In this document: piece by piece, positions 1-31,138 of the stretch | Layout of the letters: each line of letters begins with the position of its first letter | Position numbering within the stretch: the stretch's first letter is position 1 | From: a virus | Strand: one strand, 5' to 3' | DNA: 31,138 bases | IMG/VR virus record: IMGVR_UViG_3300022756_000064 | Span: 1 to 31,138 of that record | Program-made: the position numbers and the translations under genes | Notes under the pieces: generated by a model | What the model was told of the DNA's origin: nothing | The model's database searches: none | The model's input: only the letters and a program-made list of their open reading frames with translations

Positions 1-1
1 T

Positions 2-3000
2 GACGACGCGACGGCGCTAAAGGCTGGTGTTCTCGGTGGCACAATCAACGCGCTTCTGGCAATTCCGTTCGAAGGATTCGGTAAGGCGCTCACGGAGACG
101 TTTGGCAGCGCGAAACAGAGCGCGATTCAGAAAGCGTTAAAGGAATCATACGAGCGCGGAGGCGCGGAAGCTGTTGCCAATGATTTAACGATTCTGCGTA
201 ACTCGATGATAAAAACCGCCGGGCGGTCCGCGTTTCAAAAGACTGCCGTGGATGCGTTGCAGCCCATCATTGAAGAAATCACCAAAACACCGTTGCAACG
301 GGCGGGACAGGTTGGAATCGAAGTGCTAAAAGATAGCGCGCTTTTTGCCGGCGTTCAGGCAGCTCAAAACGCGGTTACAAAGACGTACAATCCGGACACC
401 GGGCTTTTCGAGAATGTTCCGACAGCGGCCTTTGAAGGCGGAGTGCTTGGGGCGTTCTTTGGTGGGTTACGGCAGGTTGGCCGGGCGCAAAAGGCTGGGG
501 CGGCACGTGAAGAAATTGCGACTGGCTTGGCGAAACAGGCGCGTGCTGGCGAAGTGCAGCCGATGGGTGTGGAGAGAGCTTTGCCGGAGACGGGGGTTAC
601 GGAGGGGCCGACCGAAACGCATGAACAGGCTTCTCGTAATGCTGGGGTTAGTCCGGTTGAAGGTGTTGATGAAGCGGGCCAAGGGCCAGGACCGATCGAA
701 CAGGCGCACGGCGAGATAAACAATCTTGTGGTGCCGGATGTGTCGCCGGCTGTGAATACGGCGACGCAACATGCGTTGCGCGGGCTGATCAAAATTGCCA
801 ACGGCGAATCGATGGAAGCGTTGACCACGGCAGAAAAGGCGGCGGTGAACGCAAAGACGACCGATGGATTGCCTCGAGTTGTGATGGTGAAAAGGGCTGA
901 CGGCAAACAACAGCCGGTTATCACGGACGCGACGCTCGAACGGATCCGGCAGATTGCGCCGGTTACTGCACAAGTGATGCCGCAGAGCGAGGGTGAGCAA
1001 CGGCAGCGGATACTTAATCCTGTTGAAGAAATAACGCCGGAATCTGGTTCAGTTGAAAAGGGAGAGATTCAACCAAACAAGAAAACTCCTGAGATTTCTC
1101 AACCGAGCTTCGAAGTGGCCATTGAGCGGCCGAGTGGCGAAGTGGAGACGCGGACGGTGCAGGCTGCGAGTGCAGAGGCCGCAAAGGGACAGGTCGCTGG
1201 TTCAATTTCTCCCGGACAGGGGATGGTGCGCGATGTTTCCGAAGTTCCACAGGCGATGTCCGGTTTTGTCCCCTTAGATGAGGGGCAAAAAATGGACACG
1301 GCTACAGCCTTGTCGGATGAGATGGTGGGCCAGGTGCGGGAGCAGGCTGGCCGCGAGCTCCAACCGGAAGAGGAGCAGGCGGTGCGCGGTATCGCGGAAC
1401 GCGTTACGCCTGCGATTGAGAAGTTTCGAGGGGCGTTCAGTTCGATTCAGGCCACGCTTGAGCCGCGGGGGTCGATGGGTGCGTTCACGACTATTCCCGA
1501 AGGTAAATTAGTGCTTTCGCTGCCGGACATTGTGCGGCACGCGCAGGAATGGGGCGAGCCGGAAGGTCCGGACCTGGTTGTTGAACAGGAAGCGATTCAT
1601 GCGGTCGCGGACCAACTGCATCAGCAGGGCAAGATCGATCCGGAAGGTATTGCGCGCGATATGCCCGCTGAACTGCGGGAGCATGTGGCCGGCGTTTACA
1701 ACCCGGACGTTCCGATGGAGGAGCGGAATGATCTCGAGGACGGCCACGAATTTTTGCGCTTACTGGTGCAACACCAGTTGAGAGTGGACGAAGGCAAAGT
1801 GGTCGATGCCGACGGGAAAGTAATCACCGAAAACTTGTCGCCTGGCTTTATCGCACGGATCCGGCAGGCGTTGGTGCGCTTGTTCGAAGTGTTTCGGGAC
1901 ATGGCGAAACGGCTCGGGGAGATGGGCGCGAAACCGGAGTACGTCGAGCAGGTGCAAAAAGCGCGGGATTTAATCGTTACCCGATTAAGAGAAGTTGACG
2001 CTGGCAGCCGCGGTGCGTATGAGACAACCAATGGCGGTAAGACGGCTCAGGTCAAAGGTAAAGGTGGTAAAGCTCCCGCAGAACGATCTGTGGAAGGGGA
2101 ATTACGTGTCGAGCCTAAGCCGACAGCAGGCCAGGGACAAGTTGCGGGTGCTGGTGTTGGTGGAGCAGTTGGACAACCACATGGAGTCATGTCGGCTGCG
2201 ACGAAAACTCTTACTGGCCAGGCTGGATCAGGTGCCGGAGCGGAACTGACCTCCAAGGAGATCGCTCAGGCGGCAATCGCGATTGGTGCTCCTCGGGATA
2301 AGATTACAAAACCGTGGTGGGATAAGGTCGGCAATAAGCACGTTCTCTCTCAGGGTGGGCGCTCGGTGAACGTGGCGTATGTTGCCCAGGAAGCCAGCAA
2401 GGGGCGCACGTCGCATGACGCGCTGGGTAATGCGTCGTCCGGTTACGATCTGAGTTTGCAGCCGCGTGACCGGAGCTTGGCGCAGTACCGGAAGCAATCG
2501 CAAAATATCGCGCAGAATTTGGACTTTGCGCAGGCGGCTTTCTTTCCCGAAACGACTACGCCGGCGACGACGGGCGACATCGGCGCGCCAGTGATGACGC
2601 CTACGGGAGACACGCTGATTGGGAACGGACGCGAGATAGGGATTAAAGCTGCGTACGCTGCGAACAGCCCGCAGGCGCGCGCTTACAAGCGAGATTTTGT
2701 GCATAACGCTGCCAGGTTCGGGATTGACCCTGCCGCTGTGATGAAGATGCGGCAGCCGGTGTTGAAACGGGTGATTCTGGATGATTTGCCGAAGGACGAG
2801 CTGATCAGGCTCAGCCAGGAATCCAATGAAGGCGTGGCGATGGGTGTGAACGCGACTGAGATCGCGAATCGCGACGCGACGCGGCTGACTCCTGAGATAC
2901 TTTCCGAGTTTGATCCGAATTACGCGCTGGACGCGGCGAAGAATCGCGGGTTTTTGCGGAGTTACCTGCAGAACGTGGTCAGCGGCGCGGGCGCGAACGA

Positions 3001-6000
3001 GGCAAATATCAACTGGCCGGACCTTGCGCGACGGGTGCGCGCTGCGGTGTTCACGTATGCGTATGGCGCGGATGAAGCGGGTCGGGCCGCGCTCGAGCGG
3101 TTACAAGGCGAAGACTCGAGCCGCAAAATCACGGACGGGCTTTTAACGGTGGCGCCGATCGTGGCTCGGATGAAGGCCGATATTGCCAGTGGCGATTTGT
3201 TTCCGCTGGATATTTCTCCGGAAATCGCGCGGGCGGTCCAGGATATTTCGGAGGCGCTTCGGGACAGGCCGAAAGGACAGAGCGCGAGCGTGGCGTTGGA
3301 TGGGCTTGTTGCGCAGGGCGAGTTAATTCCGGCAGGCGACGCGCCTGCCCTACAACAATCGGTTCGTGATTTTGTGATTGCGAACCGCGGGAACCGGGCG
3401 GCGATCGAGGAGGCGTTGAGCAATTACGTCGAATCGGTGTATGAGATTGGGAATCCGAAGCAGCCGAACTTGTTTGGTGAACAGGCGGGAGAAGAATCGG
3501 ATCGGACGCAACTTTGGAATTTAGCGACCAAGCCAGAAGCGATTGCGCCGAAGACAGAGCAGAGAGAACTTGCTGCGCAAGCTCTCAGAAGTCGGATGTC
3601 AGAGGACAGAGGGCAGCTTACGCCTCTGGATCACGTGATTCATCGGAAACTACGTGCCGGAAAGAGCGTGGAAACGGTCGCGAAAGAACACGGCATGAAA
3701 GTGGAGCATGTCGAGCGGACTTATGACCGGGTGAATCGATCCCAGGAAATTCGAACTCTCCTATCACAACAAACATTTCGATCTGAAACCGATGCTTTTG
3801 CTGCGGCAGAGAAGGCTAAACCGAGTTTCGATCAGACATTGGAAGACGTAGCTAAGGCTACCGGGGCGCGCGCAATGACTACGCCAATCAAGAGCAGGGA
3901 GCGCGCTGCGGCGAAGGTGGCGGCAGATTACAGGGGCGATTGGAGCAAGATCAAAGATTTGGTTCGCGGAACGATTGTGGTGCGCGATCTCGACCAGGCG
4001 AAGGCAGTCGTCGGAGCGTTGGCGCAACGGTTCGGAGTGGAACCCAAGCGTGACTTCAATCAGCCGTTACAGAGCGGCTACAGGGACGCTTTGTTTAATC
4101 CGATTATCAATGGCTACGTCGCCGAGATTCAGGTTCATATCGAACCGATCATTCACGCGAAAAGCACGTCGCACACATTTTACAAAAGACATCAAGAAAT
4201 TCAGCGCGCTGCGCAGGTAGAAAATCGTGCGTTAAACAGCCAGGAACTTCGGACTATCGAGCGTCTTAATATGGCGCAGCAGAGAATTTACGCGGCGGCT
4301 TTCGGCAACATCTCGGGAGAGATCAGTTCGACGGCATCTGAAGGCTTGCAAGGAAAGGCACCGACCGATTTGATTTCTTCTGGCGTTATTGGTCGCGGAG
4401 AATCGCCGTCGAAAGCCCAAGCGGTCCCGTCCTTATCTACCACGATTCCGAAGCCGGCGGGGGCTTCCATGAAGGATTTAGCGTCGGGGAAGGCGGCGAT
4501 TGCTTCTTCGTCTGTCATTCCACCTTCTCTTACACCGACTGGTGGTGTTCGTCATCAAGAAGTTTTGCTGGCGCAGAAACTCAAAGACACTGGGACGCTA
4601 GACCTATTCGGGGATTACGTGGGCGCGTTGCCGGCGGCGGCGAAAGCGAGTAAACCGGCGCTCAAACGCGAGGTTGAAAAGGATGTGCCGAGCCTTGCGG
4701 AGAGCGGGGCGGCGCTGAGCAATCTTTTTGAGTTGGCGCAGCCGGGGAAGACCTATGAGGTTTCTAACCCAGTCCAATTCCCGAAAGTTCTTTCGGCTAC
4801 GAGATACAGTGACTCGACTGTTGCGAAGGTGGCACATAACTATGTTACCCACCAAACGGAATACGGATACCGTGTCGAGCTAGAGGATGGGCGTCAGTGG
4901 ATCGGTTCGGCCAAGAATCGAGACGCAGCCATCACGAAAGCGCAATACGAGTTTCGAAAAACGTTGACGGAAGCGCCTGCGGCGGGTATTCCACAGGCAA
5001 ATGAAGACGCAGTTCGAAAAACCGCCAGAGCTAACCGAAAAGCGAAGGTTGGCACTGAGACAGCAACCGGAGTGGATGACTTGTTTTCGCTCCTGGCTGA
5101 ACAGCACGGATCCGAGCGAGATACGGGATTGGCTGGGGGGGTCGTACAAGACGCTATTGGAGCACCTGGACGAACTGACGTGGCGGGTGCTGGCGATCTA
5201 CCTGGACACGAAACAGACGCCGGACGACCTGGCGGAAGCGTTACGGCAGGAGATACCGATGGAGGACGAGGACTCGCAGAACCCACTGACACCGGAGGAA
5301 ACGCAGCGCCTAGTGAAACTGGCGGAAAGCGCACACTTCCCAAGTTAGTTAGTCGGCCCGCGGACCCGAACGCTCGGAATTACGTCATTCCGCGCGACAC
5401 AAAAGAGATTGCTCCACGCGGAGCGATGGCCAAACTGCGCGCCAATCAGGACGCGATCAAGTTACTGAAACAGATCGAGACCGAACAGCGTCTCGCGACT
5501 CCTGAAGAAAAATCGCAACTGGTCAAGTATTCGGGTTGGGGCGCGCTCTCCCAGGCGTTCGATGACGCAAAGGCGGATCGAATTGCCGCTGGTGAGATCT
5601 CGGAACTGAATACCGAGCTGCAACGTTATCGTGGCTACCAGGAGAGGAATCGCGAGTCCAGTTATTACAGCGGCGAGATTGGGCGACTAGAAAAAGACAT
5701 CCGCAGCCTTGAAAGCTGGCAAAGCAAGTGGGGCGACATTCACTCCGAACTAAAGTCGATGCTCACCCCGGACGAATACAAGCGCGCGATGCGAAGCACG
5801 ATCAACGCGCATTATACCTCTCCAGAGATGATCAAGTCCATGTGGGACATTGCCGCGCATCTCGGATTCAAGGGCGGTAACGTGCTCGAGCCCGGCGCCG
5901 GTATCGGTCATTTCTTTGGGCTTATGCCGGAAGAGCTTTTATCCCGGTCCAGTCTTCATGCAGTAGAGCTCGACGACATTAGCGGCCGGTTGACCAAGAT

Positions 6001-9000
6001 GCTTTATCCGGAGGCCGACGTGCAAATCACTGGCTTCCAAAACGCGGACATCGCCGATGGGTCAGTGGACCTGTCGATTTCAAATGTGCCTTTCGCGAAT
6101 GTGCCGGTCACGGACAAGGCGATGGAACTCTCCGGCGGGCCTACGGATAACCTGCACGATTATTTCCTGGCCAACATGATCAAGAAGTTGCGCCCCGGCG
6201 GATTAAACATCGCTATTACAAGCGCGTTCACGATGGACAAGGGCGCGAGCGAAAACCGAAAATGGATGGCAGACCGCGCGGACCTGGTAGCGGCGTTCCG
6301 GTTGCCGAACAACGCTTTCAAGGCCAATGCAGGCACGGATGTGGTGACTGATATTTTGGTGTTTCGCAAAAAAGATGGACAGATTTTTCCGCACGCGAAG
6401 GATTGGACGATGCTGGATAACGCTACGACACAAAAAGGCGATCCGATTCGGGTAAACCAATATTTCGCGCAGCATCCACAGGATATTCTTGGGTTCCTGG
6501 CAGACGACGGCGAGATGTTCGCGCACGGCGCCGGCGAAAAAGAGATGACGGTGCACGCGGACCCAAACCGGCCGCCTGCGGTGGCGCTGGAGCAAGCCAT
6601 TGACAATTTACCGAAGGACATCGCAGGCGACGGGAACGCGGCCGAAGTGCGCAGCAACGATCCGACCATCTCGAAGATGGGGAATATCGTGGAGAAAGAC
6701 GGCAAGTATTTCTTCCACGGGCAAGCGGAGCCGGACGAGGCGTTGAATGATCCTAAGAACGCGAAGCGAGTTCGAAAGTTTATTGAGACGCGCGACGTTT
6801 TGAATGAGCAGTACCGGCTGGAACTGGATCCGGAAGCGACCGACGAAGATGTTGAAGCTAATCGTCGGATGTTGAACGCGCGTTACGATTCGTTCACCGC
6901 CGATTTCAGTAATTTTCATACTCCGAAAAACAAAGGGCTATTCATTGACGATCCGGATTGGTTCCGGTTGGCCGGCGCGGAGACACCGATTCAGGTTTCA
7001 GGCGGCGTTAAAGAGATGTTGTCGATTTTGGACGGCAAAAAGAGCCGACAATTTACAAAGGCCGACGTGTTCAAGAAACGCGTGCTTACGCCGATCATTG
7101 AACCCACGAAAGCTGACAGTCTAGAAGACGCTTTCGGAATGAGTCTCGGTTGGCGCGGTCGCGTGGACCTTGGCTACATTTCGGATTTAACCGGCCAAAG
7201 CCGGGAACAAGTGGAACAAGGATTGGTCGCATCCGGCATCGTGGTGCGCGACCCAGAAAACGGGCAACTTCAATCTCGCGAGCAATACCTGGCTGGCAAT
7301 GTGCGTAAGAAACTCGACATCGCTAAAGCCGCAGGCCCGGATTACGAGCGCAACGCTCAAATGCTAGAGGCGGTTCAACCGGAGGACGTGCCAATCGACG
7401 AAATCCGGTTCAAGATCGGCGCGACATGGGTGCCAGTGGACGCTTACCAGCAATTCCTGAGCACGATCGGGATTGAGTTACCCATTGAATACCACACAGC
7501 TCTCGCCGGCGGGCGCGACTTTTACACCGTAGGCTTGCGTGATTACCGTGCGACCGGTGTAGCGCACAAAGATTTCAGGACAGACCAGGTGAGTGTGCCT
7601 GAGTTGATGGACTCGATGCTGAACATGAAGCGCATCGAGGTTCTCCACACCGACAAGGATCGAAAGGGTGATACCGATGAAGGCGCAACTATGGCGGCTA
7701 GGGATGCGGGTAAACGGTTGAGTGACGCTTTTGTGGCTTACGCGAAAGGCAATGCGGAGCTTGGTCCGCGGCTCGCGCAAATCTATAACCGCGAGGCGAA
7801 CGGGTTCGCGCAACGGACGTATGACGGACAATTCCTTACTCTCCCGTGGAAAAATAAGGATTTCGATCTTTTCCCCGACAAAAAGAACGTCATTTGGCGC
7901 GCGATACAAGATCGATATGCACTAATTGCGTGGGGCGTTGGCGGCGGCAAAACAGTGATTGCGGCCGGGATCGCGCTTGAATTGCGTCGCCTCAAACTAG
8001 CGTTAAAGCCGATGGTGGTGGTGCACAACTCCACGCTGGAGCAGTACGCCGACGAGATTGCGGTGATTGCGCCGAGCGCCCGGGTATTGATCGGACGCAA
8101 AGACGAACTCTCTGGCGCGAAACGGAAAGAGTTCCTGATGCGAATTGCTGCCGGCGACTGGGACGCGGTAGTTATCGCGCATAGCACCTTCGGATTGATC
8201 GAAGACGACCCAGTGTTTCAGACAAAACACATGGAATCGCTCGTGGACGAAGCGATGCAGAGTTTAACGGATCGCGGATACAACTCAGTCTCGGATGCCA
8301 AGAAATCGCGCGAACCCAGTGTGAAGCAACTAGTCAAGATGATCGAGCAGCTTGAGACGAAGATTCAGGCACTTTCCGAGCGAAAAACCGACACGGGCCT
8401 CTTGAATTTCCAACAACTCGGCGTGGACGCGCTGATCGTGGATGAAGTGCACAAGTTTAAGAAAATGCCGTTCTCGACCAAGCTGGACGTAAAAGGCATC
8501 GACAGCGGCATGAGCCAGCGCGGTTACGCCATGTTGCTCCGAGCCAGGTCAATTCAGGAGCGTAACGGCGGCAAAAACGTGTTCTCGATGACTGGCACGC
8601 CAGTCACGAATACGCTGGGGGAAATCTGGAACCAGGTAAGACTGGTGGCGCCGCATCTCCTGAAAGAATACGGCGTTGAAACGTTCGATCAATTCGTCAG
8701 CAAGTTTGCCGAGGTCGAGACGATCAGCGAAGCCGGCCCGAGCGGTGAACGCAAGATGGTGGAGCGCCTATCGAAGATCGTAAACCTGCCTGAGTGGTCC
8801 ACATTTTTCCGGCAAGCTGCCGACGTGAAACTGGGCGACGACATGGTGGTAAAGAATCGTCCGGGCATCAAAGGAGGCGGCGGACAACTGATCGCGCTGG
8901 AGCGCACACCTGGCACGGCCGCGTGGGTTAATTATATCCGCAACGTGCTCGAAGGGTTCAAAGAGCTAAAATACGACGATTTTAAGGATAATAAGAGCCT

Positions 9001-12000
9001 GTTTGCTGTGCCGGTGCAGGCTTACATCGCGAGCCGAGCCGCAGCGATCGACATTCGGTTGATCGAACCGCGCGCCAAAGATGAGTCGGGCAGTAAGGCT
9101 AACAGGGCGGTTCGCGGCATAATCAAACTCTATCGAGAGACCACGCCATACAACGGGACACAGGTGATCTTCTCCGACTCGTTCAACCAAGTCAAAACCA
9201 GTTTGTTTGATGCCGTGGTGCCACGGTCGAATCTCAACCTAGAGCTCGACCCCAGTAAACCGCCAGGAACGACATTTAATCTTTACGAAGACATCAAGGC
9301 GAAACTGATAGCTCTCGGCGTGCCGGCGGAAGAAATCGCGATTGTTGCCGACAAAGAATTTGATAATGCCAAGCGAAAAAAATCACTCTTCGAGGATGTG
9401 AATAAGGGCAAGGTTCGCATCGTGATGGGCAGCACGGAGAAACTCGGCACCGGCGTCAACATGCAGGAGCGGATGCTTGCGGCGTGGAACCTGGACGTTC
9501 CGTGGACAGCCGCAGGGTTAGAGCAACGCGACGGGCGCGTGTATCGGCAAGGCAATGTGCACGCGGAGATGGGCGTACCCGTGGAATTGACGCGGTTGGG
9601 AATGAAAGACACGCTGGATGAATCGCTCTGGAAAATTATTGAGCGCAAACTGCGGATCCAGAAACAGGCGTTAAGCGGTAAGATCGTGGGGCGCGAACTC
9701 GAAGAGATGAGCGATGTCCTGAGTCTCGCGGAGCAAGCCTCGATTTTAAGCGGCCCATACGGAGCCGAGAGTTTCGAGCTGGATAGCCGGATTCGGGAAT
9801 TAGAAGGGAGCCGGGCCGGGCACGACCGTCAAGTTGCAAACCGAGATTCGGAGATCAGGTCGTCGAAAGAATGGCTGCGCCAGCAGGAAGCCGAAGAGGC
9901 GCGGTCTGAGCCGGCGATGCAGTTAATGGCAAAACTCGGTGAGCGCGTCTCGAAAGACGGTGCTCAGATCACGGTAGATGGCGATTCGTTTGAGACTAAG
10001 ACGGCGATGGTGGAGCGTGTGAACGCGTTATTGGACGCGGAGAAAAACAAACCGACCAACGAAAAAAGCAAAGCCATTTTCTCAGTGGCGGTCAACGGCG
10101 TTCCGGTGCGGTTGGATGTTACTCCTACAGAATATGACGAATGGGATGTTGCGGGTGTAGAAAGCAAGAGGGTAACGAAACCGTCCGCGCAGTTCGATCT
10201 GATGGCGACGGATTCCAATAGCCCGAAATTCGGGCGCGTAACCAGCGCGGCGACGCTGTTGGCGCGCCTCGAGGAATTAAGCGGGACGGTGGACGGAATC
10301 AGGGAAGGCCGAAAGAATAACACGGCGCGATTACGGCAACTGGCCGAGATGCAGCAATTGGGTAAATGGCCGTTTAAAGAGGAATACCAGAGAGCACTTG
10401 CGCGACAGAAAGAGCTTTTGAAGCTGATGCGCGGGGAAGAACTCAAAAAAACAGGAGAAGGAGAAGAAACGCCGAACGCTCAACGCCCAACGCCCAACGC
10501 TCAACCGGCAGAATTGCGAGCACAGGCGACGGCGGATGCTGCCAAGACGCCGGCGGAACGGTTTAAGGATGCGTGGCCGTTGGCTGAATCGATTGCACGC
10601 TCGTATTCGAATATCCCCGGCGTGACGCTGAAGGACGTGGAGCAACATGCCCGGATTGCTCTGGTGCGCGCGGCGCGTGAGTTTGATCCTGCTCGCGGGG
10701 CCGCAATGGACACGTTTGCGCGCAAAGTGGTCGGGAATGAGTTGCGCAGTCTTTACGGCAGGCAGATGCGAACGGCGGGGCGGGAATCGACGGTGCTGGA
10801 TGTTCCCGTCTCCGCCGAAGGCTCTGCCGCGGTTTCACAAAAAGAAAACATCGTCGGGCCGAGCGATGTTCGGGCGGACGTGGCGCGGACTGAGGCGACA
10901 CAAATGCTTTCGACCGCGATTGACGAGTTGCCGGACAAAATGCGAGACGTGATGAATGGAATCTTGTCCGGGAAAGAGACGCTGGGCGAGATCGGGGAAC
11001 GGCTTGGCGGATTACCGAAACAAGCCGTAGGCCGGCTGGCGAGTGCGGCTATGCGCCGGTTGAAAGGGAAACTTGGTGAGAAAGGCGTTTCTGGTGTGAC
11101 GGATCTGTTGAGTCAGGAAACGACCACGGATAACACGGATACGGAGAAAAAGACGTTATCGGATTTCTTGGCGAAGCATGATGCGTCGAAGGGCACCGTT
11201 CCCGCTAAAAAGATAGCTGAGCCGACTAGGAGGAATGTTAAGTTAGCTGAGAAGCTCGGAAATCAATCAACGAGAGACTCGTCTGTTGTTCCTAATTTTC
11301 GGCCTGTGGAGCAGGAAATCGCGATTGGAAGGGCTTATGGCTACAGCGATAACGACATCGCAGCATACTTGCAGCGCAATTACGTGGATCGAATACCCGA
11401 ACGTGTTGCGCAAACGTCTGTAGGCGTTCGACCACCGCAGGAGCTAATTGACAAGTATCCAGAGTTAAAACACGCCATTAAAGTTTCCGAGAAATATGGG
11501 CATTTAGTGAAACTCAGCGAGCAACTGGAACTACTGAGTCAGGTCGTCGAGGATGAAGTGAAGCTGTCTGAATCGGCTGATCCGGTGGCGTCGTTCATGG
11601 AGCTTATGCGGGATGATCCGGTTGAGAAGTTGCGCGGTATAAAAGGCATTGGGCGGCCTGATCTGGCGCTGGGCGCGGAGCCTGCCATGCGGCCGGTGCA
11701 CGAGTTTCATACTGCCACGGCTACGCCGCAAAAACTGGATGATTGGGACAAACAAGGCGAAGCGATTTTGCGCAGCCGCGGCGACAAATTGCCAGCGGAT
11801 GTTACTAAACGTTGGCTGGATGGCTCAGTGCTCGAGCCCGCGGAAGTGCGCGCGACACAGCAATATCTCATCGAAAAACAGGGGCAACCGAAGACGCCAG
11901 AGGAACAACGCGGGTATGACGCGTTGGCGTACGCTTATACCAAGATCGGGGAAGCGACCGCACGGGCGTTGTCTGCGCGCCGTGATCCGTTCAAAACGCC

Positions 12001-14788
12001 GGAGGAGAGGAACCGTGAATTTATCGGGAAAGCTCTTGTGCATTTGTCGGCTACTGAAGATCGCGAACTGGACGCGATTGCCGATCACAAGGAGAAAGTG
12101 GCGCGCTTGGAGCAGATCGTTCAGGGGCGACGCACTCAGATCAACGCGGCGCTGGAGCATGTCGCCGGAAAGGGCGTGACGATTGACGATATTTTGTCCG
12201 GCGGCACGGAATTGCGGTTAAAAGGCGCCAAAATGATCGAGAATCAGATGGCGGGTTACGGCGAATCGGAAAAGAAAGTGATCAAGCTGGCGCAGACCGG
12301 GGCGCGCAGCGCTGCGGAGATTGCGAAAGCGACAGGGCTCAGCGTCAAACAGGTCAACGACATCAACGACCAGTTCGTATCCGATCTGGAAACGAAATTG
12401 ATGGCTAAGACTCGGGCCGGGGCGACGCTTGAGAATTTGGATGCGCAGCAGATTGCACTTTTGGCGCAGGAGACGGAACGGCGGCCAGGGGCCTCCGCTA
12501 CAGTATCCGAAGACGTTGCTCGCGCTGAGGCGCGAAAAATGATCAAGGCGATGGGGTTTGTGGCGAGCAAGGATTTGGGCACGATGAAAGTGGTTAGGCG
12601 GAAGCGATCGAAATTGTTTATTCCTCCTTCGCCAAGACCTGCGGCCGACACGGCCGCCCCTACACCTGGTGAGTTGCCTACGGGACAAGAGACGCAGGCT
12701 CCGATGATGTTTGGCGGTGAGCGCAGTCCGGTGGCGCCGCGCGAAGGTGAGTTGCCGCGTCCGGCAGGACAGCAAGCGCCTTACACCGGACGCGTGCTGG
12801 GGCAGATCGGGTTGCCGCTTTATCAGGAAATGATGATTCGTAAAGGAGCGGACATGAGTGAGCCGACTGACGTGGCGCGGCTTGGGAACGTGATTCACGC
12901 GGCAACGAGCGGGAACGCGTTCGACATGGTTTATGAAGCGTGGATTAACAACATTCTTTCGGGGCCGGCTACGCACATGGCGAACATTACCGGCAACGCG
13001 GTCTCTACGGCGTGGGATTTTAGTTTACAACGCGGTTTGGAGTCGTTGGTGAACCTGGCTTATCGCGACGCGGATTCGGCGCAGCTCGGGGAGTTTAAGC
13101 ATATCGTGAACGGCATTGTGCCGGGGTTGCGTCGCGGGTTGTCGATCGCGGTCAAGGCGTGGGGCGCAGAAGCCGATTTCTTCCGGAACGACGTGCTCAA
13201 TGAGCAGGTGGAAATGTTCCAGGACTTCGAGAAAGGATCAGGCGGCGCTCTTGGTCCTGCTATTCCCGGCCGGACCGGACGCGTGATCAGGATGCCGGGA
13301 CGCGCGCTGATGTTCATGGACGCGGCGTTCAAGGGGTTAATCGGGCAAATGGAAGCAGGCGCGGTCGCGTATCGGATCGCGAAGCGCGAAGGGTTGACCG
13401 GCGACGCGATGGCCACGCGTATGAACGAACTGGTCGCCACACCGAACAGCGAAGCGTGGCAGCGCGCAGTGGATAAAGCTGTAAACCTCACGTTCCAAGA
13501 TCAGATGCGAACCAAAGAAGAGGGCGGCAACCCGTTTGAGAACGCCGTTGCGCGGTTTAACCAGATGCGGACCGGCAGCCATTTGCTGGGGTTCTTTTTC
13601 CCGTTTATCCGGACGCCATACAACATTTTCAAGATGGGCCTGCGCAAAACGCCATTGGGCAGCGCGAACATGGCCTGGCGCTTTTCGAAAGCGGGTTTTT
13701 ACCGGTTCAAGGATGGCAAGCCGATGTTCGAAAGCTACGATAAAGGCGAGCAGGTGAGGCATTTGGCGGAGCAATTGATCGCATGGGCGACGTTCGCTGC
13801 GCTCTGGGCGGCGACGACCGGCGATGATGACGATGACAAAAAAGCGTTGCTCTTTACCGGGTCCACGCCGGTAACGGAAGTAAGGCGCAGTGAACGCGAG
13901 TTGAGGACGCGGTTGCACGGCGGGCAGTACCAGATTCGGGTAGGCGGCCGCAACGGTGTTTACATCAATTACGGGCGTTATGAGCCGTTCGCGACGGTGA
14001 TCGGGACTGTGGTGGACGCGATTACGAACCTCAAAAAGATCAAGCGCGGCCAGACGCTCGGTGAAAGTCTGGACGCGATGTACGGTTATTTTCTGGCACA
14101 GGCGAAATCGAAAACGTTTTTACAGGGGTTTGCCGAGATTGCGGACTCGCTCGAGAGCGGCGGTGGCGTTAGGGGTGGCATCACTGAGGCGGGCAAAAAG
14201 ATGTTGTTAAGCGCGCTAGTGCCGAATCTCGTCAGGCAACCGTTACGCAACCTCGATGAATGGGTGCGCGACACGAAAGGCGCTGCACCCATTTACCAGA
14301 TGCTTCCCGCGGGTTCGTTAGCGGAAAGGAAAGCTGATCTGTGGGGGCGCGACGTGCAAAAGAGCGGAAACATCTTCAGCAGGTTATTCCTGGCGACCGG
14401 GACAAAGGTTGAGCCGGACGCGCAAAAGGTAGATTTGCTGTTGCAGAATTGGGTTCATCAAAACCCGGGTGGGGCGCGCGAATTGAGCGTGCCGTCGAGC
14501 GCGATCAACAGGACGTACAAGGACGCGATCGGTAAAGAAGCGCAAATGACACCCGAGCAGTTTCACCGGTTTACGGTGGACTCCGGGAAACTGGCGCTAA
14601 CTCGGTTACGGGGGAAATTCACGCAACGTCAGATCGATCATCCGAAGGCGGAAGATGTGAAGATGATTCGGGGCGCGCTGGAAGATGCGCGGCGTGAAGT
14701 GAAAGAGCGGATGTTTCCGGCGGGACCACGCGGCTTCGGGCATCCACGGCAGGCGATTAACTTACGCGAAGTGATGTGGGCCGCATGA
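2..14788 (+). CDS. Giant polyvalent phage protein (DarB-like methyltransferase-helicase with extra domains), 5' partial
   Basis: This reading frame has no stop from base 2 to the TGA at 14786-14788, so at least ~4930 residues are encoded and the true start lies left of the window. The ATG at 206 is only the first in-frame ATG, and residue numbers here count from it. Domain order: Gly/Ala-rich hydrophobic N-terminal stretches, degenerate zincin (~461), DdrB/ParB-like (~680-1090), short helix-turn-helix-like stretch (~1140-1180), RelA/SpoT-like (~1216-1336), adenine methyltransferase (~1712-2060), SNF2-type helicase (~2560-3190), sigma-70-like (~3451-3631), virion-type C-terminus (~4200-4860). 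Giant proteins mixing such effectors are known as polyvalent proteins of phages and conjugative elements, and P1 DarB is a co-injected relative of the methyltransferase-helicase part. Co-injection here is inferred. Linkers are low-complexity and several carry dispersed repeats. The next gene overlaps the stop (ATGA). Confidence 0.93.
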   Translation, partial: DDATALKAGVLGGTINALLAIPFEGFGKALTETFGSAKQSAIQKALKESYERGGAEAVANDLTILRNSMIKTAGRSAFQKTAVDALQPIIEEITKTPLQRAGQVGIEVLKDSALFAGVQAAQNAVTKTYNPDTGLFENVPTAAFEGGVLGAFFGGLRQVGRAQKAGAAREEIATGLAKQARAGEVQPMGVERALPETGVTEGPTETHEQASRNAGVSPVEGVDEAGQGPGPIEQAHGEINNLVVPDVSPAVNTATQHALRGLIKIANGESMEALTTAEKAAVNAKTTDGLPRVVMVKRADGKQQPVITDATLERIRQIAPVTAQVMPQSEGEQRQRILNPVEEITPESGSVEKGEIQPNKKTPEISQPSFEVAIERPSGEVETRTVQAASAEAAKGQVAGSISPGQGMVRDVSEVPQAMSGFVPLDEGQKMDTATALSDEMVGQVREQAGRELQPEEEQAVRGIAERVTPAIEKFRGAFSSIQATLEPRGSMGAFTTIPEGKLVLSLPDIVRHAQEWGEPEGPDLVVEQEAIHAVADQLHQQGKIDPEGIARDMPAELREHVAGVYNPDVPMEERNDLEDGHEFLRLLVQHQLRVDEGKVVDADGKVITENLSPGFIARIRQALVRLFEVFRDMAKRLGEMGAKPEYVEQVQKARDLIVTRLREVDAGSRGAYETTNGGKTAQVKGKGGKAPAERSVEGELRVEPKPTAGQGQVAGAGVGGAVGQPHGVMSAATKTLTGQAGSGAGAELTSKEIAQAAIAIGAPRDKITKPWWDKVGNKHVLSQGGRSVNVAYVAQEASKGRTSHDALGNASSGYDLSLQPRDRSLAQYRKQSQNIAQNLDFAQAAFFPETTTPATTGDIGAPVMTPTGDTLIGNGREIGIKAAYAANSPQARAYKRDFVHNAARFGIDPAAVMKMRQPVLKRVILDDLPKDELIRLSQESNEGVAMGVNATEIANRDATRLTPEILSEFDPNYALDAAKNRGFLRSYLQNVVSGAGANEANINWPDLARRVRAAVFTYAYGADEAGRAALERLQGEDSSRKITDGLLTVAPIVARMKADIASGDLFPLDISPEIARAVQDISEALRDRPKGQSASVALDGLVAQGELIPAGDAPALQQSVRDFVIANRGNRAAIEEALSNYVESVYEIGNPKQPNLFGEQAGEESDRTQLWNLATKPEAIAPKTEQRELAAQALRSRMSEDRGQLTPLDHVIHRKLRAGKSVETVAKEHGMKVEHVERTYDRVNRSQEIRTLLSQQTFRSETDAFAAAEKAKPSFDQTLEDVAKATGARAMTTPIKSRERAAAKVAADYRGDWSKIKDLVRGTIVVRDLDQAKAVVGALAQRFGVEPKRDFNQPLQSGYRDALFNPIINGYVAEIQVHIEPIIHAKSTSHTFYKRHQEIQRAAQVENRALNSQELRTIERLNMAQQRIYAAAFGNISGEISSTASEGLQGKAPTDLISSGVIGRGESPSKAQAVPSLSTTIPKPAGASMKDLASGKAAIASSSVIPPSLTPTGGVRHQEVLLAQKLKDTGTLDLFGDYVGALPAAAKASKPALKREVEKDVPSLAESGAALSNLFELAQPGKTYEVSNPVQFPKVLSATRYSDSTVAKVAHNYVTHQTEYGYRVELEDGRQWIGSAKNRDAAITKAQYEFRKTLTEAPAAGIPQANEDAVRKTARANRKAKVGTETATGVDDLFSLLAEQHGSERDTGLAGGVVQDAIGAPGRTDVAGAGDLPGHETDAGRPGGSVTAGDTDGGRGLAEPTDTGGNAAPSETGGKRTLPKLVSRPADPNARNYVIPRDTKEIAPRGAMAKLRANQDAIKLLKQIETEQRLATPEEKSQLVKYSGWGALSQAFDDAKADRIAAGEISELNTELQRYRGYQERNRESSYYSGEIGRLEKDIRSLESWQSKWGDIHSELKSMLTPDEYKRAMRSTINAHYTSPEMIKSMWDIAAHLGFKGGNVLEPGAGIGHFFGLMPEELLSRSSLHAVELDDISGRLTKMLYPEADVQITGFQNADIADGSVDLSISNVPFANVPVTDKAMELSGGPTDNLHDYFLANMIKKLRPGGLNIAITSAFTMDKGASENRKWMADRADLVAAFRLPNNAFKANAGTDVVTDILVFRKKDGQIFPHAKDWTMLDNATTQKGDPIRVNQYFAQHPQDILGFLADDGEMFAHGAGEKEMTVHADPNRPPAVALEQAIDNLPKDIAGDGNAAEVRSNDPTISKMGNIVEKDGKYFFHGQAEPDEALNDPKNAKRVRKFIETRDVLNEQYRLELDPEATDEDVEANRRMLNARYDSFTADFSNFHTPKNKGLFIDDPDWFRLAGAETPIQVSGGVKEMLSILDGKKSRQFTKADVFKKRVLTPIIEPTKADSLEDAFGMSLGWRGRVDLGYISDLTGQSREQVEQGLVASGIVVRDPENGQLQSREQYLAGNVRKKLDIAKAAGPDYERNAQMLEAVQPEDVPIDEIRFKIGATWVPVDAYQQFLSTIGIELPIEYHTALAGGRDFYTVGLRDYRATGVAHKDFRTDQVSVPELMDSMLNMKRIEVLHTDKDRKGDTDEGATMAARDAGKRLSDAFVAYAKGNAELGPRLAQIYNREANGFAQRTYDGQFLTLPWKNKDFDLFPDKKNVIWRAIQDRYALIAWGVGGGKTVIAAGIALELRRLKLALKPMVVVHNSTLEQYADEIAVIAPSARVLIGRKDELSGAKRKEFLMRIAAGDWDAVVIAHSTFGLIEDDPVFQTKHMESLVDEAMQSLTDRGYNSVSDAKKSREPSVKQLVKMIEQLETKIQALSERKTDTGLLNFQQLGVDALIVDEVHKFKKMPFSTKLDVKGIDSGMSQRGYAMLLRARSIQERNGGKNVFSMTGTPVTNTLGEIWNQVRLVAPHLLKEYGVETFDQFVSKFAEVETISEAGPSGERKMVERLSKIVNLPEWSTFFRQAADVKLGDDMVVKNRPGIKGGGGQLIALERTPGTAAWVNYIRNVLEGFKELKYDDFKDNKSLFAVPVQAYIASRAAAIDIRLIEPRAKDESGSKANRAVRGIIKLYRETTPYNGTQVIFSDSFNQVKTSLFDAVVPRSNLNLELDPSKPPGTTFNLYEDIKAKLIALGVPAEEIAIVADKEFDNAKRKKSLFEDVNKGKVRIVMGSTEKLGTGVNMQERMLAAWNLDVPWTAAGLEQRDGRVYRQGNVHAEMGVPVELTRLGMKDTLDESLWKIIERKLRIQKQALSGKIVGRELEEMSDVLSLAEQASILSGPYGAESFELDSRIRELEGSRAGHDRQVANRDSEIRSSKEWLRQQEAEEARSEPAMQLMAKLGERVSKDGAQITVDGDSFETKTAMVERVNALLDAEKNKPTNEKSKAIFSVAVNGVPVRLDVTPTEYDEWDVAGVESKRVTKPSAQFDLMATDSNSPKFGRVTSAATLLARLEELSGTVDGIREGRKNNTARLRQLAEMQQLGKWPFKEEYQRALARQKELLKLMRGEELKKTGEGEETPNAQRPTPNAQPAELRAQATADAAKTPAERFKDAWPLAESIARSYSNIPGVTLKDVEQHARIALVRAAREFDPARGAAMDTFARKVVGNELRSLYGRQMRTAGRESTVLDVPVSAEGSAAVSQKENIVGPSDVRADVARTEATQMLSTAIDELPDKMRDVMNGILSGKETLGEIGERLGGLPKQAVGRLASAAMRRLKGKLGEKGVSGVTDLLSQETTTDNTDTEKKTLSDFLAKHDASKGTVPAKKIAEPTRRNVKLAEKLGNQSTRDSSVVPNFRPVEQEIAIGRAYGYSDNDIAAYLQRNYVDRIPERVAQTSVGVRPPQELIDKYPELKHAIKVSEKYGHLVKLSEQLELLSQVVEDEVKLSESADPVASFMELMRDDPVEKLRGIKGIGRPDLALGAEPAMRPVHEFHTATATPQKLDDWDKQGEAILRSRGDKLPADVTKRWLDGSVLEPAEVRATQQYLIEKQGQPKTPEEQRGYDALAYAYTKIGEATARALSARRDPFKTPEERNREFIGKALVHLSATEDRELDAIADHKEKVARLEQIVQGRRTQINAALEHVAGKGVTIDDILSGGTELRLKGAKMIENQMAGYGESEKKVIKLAQTGARSAAEIAKATGLSVKQVNDINDQFVSDLETKLMAKTRAGATLENLDAQQIALLAQETERRPGASATVSEDVARAEARKMIKAMGFVASKDLGTMKVVRRKRSKLFIPPSPRPAADTAAPTPGELPTGQETQAPMMFGGERSPVAPREGELPRPAGQQAPYTGRVLGQIGLPLYQEMMIRKGADMSEPTDVARLGNVIHAATSGNAFDMVYEAWINNILSGPATHMANITGNAVSTAWDFSLQRGLESLVNLAYRDADSAQLGEFKHIVNGIVPGLRRGLSIAVKAWGAEADFFRNDVLNEQVEMFQDFEKGSGGALGPAIPGRTGRVIRMPGRALMFMDAAFKGLIGQMEAGAVAYRIAKREGLTGDAMATRMNELVATPNSEAWQRAVDKAVNLTFQDQMRTKEEGGNPFENAVARFNQMRTGSHLLGFFFPFIRTPYNIFKMGLRKTPLGSANMAWRFSKAGFYRFKDGKPMFESYDKGEQVRHLAEQLIAWATFAALWAATTGDDDDDKKALLFTGSTPVTEVRRSERELRTRLHGGQYQIRVGGRNGVYINYGRYEPFATVIGTVVDAITNLKKIKRGQTLGESLDAMYGYFLAQAKSKTFLQGFAEIADSLESGGGVRGGITEAGKKMLLSALVPNLVRQPLRNLDEWVRDTKGAAPIYQMLPAGSLAERKADLWGRDVQKSGNIFSRLFLATGTKVEPDAQKVDLLLQNWVHQNPGGARELSVPSSAINRTYKDAIGKEAQMTPEQFHRFTVDSGKLALTRLRGKFTQRQIDHPKAEDVKMIRGALEDARREVKERMFPAGPRGFGHPRQAINLREVMWAA
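1520..1840 (+). other. Domain: degenerate zincin-like metallopeptidase segment in the giant protein
   Basis: The stretch VVEQEAIHAVADQL (coded at ~1577-1618) resembles the HExxH helix of zincin metallopeptidases that occur in phage polyvalent proteins, but the first zinc-binding His is Gln (QEAIH, 1586-1600). A later helix with HEFLRLLVQH may correspond to the downstream Glu region. If the alignment is right the site is probably inactive or altered. The assignment rests on one motif and is tentative. Confidence 0.4.
2240..3480 (+). other. Domain: DdrB-like ParB-superfamily region in the giant protein
   Basis: The segment from about 2240 to 3480 includes TPTGDTLIGNGREIGIKAAY around residue 806 (GNGRE at 2621-2635), which matches the ParB-type 'GNxR' signature as seen in DdrB-like domains of P1-type defence proteins. 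It is followed by SQESNEGVAMGVNATEIANR and a helical tail. ParB-superfamily folds include nucleases and CTPases; which activity applies here cannot be read from the sequence. In polyvalent proteins this domain commonly sits N-terminal to the methyltransferase-helicase, as here. A hairpin repeat at 3331-3349 is inserted in frame near its end. Confidence 0.7.
3331..3349. repeat. In-frame hairpin repeat (GGCAGGCG-ACG-CGCCTGCC)
   Basis: A perfect 8-bp stem with a 3-base loop, followed by CTAC, lies in the giant gene and reads IPAGDAPALQQ. It looks like a dispersed hairpin repeat of the kind that occurs in many copies in some large bacterial genomes, inserted without breaking the frame. Confidence 0.6.
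3583..3612 (+). repeat. In-frame dispersed repeat, CAGAAGTCGGATGTCAGAGG type
   Basis: The segment is built of GTCGGATGTCAGAGGACAGAGG-like short units and encodes LRSRMSEDRGQL in the linker after the DdrB-like domain. A related series (CAGTCCTCAGTCCTCGGTC, reversed type) appears in the portal-like gene at 18947-18974. Confidence 0.55.
3850..4215 (+). other. Domain: RelA/SpoT-like nucleotidyltransferase fold in the giant protein
   Basis: Residues ~1216-1336 show the order of elements of the RelA/SpoT synthetase fold: a basic TTPIKSRERAAAKV helix, DLVRGTIVV (compare D-x-x-G-x-R), then SGYRDALFNP (compare GYRSxH), and YVAEIQVHIEPI (compare vEIQIRT). The spacing of about 120 residues fits a minimal synthetase-like domain, and I recall similar domains in phage and toxin polyproteins. 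The GYRDAL segment lacks the canonical S-x-H, so alarmone synthesis is not assured; pyrophosphokinase, RNA-modifying or inactive forms are possible. A helix-turn-helix-like stretch (~3618-3750) precedes it. Confidence 0.7.
5001..5348 (+). CDS. Possible nested gene in the +1 frame inside the giant gene
   Basis: A 115-residue frame with ATG at 5001 and TAG at 5346-5348 lies wholly inside the giant gene, shifted +1. I do not recognise its family. Its product is acidic and amphipathic (for example DELTWRVLAIYLDTKQTPDD and LTPEETQRLVKLAE) and reads like a folded helical protein. The giant protein over the same bases is a Gly/Thr/Asp-rich linker. By hand count of the last ~60 codons, about 78% end in G or C in this frame against about 34% in the giant frame, so the nested frame carries the codon signature. 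CAGG lies just before the ATG. Either it is a true overlapping gene, or an older gene was absorbed out of frame as a linker between the RelA-like and methyltransferase parts. Confidence 0.45.
   Translation: MKTQFEKPPELTEKRRLALRQQPEWMTCFRSWLNSTDPSEIRDWLGGSYKTLLEHLDELTWRVLAIYLDTKQTPDDLAEALRQEIPMEDEDSQNPLTPEETQRLVKLAESAHFPS
5340..9800 (+). other. Domains: DarB-type adenine methyltransferase fused to SNF2-type helicase
   Basis: The module opens with RNYVIPRDTKEIAPRG and a KYSGWGALSQAF stretch typical of DarB-like proteins. S-adenosylmethionine motif I is LEPGAGIGHF (5885-5914) and the catalytic motif IV is NVPF (6083-6094), the variant usual in this family. The helicase shows Walker A GVGGGKT (7934-7954), a DEVH box (8441-8452), motif III TGTP (8591-8602), and motifs V-VI with GTGVNMQ and QRDGRVYRQG (near 9521-9553). 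All catalytic motifs are intact. Relatives protect incoming phage or plasmid DNA from type I restriction; this role is known for P1 DarB and inferred here. Confidence 0.92.
10468..10505 (+). repeat. In-frame CCAACGCTCAA-type repeat before the sigma-like domain
   Basis: Four to five AACGCYSAACGCY-like units read TPNAQRPTPNAQP in the giant protein. The same family occurs at 18809-18841 and 28371-28409 inside genes and at 21225-21258, 26733-26766 and 27229-27255 between genes. Confidence 0.75.
10550..11096 (+). other. Domain: sigma-70-like region 2 and region 4 inside the giant protein
   Basis: Residues ~3451-3631 match a small sigma factor. Region 2-like: AWPLAESIARSYSNIPG, then LKDVEQHARIALVRAAREFD (compare eDLvQeg..gLlrAverFD), PARGAAMDTFARKVVGNELR and a basic tail. 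Region 4-like: AIDELPDKMRDVMNGIL, ETLGEIGERLGG, and KQAVGRLASAAMRRLKGKL, which is the helix-turn-helix with the usual rAlrrLr ending. About 60 residues join the two. Sigma factors direct RNA polymerase to promoters; a sigma fold embedded in a virion-type polyprotein is unusual. It is bounded on both sides by dispersed repeats (10468-10505 and 11123-11152), suggesting domain insertion. Confidence 0.8.
11123..11152 (+). repeat. In-frame ACCACGGAT-type repeat after the sigma-like domain
   Basis: ACCACGGATAACACGGATAC reads TTDNTDTEKK in the giant protein, directly after sigma-like region 4. Related copies are at 15698-15727, 23718-23765 and 23945-23977. Confidence 0.75.
12641..12657. repeat. In-frame hairpin repeat (GCGGCCG-ACA-CGGCCGC)
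   Basis: A perfect 7-bp stem with an ACA loop followed by CCCTAC reads RPAADTAAPTPGE in the linker before the virion-type C-terminal region. It resembles the 3331-3349 hairpin in plan (GC stem, ACR loop, then a CCCTAC tail). Confidence 0.6.
12800..14788 (+). other. Domain: C-terminal virion-type region of the giant protein
   Basis: The last ~660 residues contain NNILSGPATHMANITGNAV near the start, and HLLGFFFPFIRTPYNIFKMG followed by LRKTPLGS in the middle. This signature recurs, from memory, at the C-termini of large phage polyvalent or internal virion proteins. One hydrophobic helix (LAEQLIAWATFAALWAATTG) is followed by a DDDDDKK run. The region probably anchors the protein in the virion or helps membrane passage during DNA entry. 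No enzymatic motif is visible. Confidence 0.6.
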
Positions 14789-14949
14789 AAAAGTTAGCAG
14801 TGGTTTATCTATGGTGTCTTCCATTCGTATGCTTTGCCGCCGCAGCCTTCATATTCATTAGATCGGAAACGATTCTGGAAAAGGTAGCAGTATTCGTCAT
14901 TCTAGTTGGGGGTCTCAATGCGTTGCTTATGGCACGAACGGTAAGATAA
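14785..14949 (+). CDS. Two-helix membrane microprotein
   Basis: This 54-residue gene starts at the ATG that overlaps the giant gene's stop (ATGA), so it is probably translated by coupling. Its product has two hydrophobic segments: residues ~4-25 (LAVVYLWCLPFVCFAAAAF and on) and ~30-50 (VAVFVILVGGLNALLMA), joined by a short charged turn (RSETILEK). Small phage proteins with this layout are often holins or holin-like, but the sequence gives no specific family. The KK after Met and the ending ARTVR suggest positively charged ends. A promoter-like element with the first copy of the GACAGCG hairpin follows within 10 bases. Confidence 0.6.
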   Translation: MKKLAVVYLWCLPFVCFAAAAFIFIRSETILEKVAVFVILVGGLNALLMARTVR

Positions 14950-14953
14950 AAAT

Positions 14954-14982
14954 GTGACAGCGGAAAGCAGTCCGGCTATAAA
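14954..14982 (+). promoter_or_regulatory. GACAGCG hairpin element, copy 1, with promoter-like spacing
   Basis: GTGACA (14954-14959) and TATAAA (14977-14982) are separated by exactly 17 bases, a good sigma-70-like promoter. The spacer overlaps the imperfect palindrome GACAGCGGAAAGCAGTC (14956-14972). It lies 15 bases before the ATG at 14988. Of the six intergenic copies this one has the best -10 box. Confidence 0.5.
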
Positions 14983-14987
14983 GCGAC

Positions 14988-15215
14988 ATGGGCGCTGATC
15001 AACAGACGTGGGACTATGGCGTGAAGTTCACCGGCAAGAAAAGCAAGCCGTTGACGCCGCTGGAGCGGGCGCACGACCACGACCTGAAGCTCGACAGCCG
15101 GGACAAGCGTTGGCGGTGCGCGTGCGGCTACGCGCTGGGCGACGGGCGCGAGAAGTTTCTGGCGCGATGCCCGTTGTTGGGAGTCAATAATCCGGAACCG
15201 CAGCCAAGCCGTTAG
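14988..15215 (+). CDS. Small Cys-containing hypothetical protein
   Basis: I do not recognise this 75-residue protein. It begins MGADQQTWDYGVKFTGKKSK, has an acidic/basic middle (ERAHDHDLKLDSRDKRW), then RCACGYALGDGREKFLARCP, a C-x-C...C arrangement that might be half of a metal-binding knuckle. It ends with a proline-rich tail. Codon third positions are rich in G/C, as in neighbouring real genes, and the frame at 15008 looks like a shadow. It follows hairpin element copy 1 and precedes copy 2, so it may be a single-gene unit. No Shine-Dalgarno sequence is evident. Confidence 0.6.
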   Translation: MGADQQTWDYGVKFTGKKSKPLTPLERAHDHDLKLDSRDKRWRCACGYALGDGREKFLARCPLLGVNNPEPQPSR

Positions 15216-15227
15216 ATTTTTGTTTAC

Positions 15228-15244
15228 GACAGCGTTTCGCAGTC
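15228..15244 (+). promoter_or_regulatory. GACAGCG hairpin element, copy 2
   Basis: GACAGCGTTTCGCAGTC forms a 6-bp stem with one A-A mismatch and a 5-base loop. It sits 16 bases before ATG 15261 and 23 bases before the tRNA-like sequence. Its flank (CGTATAACATCGGGGCAATG) resembles that of copy 5 (CGTGGTAAGCGCGAGAACATG). Confidence 0.6.
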
Positions 15245-15260
15245 GTATAACATCGGGGCA

Positions 15261-15470
15261 ATGATGAAGCTGGGTGGAGAAGTGGCAAGGCGTGAGCCTC
15301 ATAAACTCAAAACCGCGGGTTCGATTCCCGCCCCTGCAATCCACCTTTGCCAAGGCTACGGCGGACAGGCCATTTTCGACGAAGCCGAAGAGCACCGTCG
15401 CGATCTTGAATACGAAAGCGTGCGCGATTGGTACAGCCTCTACGAGCCACAGAATGAGGATGAGCAATGA
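15261..15470 (+). CDS. Doubtful small gene overlapping the tRNA-like sequence
   Basis: A 69-residue frame opens at ATG 15261, 16 bases after hairpin copy 2, and ends in an ATGA overlap with the next microgene. Its first ~27 residues are translations of the tRNA-like sequence (AGSIPAPAI), and the next ~9 come from a repeat (CQGYGGQAI at 15343-15370). Only the tail (DEAEEHRRDLEYESVRDWYS and a few more residues) looks like ordinary protein. Either a short real gene has been fused upstream to a tRNA relic and a repeat, or it is not expressed as written. I do not recognise the family. Confidence 0.3.
   Translation: MMKLGGEVARREPHKLKTAGSIPAPAIHLCQGYGGQAIFDEAEEHRRDLEYESVRDWYSLYEPQNEDEQ
15268..15339 (+). 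tRNA. Degraded tRNA-Met(CAT)-like sequence
   Basis: The 3' half has true tRNA geometry: anticodon loop CTCATAA (CAT at 15300-15302), a 5-base variable region, a perfect T stem GCGGG/CCCGC around TTCGATT (15320-15326), and discriminator A at 15339. The anticodon stem has 4 of 5 pairs and the acceptor stem 5 of 7. The D loop keeps A14, G18G19 and A21 but its stem pairs only once. No CCA follows directly. It may be an inactive relic, a divergent phage tRNA, or a tRNA fragment left by recombination. Translations of this stretch (GSIPAPAI) are the usual artefact of tRNA T arms. Confidence 0.45.
15343..15370 (+). repeat. Dispersed repeat, CTTTGCCAAGGCTACGGCGG type
   Basis: This copy directly follows the tRNA-like sequence. 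Related hairpin copies with TTGCC(A)AGGCTTCGCAGGA lie upstream of the glycosyltransferase start (25063-25098) and the capsid start (29400-29423). Confidence 0.6.
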
Positions 15471-15559
15471 CCTGGCATCAAGGCATGGTCCTCCTTCAAC
15501 TGCTGACCCTCGTGGGAGTGGTGATGTGCGCGTGTCTCATTTCCAGCATCCGACGATGA
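15467..15559 (+). CDS. Single-helix membrane microprotein
   Basis: This 30-residue gene (ATG 15467, TGA 15557-15559) is coupled by ATGA to the preceding frame. After MTWHQG it has one hydrophobic helix (MVLLQLLTLVGVVMCACLIS), then SIRR at the end, consistent with a single membrane span with a positive cytoplasmic tail. It could be a spanin-like, lysis-regulating or host-membrane peptide. No family is recognised. It is one of several tiny hydrophobic genes in this window. Confidence 0.5.
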   Translation: MTWHQGMVLLQLLTLVGVVMCACLISSIRR

Positions 15560-15568
15560 AAGTTGTAA

Positions 15569-15748
15569 ATGCCGATTGATCCTTATTTCACCAGTGGGCA
15601 CAAGGCGGAAATAATTCGGCCTACGGACAGGTATCTGGCTCGTGTGCGGTATCGGTCGAGCAGGTTTTCTAAGGATCATCCGAGTAGGAAAGCAACCACG
15701 GATTTCACGGATGGCACGGATAAGAAAGAGACCCCATCCGTGGGTTAG
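15569..15748 (+). CDS. Small hypothetical protein with a repeat-encoded tail
   Basis: A 59-residue frame from ATG 15569 to TAG 15746-15748. The first ~42 residues (PIDPYFTSGHKAEIIRPTDR, then a basic Arg/Ser stretch) look like a small basic protein with no family I recognise. The last ~17 residues, starting TTDFTDGTDKKE, are the translation of an ACCACGGAT-type repeat (15698-15727). The original stop has apparently been lost or displaced by the repeat insertion. The same peptide style appears in the giant protein (TTDNTDTEKK). The methyltransferase start follows 9 bases after the stop. Confidence 0.45.
   Translation: MPIDPYFTSGHKAEIIRPTDRYLARVRYRSSRFSKDHPSRKATTDFTDGTDKKETPSVG
15698..15727 (+). 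repeat. ACCACGGAT-type dispersed repeat
   Basis: Three ACGGAT units (CCACGGATTTCACGGATGGC and on) form the 3' end of the small gene 15569-15748 and run to just before the methyltransferase gene. Confidence 0.75.
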
Positions 15749-15757
15749 TGGGCTACT

Positions 15758-16507
15758 TTGAATGAGCTACATCTATTTGCAGGAGCAGGGGGAGGAATCC
15801 TTGGCGGAATCCTTCTCGGACATACCTGCGTGTGTGCTGTCGAGATTGAACCTTATTGCCGACAGGTATTACTCCAACGGCAACGGGACGGAATCTTGCC
15901 AAAGTTCCCGATCTGGGATGATGTCCGAACTTTCGATGGAAAACCGTGGCGAGGGAAAGTCGATGTCGTCTGCGGTGGCTTCCCCTGCCAAGACATCAGC
16001 GAGGCTGGCACGCGACGAGGAATATGTGGCCATCGAAGCTCCCTATGGATCGAAATGGCGCGTATTGTCCGAGAAATTAAACCGCGTTTCGTGTTCATCG
16101 AAAACAGCCGGAGAATTATTCAGTCAGGAATGGGAAGAGTTCTCAGCGACTTGGCCCAAATGGGGTATGATGCGCGCTGGGGTCTTGTGGGAGCATCCAG
16201 CGCCGGTGCTCCGCAAGGGCGGGAAAGGTTCTGGATGGTGGCCGACTCCAACGGCTTCGGATTCGATCCGCTGCCGGAAATGGCCGGAGTGGTTGGCTCG
16301 CCATCGGGACAAGCAACATTCACATGGAACGGGAGGAGCGTCGGGTATCTTCGAGGTCGCAGCCAGCGAGTTTTCCCGGCTACCGAAAGTGACTTTCTCG
16401 GAGTGGCTGAACGGCATCCCAGAGAAATGGTTGAACCATTCCGAGCCTCTGGAAATCTACAAGTTCCGGCAGTGGTTAAACTCGCTTGGGAGACACTAGC
16501 AGCATGA
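15758..16507 (+). CDS. DNA (cytosine-5-)-methyltransferase
   Basis: The 249-residue product transfers a methyl group from S-adenosylmethionine to C5 of cytosine. Motif I is FAGAGGG (7-13), motif IV GGFPCQDIS with catalytic Cys77, motif VI ENS (115-117; usually ENV), motif VIII QGRERFW (153-159), and the motif IX/X-like GNLQVPAVV sits near residue 232. All core motifs are in order and it is likely active. It is short: the target-recognition zone (~165-228) is small and unlike typical ones. The start is TTG at 15758, since the nearby ATG at 15762 opens another frame that is itself well preserved. It ends in an ATGA overlap with the next gene. Probable role: protecting phage DNA from host restriction. 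Confidence 0.92.
   Translation: MNELHLFAGAGGGILGGILLGHTCVCAVEIEPYCRQVLLQRQRDGILPKFPIWDDVRTFDGKPWRGKVDVVCGGFPCQDISEAGTRRGICGHRSSLWIEMARIVREIKPRFVFIENSRRIIQSGMGRVLSDLAQMGYDARWGLVGASSAGAPQGRERFWMVADSNGFGFDPLPEMAGVVGSPSGQATFTWNGRSVGYLRGRSQRVFPATESDFLGVAERHPREMVEPFRASGNLQVPAVVKLAWETLAA
15762..16499 (+). CDS. Overlapping +1-frame gene nested in the cytosine methyltransferase
   Basis: A 245-residue frame runs from ATG 15762 to TAG 16497-16499, wholly inside the methyltransferase gene. Its middle and end carry a pattern I associate with a phage protein family found beside methyltransferases: a WRVLSEKLNRVSCSSKTAG stretch, FSATWPKWGMMRAGVLWEHP, GWWPTPTASDS, then TFSEWLNGIPEKWL and KFRQWL at the C-terminus (compare 'WPrsGmmrnG', 'PTPTasd' and 'WvEWLMGfPiGWT'). 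Function is unknown. TWPKWGMMRA is the +1 reading of the methyltransferase's DLAQMGYDAR, so the two families may be related by overprinting. It has the better start codon. Expression is unproven. Confidence 0.6.
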   Translation: MSYIYLQEQGEESLAESFSDIPACVLSRLNLIADRYYSNGNGTESCQSSRSGMMSELSMENRGEGKSMSSAVASPAKTSARLARDEEYVAIEAPYGSKWRVLSEKLNRVSCSSKTAGELFSQEWEEFSATWPKWGMMRAGVLWEHPAPVLRKGGKGSGWWPTPTASDSIRCRKWPEWLARHRDKQHSHGTGGASGIFEVAASEFSRLPKVTFSEWLNGIPEKWLNHSEPLEIYKFRQWLNSLGRH

Positions 16508-16791
16508 AGAAAAAAATTGTCGCGCCGGTTTATCCGAAATTTATCGGGCCTGATGGCGCTGGGGTGACTGCGGTCCAGGCGGAACTTGATTACGAAGGGC
16601 GCAAGGCGCTTGGCCGGTTTTGTAATAGGATTGTGCAAAAGACGTTTTCGAACCAGGGAACGTTTGTGTCCACGCCGGAGGGCGACGTGCAGGTGAACAC
16701 TGGCGATTGGGTGATTAAGACCGGGGACGGGTTTCGGGTGGAAGGCGATCCGGTTTTTCGGGAGCACTATGAGGAAGTGACCGCGGAATGA
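16504..16791 (+). CDS. Conserved-looking small phage protein
   Basis: This 95-residue gene starts at ATG 16504, overlapping the methyltransferase stop (ATGA); an upstream alternative at 16486 is less likely. The product begins MKKKIVAPVYPKFIGPDGAG, contains a basic helix (GRKALGRFCNRIVQKTF), and ends with GDWVIKTGDGFRVEGDPVF and REHYEEV. The last part resembles a small beta domain seen in many phage hypothetical proteins ('GDWvi..gdg......p..F...Y'). Role unknown. It is followed by another ATGA coupling at 16788. Confidence 0.7.
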   Translation: MKKKIVAPVYPKFIGPDGAGVTAVQAELDYEGRKALGRFCNRIVQKTFSNQGTFVSTPEGDVQVNTGDWVIKTGDGFRVEGDPVFREHYEEVTAE

Positions 16792-17147
16792 CGATGACAC
16801 CTGAAGCCCAACGAATAGCAATCGCGGAAGCGTGCCGCATTTCTCAAATCCGCACGAGCGGTAGATGGGAAGTTACAGACCCGCCAGAAAACCCTCGCAT
16901 CCTTGTCGGTATGAACCAATCTAGAATCGTTGCTGTCCCCGACTACCTAAACGACCTCAATGCCATGCACGAAGCGGAGAAGATATTCGTGACTCACGGA
17001 AATCCACATCGAGTTGCCTATAAACACGCACTCATGGACGTGGCTGGTGCGGACGATTGGTCTTTAATTCACGCCACCGCTGCTCAACGCGCAGAAGCCT
17101 TCCTGCGAACACTTGGACTGTGGAAAGATAGCCCACACGCGGAATGA
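16788..17147 (+). CDS. Phage ABA-sandwich-like protein
   Basis: A 119-residue product with AVPDYLNDLNAMHEAEKIF in the middle and ATAAQRAEAFLRTLGLWKD near the C-terminus. This combination (YL-NDLNAmheAE ... TAAqRAeAfL-tlglW) is typical of the phage ABA sandwich domain, small proteins of unknown role in phage early or middle regions. It starts by ATGA overlap with the previous gene and ends by ATGA overlap with the RusA-like gene, so the three are probably translated together. No catalytic motif is evident. Confidence 0.75.
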   Translation: MTMTPEAQRIAIAEACRISQIRTSGRWEVTDPPENPRILVGMNQSRIVAVPDYLNDLNAMHEAEKIFVTHGNPHRVAYKHALMDVAGADDWSLIHATAAQRAEAFLRTLGLWKDSPHAE

Positions 17148-17533
17148 CGATGACTTTATCTCTGGATGAAAAACGCCTCCGAGCCATGTTCCCAAGAGCA
17201 AGCGCCGATTTTATTAAAGCCAACAATCCGGTTGGTGCTGCACGGGTATCTAACGCCGTCGTTAAACGCGATGCACCACAAGCATTGGACGGTGGCGTAT
17301 CGGCAGAAGGAAACGGCAAGGCGCGCGCTCGTGTGCGCATTACACGATTCGCTTGCCGCTTGCTTGACGAAGACAACCTCAGTGGAGGCGTCAAGCCGTT
17401 ACTCGACAGCATTAAGCAGGCTGGTCTTATCGAAGACGATTCGCCGGAGTGCATCGAATTGTGTGTGCGCCAGGAGAAAGTGACTAACAAGGTGCATGAG
17501 CGGACGGAAGTGGAGATTGAGTGGGATGAATAA
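17144..17533 (+). CDS. RusA-like Holliday junction resolvase with an internal frame anomaly
   Basis: The C-terminal half of this 129-residue frame (VRITRFACRLLDEDNLSGG and on) has the RusA acidic core: DEDN (75-78), then KPLLDSIKQAGLIEDDSPE (DD 98-99). RusA enzymes cut Holliday junctions and branched replication intermediates. The expected RusA N-terminal strand and helix (RLVLHGYLTPSLNAMHHKHW, AYRQKETARRALV) is instead in the +1 frame at about 17217-17335. The start region (LRAMFPRASADFIKANN) reads well in the main frame. Thus the product looks like main frame, +1 frame, main frame. This could be two compensating indels (real or sequencing errors, perhaps at the GCGCGCGC run near 17321) or recoding. 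As written the enzyme probably lacks part of its fold. Confidence 0.65.
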   Translation: MTMTLSLDEKRLRAMFPRASADFIKANNPVGAARVSNAVVKRDAPQALDGGVSAEGNGKARARVRITRFACRLLDEDNLSGGVKPLLDSIKQAGLIEDDSPECIELCVRQEKVTNKVHERTEVEIEWDE

Positions 17534-17795
17534 GAAGGCAAATACCGTTTGTATAGAGTGTGGCCACGAAATGAAACTCAAGTATGAGGACGTGTGGGGC
17601 AAAATCGTGCGCTGCACATCCTGCACTGCAGTAATCTTAAACGGCCTGCATCTGCCACCGCCGAAATATCCTACTGAAGCGGAGAGACGGCGGAAGCTGA
17701 AGCTTGGGGTGCCGTTTATTAGCCGGCGCGAACTGCTCGAGACTGCGCGGGCTTTGAGTGATCGCGATGATGAAATGCAGGCTTATGACGATTGA
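17526..17795 (+). CDS. Small zinc-ribbon protein
   Basis: The 89-residue product starts at ATG 17526, overlapping the resolvase gene by 8 bases. Two Cys pairs, VCIECG (Cys9, Cys12) and VRCTSC (about residues 31 and 34), form a likely zinc ribbon of the kind that reads IVRCPxCxAxI in many small proteins. The rest is charged and helical (PTEAERRRKLKLGVPFISRR, then LLETARALSDRDDE). The role could be DNA or RNA binding or recruitment of a partner. Its end overlaps the next gene's start by 11 bases. Confidence 0.7.
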   Translation: MNKKANTVCIECGHEMKLKYEDVWGKIVRCTSCTAVILNGLHLPPPKYPTEAERRRKLKLGVPFISRRELLETARALSDRDDEMQAYDD

Positions 17796-18030
17796 AACGC
17801 ACACACAAACCGAAAACGAAACGACTAGCAGCTTTCAGAAAGGCTACTTCAACGTCGTGGCTGGCATGGCGTGCATTTTAATTTCGATAATAAACATCGT
17901 TCAAGACAAAGCACCTGAATGGATGGTGCTGGGGGTTTTGGCTGGCCTATTCAGCATCTTGGCCGCGCCAGTAATTAGACGCGCGATAGCTCAACAACTC
18001 CGGGTGATCGCGAATTGGTTAAACTGCTAA
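17785..18030 (+). CDS. Two-helix membrane protein, holin-like
   Basis: An 81-residue product starting at ATG 17785, chosen because it overlaps the preceding stop; starts at 17758 and 17773 are also possible. After a polar N-terminus (TIETHTQTENETTSS) come two membrane segments, YFNVVAGMACILISIINIV (~21-40) and MVLGVLAGLFSILAAPVI (~48-65), then a basic amphipathic tail (RRAIAQQLRVIANWL). Holins and membrane-associated phage proteins share this layout, but no specific family can be named. It directly precedes the portal-like gene. Confidence 0.6.
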   Translation: MTIETHTQTENETTSSFQKGYFNVVAGMACILISIINIVQDKAPEWMVLGVLAGLFSILAAPVIRRAIAQQLRVIANWLNC

Positions 18031-18032
18031 CA

Positions 18033-20414
18033 ATGGCTACTCAAAACGATAAATCGCAGACGCAACAGTTCGTGGATCGGTTGCCGGAAACGCCACAGGA
18101 CGAGGAGCAGGCTAATAAGCCGCGGATGCCGTTCAAGACTTCGTATGTGCTTGATCGCCTTCAGGAAGATGAATTGTGCCGGTATGTGTCGGACGCGGTG
18201 GAGCAGATGTCGAAACAGCTCGGGCGCGATGATGTGCTCGATGACGCGAGCGCGGGCAGCGGTGCGTGGGGCCAGGGCGTTGCGCCGGGGAAGATCCGGA
18301 AACGCGGCGGCGCTTCCAAGGTTGAAAGTTGGATGGGGAAACGGGCGCGATACACTGCGCGTTACGAGAATAATGTGGATGATCGGGTTGAACCGAAAAC
18401 GCTTTTTGAGCACTCGAATCTTACGGCGTCGTTGTCGCAGCGGATTGTACGACAGATGGTGGCTCGGGCTGTGGCGTTCTTTTTCGGGCAACCGGATGAC
18501 ACTGATTGGTTCACCACTGAAGCGGTGGGCGAAGAGGACCAGGTACTGGCGGACAAGATTAAGAAACATTCCAGGTGGAAAGTGGACCAGTGCCAATCGA
18601 AAAAGACTTTGGTCAACTCATTTGAGTATGCCTTTGTGCGCGGCGAGGCGGTGGTGAAACCGACGCATCAACAGCGGTTCCAGATTTACAAGCGGACTTC
18701 GACGATTTTGGTGGACGCGCAAGGTCAGCCGGTGCTCGATGCGAACGGAGATTACATTGTGCAGGGAGACGCGTTTGTGGATGAAATGGCTCCAGCGGAG
18801 CCGGACCAACTTCCAACGTCCAACGCTCAACTCTCAACGCCAAATGAAGAGGCTCAGGGGATAACGCCAGATGTTGAAATGGGAGAGCCTCCGGTTCTCT
18901 TTGGCAGCGGGATGGGAATGGTAAACGAAGGCGGGATTCCGAACGTCAGTCCTCAGTCCTCGGTCATCGGTCCTCCGCCTGCTCAGCCTACTGAGCGACA
19001 GGTGCTTAAGCGCGACGGGGTGACGGTGCTGCCGGAAGTGCCGATATGGCAGCAGCAGGAGATCGCCCGGAAACTGATCAAGTTCGAAGGGCCGGATACG
19101 TCGCTGGTGTATTACAAGGATTTTTTGTGCGGGCTCGCGGAACCGGATATTCAGACTGCGCCGATCATTTGTCATCTCTACGACATGGATCTGATGCGGG
19201 TGGCGCAGATGTTTTCGGGCCAATTCGAGGAAGGCGACGGCGGTATAGCTGATTTTGCGGCGGCGGTGCAACGCTTAAAAGACCTGGCAGCGAACACGAA
19301 TCAGCCAAAAGCGGCTGCGAAAAAGCCGAGGCGCGAGAAAAAGGAACAGGAAACGGACGCGCCTGATGGAGTGGCGGTCAGCGAATTTGCGGAGTGCTGG
19401 TTGACTTACAGTAAAGACGGCGACGGGATGAACGACGAGATACTGGTGATTCTCGATCGCAGAAATAAGGCGCCGATTTATTACGAATACGCGGCGAACG
19501 TGACGGTGCGCGGTGATCGCCCGTTTTACGTGGTTCGTCCAATGAACGTGGACGGTCGCTGGTGGGGCATGGGCGGGATGGAGTATTTCGATTCCGAACA
19601 GGAACCGATAGATCTGATGGTGAACCGTCACAATTTCGCGACTGGCAAGAGTGGCCGGGTAACGTTCTGGCGTCCGTATAACACGCTGGAAGGCGACGCG
19701 AACCCGAACCTGATATTGAACGATGGGGGCACCTACACGCCAAAGCCCGGAATGAAAGATGAAGACGTGCTTTCCTACGTCACGCTGCCGTATGACAGCG
19801 AGCGGTTTGAGTTTCTTCTCAATTTTTACATGCAACTAGAGCAGACCAAGAGCGGGGTGCTCAATAGCGCGGACCAGGAAATGAGCGGGCTCCCGAGCAA
19901 CCAGCTTGCGACCGGGATCAACGAGATACGCGATAGCGGGCAGGAACTGTTTTCTCTGATGTTAATGGAACTTTTCGCTTCGGTAAAAGCGATCTTGCTG
20001 GCGACGATTGACATTATCTACGCCAACATGAACAAGACCGAAGTGTTCAGTTATTTCAACGGGGAAGCGAACGAGATTTTGCAGTTGACCCCGGATGAAG
20101 TGCGCGATCTGACGTTGAACGTGGCGTTGTCGTTGACCAGAAGCCAAAAGAGTAAAGCGGTGGAGATGGGTCAAAACGCCACGGGTTTGATTGGATGGTT
20201 TTATGGGTTGCCGCCGGAGTTGCAGTTGCGCGTGGCGCAATTTGCCAGGAACCAGCTAAAGGCGTTCGGCGTGCCACAGGCGGATAAGGTGATTGAGCCG
20301 GTGCCGCCGATGGTGCCGCCCGATGGGGGAATGAACGGCAGCGTAAAAGACGAGGCGTCTCGCGCGGCTGAAAGCGTGGGTGTCGGGCGTGTGAGGGCTG
20401 TTCCGGCGATATGA
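18033..20414 (+). CDS. Portal-like protein
   Basis: The 793-residue product starts at ATG 18033; a TTG at 18015 is an unlikely alternative. Its size, acidic/basic helical layout and the core segment GDRPFYVVRPMNVDGRWWGM and GGMEYFDSEQEPIDLMVN match phage portal proteins, whose central part often reads 'PF...g.wyG.G....l...Q..ln.l.n'. The portal forms the ring through which DNA is packaged and ejected and docks terminase. Residues ~255-330 are a non-conserved insertion containing two dispersed repeats (LPTSNAQLSTPNEEAQ and VSPQSSVIGPPPAQP). The C-terminus is disordered and Pro-rich. Position before scaffold and capsid genes fits the usual phage order. The stop overlaps the next gene (ATGA). 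No terminase gene is in the window. Confidence 0.75.
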   Translation: MATQNDKSQTQQFVDRLPETPQDEEQANKPRMPFKTSYVLDRLQEDELCRYVSDAVEQMSKQLGRDDVLDDASAGSGAWGQGVAPGKIRKRGGASKVESWMGKRARYTARYENNVDDRVEPKTLFEHSNLTASLSQRIVRQMVARAVAFFFGQPDDTDWFTTEAVGEEDQVLADKIKKHSRWKVDQCQSKKTLVNSFEYAFVRGEAVVKPTHQQRFQIYKRTSTILVDAQGQPVLDANGDYIVQGDAFVDEMAPAEPDQLPTSNAQLSTPNEEAQGITPDVEMGEPPVLFGSGMGMVNEGGIPNVSPQSSVIGPPPAQPTERQVLKRDGVTVLPEVPIWQQQEIARKLIKFEGPDTSLVYYKDFLCGLAEPDIQTAPIICHLYDMDLMRVAQMFSGQFEEGDGGIADFAAAVQRLKDLAANTNQPKAAAKKPRREKKEQETDAPDGVAVSEFAECWLTYSKDGDGMNDEILVILDRRNKAPIYYEYAANVTVRGDRPFYVVRPMNVDGRWWGMGGMEYFDSEQEPIDLMVNRHNFATGKSGRVTFWRPYNTLEGDANPNLILNDGGTYTPKPGMKDEDVLSYVTLPYDSERFEFLLNFYMQLEQTKSGVLNSADQEMSGLPSNQLATGINEIRDSGQELFSLMLMELFASVKAILLATIDIIYANMNKTEVFSYFNGEANEILQLTPDEVRDLTLNVALSLTRSQKSKAVEMGQNATGLIGWFYGLPPELQLRVAQFARNQLKAFGVPQADKVIEPVPPMVPPDGGMNGSVKDEASRAAESVGVGRVRAVPAI
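18809..18841 (+). repeat. In-frame CCAACGCTCAA-type repeat in the portal-like gene
   Basis: ACTTCCAACGTCCAACGCTC and following units read LPTSNAQLSTPNEE, in the same translated frame (NAQ) as the copies at 10468 and 28371. Confidence 0.75.
18947..18974 (+). repeat. In-frame CAGTCCTCAGTCCTCGG-type repeat in the portal-like gene
   Basis: Short GTCCTCAGTCCTCGGTCATC units read VSPQSSVIGPPP. It is the reverse-complement type of the 3583-3612 repeat and lies ~105 bases after another repeat in the same insertion. Confidence 0.6.
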
Positions 20415-20929
20415 ATCTCACAATTCGTGTTGCGTATGCCGATCCGCCTTACATCGGACAAGCGAGGAAGCATTACAGCCACGATCCCAACTGTGCAGAA
20501 GTTGACCACGCCGAACTGATTGAGCGACTGAACCAATATGATGCTTGGGCGCTCTCGCTCAGCTCGCCCTCATTAAAGGAAGTGCTTGCGCTATGTCCAG
20601 ATGATGTGCGCGTCGGAGCGTGGGTTAAACCCTTTTGCGCATTCAAAGCGAACGTAAACCCAGCCTACGCTTGGGAGCCGGTGATATTCCGTGGCGGAAG
20701 AAAGCTAACCCGAGAACAGGATACGGTTCGAGACTGGGTTAGCGAAGTCATCACGCTCAAAAAAGGACTGACGGGCGTTAAGCCAGAGAGGTTCTGCTAT
20801 TGGATTTTTGAGTTTCTTGGAATGGTTCCAGGAGACCAACTCGATGATTTATACCCCGGCTCGGGCGCGGTCACTCGTGCGTGGCTTTCCTATTGCGACA
20901 CTCCTCGCCTGAGCTTGCAAGTAGCATGA
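20411..20929 (+). CDS. DPPY-type DNA methyltransferase (adenine-N6 or cytosine-N4)
   Basis: The 172-residue product has the catalytic motif ADPPY at residues 10-14, right at the N-terminus, and the S-adenosylmethionine motif DLYPGSGAVTRAW at ~146-158 near the C-terminus. This permuted order (motif IV before motif I) is seen in beta-class and related amino-methyltransferases. Between them lie KPFCAFKANVNPAYAWEP and PERFCYWIFEFLGMVPGDQL, the latter typical of phage members. It probably methylates an exocyclic amino group in phage DNA. Its start overlaps the portal stop (ATGA), an odd place for a modification gene, implying late co-expression. Confidence 0.88.
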   Translation: MNLTIRVAYADPPYIGQARKHYSHDPNCAEVDHAELIERLNQYDAWALSLSSPSLKEVLALCPDDVRVGAWVKPFCAFKANVNPAYAWEPVIFRGGRKLTREQDTVRDWVSEVITLKKGLTGVKPERFCYWIFEFLGMVPGDQLDDLYPGSGAVTRAWLSYCDTPRLSLQVA

Positions 20930-20936
20930 AAATCTG

Positions 20937-21218
20937 ATGACTCCGGAAGAGGCCAAAGAGCAGAGCACCAACAAGCAGGTGCTTGAGGCCACGGAAACGC
21001 TGAAGCGTAACAAGGCGTTTACGGGATATTTCCTTGGCCGACTCAAATCGAAGATCGACAAGTTGAAGCAATCGATTCTGTATAACGACAAGCTGACTGC
21101 GGAACAGATGCGCGACGCGCGTGTGCAACTGCGGACCTATGAGGAAATCCAGAAGCTGGTGGACAAGGATGAAGCAGCGGCCCGGAAAGGGCTGGGGATT
21201 AAGGATGGGGACGAGTAA
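20937..21218 (+). CDS. Small coiled-coil protein next to the portal
   Basis: A 93-residue, highly charged helical protein (TPEEAKEQSTNKQVLEATET, FLGRLKSKIDKLKQSILYND, RDARVQLRTYEEIQKLVDKD). Small helical proteins just after portal genes are often head-assembly or structural partners, but no family is recognised. It is the last plus-strand gene before the inverted cassette and ends 44 bases from the end of the convergent gene. Codon use is like its neighbours. Confidence 0.65.
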   Translation: MTPEEAKEQSTNKQVLEATETLKRNKAFTGYFLGRLKSKIDKLKQSILYNDKLTAEQMRDARVQLRTYEEIQKLVDKDEAAARKGLGIKDGDE

Positions 21219-21224
21219 GAGAGC

Positions 21225-21258
21225 GAAAAACGTCGAACGCTGAACGCCGAACATCCAA
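21225..21258 (+). repeat. CCAACGCTCAA-type repeat at the convergent junction
   Basis: AACGTCGAACGCTGAACGCC and following units fill almost the whole 44-base gap between the two convergent genes. No terminator hairpin with a T run is visible. A direct-orientation relative (26733-26766) lies at the other border of the minus-strand cassette. Confidence 0.75.
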
Positions 21259-21262
21259 TGTT

Positions 21263-21772
21263 TCAATGATCTAGCCGCTTCGCGGTCTGTTTCGATGTTT
21301 TTCTCGCGTTTGAGATCGCGCGCTTGACGATAATCTTTGCCCCAATCTTGGTGAACGGCAGTTTCGCGCGATCGGCTTCCTCTTTAAGCCAGCCAACGAT
21401 TGTATCGATGTGCTGTTTGCACCAATCAATGCCCATCTGATTCATCACGAGCATCCGAGTATTACATTTGCAATTAGGGGCTGGTTTTAGGCCTAGCTTT
21501 GATAGCAGTTTTTTCAGCTCGGTGCCCGGTCCAGATAGATTAACGGGCTGTGTAGTTGGCGATTGCCGCGCGGGTAGAGCCGCCGAGGATAACTTGGGAA
21601 CCACCGCCTTCGGCGCGTATTTCTTGCGCAAGACAGAATAAACTGCGTGTTCGATATAAAGAATGTCTCCCTCAATTCGGCCAGCTGAAAGAAACTCATC
21701 TAAATATCTAGCAGGCCGATTACCAGCCTTGGCTTGCAAATCCGAAATTCGTATTTTGCCAGGTTCACTCAT
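21263..21772 (-). CDS. Conserved-looking phage protein with C-terminal Cys/helical domain
   Basis: The 169-residue product starts at the ATG whose last bases overlap the preceding stop (21772; an upstream start at 21793 would overlap by 25 bases). Residues ~1-50 (ISDLQAKAGNRPARYLDEFL and EGDILYIEHAVYSVLRKKY) may be a small winged-helix-like region. The C-terminal ~85 residues contain GPGTELKKLLSKLG, PNCKCNTRMLVMNQMGIDWC and a helical end with DTIVGWLKEEADRA. This C-x-C ... C domain recurs, by my recollection, in environmental phages next to fibre genes. Function unknown. It is the last gene of the seven-gene minus cassette. Confidence 0.6.
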   Translation of the reverse strand: MSEPGKIRISDLQAKAGNRPARYLDEFLSAGRIEGDILYIEHAVYSVLRKKYAPKAVVPKLSSAALPARQSPTTQPVNLSGPGTELKKLLSKLGLKPAPNCKCNTRMLVMNQMGIDWCKQHIDTIVGWLKEEADRAKLPFTKIGAKIIVKRAISNARKTSKQTAKRLDH

Positions 21773-23022
21773 GGTGCTGGTAAAAAACCACATGGATCAG
21801 GATCACAGTCAGTTCCACTCCCCATAAAAGTTCCGCCATCGACCTCACAAGCGAATTGAGTTACATCACTATAGCAAATACCGTCTAAACAGCACGCGCC
21901 CAGGCACGGATCAGGGTCACAGGTTGTTCCATCACCCTGATAAACTCCAGTAGGATTACTTATACACTCTGCTTCGCTAAGGATAAAACAACCATCACTC
22001 GTGCAACACGCGCCTGTTCCCGGCGGTGTCGTGCAAGTATCTTCTTCACACGGGACGTTATCACCCTGAAATGCTCCTTCGGCAGCGATGCACTCAGCCT
22101 CAGTTTTACAGGAGCAATCCTCACCCTCGCAGCACGCGCCTTTGCACTTGTCGGGACAGGCACCAACTACCCTAACGTTCGTGAGCGTAGTTTCGCCATT
22201 GACCTCTGGCGCTAAGACTTCATCCCCGATTATCTCAGTCTCTCCTACCGCAATCGTTACAGTCTTCGGTGTATCTACCAGGTCTCCATCATCATCAGGA
22301 ACGAAGTGCTCATTATATTTAATGCGAATGTCGATGTCTTGCGGACAAGCTATTGTGAATTTCGGTTTGAATTTGGAAAGGCTGTCGCTGCTTCCCCCCT
22401 CAGTAATTATATCCCGGACAGCACTGCAAGAACCTCCAAAAGTCCCCGGATATGGAACATCATTTAGATGTTCAAGAAGCATCTCATCGGTGTATGGGTC
22501 AGATAGATACCAACTGCCAGAAGATACTGTGCGATAACCTTCAAAGGTGTGATCGGAATGCAACGTAGCGGATGTTGGCGATACATCCCAATCATCATCG
22601 CTCGCAAATGGCGGACTAAACCAATCCAAGCTACCATAGGTCGTTGTTGGCGGAGAGGCGTCACAATGAGTGGTAACGGTAGTGCAGTCGCCAAGGTGTG
22701 AATCAGGAAGAAAATCGCAATCAAGTGAAACATCTGGCACCAAACCAAGATGGTGCTCCATATTTGTGCATGTCTGGACTGCTCCTTCAACGTTCCCTCC
22801 ACATGGGCCAACCCGCGTAACAGTGGATGTATAATCGTTTATCCCGCGCCTGAGATAATGATCAGTTTCTGTGCCATCAAAATTGAAAAATCCGCATTTT
22901 TGCACCTGAACGGAATCGCAAACTACAGAAACAGCAGGACAACACCCCGGAGCAAACAAAACCTTCTGCTCAGCAGGGTCATACAGGACCTTGCCCTCAG
23001 AATTAACTAAAACCCCGGGCAT
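21769..23022 (-). CDS. Virion or fibre-like protein with three C-terminal Cys-rich repeats
   Basis: The 417-residue protein has an N-terminal part (PGVLVNSEGKVLYDPAEQKV) and a beta-rich, Asp/Ser/Thr-rich middle without a recognised domain. Its C-terminus holds three ~38-residue Cys-rich units at ~293-330, ~335-373 and ~374-411, each with GACC near the start, a TEAEC-like centre and a GxxCxxDxC end (QGDGTTCDPDPC in the second). Such units occur in many copies in extracellular proteins of Planctomycetes and relatives. They suggest a disulfide-bonded surface part that could bind host or glycan. Start and stop overlap neighbours by 1 and 4 bases. Confidence 0.6.
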   Translation of the reverse strand: MPGVLVNSEGKVLYDPAEQKVLFAPGCCPAVSVVCDSVQVQKCGFFNFDGTETDHYLRRGINDYTSTVTRVGPCGGNVEGAVQTCTNMEHHLGLVPDVSLDCDFLPDSHLGDCTTVTTHCDASPPTTTYGSLDWFSPPFASDDDWDVSPTSATLHSDHTFEGYRTVSSGSWYLSDPYTDEMLLEHLNDVPYPGTFGGSCSAVRDIITEGGSSDSLSKFKPKFTIACPQDIDIRIKYNEHFVPDDDGDLVDTPKTVTIAVGETEIIGDEVLAPEVNGETTLTNVRVVGACPDKCKGACCEGEDCSCKTEAECIAAEGAFQGDNVPCEEDTCTTPPGTGACCTSDGCFILSEAECISNPTGVYQGDGTTCDPDPCLGACCLDGICYSDVTQFACEVDGGTFMGSGTDCDPDPCGFLPAP

Positions 23023-23699
23023 TACGCGCAGCCTTCCCCATCACCGCACTTGGTAGCGCCGCACTCAGCAACGCAAACGGCGATCCACTTTTGATTGCCG
23101 TCCGATGAATCGAAACCCCAGATCCAGTTTTTGTCTTCGTCGAGTCCTGTGGTGGGAAGCACTTCGAATACTATGTCGCCGCAGATTTCGTTGGTCGGGG
23201 TGACAACCGGTGTGGCTCCGGAGCTATCAACTTTTACGTGGCCTATTGTTTTGTAGGCAATGCCACCGGCGTTGTCTGGCGTGGCTGCGCCGTTGTTGAG
23301 CGAGACGCTGGTAATGGTTCCAGTGGATTGGTCTAGTGTGCATTCAGCCCAGATTTCGTCGCCATCGGCTACTTCTAACTGATAAGTGTCGCCGCTAGGC
23401 ATTCCGCTGGGGTCGATGCCGTCGCTGTTGGGATCGTAAACTACGCCGTCGAGGATGAGCACCAGCGCGGTGCCTGGTTCGCTGGCATCGGAGAGACGGA
23501 AGGAGAAACGAACGCCATCTGCCGGATCAGCCCTGCCTGCGCGATCAGCGTCAACTGCCCATACTTTGCCGTCTGCGCCGACGATTCGCGCGGTCCTTGG
23601 CGATTTACTGGCCGGAACGTGGTCGGCGGCCCTGTGGATTTGTTGCAAGCCGCGAATGTGCGGCGGCGCATGTGACCAATTTGAGGGTTGCCAGGGCAT
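23022..23699 (-). CDS. Probable virion surface protein, beta-rich
   Basis: ATG 23699 is preferred: AAAAAGG lies 9 bases before it, whereas the upstream GTG at 23720 falls inside a repeat. The 225-residue product begins MPWQPSNWSHAPPHIRGLQQ, a basic N-terminus, followed by beta-rich Gly/Asp/Ser/Thr-rich sequence (GDTYQLEVADGDEIWAECTL, DQSTGTITSVSL) and ends with a Cys-containing tail (CVAECGATKCGDGEGC). No catalytic motif. The layout suggests a fibre, decoration or tail-associated protein. Its stop overlaps the next start (TAATG), so the two are coupled. Confidence 0.6.
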   Translation of the reverse strand: MPWQPSNWSHAPPHIRGLQQIHRAADHVPASKSPRTARIVGADGKVWAVDADRAGRADPADGVRFSFRLSDASEPGTALVLILDGVVYDPNSDGIDPSGMPSGDTYQLEVADGDEIWAECTLDQSTGTITSVSLNNGAATPDNAGGIAYKTIGHVKVDSSGATPVVTPTNEICGDIVFEVLPTTGLDEDKNWIWGFDSSDGNQKWIAVCVAECGATKCGDGEGCA

Positions 23700-23717
23700 T
23701 TTAGGGAACCTTTTTAA

Positions 23718-23765
23718 CACGAATGGACACTAATTTACACGAATAGCTGATTTCCCGGATGGCAC
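23718..23765 (-). repeat. Dispersed ACGAATGGACAC / ACGGATGGCACGG repeat at a gene boundary
   Basis: Both motif types sit side by side. On the minus strand the repeat codes the C-terminus (SVPSGKSAIRVN) and TAG stop of gene 23730-23969 and the upstream leader of gene 23022-23699. Confidence 0.8.
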
Positions 23766-23969
23766 GGATTTTGGTTTAGGAACACCGAGTAGGCTGTTTT
23801 GTTGGATAGGGATCGCTTCTGGATGCTCACGCCGATCAACAATATTTCCGTTCGACAGACACCCGCCAAAACCAGCTTTGACTACCTCGCGGATCTTACA
23901 CAAAGCATCCACCTTGGGTTGATCTTCGGGTCTGATCGCCTTCAGAGATTCGTGTTTATTCGTGTCCAT
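23730..23969 (-). CDS. Small phage protein whose start and stop lie in repeats
   Basis: The 79-residue product has a central part (VDALCKIREVVKAGFGGCLS, NGNIVDRREHPEAIPIQQNS, LLGVPKPK) that looks conserved; I recall similar 'GGCxxNGxIVDRRexPeAvPIpaNslLGVPxP' proteins in phages but no function. The first eight residues (MDTNKHES) and about the last twelve are translated from two copies of an ACGAATGGACAC-type repeat. Start ATG 23969 lies 14 bases inside the upstream glycosyltransferase gene, so coupling is likely. The core may bind or bridge structural proteins; this is a guess. Confidence 0.6.
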   Translation of the reverse strand: MDTNKHESLKAIRPEDQPKVDALCKIREVVKAGFGGCLSNGNIVDRREHPEAIPIQQNSLLGVPKPKSVPSGKSAIRVN

Positions 23970-23977
23970 TCGTGGTT
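23945..23977 (-). repeat. ACCACGAATGGACACGAATA repeat spanning a gene junction
   Basis: On the minus strand this one repeat codes the last six residues (TTNGHE) and the TAA stop of the glycosyltransferase and, in another frame, the ATG and first codons (MDTNKHE) of the next gene. Confidence 0.85.
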
Positions 23978-25062
23978 TTCTTTAAGAGGTCTGCCCACCA
24001 AGGCCAGCAGGCATCGGGGTTGCCGTGGCCTGTGGTGACGAGCTGCGCGTAAGCCTGGCTGGCGATGGCGCGCCGCATGTTTGGGTAAAAGGCCAGTTCG
24101 CTGGCGCGGAAAGCGGCTTCATCGGGTGAATCGACCAGAAAACCGGTTTCTTTGTCGGTGATCAGTTCTTTGGCGCCGCCGCGGTTATCGGCTATGACCA
24201 CTACGCCGGCAGCCTGCGCTTCGAGCATAATGCGACCCAAAGCTTCTTCCCATTGGTAATCGCACACGTGCACAAGCACATGGCTACGGGCGTAAAGCTC
24301 CGACAGCGTTTGGCTGTCGTGTATGTGCTGGTGCAACGTGACGTTGAGTTCGTTGTGCCATTTACAGGAATTATCGGTTGCCGTTGGGTCGCCTACTTTT
24401 GCGGCGGCTTCCGGGCCGAACCCGGCAATTTCGATCTGGACGCTGGCGCCCGCGGGCGCGGTGACACCGCAAAACATGCGCCACGTGTCGGGATGCCATT
24501 TATCGGGGTCGTCCCGGCAGATTTTCAGGGCGCGAAATGTTTTGTCGTCGCGCTCGGTTCTGAAACGCAGTGGCAGATAGCGGCTTTTGGTGTTGATGAA
24601 AGCTTTGTAACCTGAGCGGGCTTTAACGGCTTTATGAGCGCGCCGGGCGATGATGGGGCCGAGTTTGTCTGCCAACGCGCGGCTTTGAAAAAAAAACTCG
24701 TCGATTAAGCCTTCCCGGTGCGCGGCGATCTCGTCGTCGGTGGCGTAGTGCATACAATCGGAGTAAACGAAATAACCGGGGCGATCGTTATTTTCCCGGA
24801 TGAGCGGGAACAGGCGGACGCCTTCACCGAAAGACATGAGGACCTGGCACTCTTTGAACATGCCCGGTGTGTACTGAACCAGTGTTACGCCAAGTTTGTC
24901 CCGGAGATAATCGGCAGCGGGGTTGCCGTGGTCAATGATCGGATCGCCCGGCGGCACGATCATGCGCACAGGGACTTTGCGCGAGCGCAATAGCTCGATG
25001 GCGCCTAATATCTCGGTGCCGCAGCCGCCGCATTGGTGGACGATGCCGAAGAAGTTGATCAT
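23956..25062 (-). CDS. GT-B glycosyltransferase (GT4-like)
   Basis: The 368-residue product (ATG 25062) begins MINFFGIVHQCGGCGTEILG, a Rossmann-like start with a Gly-rich loop. The C-terminal domain has EEALGRIMLEAQAAGVVVIA at ~272-291, then DNRGGAKELITDKETGFLVD, the classic donor-nucleotide site (E-x7-E) of group 1 / GT4 glycosyltransferases. It should transfer a sugar from a nucleotide sugar. A longer product from TTG 25137 is possible, but its extra 25 residues (including LRPAKPWQSR) come from a repeat. It lies just downstream of the Ser-rich repeat gene, the obvious candidate acceptor; DNA glucosylation is an alternative. An intragenic copy of the GACAGCG hairpin lies at 24302-24318. Confidence 0.85.
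   Translation of the reverse strand: MINFFGIVHQCGGCGTEILGAIELLRSRKVPVRMIVPPGDPIIDHGNPAADYLRDKLGVTLVQYTPGMFKECQVLMSFGEGVRLFPLIRENNDRPGYFVYSDCMHYATDDEIAAHREGLIDEFFFQSRALADKLGPIIARRAHKAVKARSGYKAFINTKSRYLPLRFRTERDDKTFRALKICRDDPDKWHPDTWRMFCGVTAPAGASVQIEIAGFGPEAAAKVGDPTATDNSCKWHNELNVTLHQHIHDSQTLSELYARSHVLVHVCDYQWEEALGRIMLEAQAAGVVVIADNRGGAKELITDKETGFLVDSPDEAAFRASELAFYPNMRRAIASQAYAQLVTTGHGNPDACWPWWADLLKKTTNGHE
24302..24318. repeat. Intragenic copy of the GACAGCG hairpin
   Basis: GACAGCGTTTGGCTGTC, followed by GTGTATG, differs by one base from copy 6 (GACAGCGTTTCGCTGTC then GTGATATG). On the minus strand it codes DSQTLS in the glycosyltransferase. Unlike the other copies it precedes no gene in its plus-strand orientation. 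Confidence 0.6.
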
Positions 25063-25098
25063 CCTGCTTTGCCAAGGCTTCGCAGGACGAAGGAGATC
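25063..25098 (-). repeat. Hairpin repeat abutting the glycosyltransferase start codon
   Basis: On the minus strand TCCTGC...GCAGGA form a 6-bp stem with GCC/GGC inside, and the final A of GCAGGA is the A of the ATG at 25062. A similar hairpin precedes the capsid gene (29402-29423). It could hide or replace a ribosome-binding site; no other clear one is present. Confidence 0.6.
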
Positions 25099-25117
25099 GT
25101 CCAATGTTGAATTAAGA

Positions 25118-25843
25118 TCATGTGGGAACGCCTTCAAAGAACAGGCCGCCGGCTACGGGGATTTCCATTTGGAAGTCTACGGACACGTCTTCGTAGCGTG
25201 TTGAAACTTCCGGGGCAGGATTTTCGGTGGTAGTGGAAGTGCGGCTGCCGTGCGTGGTGCTGGTGGTGCGGGTCGGATCGGTGTGGGTGGTTTGCCTGCT
25301 ACTGGAACCGCTTTCAGAGGCTGAGCCGCTGCTAGAAGTGGACGTGGAATGGGAACCACTGCGACTGCCGGAACTGGATCGGCTTGAACTGGTGCTGCTA
25401 GAATGCGTGCCGCTGCGACTAGAGGACGCACTGCGACTGCTCGATGTGCTGGCGCTATGCGTTCCGCTACGCGAACCGGTGCCACTACGCGACGACGATG
25501 TGCTTGCGCTGTGCGTCCCGCTACGCGAACCTGTTCCGCTGCGACTGCTCGACGTACTGGCGCTGTGTGTGCCACTGCGTGAGCCGGTGCCACTACGCGA
25601 TGACGATGTGCTGGCACTATGCGTCCCGCTGCGGCTTGAACTGGTGCTGCGACTGCCTGACGTGCTGGCGCTGTGCGTGGTAGCGCGGCTGGTGCTTCCG
25701 CTGCGGCTGCTGGACGTGCTACGGGTGCCGCTGCGGCTACCGGTGGCTGAGCGCGTAGAGGATTGGCTTGTCGAATGGCTAGATGAACTGTTTTCCGATG
25801 TGCCGTGCTCAGTTCTGCGTTGGTATAGACGGTAATCAGCCAT
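25118..25843 (-). CDS. Serine-rich repeat protein (probable surface protein, possibly glycosylated)
   Basis: The 241-residue product has a short N-terminus (MADYRLYQRRTEHG), a Ser/Thr/Arg/Gly-rich body and a C-terminal ~55 residues that look folded (EVSTRYEDVSVDFQMEIPVA, GGLFFEGVPT). Residues 55-180 are seven 18-residue units near GTHSASTSSSRSGTGSRS. There is no signal peptide or LPxTG anchor, unlike bacterial serine-rich adhesins. It is coupled (TAATG) to the acidic Ser-rich gene upstream and followed by a glycosyltransferase gene, so it may be a glycosylated fibre or capsid decoration. A long antisense frame over the repeat is a composition artefact. Confidence 0.7.
   Translation of the reverse strand: MADYRLYQRRTEHGTSENSSSSHSTSQSSTRSATGSRSGTRSTSSSRSGSTSRATTHSASTSGSRSTSSSRSGTHSASTSSSRSGTGSRSGTHSASTSSSRSGTGSRSGTHSASTSSSRSGTGSRSGTHSASTSSSRSASSSRSGTHSSSTSSSRSSSGSRSGSHSTSTSSSGSASESGSSSRQTTHTDPTRTTSTTHGSRTSTTTENPAPEVSTRYEDVSVDFQMEIPVAGGLFFEGVPT
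25304..25681 (-). repeat. Tandem 54-bp repeat, seven units
   Basis: Seven consecutive 54-base units encode 18-residue blocks. The middle three or four are nearly identical in protein and the outer ones diverge (GSHSTSTSSSGSASESGS at the C-terminal edge). Slippage or recombination could change copy number. Confidence 0.85.
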
Positions 25844-26664
25844 TATAGGGGTGGTTCCTCGTAATAAAGGGTTTCGACGTTAGCGCCGCCCGTAACATGA
25901 TAGGTTACCTGGTCGCCGGCGGACGAACCGCTTTCGGACGACGATTCATCGTGCGTCTCTGAATCCTCGCTGGTGCTGGTCTCGCTTGAGCTCTGGGTTT
26001 CGCCGCCGCCGTCGCCACCGGCGGTTTCAGAGTTTTCTGCGCCTGTAGAATTGTCAGCGGATTGCTCACCGCCGCTGGAAGCGCCTTCGTCGCTGGATTG
26101 GTTGCTTTCAGCGGATTCTTCGCCGCCGCTGGAAGCACCCTCGTCGCTGGATTGGTTGCTTTCAGCCGATTGCTCGCCTCCGCTGGACGCGCCTTCATCG
26201 CTGGATTGGTTAGTTTCGCTGGATTGCTCGCCGCCGGCGGTAGCTGAGTTATCGATGCCACCGCTTTGTTCGATGGAAGAATCGCCGCCTGCAGCGGATC
26301 CCGATTCGACGCCGGCACTGGCCTCGCTGCTTTGGTCGGTGCCGGTGTTGATGCCGTTATCAGTTGAGTTACGGGTGGAAGCGGTCACACCGGATTCGAC
26401 ACTGGTGGAAACGACGCCTTCGCGGACTTCGTAAACGGTGGAAGGATCGTCAACGGTGACGCGGACAATGGGGCCGGAGCGGGACGTGGAACTGATGCGG
26501 GTAAGATCGTCTTTGCGAATGATAGCTTCGCCGGAGATGCGAATGGTGGCAGGCTCGAGGACTTGCAGAATGTTATCGTCCCGCGTTTTGCGCAGGCCCA
26601 CGCGTGTTTTATAGCAAAGCTGCGCGATAAAATCGGGCAGATCATTTAGATGAATCTTTGCCAC
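25843..26664 (-). CDS. Acidic Ser/Glu/Gly-rich repeat protein with an N-terminal folded domain
   Basis: The 273-residue product starts at GTG 26664. Residues 1-95 form a compact-looking domain (HLNDLPDFIAQLCYKTRVGL, PATIRISGEAIIRKDDLTRI, IVRVTVDDPSTVYEVREG). Residues ~100-250 are low-complexity Ser/Glu/Gly/Asn with three near-identical 18-residue units (NQSSDEGASSGGEQSAES) at 152-205. The end (QVTYHVTGGANVETLYYEEP) looks structured. The N-terminal part could attach to the virion and the acidic tract act as a flexible arm. It is the first gene of the minus cassette and is coupled to the Arg/Ser-rich repeat gene, whose opposite charge is notable. Confidence 0.65.
   Translation of the reverse strand: MAKIHLNDLPDFIAQLCYKTRVGLRKTRDDNILQVLEPATIRISGEAIIRKDDLTRISSTSRSGPIVRVTVDDPSTVYEVREGVVSTSVESGVTASTRNSTDNGINTGTDQSSEASAGVESGSAAGGDSSIEQSGGIDNSATAGGEQSSETNQSSDEGASSGGEQSAESNQSSDEGASSGGEESAESNQSSDEGASSGGEQSADNSTGAENSETAGGDGGGETQSSSETSTSEDSETHDESSSESGSSAGDQVTYHVTGGANVETLYYEEPPL
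26050..26211 (-). repeat. Tandem 54-bp repeat, three units
   Basis: Three 54-base units encode NQSSDEGASSGGEQSAES and close variants. The period equals that of the unrelated tandem repeat in the adjacent gene. Confidence 0.85.
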
Positions 26665-26823
26665 CTTGGGAAGTGAGCGTAGTTTGACAGCGGAGCGCAG
26701 TCAATAGAGAATGGAAAGGCTAGGAATGAAGAAAACGCTCAAACGCCGAACGTCCAACGCTCAATTTGAGAAAGATACTATGCTCTTGACAGCGGTTAGC
26801 TGTCGTGAGAAACAGCTTTGCTA
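26665..26823. promoter_or_regulatory. Divergent intergenic region with two GACAGCG hairpins and a repeat
   Basis: It separates the minus cassette from the plus-strand head genes. Plus strand: TTGACA at 26684-26689 with hairpin GACAGCGGAGCGCAGTC (26686-26702), and TTGACA at 26786-26791 with perfect hairpin GACAGCGGTTAGCTGTC (26788-26804). Between them is a CCAACGCTCAA-type repeat (26733-26766). Minus strand: TTGACT, 17 bases, TACGCT is a weak promoter candidate for the cassette. -10 boxes on the plus strand are poor. Confidence 0.5.
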
Positions 26824-26824
26824 A
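26711..26824 (+). CDS. Possible 37-residue leader peptide gene
   Basis: ATG 26711 opens a frame ending in TAA at 26822-26824, which overlaps the ATG of the next gene (TAATG). The product (MERLGMKKTLKRRTSNAQFE and on, ending CREKQLC) is largely translated from the CCAACGCTCAA-type repeat and hairpin copy 4. It lies 8 bases after hairpin copy 3. It may be only a coupling leader, or chance. No function can be assigned. Confidence 0.25.
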   Translation: MERLGMKKTLKRRTSNAQFEKDTMLLTAVSCREKQLC

Positions 26825-27219
26825 TGAAAGCGTTTCCGCGGTCGAACAGGATTTTTCGGCACGCGTTTGCGTTTGCGTTTGATGATGCGCCTAGCGTCTG
26901 GCTGGGGGTTGGTTACACCCTGGCTTCGCACAAGATTTCGTTGAACACCAACGATGCGACAAGTGATAAAACGCTGCCGCAGTTGACGGACGCCAAGGCT
27001 AACGCAACCACGGGCGACATTCGGACAGTGGCGTTTGCGATAGCGGAAGCGTTGTTTCAGGCGTGGCTGGCACAGGGAGCCGGTGGGCAGCCACGAAACA
27101 TGGTTATTCGCCGGAGCGCGAGCAGCGCAGGCACCAACGACACTGTTACCTACACCTACCAGTTGCAGTTCACGCTGGACCCGAGCGGGACGTACACTGT
27201 AGATGATGAGCCGGCGTAA
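26824..27219 (+). CDS. Small hypothetical protein before the head genes
   Basis: The 131-residue product (ATG 26824; a TTG at 26818 is an alternative) begins MKAFPRSNRIFRHAFAFAFD and continues APSVWLGVGYTLASHKISLN, then an Asp/Thr/Asn-rich centre, a helix (RTVAFAIAEALFQAWLAQGA) and a beta-rich end (NDTVTYTYQLQFTLDPSGTY). This mix fits a small phage structural or neck protein, but no family is recognised. Hairpin copy 4 lies 19 bases before the start and no clear Shine-Dalgarno is present. A 14-residue frame (MAEENAERRTLNVE) overlaps its stop and is only translated repeat. Confidence 0.6.
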   Translation: MKAFPRSNRIFRHAFAFAFDDAPSVWLGVGYTLASHKISLNTNDATSDKTLPQLTDAKANATTGDIRTVAFAIAEALFQAWLAQGAGGQPRNMVIRRSASSAGTNDTVTYTYQLQFTLDPSGTYTVDDEPA

Positions 27220-27228
27220 TGGCGGAAG

Positions 27229-27255
27229 AAAACGCCGAACGCCGAACGCTCAATG
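27229..27255 (+). repeat. CCAACGCTCAA-type repeat
   Basis: AAACGCCGAACGCCGAACGC and CTCAATG lie directly after gene 26824-27219, as at 21225 and 26733. Confidence 0.7.
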
Positions 27256-27269
27256 TAGAATAACAGAAA

Positions 27270-27365
27270 ATGACAATAAAAGGGATAGCAATAGCGTTTG
27301 GGGTGATTTTGCTCGTCATTTTCTTTCTTTGTTTTCTTTTCCTTTTTTTGCCTAGTGGATTGTGA
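27270..27365 (+). CDS. Single-helix membrane microprotein
   Basis: This 31-residue gene (ATG 27270, TGA 27363-27365) encodes MTIKGIAIAFGVILLVIFFL followed by a Phe/Leu-rich run and PSGL. It is almost wholly hydrophobic, consistent with one membrane span. The T-rich codons (TTT, CTT) differ from its GC-rich neighbours and are forced by Phe/Leu content. A-rich sequence precedes the start (AACAGAAAATG) with no clear Shine-Dalgarno. Possible lysis or membrane-remodelling peptide; the function is unknown. Confidence 0.45.
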   Translation: MTIKGIAIAFGVILLVIFFLCFLFLFLPSGL

Positions 27366-27406
27366 ACGCAGGCAACTGAGACGGTCGCGCTACCTTAAAC
27401 TTGGCA

Positions 27407-27425
27407 TTGACAGCGTTTCGCAGTC
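27407..27425 (+). promoter_or_regulatory. GACAGCG hairpin element, copy 5
   Basis: TTGACA (27407-27412) runs into GACAGCGTTTCGCAGTC (27409-27425), 17 bases before ATG 27443. The sequence 17 bases after TTGACA (TAAGCG) is a poor -10 box. Confidence 0.55.
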
Positions 27426-27442
27426 GTGGTAAGCGCGAGAAC

Positions 27443-27763
27443 ATGATGAAACATTTGCTTCGCTGGCTGCTGATTCTTTCGATTGTGCCGTTGGTGGCTT
27501 ACGCTGCCACAATTTATGTGGGGCCGCAGACGGACGGTTATCACATCGGGCTACAGTCGCATGACCGTGTGGGATTCCGCGGGGCAAAGCCTGTGGGCAA
27601 ACCGATCATTACCGGTACGGCAACCGCAGACATTATCGCGGCGCTGGCAGCGCAGGGGCTTCTGGCCACGGCCACGCCAACCTCCACGGCCACTGCAACC
27701 TCTACGGCGACCTCAACGGCCACAGCGACCTCAACGGCAACCGCGACTGCGACCGCGCCTTAA
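27443..27763 (+). CDS. Secreted or virion small protein with signal peptide and Ala-Thr repeat tail
   Basis: The 106-residue product starts at ATG 27443 (ATG 27446 also possible; GAGAAC precedes). Residues 1-21 (MMKHLLRWLLILSIVPLVAY then A) form a clear Sec-type signal peptide with an AYA cleavage site. The middle (DRVGFRGAKPVGKPIITGTA, IIAALAAQGLLA) matches a short pattern I recall from small phage head-fibre or head-associated proteins ('vGFfGt.Pv.kP'). The last ~30 residues alternate Ala, Thr and Ser (TPTSTATATSTATS and on) and are coded by an ACGGCNAC-like hexamer repeat. It lies between microprotein genes. Confidence 0.6.
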   Translation: MMKHLLRWLLILSIVPLVAYAATIYVGPQTDGYHIGLQSHDRVGFRGAKPVGKPIITGTATADIIAALAAQGLLATATPTSTATATSTATSTATATSTATATATAP

Positions 27764-27803
27764 CCACGTAAAGGCGCTTGCGCGCCCGCGTGGCAAGGGA
27801 CGC

Positions 27804-27899
27804 ATGTTTGCAGCGATGAAGTGGGTTGGTGACGTTTTTTGGATAGTGCTTGGGATTCTGTCGATCCTATTCATTTTCTACACTTTGCTGTTTTCGTAA
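27804..27899 (+). CDS. Single-helix membrane microprotein
   Basis: This 31-residue gene (ATG 27804) is preceded by AAGGGA four bases upstream, the best ribosome-binding site among the microgenes. The product MFAAMKWVGDVFWIVLGILS continues ILFIFYTLLFS: a short amphipathic start, then one long hydrophobic helix. It is the last gene before the scaffold-like gene. It may be a small lysis or membrane protein; no family is recognised. Confidence 0.5.
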   Translation: MFAAMKWVGDVFWIVLGILSILFIFYTLLFS

Positions 27900-27903
27900 C
27901 ACT

Positions 27904-27916
27904 GCTTCGCTGAAGC
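27904..27916. repeat. Short hairpin GCTTC-GCT-GAAGC
   Basis: A perfect 5-bp stem immediately after the microgene stop, followed by TACGTAGGGG. It resembles the GCTTCGCTGAAGC-type dispersed hairpins and has no T run, so a terminator role is doubtful. Confidence 0.4.
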
Positions 27917-27959
27917 TACGTAGGGGTACCCGCGCTCCTGTCGTTCCTGTTTTTCTTTG

Positions 27960-27978
27960 TTGACAGCGTTTCGCTGTC
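27960..27978 (+). promoter_or_regulatory. GACAGCG hairpin element, copy 6
   Basis: TTGACA (27960-27965) runs into GACAGCGTTTCGCTGTC (27962-27978), a perfect 6-bp stem. The ATG of the scaffold-like gene follows only 5 bases later with no Shine-Dalgarno, so a -10 box at the normal spacing would overlap the start codon. An RNA role is more likely than a promoter here. Confidence 0.6.
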
Positions 27979-27983
27979 GTGAT

Positions 27984-29318
27984 ATGCCGCAGTCTCAAAT
28001 GGATGAGACTCAAACCTCTGGCGAAAGCCGGGGCGAGCAATCTTCTGGTCAAACGGCGGGCGAGAGTCAATCGCAAGCGGCTGGTGAAGTGAAGGCTGAA
28101 GATACGGCGCATAGCGCCGTGGCTACAGCGGGAACTGAATCGGGTGCTGCCACTGCGTCTGAGAAATCAACGACACCACAACAGGGCGAAGCTGAGGGGG
28201 AACGCGGCGAGGGCGCTGCGGCTACGGCGGCGAAGCCTGAGCGGTCCAAGACCGCAGTGGGTGTGGAAGATTATGAACGGATGAAGGCGGATGCGCTTAG
28301 TCCGAAGCCAGCAACTACGGGTCCGGCTGTTGTTTCCGGTGGCGAAAGCCCTGGGAAAACAGAGGAGCAGAAAACGTCCAACGCTGAACTTCCAACGTCG
28401 AACGCCCAAGTAGAAGAGCCGCCTAAAGGCGGGACTCCGAGCGAGGCTCAGGGCGAAGGCGGCGGCGAGGAGGAGAATAAACTTCCTGATCGGGTTCGGC
28501 TGGGCGGGCTTTCGGATGCGGACAAGGGGCACATAGTGGCGGCGAAAGCGATCGCTACGGCTGAAAAGATTCCGTTTGCGGATGCGTTATTTCGCGTGAC
28601 TGGAAAGGCGACGGCGAAAGCTGAAGGCGCTACGGGTAGCGAAACGGCTACAGAGACGGCAGCGACGACGGAGGGTGCATCGAGAACGGTTGAGCAAATC
28701 CAGGCGGATATTGCGGCAAAAAAGGCGGAGAAGAAAGACGCGGCCGCGCAGCTTGATCTGAGTAGGACGGCTGAAATCGATGATGAACTGGATACGTTGC
28801 GCGACGAACTCGGTATGGCCCGCAGGGCGGTTGAGGAAGCGAACTGGCTGGCTGAGAACGAACGGCAAACGCAGTTTCAGACATCGGTGCGCGATTCCAA
28901 GAAGCGCCTGCTGGAAGCGTATCCGGACGCGGCAGACGATAACAGCGCGCTCTCGAAAGAAATGCTGGCCATCGCAGACGTGATGGAGCAGCAGAATAAT
29001 CCGCTGGTCTATGAGGCGGACGCGCCGTTTAAGATTGGGCAGATGGCTGCGAACAAGCGCGGGATACCGCCCCAGAGCGGACCAAGTAAGAAAGAATCTT
29101 CCACACCTGCTGCGGGAACACGGGCCGCGGCACCTGCCAAGCCGCAAGGCGTAAGGCAGGAAGCAGTGGTGTCCAAACCCGCAGGCGGACCGGCAGCAGC
29201 CGGGAGCGCCCGCACAACCAGCGGGGGGAACGGACAGACTGCTATTGACCCTGAAAAAATCAGGACGGTGGAAGATTACGAAGCGGTGAAGGCCGAAGTA
29301 ACCGGCGCGCGCAGATAA
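27984..29318 (+). CDS. Scaffolding-like protein
   Basis: The 444-residue product lies directly before the capsid gene. Residues 1-170 are disordered, rich in Gln, Ser, Gly, Ala and Glu. LPDRVRLGGLSDADKGHIVA and AEKIPFADALFRVTGK (~175-215) look conserved; a coiled coil (TVEQIQADIAAKKAEKKDAA to RRAVEEANWLAENERQ) spans ~235-300, then a helical part (RDSKKRLLEAYPDAADDNSA) and a disordered C-terminus ending with a short helix (IRTVEDYEAVKAEVTGARR). This plan fits phage scaffolding proteins that guide capsid assembly. In-frame repeats at 28371-28437 add SNAELPTSNAQVEEPPKGGT in the disordered region. Confidence 0.75.
   Translation: MPQSQMDETQTSGESRGEQSSGQTAGESQSQAAGEVKAEDTAHSAVATAGTESGAATASEKSTTPQQGEAEGERGEGAAATAAKPERSKTAVGVEDYERMKADALSPKPATTGPAVVSGGESPGKTEEQKTSNAELPTSNAQVEEPPKGGTPSEAQGEGGGEEENKLPDRVRLGGLSDADKGHIVAAKAIATAEKIPFADALFRVTGKATAKAEGATGSETATETAATTEGASRTVEQIQADIAAKKAEKKDAAAQLDLSRTAEIDDELDTLRDELGMARRAVEEANWLAENERQTQFQTSVRDSKKRLLEAYPDAADDNSALSKEMLAIADVMEQQNNPLVYEADAPFKIGQMAANKRGIPPQSGPSKKESSTPAAGTRAAAPAKPQGVRQEAVVSKPAGGPAAAGSARTTSGGNGQTAIDPEKIRTVEDYEAVKAEVTGARR
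28371..28409 (+). repeat. In-frame CCAACGCTCAA-type repeat in the scaffold-like gene
   Basis: AACGTCCAACGCTGAACTTC and following units read KTSNAELPTSNAQV, the same translated phase as at 10468 and 18809. Confidence 0.75.
28416..28437. repeat. In-frame hairpin repeat (CCGCC-TAAA-GGCGG)
   Basis: A perfect 5-bp stem with TAAA loop, flanked by GAG and GACTC, reads EPPKGGTPS. It lies 6 bases after the preceding repeat, so two repeat families are stacked in one linker. Confidence 0.6.
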
Positions 29319-29399
29319 GTCTTTTCATTCGTTTTCCGGCGCACCTGAGCGGGTGGGCCAGGTCGATCAGCACAAGACCAATTCTCTCATTCAGAGAAA

Positions 29400-29437
29400 C
29401 ATCCTGCTTCGCCAAAGGCTTCGCAGGACTACGGGAG
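29400..29437 (+). promoter_or_regulatory. TCCTGC...GCAGGA hairpin and Shine-Dalgarno before the capsid gene
   Basis: TCCTGCTTCGCC and GGCTTCGCAGGA (about 29402-29428) form a stem of 6 bp plus an inner GCC/GGC. GGGAG follows and lies 9 bases before ATG 29447, a good ribosome-binding site. The rest of 29319-29399 shows nothing clear. A homologous hairpin precedes the glycosyltransferase. Confidence 0.6.
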
Positions 29438-29446
29438 AACAAACTT

Positions 29447-31057
29447 ATGAAAACGATCAGAACTTATGGCGGATGGCTGCTCATGGCCGTCTGCTTTGTG
29501 GCAGCGAGCTACGCGCATGGGATAGGCCGCATCGTAGCGGATGCGGTTCCGTTTCTACCGTTGCTCGGGACGGTATTTTACGAGGCGAACAACACAGGCA
29601 CGGCGTTAGCTGCCATGTCACCGGAGGATGTCCGGAAGCTGTGGCAGGCAGGCGTGGATGTGTTCGAACAATCGAGCGATTACTTCAAAGATTTCGAAGG
29701 TGAGGGGGTGATGTCTTTGATTGATACAGTCACGGACACCAGTAAGGGCAAGGGCCAATCGATTCGGTTCACGGTGCAAAGCGGGTTCTACGATGAGCCG
29801 CACCTTGGCGAAGAACTCTTTGAGACCAAGGACGATTACGAAGAGATCCTAATCGACGGCAACGATCTTGAAGTGGATTGGGTGCGTCACGCATACCGAT
29901 ACACAGAGCGCATGGAAGAAGTAATGGGTATGCGCGGTGAGATCGTGAACGGCACGAACGAAGAGCTTGGCAAATGGTTCGGGCGCCTCAAAACCGAGCA
30001 GATGTTTATGATGTTCCGTGAAAAACTGCCGGCAGTGAATACGCTCTACGGCGGGAGTCACGCGCAAAACACGCTGGTTAGCGCCGATTCGCTTAACTGG
30101 AACTCGATCGTGCTCACCGGTTACATTCAGAAGCGCATGGGTGGCGCGCCGGCAAAAGTCGGCAGCATCAAAGGGCAACCGGTGTTCAAGAACGTGGTGG
30201 TCGCGCCGAGCGACGTACTGGCCAGCTTGGAAGTGGACCCTGAGTTTCGCCAGATTTTGCGCGAGACCAAGGATGAAGACGCGGCCAAACTGCTCTTTAG
30301 CGGTGGCTGGGCCAATGTGCGCGGGCACATCATCTCTGAGTACACGCCGATCGATCACGACGGAGAAGGCGCGGTAGGCAGCCCGCTCAATGGGAAAGCG
30401 TTCCTGGGCGTAGCGATTACTGCCGGCACGGCCGTGTTCGACATTAAAGGCGGCGGAAATGCGACTAGCGCGGCGAAGACCAAAAAGAAATACTTCAAGT
30501 ATTTTCCTGGTTACGCCTATCGGTTCCTGCTCTCGGACATTCTCTCTGTGAGCAGCGCGGAGAAGTATTTGCTGATCATCAATCCGCCGGATGCCGTAAC
30601 CGACCCGAACAAGGTGGGCATGTATGCCTACACGGTCGGGAACAATGGTAACAAGATCACGATTACAAAGCGGCTGGGATCCGCTGCCAGTGTCGCGCGG
30701 GTCACAACGCTTGGTAACGTGACCTGGAACACGGGCGTATGGCTGGCAGGCGCGGACGGGTTTGCCGGGCACACCGATGACCATCCCGAAGGCGCGTTGA
30801 TTCTTCCCTGTAACGCGAACGGGCAACCGTTTGCGGATGTGCTGATGCTCGGTGCGCGCTGCGCACGGCGCGGTTACGGAAAATACCGTAACAAGCGGAT
30901 GAGCGACCAGCACGAGGGCGGGTTCATCCAGGAGAATTACATTGTGAGCGTGTTCGGTCAGGCGCCGCGTAAGGACCGCTTGCAGCGTGTGCCCGGCGCC
31001 TTCCGGATCCGCGTCGCGGTCAATTACCCTGGCGTGCCGCTACCGGTGATCGTCTAA
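29447..31057 (+). CDS. Major capsid protein, N4-gp56/DUF4043-like
   Basis: The 536-residue product is the probable shell protein. From ~40 on it reads like large podovirus-type capsid proteins: ANNTGTALAAMSPEDVRKLW, IRFTVQSGFYDEPHLGEELF, EVDWVRHAYRYTERMEEVMG, MRGEIVNGTNEELGKWF; the C-terminal half has GALILPCNANGQPFADVLML and HEGGFIQENYIVSVFGQ. Position after the scaffold-like gene and its size support this. The start is well supported by GGGAG. Unusually, residues 1-23 (MKTIRTYGGWLLMAVCFVAA, SYA) look like a Sec signal or membrane segment, which capsid proteins rarely have; a later start at ATG ~29615 would drop it but has no better ribosome site. Confidence 0.8.
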   Translation: MKTIRTYGGWLLMAVCFVAASYAHGIGRIVADAVPFLPLLGTVFYEANNTGTALAAMSPEDVRKLWQAGVDVFEQSSDYFKDFEGEGVMSLIDTVTDTSKGKGQSIRFTVQSGFYDEPHLGEELFETKDDYEEILIDGNDLEVDWVRHAYRYTERMEEVMGMRGEIVNGTNEELGKWFGRLKTEQMFMMFREKLPAVNTLYGGSHAQNTLVSADSLNWNSIVLTGYIQKRMGGAPAKVGSIKGQPVFKNVVVAPSDVLASLEVDPEFRQILRETKDEDAAKLLFSGGWANVRGHIISEYTPIDHDGEGAVGSPLNGKAFLGVAITAGTAVFDIKGGGNATSAAKTKKKYFKYFPGYAYRFLLSDILSVSSAEKYLLIINPPDAVTDPNKVGMYAYTVGNNGNKITITKRLGSAASVARVTTLGNVTWNTGVWLAGADGFAGHTDDHPEGALILPCNANGQPFADVLMLGARCARRGYGKYRNKRMSDQHEGGFIQENYIVSVFGQAPRKDRLQRVPGAFRIRVAVNYPGVPLPVIV

Positions 31058-31058
31058 A

Positions 31059-31134
31059 GCTGTTTCGTGGGTTGCTACACCGGGGGCCGCCTTGGGGTGT
31101 TGGGCGGCTCCCGGAAAGCAGCGTTAGAAACAGC
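31059..31134. terminator. Nested inverted repeats after the capsid gene
   Basis: Outer arms GCTGTTTC (31059-31066) and GAAACAGC (31127-31134) enclose an inner 10-bp stem, GGGGGCCGCC (31082-31091) with GGCGGCTCCC (31103-31112), including one G-T pair. No T run follows the inner stem, so it is not a classic intrinsic terminator. It may slow or end transcription, or stabilise the capsid mRNA's 3' end. Confidence 0.5.
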
Positions 31135-31138
31135 AAAC

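Follow-up and report, generated by a model that had tools for sequence, protein, structure and literature searches.

Introduction

The extended start-associated sequences (ESAS) of cluster K mycobacteriophages are the closest known system to the repeat family described here. Several copies of ESAS lie near gene starts in each temperate phage genome, in one main orientation, and combine putative SigA-like −35 and −10 sequences, spaced by 17–18 nt, with an imperfect inverted repeat that differs between subclusters (PMC11373665, PMC3203893). The operators and stoperators of L5-type (cluster A) phages are 13-bp asymmetric sites, found genome-wide in large numbers, that follow the direction of transcription and lie in promoters or in short gaps between genes; the phage repressor binds them and, at stoperators, stops elongation (PMC9283540). 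The promoters of the phage N4 virion RNA polymerase have a short stem adjoining the transcript start (PMC4496689).

A family of short palindromes occurs in an uncultured, circular phage of ~67 kb, of whose genome the stretch analysed here (31,138 nt; the window) is a part. With the slightly wider pattern GAC[AT]GCN5GC[AT]GTC, a longer record of this phage (g1) holds 15 copies, all on the + strand, and a distant relative (g2), with a portal protein 50% identical, holds 13 on its main coding strand (28 copies in all). The phage is of temperate type, and integrase-family genes are present in both g1 and g2, with an attP-like tRNA 3′ end ahead of that in g1; searches with the head protein and the portal for cultured phage relatives returned none. 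The dyads lie mostly at different places in the two genomes, although the sequence itself is kept. Other short repeats are also present in g1.

Sigma70-type leaderless promoters, in mycobacteria and others, consist of a −35, a 17-nt spacer and a −10, with the start codon at the transcript start; the present sites differ from this general type in being repeated with an embedded dyad family. As in ESAS (PMC11373665), a putative SigA-like promoter is combined with an inverted repeat in multiple copies at gene starts of g1 and g2. Whereas ESAS have arms of 15–17 nt and a longer, variable spacer, the arms of the g1 and g2 dyads measure 7 nt and flank a centre of 3 nt, all within the −35 and spacer. 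The 13-bp SAS that adjoins ESAS, GGGATAGGAGCCC, gave no match in the window even when 2 mismatches were allowed. Also unlike ESAS, the start codon in g1 and g2 stands at the expected transcript start, and the phages are unrelated. The likeness to the L5-type sites lies in the many genome-wide positions, the orientation with transcription and the placement in promoters and short intergenic spaces; here, in contrast, 17-bp dyads are centred on the promoter, and no L5-type repressor was found. The element was not found in the published literature searched, which is weak evidence.

Copies of the dyad in the window

A preliminary description of the window had listed seven hairpins, six of them shortly before start codons, and had considered a leader hairpin controlling translation, a phage-specific promoter or a mobile palindrome. 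All seven lie on the + strand at the positions it gave, with zero mismatches to GACAGCGNNNNGCWGTC, against a mean of 0 motif matches in 100 dinucleotide shuffles of the window; an eighth listed match is the copy at 27962 again, which, as a perfect palindrome, also matches on the opposite strand. Copy 1 (14954–14990) has a GTGACA −35 (14954–14959), the dyad at 14956–14972, a TATAAA −10 (14977–14982) and an ATG at 14988. Copy 2 (15222–15267; dyad 15228–15244) ends 23 bases before a tRNA-Met (CAT) gene on the + strand (15268–15339) and has no TTGACA in register, while TATAAC at 15246–15251, preceded by TTTACG at a distance of 17 nt, may act as a displaced −10; the 69-aa open reading frame (ORF) after this copy overlaps the tRNA gene and is doubtful. 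The copy at 24302–24318 lies, as had been noticed, inside a glycosyltransferase gene, which is on the minus strand, so that the copy is antisense to it; it has neither the −35 TT nor other promoter features, and possibly represents an isolated binding site or chance.

The four remaining copies begin with TTGACA, and the earlier remark that a good −10 is confined to copy 1 holds when judged against the E. coli consensus. The copy at 26684–26728 (−35 26684–26689, dyad 26686–26702) has a weak −10, GAGAAT (26707–26712), and is followed by a short ORF with ATG at 26711 or 26726, the in-frame ATG 26726 being 23 nt away. The next (26786–26826; −35 26786–26791, dyad 26788–26804) has a weak −10, GAAACA (26809–26814), before the ATG at 26824 of a 131-aa ORF, and that at 27407–27445 (−35 27407–27412, dyad 27409–27425) has TAAGCG (27430–27435) before the ATG at 27443 of a 106-aa ORF. 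The last copy (27960–28001) combines TTGACA (27960–27965), a perfect dyad (27962–27978) and TATGCC as −10 (27983–27988). The gene downstream (27999–29318, + strand; 19858–21177 of g1) probably starts at ATG 27999 and not at the nearer 27984, since the former is in-frame and 20 nt past the dyad, and the start of the g2 orthologue is also 20 nt past its dyad. The ATG distances given earlier are correct for the nearest ATG, but at 27962 and 26686 this is probably not the true start.

Association with gene starts

Over g1 and g2, for which gene starts are approximate (gene-finder output), a start lies 15–23 nt downstream of the dyad in 17 of the 28 copies against 3.6 expected, and the maximum in 2000 random trials was 10 copies; the placement before starts described earlier, as opposed to random positions, is thereby borne out. 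One of these 17 starts belongs to an antisense ORF, and the other 11 copies have no start at this distance. Copies inside genes lie at 16161 (antisense), 45966 (in DnaB) and 50778 of g1 and at 46487 of g2.

Shine-Dalgarno scores in g1 average −4.3 for hairpin genes, −4.2 for other genes and −4.2 for random positions, both gene sets being near random. In g2 the values are −4.2, −5.1 and −3.9, with little difference and with one row (25803) in the set that is off by one base and not a start. This comparison does not separate a leader hairpin from a promoter.

Promoter-like signals in register with the dyad

A full TTGACA −35 hexamer is present in 16/28 copies, the dyad being preceded by TT in 16/28 and by T in 22/28. 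An A is conserved in 18/28 exactly where the −11 A of a −10 box falls with a 17-nt spacer, and TG occurs at the extended −10 position in 10/28. The −10 is otherwise weak: only 8/28 copies have TA, and hardly any of the box is conserved apart from the −11 A. These flanking signals keep register with the dyad, not with the ATG, and start-associated copies exceed the others in TT (13/17 versus 3/11), TG (9/17 versus 1/11) and the A at position 22 (A22; 14/17 versus 4/11), with modest p-values and flanking columns chosen among about 29. Among the matches listed for unrelated viral contigs, 3/96 have TT directly before the dyad.

Relatives without the palindrome retain TTGACAGC, and in 21/38 of these sites TA comes after a spacing of exactly 17 nt (0–3 at other spacings). 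For the gene downstream of the dyad at 27962–27978, the orthologous promoter is kept as TTGAC 35–39 nt before the ATG in 17/19 rows. Another phage, G013, carries at the same place a different dyad family, TTGACG-NNN-CGTNA (7 copies; 0 in the reversed control), which was found through promoter geometry and not by arm counting; G010 and G012 also have different dyads in the same promoter position. Arm counting for the relatives' own hairpin families yielded none at gene starts. A family in L019 was rejected as a collagen-like coding repeat, and those of G018, G020 and G021 as CGTGACG-type short repeats.

Proposed mechanism and alternatives

The geometry, its register, its conservation in relatives and the association with gene starts, all read from sequence, argue, with a probability of about two in three, that the hairpin family represents sigma70-type promoters with an embedded palindromic operator and transcripts starting near the start codon. 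At each site, TTGACA would be formed by the 5′ arm of the dyad and the preceding TT, followed by a 17-nt spacer and a −10 keeping the −11 A, sometimes with an upstream TG. The 17-bp dyad GACWGCG-WWW-CGCWGTC, overlying the −35 and spacer, would probably be an operator for a regulator of the phage, in all likelihood a repressor, which may also bind the TT-less copies within genes as isolated sites. The centre of the dyad is A/T in 28/28 copies and is often AAA and often TTT, as a dyad acting in double-stranded DNA would predict. Transcription would start ~16 nt past the palindrome, at the ATG or only a few bases away from it, and we infer that the mRNAs are leaderless or nearly so, a geometry that would explain the missing Shine-Dalgarno sequences. 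The promoter proposed in the preliminary description is supported in essence by the −35 arm, the −11 A and the relatives' −10 at 17 nt, although it resembles a common promoter of sigma70 type to which the palindrome has been added.

More tentatively, this uncultured phage group may possess a genome-wide regulon of leaderless genes, in which the dyads mark regulator or immunity classes, each with its own repressor, the dyad having been switched between lineages from GACAGCG-N3-CGCTGTC (g1 and g2) to TTGACG-N3-CGTCA (G013) or the reverse. The candidate regulator of g1 and g2 would be an antisense-encoded 148-aa protein (33227–33673 in g1), found in these two phages only; relatives beyond them were sought and none was found. 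Two of its segments look ribbon-helix-helix-like; its structure model is of low confidence (mean pLDDT 53), and no convincing sequence match was obtained in the PDB. A near-copy of the dyad with 2 mismatches lies inside its gene in both phages, but the protein sequence that they share is enough to account for it.

An unlikely alternative is that the promoter is read by the sigma70 r2/r4 domains of a giant phage protein, or by an N4-like virion RNA polymerase on an extruded DNA hairpin. N4 promoters require the hairpin stem, and their loop has 3 nt. With 7 paired bases and a 3-nt loop, the hairpins here resemble the N4 geometry, in which a short stem likewise adjoins the transcript start, predicted in the present case (PMC4496689). 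The giant protein does carry sigma70 r2/r4 domains, r2 in 9/14 records examined; however, its best segments agree at 49–54% between g1 and dyad-less relatives and at 37% between g1 and g2, and, unlike in N4, the −35 and −10 survive where the hairpin is absent. RNA_pol family profiles matched none of 10 records, an uninformative result as the control also matched nowhere.

A transcribed stem that acts on the translation or stability of the gene after it, perhaps via a phage RNA-binding protein, is also improbable. The sense orientation and gene-start association agree with such a leader, and two stem pairs are changed on both sides, with covariation above shuffles (6/500 reach the observed value), although a DNA dyad predicts the same. 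Over 21 distinct copies 89.1% of cells are paired, yet an A·A mismatch stands at the stem A–T pair in 8/21 and the loop-closing pair is missing in 8/21. Moreover, the promoter geometry places the stem upstream of the transcript, copy 2 precedes a tRNA gene, the −35 and −10 are kept in relatives without the 3′ arm, and the upstream TT and downstream −11 A are left unexplained; together with the A/T centre, this disfavours the leader hairpin.

A REP-like mobile or host palindrome, near gene starts by happenstance, is very improbable: some copies do fall within genes, g1 and g2 have the kept sequence mostly at different sites, and g1 has its other short repeats, but TT and A22 flank the dyad in promoter register, and the strict pattern occurs in 2 contigs of an 84,980-species genome collection, about as expected by chance, although the host genome may be missing there. 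Pattern counts in the two matched genomes are similar to those of reversed-pattern controls, and the idea of a host repeat was dropped on this chance level. A looser viral scan gave, among the matches listed, mostly single copies in unrelated contigs and, besides g1 and g2, at least 2 copies only in L012, L146 and L152, none with TT.

Implications

Read as promoters with operators, what appeared to be an RNA hairpin would yield a map from which the promoters of this group of uncultured phages can be read, and an independent counterpart of mycobacteriophage ESAS, which are themselves poorly understood. Leaderless mRNAs are predicted in these phages, which would account for the lack of Shine-Dalgarno sequences and would put start-codon assignments right. 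If it is true that different dyads correspond to different repressors, immunity classes would be readable from metagenomic sequence.

Phage genome and related records

A second, longer record of this phage, IMGVR_UViG_3300022534_000001 (g1; 66,947 bases), overlaps the window. Window positions 1-8108 correspond to g1 58840-66947 and positions 8142-31138 to g1 1-22997, at identities above 99.97%, and this two-piece match to the end and the start of g1 indicates a circular or circularly permuted genome. The phage encodes an SU10-like portal, a major head protein, an integrase-family protein scoring below Pfam's cut-off, and a giant protein of 4860 amino acids with ddrB-ParB, ResIII/helicase and sigma70 region 2 and region 4 domains. 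A distant relative, 3300046462_000310 (g2; 69,736 bases), shows identities to g1 of 50% in the portal, 54% in the head protein, 64% in a terminase-like protein and 37% in the giant protein. Residues 1197-1321 of the giant protein (window 206-14788, plus strand) match the toxin Tas1 (PDB 6ox6, E 5e-11), a (p)ppApp synthetase. A stretch like a tRNA 3' end directly upstream of the integrase gene (g1 about 44993-45082; handle L077) resembles an attP core and might help to identify the host. Serine-rich coding repeats of 54 nt are found in two minus-strand genes (window 25200-25830 and 25995-26245). Shorter repeats are GCCAAGGCT(A/T)CG stretches (window 15345, 25069 and 27904) and AACGCYS heptad runs (10460, 21221, 26727, 27223 and 28365); both types, of a kind known from Verrucomicrobia genomes, are perhaps a hint at the host.

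A probable sigma70-type promoter containing a dyad

The seven copies of the palindrome located by the preliminary description were all recovered exactly, and shuffled sequence yields none. The pattern GAC[AT]GCN5GC[AT]GTC occurs 15 times in g1, always on the plus strand, and 13 times in g2, read on the main coding strand. Another 16 records have related head proteins; one of them (G010) has a single exact copy, and among the records compared the dyad is present as a family in g1 and g2 only.

Because the dyad arms were preset by the search pattern, the test for a promoter was made on the flanks. T precedes GACA in 22 of the 28 pooled copies, and TT in 16, giving a full TTGACA; TT precedes the dyad in 3/96 strand-matches among those listed from unrelated viral contigs (g2's own two removed). 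With TTGACA as the -35 element and a 17-nt spacer, sigma70 rules make +22 the second base of the -10 hexamer and +18/+19 the extended -10 position. An A at +22 is prominent, in 18/28 copies (as single columns out of about 29 tested, the binomial p is 7e-4 for g1 and 6e-3 for g2), and TG stands at +18/+19 in 10 copies. At 17-nt spacing, A (18/28) and TA (8/28) exceed every other spacing from 14 to 21. This A keeps its position relative to the dyad and not to the ATG (ATG-aligned A columns reach at most 6/17), and TT, TG and A22 are concentrated in the copies that are followed by a start after 15-23 nt (p 0.014, 0.022 and 0.019, respectively).

Putative promoters of relatives without the palindrome settle the direction of reading, as judged from sequence. 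Head-protein relatives carry TTGACAGC without a 3' arm. Of 38 distinct rows (many from near-duplicate phages, five from G013, G020 and L096), 21 have TA after a spacer of exactly 17 nt, and 0-3 have it at spacings 12-16 and 18-23; endings include TATAAA, TATGAA, TATAGA and TAATGG. Upstream of the gene following copy 7 (copy, window 27962-27978; gene, 27999-29318), TTGAC lies 35-39 nt before ATG in 17 of the 19 rows listed, including g1 and g2, identical upstream stretches having been dropped. Several candidate starts were allowed for each row, so agreement by chance is more likely. The two misses are L038, which lacks TTGAC, and L022, truncated near the site by the end of its contig.

A strict scan (TTGACA-like -35, 17-nt spacer, -10, and ATG/GTG 33-43 nt on), with reversed sequence as the control, gave 12 matches vs 3 in g1, 12 vs 2 in g2, 12 vs 1 in G010, 10 vs 1 in G013, 6 vs 1 in G008, 4 vs 0 in G012, 3 vs 0 in G006, 3 vs 2 in L019 and 2 vs 1 in G011, some matches in these records falling inside the giant gene. 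G018 (4 vs 5) and G020 (3 vs 3) show no excess over the control, and thus no signal. Back-to-back promoters, GCTGTCAA-N14(A/T-rich)-TTGACAGC, are seen upstream of a gene for 369-374 amino acids in four relatives (L019, L018, L024 and L025), and such pairs appear to drive two divergent genes.

The dyad as a putative operator

The palindrome probably serves as an operator at the DNA level. All 28 copies have A or T as the centre base, and the common AAA and TTT centres are one dyad seen from opposite strands. The 5' half reads GACA, as a -35 element requires, in 27/28, and the 3' half varies between GCTGTC and GCAGTC. If the element formed an RNA stem, it would contain an A.A mismatch in 8 of 21 distinct copies, and the closing pair would be missing in 8 of 21. 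At the promoter orthologous to that of copy 7, the 3' arm is graded: CGCTGTC in g1 and g2, CGCTGCC in L028 (the same as G010), CGAGGTC in L018/L025 and TGAGGTC in L019. The relative G013 (L224-L226) has a different dyad at the -35 position, TTGACG-NNN-CGTNA, in seven copies (25925, 28454, 30210, 51106, 36462 and two more) vs none in the reversed control; five of the seven have an ATG at 35-39 nt, counted from the first T. Single promoters with perfect spacer dyads, unrelated in sequence, are found in G010 and G012.

We infer a protein that binds the dyad. A candidate is an antisense 148-aa protein (g1 33227-33673; 49% identity to g2), which may be read as ribbon-helix-helix-like; its structure model is too poor to confirm that fold. 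It is encoded by one of the genes common to g1 and g2 for which tblastn gave no match in the other relatives searched. The sigma domain of the giant protein would be a weaker candidate, since in its best segments the giant protein of g1 is closer to those of dyad-less relatives (49-54%) than to that of g2 (37%).

Predicted leaderless starts

A sigma70-type transcript starts about 7 nt after the -10 element, here about 16 nt after the dyad. A start codon lies 15-23 nt after the dyad in 17 of the 28 copies, with 3.6 expected at random and a maximum of 10 in 2000 trials; gene starts were assigned by open reading frame and a simple codon model, and the 17 include an antisense ORF (g1 16161) and an ORF over a tRNA (g1 7086). 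With the sigma70 geometry, these distances predict transcripts with leaders of 0-7 nt in g1 and g2. Shine-Dalgarno scores in g1 are not above random, as would follow from such leaders.

Comparison with known systems

The stoperators of phage L5 are oriented sites spread genome-wide, as are the g1/g2 dyads, but asymmetric (PMC9283540). The ESAS elements of cluster K mycobacteriophages are described as putative SigA-like promoters, with a spacing of 17-18 nt, that are accompanied by an imperfect inverted repeat and recur near gene starts, the repeat sequence varying between subclusters and the role still being called unclear (PMC11373665, PMC3203893). SAS, the ESAS companion, was not found in the window. 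Compared with ESAS as so described, the dyad arms are shorter, the phages are unrelated, and the start codon sits at the expected transcript start. By this comparison, the dyad-promoter family of g1 and g2 would work like ESAS, yet is not an ESAS member.

Follow-up and report, generated by a model that had tools for sequence, protein, structure and literature searches.

The small-subunit gene of the C5 methyltransferase M.EcoHK31I lies inside the large-subunit gene in another reading frame. M.EcoHK31I is composed of two polypeptides and acts on the site YGGCCR (Lee, Kam and Shaw 1995, cited in PMC3404938). In the summary given in PMC3404938, its large polypeptide contains motifs I-VIII and X together with the predicted target-recognition domain (TRD), and its small polypeptide contains motif IX only. 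M.AquI (CYCGRG) appears in the same summary as a two-polypeptide C5 methyltransferase that is split between motifs I-VIII and motifs IX-X (PMC3404938). C5 methyltransferases made of two polypeptides, the smaller of which contains motif IX, are already known.

Here we analyzed a locus in IMG/VR virus record IMGVR_UViG_3300022756_000064. The window, which is the whole stretch of DNA that was analyzed, covers positions 1 to 31,138 of that record. The locus contains two overlapping ORFs on the same strand, a C5 methyltransferase in frame 0 and an inner ORF in the +1 frame. The inner ORF starts 4 bases 3' of the methyltransferase start, ends 8 bases before the methyltransferase stop, and is thus nested in the frame-0 gene, spanning 245 of its 249 codons (Table 1). 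The coordinates, start codons and both offsets in the original prediction were exact, and so was its reading of TWPKWGMMRA as the +1 translation of the bases that encode DLAQMGYDAR (nt 16148-16178). The three +1 signatures that it named (WPKWGMMRAG, WPTPTASD and EWLNGIPEKW) are all present in the inner ORF.

Table 1. Positions of the two reading frames and their sequence elements in the window
Feature	Position	Strand	Details
C5 cytosine methyltransferase, frame 0 (proposed alpha subunit, motifs I-VIII + X)	15758..16507	+	TTG...TGA, 249 aa
+1-frame ORF (proposed beta subunit)	15762..16499	+	ATG...TAG, 245 aa
Paired start site TTGAATGAGCTA, frame-0 start followed 4 bases on by the +1 ATG	15758..15769	+	
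Frame 0 motif I FAGAGGG (AdoMet binding)	15776..15796	+	sequence; PF00145 match
MSSAVASPAKTS, +1 reading	15963-15998	+	partly covers the frame 0 motif IV stretch
Frame 0 motif IV GGFPCQDIS (catalytic Cys)	15974..16000	+	sequence
Frame 0 motif VI FIENS	16094..16108	+	sequence
+1 core motif WPKWGMMRAG, over frame 0 DLAQMGYDAR	16152..16181	+	third bases fixed in homologues
Frame 0 motif VIII GAPQGRERFW	16205..16234	+	sequence
+1 WPTPTASD element of the variable, repeat-bearing zone (proposed part of target recognition)	16239..16262	+	
+1 motif-IX-like segment FSEWLNGIPEKW	16395..16430	+	family consensus LNPxWxEWLMGWPxGWT
EWLNGIPEKW, +1 frame, within the FSEWLNGIPEKW segment	16401-16430	+	
Frame 0 motif X ASGNLQVPAVV	16445..16477	+	sequence; family frame-0 C-terminus aligns to canonical motif X

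The frame-0 protein is a member of PF00145 (E 1.7e-35; 123.4 bits against a curated cut-off of 22), in which motifs I, IV (PCQ), VI (EN) and VIII are all readable. The PF00145 match is limited to residues 3-166, and the match to M.HhaI in the PDB comparison to residues 4-167. The target-recognition and C-terminal zone of the methyltransferase is thus short, as had been noticed from the sequence. The frame-0 protein also matches phrog_363 (E 2.2e-58), and the +1 protein matches phrog_1008 (E 4.4e-15).

We likened the locus to M.EcoHK31I by the described motif distribution: frame 0 encodes motifs I-VIII and X, and a motif-IX-like segment is found in the second chain. As in M.EcoHK31I, the second gene is nested in another frame, and this arrangement, in which the +1 motif-IX-like segment lies over the frame-0 motif X, was kept in 303 of the 323 copies of the +1 C-terminal segment that were placed in phages, viral contigs, plasmids and the genomes of bacteria and a few archaea. 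On the other hand, the second ORF of the window covers nearly the whole gene and starts 4 bases after the first, and the window holds a phage orphan locus at which a restriction gene was not identified. A domain scan of ten ORFs of the window, which include only one close neighbour of the pair, gave no nuclease domain.

The split of M.AquI, motifs I-VIII followed by motifs IX-X, is seen in some relatives (L170, L172, L267 and L280) and in mycobacteriophage Firecracker, where by inspection motifs I-VIII are in gp6 and the +1 core is in gp5 together with motifs IX and X. Only 7 of the 323 copies (L037, L055, L170, L172, L181, L267 and L280) have motif X behind motif IX within the +1 ORF, as in the small polypeptide of M.AquI. 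The window locus differs from the M.AquI type in its nearly complete overlap and in having motif X encoded by frame 0.

The inner ORF has been recorded before in Paenibacillus phage Diva (DIVA_49/DIVA_50, KP296791), where it was deposited as 'g49 internal gene' of a DNA-cytosine methyltransferase and belongs to phrog_1008 (E 1.1e-73). For Diva, the record goes no further than the presence of the internal ORF, and the literature searched gave no function or family-wide pattern. PHROG lists phrog_363 and phrog_1008 as separate families without mention of a shared gene. Our literature search, which covered few subscription journals, found no paper on the phage overlap. The near-complete overlap, the selected starts 4 bases apart, the spread over the phages of multiple phyla and the movement of motifs between frames look new.

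The 80 homologous loci in which we counted stop codons were gathered with the methyltransferase frame as the only query, which put no selection on an open +1 frame. These loci contained 11 +1 stops, while 347 were expected when synonymous codons were shuffled within each gene. All 11 stops sit near the 3' end, and the +1 frame is open across the entire gene in 72 of the 80 loci. The +2 frame of the same loci contained 1146 stops (1053 expected). Among 32 diverged representatives (below 70% amino acid identity, with the last 60 nt ignored), there were 0 +1 stops against 121.6 expected. The ordinary C5 methyltransferases of Enterobacteriaceae, which served as a control, contained 208 +1 stops against 229 expected. 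In the window gene alone we found 0 +1 stops against 3.2 expected, and 1 of 200 synonymous shuffles was stop-free. The original prediction had named many +1 stops in homologous genes as evidence against itself, and such stops are largely missing.

Synonymous change was then analyzed in a codon alignment of 137 non-redundant genes, in which the third base of a four-fold site is the second base of a +1 codon. The four-fold sites hardly varied beneath the +1 segments 'SWKT', 'WPKWGMM' and 'EWLMGWPxGW'. Across homologues, Val114 was GTG in 101/101, Ala133 was GCC in 99/99, Gly136 was GGG in 135/136, and Ala217 was GCC in 109/111; the fixation of the Ala133 and Gly136 codons indicates that their third bases are set by the +1 frame. 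The entropy of four-fold third bases dropped from near 1.9 bits to about 0-0.6 bits at many codons in 112-145 and 207-239; around codons 70-110, many third bases were near saturation. The position 3/1 ratio of codon changes was 2.0-3.0 in codons 1-110, 1.4-1.5 in codons 111-150 and 1.0 in codons 201-245, while canonical dcm had ratios of 2.2-6.9 throughout and 4.8 around motifs IX-X. Constraint on the N-terminal third of the +1 protein is weak. The reduced synonymous change looked for in the original prediction was therefore present, with nearly fixed four-fold sites and a position 3/1 ratio down to 1.0.

When the window +1 protein was compared with a family profile built without it, the score was 254.7 bits, against 154.5 +/- 10.0 bits (maximum 177.9) for synonymous shuffles. 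Much of the +1 similarity is thus a shadow of the methyltransferase, and the excess of about 100 bits, or about 10 standard deviations, is not. An origin purely by chance or codon bias was rejected on the basis of the synonymous shuffles and the canonical C5 methyltransferase controls. On this sequence evidence, the locus is dual coding with selection on both frames, and the prediction of two protein families in overlapping frames agrees with both the stop depletion and the frozen four-fold sites.

The C-terminus of the +1 protein family (LNPxWxEWLMGWPxGWT) has the pattern and the position of canonical C5 motif IX, RRLTPRECARLMGF, and frame 0 is without motif IX. Profile alignment put the +1 C-terminus on canonical RRLTPRECARLMGF in exact register with a weak score (E 0.045, in one comparison), and the frame-0 C-terminus of the family aligned only to canonical motif X (hhalign E 3e-4). 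The putative motif IX is assigned from its pattern, its order and the natural fusions. Besides the 303 copies with the typical overlap and the 7 with motifs IX and X in the +1 ORF, motif IX was in the +1 frame with motif X undetected in 6/323 and non-overlapping in 1/323, and motif IX shared an ORF with motifs I-VIII in 3/323. The +2 relation found in 3/323 (L055, L327 and L328) probably reflects indels. Gordonia phage Gudmit and its relatives have all of motifs I-X in a single frame, and their +1 frame retains WPxxGMxRxG and PTP elements. Together with Firecracker, such natural fusions and splits suggested that the +1 segment and the methyltransferase are parts of one machine.

The window segment FSEWLNGIPEKW departs from the family at three positions that hardly vary in it (LNG in place of LMG, I in place of W and V in place of P), and the window motif X (GNLQVP) likewise departs from the family. 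This copy could therefore be decaying, weakened or divergent. Though divergent, its motif-IX segment scored well above shuffles (40.6, against a mean of 0 and a maximum of 19.7).

We also compared predicted structures. In L365, an actinophage-like single-frame relative, the frame-0 zone 165-288 under the +1 PTP elements was predicted to be disordered, the motif IX-X end folded confidently (pLDDT about 90), and Foldseek aligned mainly the catalytic domain of the model to M.HhaI. The AlphaFold model of the +1 protein alone had a pLDDT of 57 and a pTM of 0.28 and no fold match in the PDB, and the +1 sequence profile had no convincing match in the PDB.

Because the motifs in the window appear to be distributed as in M.EcoHK31I, we propose a split C5 methyltransferase in which the +1 protein, its gene nested over the full length of the alpha gene, is the beta subunit; we consider this likely. 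Alpha, encoded in frame 0, would contribute the AdoMet-binding and catalytic motifs I-VIII plus motif X. Beta would initiate at its own start codon 4 bases downstream and would supply the motif-IX-like segment. The variable PTP-rich part of target recognition would probably also be carried by beta; PTP elements are conserved in homologues and vary in number. The summary in PMC3404938 puts the predicted TRD of M.EcoHK31I in the large subunit, so the TRD role of the +1 PTP zone is a guess. Alpha and beta would assemble as one enzyme, as in M.EcoHK31I, and the enzyme would methylate the phage DNA and probably guard it against host restriction. The translation of beta, its binding to alpha, its need for activity and the protective role are all inferred.

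The +1 ORF might instead encode a separate protein with its own function, for instance one that counters defence or regulates the methyltransferase, rather than a catalytic subunit. The +1 protein matched no Pfam or NCBIfam family in profile searches, its N-terminal two thirds are unlike any methyltransferase part, its AlphaFold model is of low confidence, and the ORF is selected as a protein with a start of its own, all of which such a protein would fit. However, the +1 ORF was never found without the methyltransferase in the 323 placed copies, its C-terminus corresponds to motif IX in pattern and order, and several phages have it joined to motif X in one ORF or have the whole enzyme in one frame. 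We therefore regard a separate protein as unlikely.

The start of the +1 ORF bears on how the second chain would be made. The start context nTGAATGAG is nearly invariant in the family. In 205 distinct genes, the codon 4 bases past the first aligned frame-0 codon was ATG in 175, GTG in 13 and TTG in 1. A +1 ATG requires that Asn2 of the methyltransferase be encoded by AAT, and AAT was used in 173/174 genes, while only 31% of the Asn codons elsewhere in the same genes were AAT. This bias indicates that the +1 start codon is under selection, which points to a separately initiated +1 polypeptide rather than frameshifting.

Programmed ribosomal frameshifting would yield one chimeric methyltransferase, with no initiation of the +1 ORF alone. 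We consider it highly unlikely: the frame-0 ORF does end after motif VIII with the remainder in the +1 frame in L170, L267, L373 and Firecracker, but a late frameshift needs neither the selected +1 start nor a +1 frame that is open from its own start, and Firecracker gp5 retains the conserved overlapped part upstream of the gp6 end. Since the typical locus divides motif IX (+1 frame) from motif X (frame 0), a single shift could not yield a complete enzyme.

The pair was present in viral contigs, phages, plasmid records, bacterial genomes and archaeal MAGs. The phage carriers infect Vibrio, Acinetobacter, Stenotrophomonas, Bacteroides, Porphyromonas, Synechococcus, Microcystis, Mycobacterium, Gordonia and Paenibacillus, and the genome carriers include Pseudomonas, Acinetobacter, Pantoea, Burkholderia, Verrucomicrobia, Planctomycetes and archaeal MAGs. 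Among Enterobacteriaceae, 24 of 392 genomes contained the pair. In distant clades (L123, L125 and L203), the +1 frame is open only from motif IV on. Hundreds of related phages and bacteria have the same second gene, and usually one of the two is annotated: the inner ORF alone in Vibrio phage 1.236.O and Virus Rctr197k, where the methyltransferase is in the other frame; the methyltransferase alone in Vibrio phage 1.003.O; and a DNA cytosine methyltransferase only in the RefSeq annotation of two E. coli regions.

The original prediction had assigned the +1 motifs to a stand-alone phage family, which may have been born by overprinting on the methyltransferase and then moved out. The family is real, as the phrog_1008 match shows, and some records annotate the inner ORF alone; its stand-alone status was not supported. 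Nearly all of the 323 placed copies were out-of-frame ORFs over a methyltransferase, and none lacked methyltransferase motifs I-VIII nearby, so neither the departure from the methyltransferase nor independent homologues outside methyltransferase genes were borne out. No stand-alone family was found in viral contigs, phages, plasmids, genome contigs or the 392 Enterobacteriaceae genomes, in searches that were seeded with the family itself and would thus miss a strongly diverged copy. The records that look stand-alone hold the methyltransferase in the other frame and reflect an annotation choice of one frame. Birth by overprinting was not supported either: the resemblance of the +1 C-terminus to canonical motif IX speaks against wholly new sequence, and for that stretch the +1 frame may be the older reading. 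To a stand-alone family of this origin we give almost no weight. Least credible of all is that the open +1 frame and the apparent family merely follow from codon usage and from the conservation of methyltransferase residues. More than half of the +1 profile score does survive synonymous shuffling, but stop depletion and frozen four-fold sites refute such a by-product as the sole explanation, and the preference for AAT at codon 2, the excess of about 10 s.d. of the real scores over those of shuffles and the lack of such signals in canonical genes also stand against it.

The split-enzyme reading can be extended from this locus to a very widespread, mostly unannotated class of methyltransferases in which both subunits come from two frames of one gene, with selected, near-coincident starts, the variable part of target recognition in the +1 frame, and conserved motifs (IX, X and the PTP zone) that have repeatedly moved between frames across the phages of many bacterial phyla. 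We hold the chances of this wider claim to be evenly balanced. If it is true, hundreds of phage cytosine methyltransferases annotated as complete are missing a subunit in the databases, the annotated ORF cloned alone would give an inactive or altered enzyme, and these genes would be some of the longest and best-conserved phage genes that encode two proteins on the same strand. A dual-coding gene with a simple methylation readout would also make the cost and origin of overlapping genes directly testable.

Several relatives have rearranged loci. In L037 (2306-2846), an insert with a CxxC/HNH-like homing-endonuclease reading breaks the methyltransferase before motif IV; 3' of the insert, frame 0 decays, and the +1 ORF is open and bears motifs IX and X. 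In L204 (Mycobacterium phage Seabastian), a frame change past codon ~122 splits the methyltransferase and the +1 ORF together into gp75 and gp76, both annotated as 'DNA methylase'. In L055, the +1 ORF is open 505 nt past the methyltransferase end, and motif X shares the ORF with motif IX. In L167 (2925-3829), the frames are swapped near the 3' end, so that frame 0 encodes motif IX and the third frame encodes motif X, which is either a real variant or a one-base assembly error. Among L364-L376 (actinophages and relatives), most of the one-frame methyltransferases have PTP repeats in frame 0, +1 or both, and most have a short open +1 stretch with WPxxGMxRxG over motifs VII-VIII.

Other genes of the window were also identified. 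A single ORF of 4860 aa (206-14788, + strand) matches a ddrB-like ParB domain, helicase (ResIII/SNF2/Helicase_C) and sigma-70 region 2/4, and by these matches is a giant DarB/Ddr-like polyvalent phage protein. An SU10-like portal protein is encoded at 18015-20414 (+ strand), and a glycosyltransferase group 1 gene lies on the opposite strand at 23956-25137 (- strand).

Follow-up and report, generated by a model that had tools for sequence, protein, structure and literature searches.

An inverted repeat pair that supplies gene ends at a phage gene junction, read as a probable non-autonomous element of a GxxExxY-linked family

The DNA analysed here (the window), an IMG/VR virus record of 31,138 nucleotides (31 kb), codes for a portal of the SU10 type and for a major head protein. 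Three minus-strand ORFs adjoin in its 23.7-24.0 kb region: a glycosyltransferase ORF, a 79-codon ORF and a third gene (Table 1). Two repeats, arm 1 and arm 2, are found at their borders. Each arm consists of three units of about 10 bp, and the two are inverted and converge on each other (33 nt, 85%, 191 nt between them); the pair ranks first in the list of inverted repeats of the window; the block thus has terminal inverted repeats, as do MITEs and terminal-inverted-repeat transposons. The first-pass annotation of this DNA had described two copies of one repeat type, a description to be corrected in that the copies lie in opposite orientation. The inverted score of the pair was 20.5, compared with a maximum of 12.5 in 300 Markov-1 simulations, which makes a chance origin of the pair extremely improbable.

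On the minus strand (23977-23948) arm 1 reads AACCACGAATGGACACGAATAAACACGAAT. One frame of it gives ...K-T-T-N-G-H-E-TAA, the end of the glycosyltransferase ORF; another frame gives ATG-GAC-ACG-AAT-AAA-CAC-GAA (MDTNKHE), the start of the 79-codon ORF. The minus strand of arm 2 reads S-A-I-R-V-N-TAG, the end of the same ORF, and arm 2 also lies within the leader of the third gene. All these assignments, namely TTNGHE with TAA and the ATG with MDTNKHE in one copy, and the C-terminus, TAG and following leader in the other, had been made in the first-pass annotation and were read directly in the arms. Its further claim that the repeats provide codons for three genes holds for two, the glycosyltransferase and the 79-codon ORF; the likely ATG of the third gene and the AAAAAGG sequence upstream are both outside arm 2. 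A program-called GTG start of the third gene, at 23720, is located inside arm 2, and would be thrown out of frame by an extra C at 23717 of an overlapping 67-kb IMG/VR contig. With this C, arm 2 matches the consensus AACCACGAAT. The two contigs were otherwise identical across the 18 kb compared, their sole mismatch falling inside arm 2.

Table 1. Features of the glycosyltransferase junction and a second repeat pair in the window.
Feature	Position	Strand	Description
GT4-type glycosyltransferase ORF	23956..25137	-	PF00534, E 7.6e-16; last codons and stop inside arm 1
Arm 1	23948..23977	-	AACC-ACGAAT-GGA-CACGAAT-AAA-CACGAAT; read directly
79-codon ORF	23730..23969	-	Conserved small phage protein in its interior, arm-derived ends; proposed cargo
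Arm 2, inverted copy	23716..23744	+	AACACGAATGGACACTAATTTACACGAAT; the overlapping contig has the consensus AACC here
AAAAAGG	23709..23715	-	Likely ribosome-binding site of the third gene; letters read directly, function inferred
Third (next) gene	23022..23699	-	Likely ATG start 23699-23697; distant positional homologue in L006-L010
Second, shorter convergent pair	15694..15745	.	Related CACGGAT type, 9-bp period; from sequence, separate from the main element

Several other repeats occur in the window. CACGGAT units with a 9-bp period lie at 11124-11140, in frame inside a 4860-aa protein (TTDNTDTEKK). A second repeat family with a 7-bp period (AACGCCC/AACGCTC) is present at 10460-10511, 18807-18844, 21221-21258, 26727-26764, 27223-27260 and 28365-28402, several copies being in frame within phage proteins, e.g. 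NAQRPTPNAQ. A short, dispersed, palindrome-like repeat, TGACAGCGTTTCGCTGTCGT, occurs at four or five sites (15226, 24301, 26786, 27407 and 27960).

Seven homologues of the glycosyltransferase (L004-L010, 43-48% identity) have unrelated tails and no repeat, so that the ends do differ in relatives, a comparison that the first-pass annotation had asked for. In five of these relatives, L006-L010, the next gene starts 1-2 bp past the glycosyltransferase stop codon and is distantly homologous to the third gene of the window (hhalign probability 86%, E 4.6e-6), which was the only match among the seven window proteins tested against it. The serine-rich gene preceding the glycosyltransferase is also common to L006-L010 and the window. 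In L004 and L005 a different gene follows, after a gap of 22 bp. Because L006-L010 have 1-2 bp and a homologous next gene at this position, approximately 260 bp appear to have been added at the window junction; for this element, presence and absence are seen only through distant relatives.

Homologues of the 79-residue protein were found in four unrelated phage contigs (L281-L284, 55-60% identity). They align to residues 15-70 alone and have different ends, different neighbours and no arms. The protein had no match in PHROGs, Pfam or NCBIfam, and was absent from the 145 Verrucomicrobia genomes, known phages and plasmids searched. Judged by these alignments, both ends of the protein are arm-derived and its middle comes from a real phage gene. 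Homologues having the same terminal residues with no repeat at the DNA level were sought, and none was found.

Analysis of other genomes with the search pattern CACGAATGGACACGAATNNACACGAAT gave at least 119 stretches with exact matches. Among the matches listed were Verrucomicrobia, Lentisphaerae, Planctomycetes, Proteobacteria, Desulfobacterota, Acidobacteria and other phyla; likewise among the matches listed, 48 of the 61 neighbouring arm pairs less than 400 bp apart were convergent and 13 were otherwise arranged. The arm consensus is AACC followed by three CACGAAT units with a 10-bp spacing. Paired arms enclose spacers of between 2 and about 400 nt, which bear no relation to one another across taxa, and single arms with no partner exist. 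No consistent direct repeat that could be a target-site duplication was found around 87 elements, nor a precise target.

One Terriglobia genome has two PF13366 genes that occupy the interval between arms. Approximately 17 copies of an element of roughly 196 bp with these arms were observed in Terriglobia (L230-L246, genome G009); what lies inside them bears no relation to the nuclease gene and is in many cases open from end to end, and these short elements are not simple deletions of the full element. Nested elements, with a pair of one arm type within an element of another type, were observed at L068 and L243.

GxxExxY proteins are annotated in many bacterial genomes, with no role assigned. 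The gene between the arms belongs to this family (PF13366/TIGR04256), and elements with the same ends as the window element code for it. A search for the GxxExxY motif in 8-kb loci picked by the repeat gave one gene, and linkage was therefore tested from loci picked by the protein. Among 57 GxxExxY loci chosen by protein score alone in two phyla, the gene was located between inverted arms in 48 (24/28 and 24/29). PIN-domain genes were used as control since the loci share arm types, which makes comparison across loci a poor one; none of 30 was found between inverted arms (p 1e-15; first of the two phyla). At the level of whole genomes, PF13366 was present in all 20 Verrucomicrobia with the repeat and in 49 of the 125 without it (145 genomes; p 6.6e-8, shared ancestry ignored). 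For Pseudomonadota the corresponding values were 13/15 with the arm class and 19/185 without (200 genomes; p 3e-10, shared ancestry again ignored). An IS200-like Y1 (HUH) transposase is not the gene linked to these arms.

The arm unit varies among GxxExxY loci (CACGAAT, CACGGAT, CACAGAG, CGCAGAG, CACGAAG, CGCCAAG and more), and arms differ between GxxExxY subfamilies. Similarity of arms and similarity of proteins were correlated (Mantel rho 0.27, n=85, above all 1000 permutations) in a set of which about 30 loci had been picked for similarity to one protein. Nearly all loci with at least 52% identity to the L016 protein carry arms of the AACC-rCrrAT type. A few GxxExxY loci showed plain palindromes or no detectable arms; at L155, L276, L160 and L273 the genes are bracketed by near-perfect simple palindromes and not by three-unit arms, perhaps representing another subtype.

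No GxxExxY gene was found in the window element, in the 67-kb sister contig or in nine other phage records. A search for close relatives gave none in viral contigs and only two weak hits in plasmids. The protein had no PDB relative, and AlphaFold, run on two sequences, gave a mean pLDDT of 43.

In 14 of the 18 full elements of the arm class seen in the window, the nuclease ATG lies within the arm; ten of these 14 start codons are at offset 8, where the 79-codon ORF also starts. It is mainly on account of this shared offset that we infer the 79-codon ORF to be cargo in the place of the nuclease. Among the elements examined, no other gene made a convincing cargo.

Presence and absence at an orthologous site were seen at the ribF-ileS junction of one proteobacterial genus, gain and loss being unpolarised there. 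Two species carry a full element at this junction; other species of the genus have nuclease remnants, a CGCAGAG-type pair or, in several, none. RibF ends in IL[ADTS] in six species with no arm at its end (G265, G174, G197, G162, G281 and G358). In G178, G201, G193, G313 and G337 it ends in ILDAD, ILATD, ILTQMNAD or ILTQMAADGRK, the tail and stop codon being read from arm-like sequence. The RibF ends thus differ with and without an arm, showing that arms do replace gene ends. Rewriting of a border by repeats, claimed for the glycosyltransferase in the first-pass annotation, therefore occurs independently at RibF; where that annotation saw borders built by repeat insertion, the rewritten ends stand, while the repeats are one inverted pair and probably one element with a cargo gene.

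Long inward ORFs stop inside an arm or within 30 bp of it at 66 of the 163 element ends, compared with 196 of 1630 random points (p 9e-18; the ends are not independent and some of the long ORFs are not genes). Open frames across joined flanks were set aside as proof, being unreliable in G+C-rich genomes.

Since the same arms enclose a GxxExxY gene elsewhere, the arms of the window resemble the termini of a mobile element of a little-known kind. The reading we prefer, to which we give a probability of roughly 65%, is that the block is a non-autonomous GxxExxY-type element that carries a captured phage gene and has inserted between two genes. It is termed non-autonomous because a different ORF lies inside and no GxxExxY gene is found in the phage contig. 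The full form of the family, about 420-430 bp, would consist of three-unit arms around a single GxxExxY (PF13366/TIGR04256) nuclease gene of the PD-(D/E)XK type. In this phage, the arms would be the inverted ends of a short element of about 260 bp, and the small conserved phage gene would occupy the place of the nuclease gene, being read, as the nuclease often is, from an ATG built into the arm. Landing between the glycosyltransferase and the next gene, such an element would have left its outer arm to provide the last codons and stop of the glycosyltransferase. A host GxxExxY nuclease acting in trans may bind the three-unit arrays at both ends and cut the DNA, and cutting at the arms would let copies spread, presumably by transposition and preferably beside stop codons. 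The phage copy would depend on the host nuclease, none having been found in the 67-kb contig.

The cargo probably arrived together with the arms in one event. The 79-codon gene could instead have been resident beforehand, with separate insertions, one at each of its ends, of two arms or of two short inverted-pair elements of which a single arm each was later left. The concentration of element ends at stop codons would provide two tolerated insertion points flanking any small gene, partnerless single arms exist, and no other cargo-bearing element was found. This history is nonetheless unlikely: it requires two insertions in exactly convergent orientation, the relatives of the junction do not have the 79-codon gene, the homologues of that gene sit in unrelated contexts, and its ATG is at the standard position of the nuclease start in the arm.

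We consider it less probable still that the arms are selected sites for protein binding or RNA hairpins, such as 3'-end structures or transcription signals, with GxxExxY as a cognate host nuclease beside its own sites. Arms are located at the 3' ends of genes, and hairpins could form from the short pairs, whose loops measure 2-40 nt; such sites would, however, hardly have spacers of such varied length and sequence, be complete, decayed or missing at the same orthologous junction, or differ in sequence between GxxExxY subfamilies. The one-base difference within arm 2 between the overlapping contigs might raise the suspicion of an assembly artefact, but the same block is present in two IMG/VR contigs that otherwise agree, the pair scores far above simulation, and the same layout recurs in dozens of genomes, making artefact or chance repeats extremely improbable.

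The element has partial counterparts among known systems. Like MITEs (PMC10969869), it is short, multi-copy and bounded by terminal inverted repeats, occurs as non-autonomous copies beside a longer coding form, and has in-frame effects on neighbouring genes; unlike them, it has arms of three tandem 10-bp units, showed no target-site duplication, and is linked to a PD-(D/E)XK-type nuclease in place of a known kind of transposase. Rickettsia palindromic elements (Ogata et al. 2000, in PMC10969869) are repeats lying in frame within protein-coding genes, and in joining such genes in frame they resemble the arms; the arms, in contrast, sit at gene ends, give start and stop codons, are unrelated in sequence and are linked to GxxExxY. 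REP/BIME sequences with RAYT transposases (PMC2817692) likewise comprise inverted short extragenic repeats with a single dedicated enzyme gene between them, and differ from the present case in enzyme family, in the three-unit arms and in the occurrence here of one arm sequence across many phyla. The protein between the arms of full elements is the same as that of the GxxExxY entries (TIGR04256/PF13366); the family is annotated by sequence only, and the papers of the collection searched mention it just in passing and describe no repeats or element linked to it. No GxxExxY/PF13366/PDDEXK or Verrucomicrobia-repeat element of this kind was described in the literature collection searched, a limited one that leaves novelty unproven, and the arm sequence searched as text gave only primers and unrelated matches.

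A wider proposal, about as likely as not, is that GxxExxY proteins mobilise, as nucleases, a so far unrecognised class of elements found throughout the bacteria; these elements would have three-unit inverted arms, would move without any known type of transposase, and could carry captured genes, in this case into a phage, while rewriting the ends of host genes. A link between GxxExxY and a well-defined arm pair offers a protein of no known function a role that can be tested, and would account for short repeats found across unrelated phyla. It also illustrates how a mobile element can endow genes with new start and stop codons and new terminal residues, and how phages might capture single genes.

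Follow-up and report, generated by a model that had tools for sequence, protein, structure and literature searches.

Coupled Ser-rich phage genes with matched arm lengths: a proposed antiparallel, heteromeric fibre

Several well-described systems share features with the locus analysed here. Serine-rich repeat adhesins are low-complexity proteins with linked glycosyltransferases (GtfA/GtfB). Phage tail fibres such as T7 gp17 are homotrimeric. Keratins are obligate heteropolymers of acidic and basic partners, and polar zippers and silk-like repeats are built on alternating small and polar residues. Polar sequences of low complexity are generally assumed to be disordered. We describe a pair of adjacent phage genes encoding such sequences, in which each chain appears to have evolved in register with the other.

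The locus and its relatives

The window is the whole stretch of DNA analysed, a 31-kb phage record from IMG/VR (31,138 nucleotides). Its relevant features are as follows, with the basis of each assignment in brackets where one applies.

18015-20414: portal gene
23956-25137, minus strand: GT4-type glycosyltransferase (GT) ORF, likely start ATG 25062; a lineage-specific neighbour, not a required part (Pfam, alignment, distribution)
25118-25843, minus strand: SRP2, basic Ser/Arg-rich chain, 241 aa, net charge +12 (ORF, family)
25121-25204, minus strand: SRP2 conserved C-terminal strand region (..RYEDVSVDFQMEIPVAGG..) (HMM of SRP2 C-termini; strand predicted in relatives)
25205-25807, minus strand: SRP2 low-complexity arm, ~201 residues, 18-residue repeats, net charge +15
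25808-25843, minus strand: SRP2 N-terminal tip (MADYRLYQRRTE), aromatic and basic, proposed partner of the SRP1 tip (tip comparison)
25843-26664, minus strand: SRP1, acidic chain, 273 aa, GTG start, net charge -36 (ORF, conserved family, charge)
25846-25881, minus strand: SRP1 C-terminal tip (...VETLYYEEPPL), aromatic and acidic, proposed distal tip (tip comparison)
25882-26484, minus strand: SRP1 low-complexity arm, ~201 residues, 18-residue repeats, net charge -35
26485-26664, minus strand: SRP1 N-domain, residues 1-60, conserved (~55 aa), the presumed anchoring part (alignment, HMM matches, AlphaFold of relatives' read-through fusions)
27957-29318: scaffold-like gene
29447-31057: major capsid gene

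The SRP1 stop and the SRP2 start overlap by one base (TAATG), and the two genes are therefore coupled. Ser and Thr make up 54% of SRP2 residues. The neighbouring ORF matches Pfam Glycos_transf_1 (E 7.6e-16), with the C-terminal domain present. A sequence-only reading of the window had described two Ser-rich, oppositely charged, coupled genes adjoining a GT4-type gene and lacking signal peptides. The reading frames, the overlap, the charges and the Pfam match confirm the former, and inspection of both translations by eye agrees with the latter, showing no signal-peptide-like or hydrophobic N-terminal segment and no LPXTG. A 66.9-kb record carries the SRP1 and capsid genes of the window at 100% identity.

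Searching with a profile built from SRP1 residues 1 to ~60, we found 31 length-distinct SRP1-SRP2 sets among 120 loci, spread over ~30 lineages of an uncultured phage group and constant in order. Recurrence of the same pair in the same order places the features of the window far beyond chance. Across the 31 sets the SRP2 start falls close to the end of the SRP1 stop, from 4 nt upstream to 20 nt downstream of it, and no fused SRP1-SRP2 gene was seen among the pairs examined. The SRP2 proteins have mainly a C-terminal stretch in common, like 'EDxGxxxxFxIPI'.

In most lineages the pair follows an adaptor-like gene and a ~290-aa nozzle-like gene and precedes fibre-like or lysis-like genes (names assigned by eye and position); in the clade of the window it is located elsewhere. 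Whole records of L069, L078, L032 and others gave no match to the pair, with positive controls detected in 8/8 cases, and in pair-less lineages fibre-like genes occupy its usual site. A role in a tail appendage is suggested because the pair follows nozzle-like genes and is replaced at that site by fibre-like genes. Two stretches of fibre-like genes (L078:13033-16566 and L017:14917-16809) have signal-peptide-like N-termini, which is unusual for phage tail proteins.

Neither protein gave a reproducible family match in Pfam, PHROGs, PDB or BFVD, where isolated low-complexity or weak matches were the only returns, and fold searches with a low-confidence model gave none. The cultured phages Atu_ph08, Stean and KLEP18-1, whose capsids are distant relatives, have no detectable SRP1 domain (positive controls detected in 8/8 cases), nor did tblastn with one SRP1 match anything in a phage collection. 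A suspected likeness between the SRP1 N-domain and bacterial trypsin-co-occurring/DUF2589-like domains found no Pfam support even at E 10. One member matched a collagen-like PHROG (E 2.6e-4); a collagen-like protein was rejected, as Gly does not occupy every third residue and the dominant lags are 6, 12, 14, 18, 21, 26 and others. No counterpart is described in the open papers and libraries searched.

A scan of bacterial genomes detected related capsids in Luteolibacter pohnpeiensis KCTC 22041 (L124, on a 63-kb scaffold), a Chthoniobacterales MAG and Cerasicoccus frondis (L126). All three belong to the Verrucomicrobiota, and this suggests Verrucomicrobiota as the host phylum of the group.

Other parts of the window deserve mention. 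A single 4860-aa ORF (206-14788, plus strand) has a ddrB-like ParB domain, SNF2/ResIII helicase parts and sigma-70 regions 2 and 4; in Agrobacterium phage Atu_ph08, a gene of 14.6 kb bears the annotation Snf2 helicase. Downstream of the GT lie genes for proteins of 232 and 417 aa (21769-23720, minus strand), possibly another conserved virion gene pair; L015, L018 and L020 have counterparts of matching size and position ahead of the scaffold gene. A small ORF (27401-27763, plus strand) has a signal-peptide-like start followed by Thr/Ala repeats.

The glycosyltransferase as a separable neighbour

The sequence-only reading had also proposed a glycosylated-fibre system, for which linkage of the SRP genes to the GT in relatives would matter. 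The linkage holds in one set of relatives (L004, L006, L008, L011, L013), in which a GT at 43-44% identity lies beside a Ser-rich SRP2 and SRP1 is upstream wherever the contig reaches that far. The SRP and GT reading frames overlap in L004, L008 and L013, and in L004 the block from portal to SRP1 appears to be inverted as a whole relative to the window. However, the linkage is not obligate. Most pair-bearing lineages have no GT beside the pair, and Glycos_transf_1 had no match anywhere in the records of pair-bearing L018, L019, L020, L022 and L024, while L040 and L041 have the GT directly upstream of the portal and lack the pair. The pair and the GT are therefore separable, and the pair does not need this GT. 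On this ground glycosylation was rejected as the core function, and the proposed system is not established.

By analogy with serine-rich repeat adhesins, the linked GT might add O-linked sugars to the Ser/Thr-rich proteins while these are still in the cytoplasm and not yet assembled; this is a tentative and somewhat doubtful reading. Besides the order kept in the five relatives, composition favours it: few SRP2 proteins are as rich in Ser/Thr as the GT-linked ones (Ser+Thr 0.45-0.54 versus a median of 0.34, in two independent lineages). It is opposed by the distribution just described and by the GT profile, which matches many general GT-B enzymes, none titled protein O-glycosyltransferase among the PDB matches listed, and it leaves the length lockstep unexplained. 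Glycosylation may, judging from composition and distribution, be a local addition in GT-bearing lineages. L015 encodes two proteins between portal and scaffold (L015:3786-6043), one ADP-heptose-transferase-like and the other, by eye, resembling a fusion of a glycosyltransferase with a methyltransferase; the SRP pair of L015 is at another site.

Lockstep of length, repeat period and charge

SRP1 ranges from 103 to 319 aa across 27 two-chain lineages, and SRP2 length follows it (r=0.992, slope 0.95) such that the difference, SRP1 minus SRP2, stays at 32±7 aa. With the same fixed trimming, both arms of the window pair are 201 residues long. Phylogenetic independent contrasts on the capsid tree gave r=0.999 (slope 1.00) for the two lengths and, as a control, r=0.03 for SRP1 against the capsid protein (MCP). 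Since the former value is weighted by a very short branch, we also used 13 sister or near-relative comparisons; 13/13 changed with the same sign, and the mean residual was 3.5 aa for a mean change of 62 aa. The scan of bacterial genomes came after the length rule had been formulated. The L. pohnpeiensis and Chthoniobacterales MAG pairs have SRP1 proteins of 156 and 261 aa, for which SRP2 lengths of 124 and 225 aa were predicted and 129 and 236 aa found; their SRP1/SRP2 charges are -15/+4 and -51/+28.

A subgroup of four lineages has the gene order SRP1a-SRP2-SRP1b, and here three chains are matched (SRP1a/SRP2/SRP1b 233/164/231 aa in L104, 162/96/160 in L106, 231/164/234 in L108 and 243/176/246 in L111). 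Between L108 and L111 each protein differs in length solely by an insertion of 12 residues (+12/+12/+12). A further scan, also held out, added ten three-chain sets, and among the seven with distinct lengths r=0.9988 both for SRP1a-SRP2 and for SRP1a-SRP1b. In L133, L136 and L139 the SRP1a arm has switched to a (GNGKGH)-type repeat; the three chain lengths are still locked in L133 and L136.

The partners also agree in tandem period. The 18-residue period is strong in both window proteins (z ~10 and 16 versus composition-preserving shuffles), and equal or near-equal periods recur in L064 and L065 (18/18), L046 and L008 (14/14), L020 (12/12), L072 (21/21), L015 (9/9), L086 (33/32) and L084 (26 in both). 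Overall the partner match is 0.80 compared with 0.45±0.07 for permuted partners (0/20000).

Adjacent tandem-repeat genes are generally prone to recombination, so the lockstep could in principle be a DNA-level artefact in which the two arrays are copies of each other that expand together. We regard this as very improbable. The repeat units of the partners differ in sequence, and the arms share 8-mers, direct or reverse-complement, at close to the level of codon-shuffled controls, which largely refutes it. Moreover, pairs without a strong tandem repeat (L019, L024, L116, L124, L125) obey the length rule too. With no DNA homology between the arms, copying does not account for the lockstep, and selection on the proteins themselves is indicated.

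SRP1 is acidic in 31/31 sets and SRP2 is more positive than its partner in 31/31, although SRP2 is not net positive in 10/31 lineages and the charge-density contrasts of the two are weakly correlated (-0.34). Alternating Ser/Thr residues, typical of extended strands, give a clear, beta-like period of 2 in many lineages and are absent in L064, L072, L086 and L018. The earlier suggestion that the opposite charges could let the two proteins pair has gained strong support, as lengths, repeat periods and charge co-vary between partners. Pairing of SRP1 with SRP2 is well supported by evolution, from which we infer that the chains would pair physically.

Orientation, the proposed fibre and known systems

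If the arms pair, they could do so in parallel or antiparallel. In SRP1a and SRP1b the L108 to L111 insertions directly follow the N-domain, whereas the one in SRP2 is 39 residues from the C-terminus, and these sites match only with an antiparallel SRP2, which is therefore favoured. Repeat-block offsets are tighter in the antiparallel register (SD 10-18 versus 21-24 for parallel). Local charge is mirrored with a mean r of -0.41 antiparallel versus 0.00 parallel (p=2e-4; p=0.009 with interior residues only), and the two held-out pairs gave -0.87 and -0.42 antiparallel versus +0.36 and -0.03 parallel. The charge test was weak or mixed in the held-out three-chain group, and orientation there therefore rests on the insertions. 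Both tips, of SRP1 and of SRP2, are richer in aromatic residues than the arms. AlphaFold models of two read-through fusions of relatives place the SRP2 C-strand alongside a helix-strand base domain of SRP1 and leave the arms unmodelled (pLDDT below 50); because a read-through fusion favours a hairpin, this prediction is weak support.

Most known fibres are parallel, and an in-register pair of that kind would conform to the common architecture of homotrimeric fibres and could accommodate the mixed three-chain charge data. We consider this arrangement unlikely, as indel position, repeat-block offsets and charge mirror all disfavour a parallel register. Another explanation is that the arms are matched not to each other but to a common third ruler, such as another virion part or a host layer. 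Equal lengths would result from this too, but a ruler alone does not predict identical repeat periods, mirrored charge, an antiparallel register or 12-aa insertions at matching places, and we judge it still less likely than a parallel pair. An antiparallel arrangement of SRP1 and SRP2 is the likely one on these comparisons of sequence.

We propose that SRP1 and SRP2 form two strands of one elongated heteromeric structure. SRP1 would leave a small conserved base domain and extend outward, and SRP2 would return beside it, antiparallel and in register, to contribute its terminal strand to that base. The arms, an acidic polar repeat in SRP1 and a more basic one in SRP2, would pair over their whole length, so that a change of length or period in one gene must be matched in the other. 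A third chain of equal length would come from the duplicated SRP1 of one subgroup. By gene position the product would most likely be a fibre or whisker on a short tail, ~65 nm long in the window phage if fully extended, and the GT may decorate it in some lineages. Gene order is what points to a fibre function. A beta-like structure, presence in the virion and the tail-appendage role are likewise our deductions. On the whole, we think it reasonably probable that the pair builds a polar fibre of unlike chains, antiparallel and in register, with the GT outside its core; this fibre is probably a tail appendage.

The chances seem to us about even that this is a new fibre architecture, in which two or three separately encoded low-complexity chains share a base and form an antiparallel, charge-complementary polar zipper, and appendage length is tuned by matched indels. 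Evolution itself here reports a residue-by-residue partnership of two low-complexity chains, in ~30 lineages and with out-of-sample confirmation. If true, the model shows how the length of a heteromeric fibre could be set by simple genetic means, of use in materials and phage biology. It also yields a general screen, for adjacent low-complexity genes with co-varying lengths. Relatives in sequenced strains of L. pohnpeiensis, with the pair, and C. frondis make the model directly testable.

The locus resembles each of the known systems in part. With serine-rich repeat adhesins it shares Ser-rich low-complexity repeats beside a GT4-type gene; unlike them, the window pair consists of two coupled chains of opposite charge in a phage neck/tail module, the proteins have no visible signal peptide and most relatives lack the GT. 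With T7 gp17-type fibres it shares a gene neighbourhood and, likely, an elongated tail appendage, but here two or three different polypeptides have low-complexity polar arms, a length lock across genes and no sequence match. By analogy with keratins, the chains are acidic and basic partners of matching rod length; the SRP arms are not heptad coiled coils but Ser/Thr/Gly/Asn-rich polar repeats, apparently antiparallel. Polar zippers and silk-like alternating beta repeats, also analogies, have in common with the pair the alternating small and polar residues seen in many lineages and the complementary charges; the SRP chains differ in lacking the alternation in some lineages, in being encoded by two separate genes and in having anchored ends.
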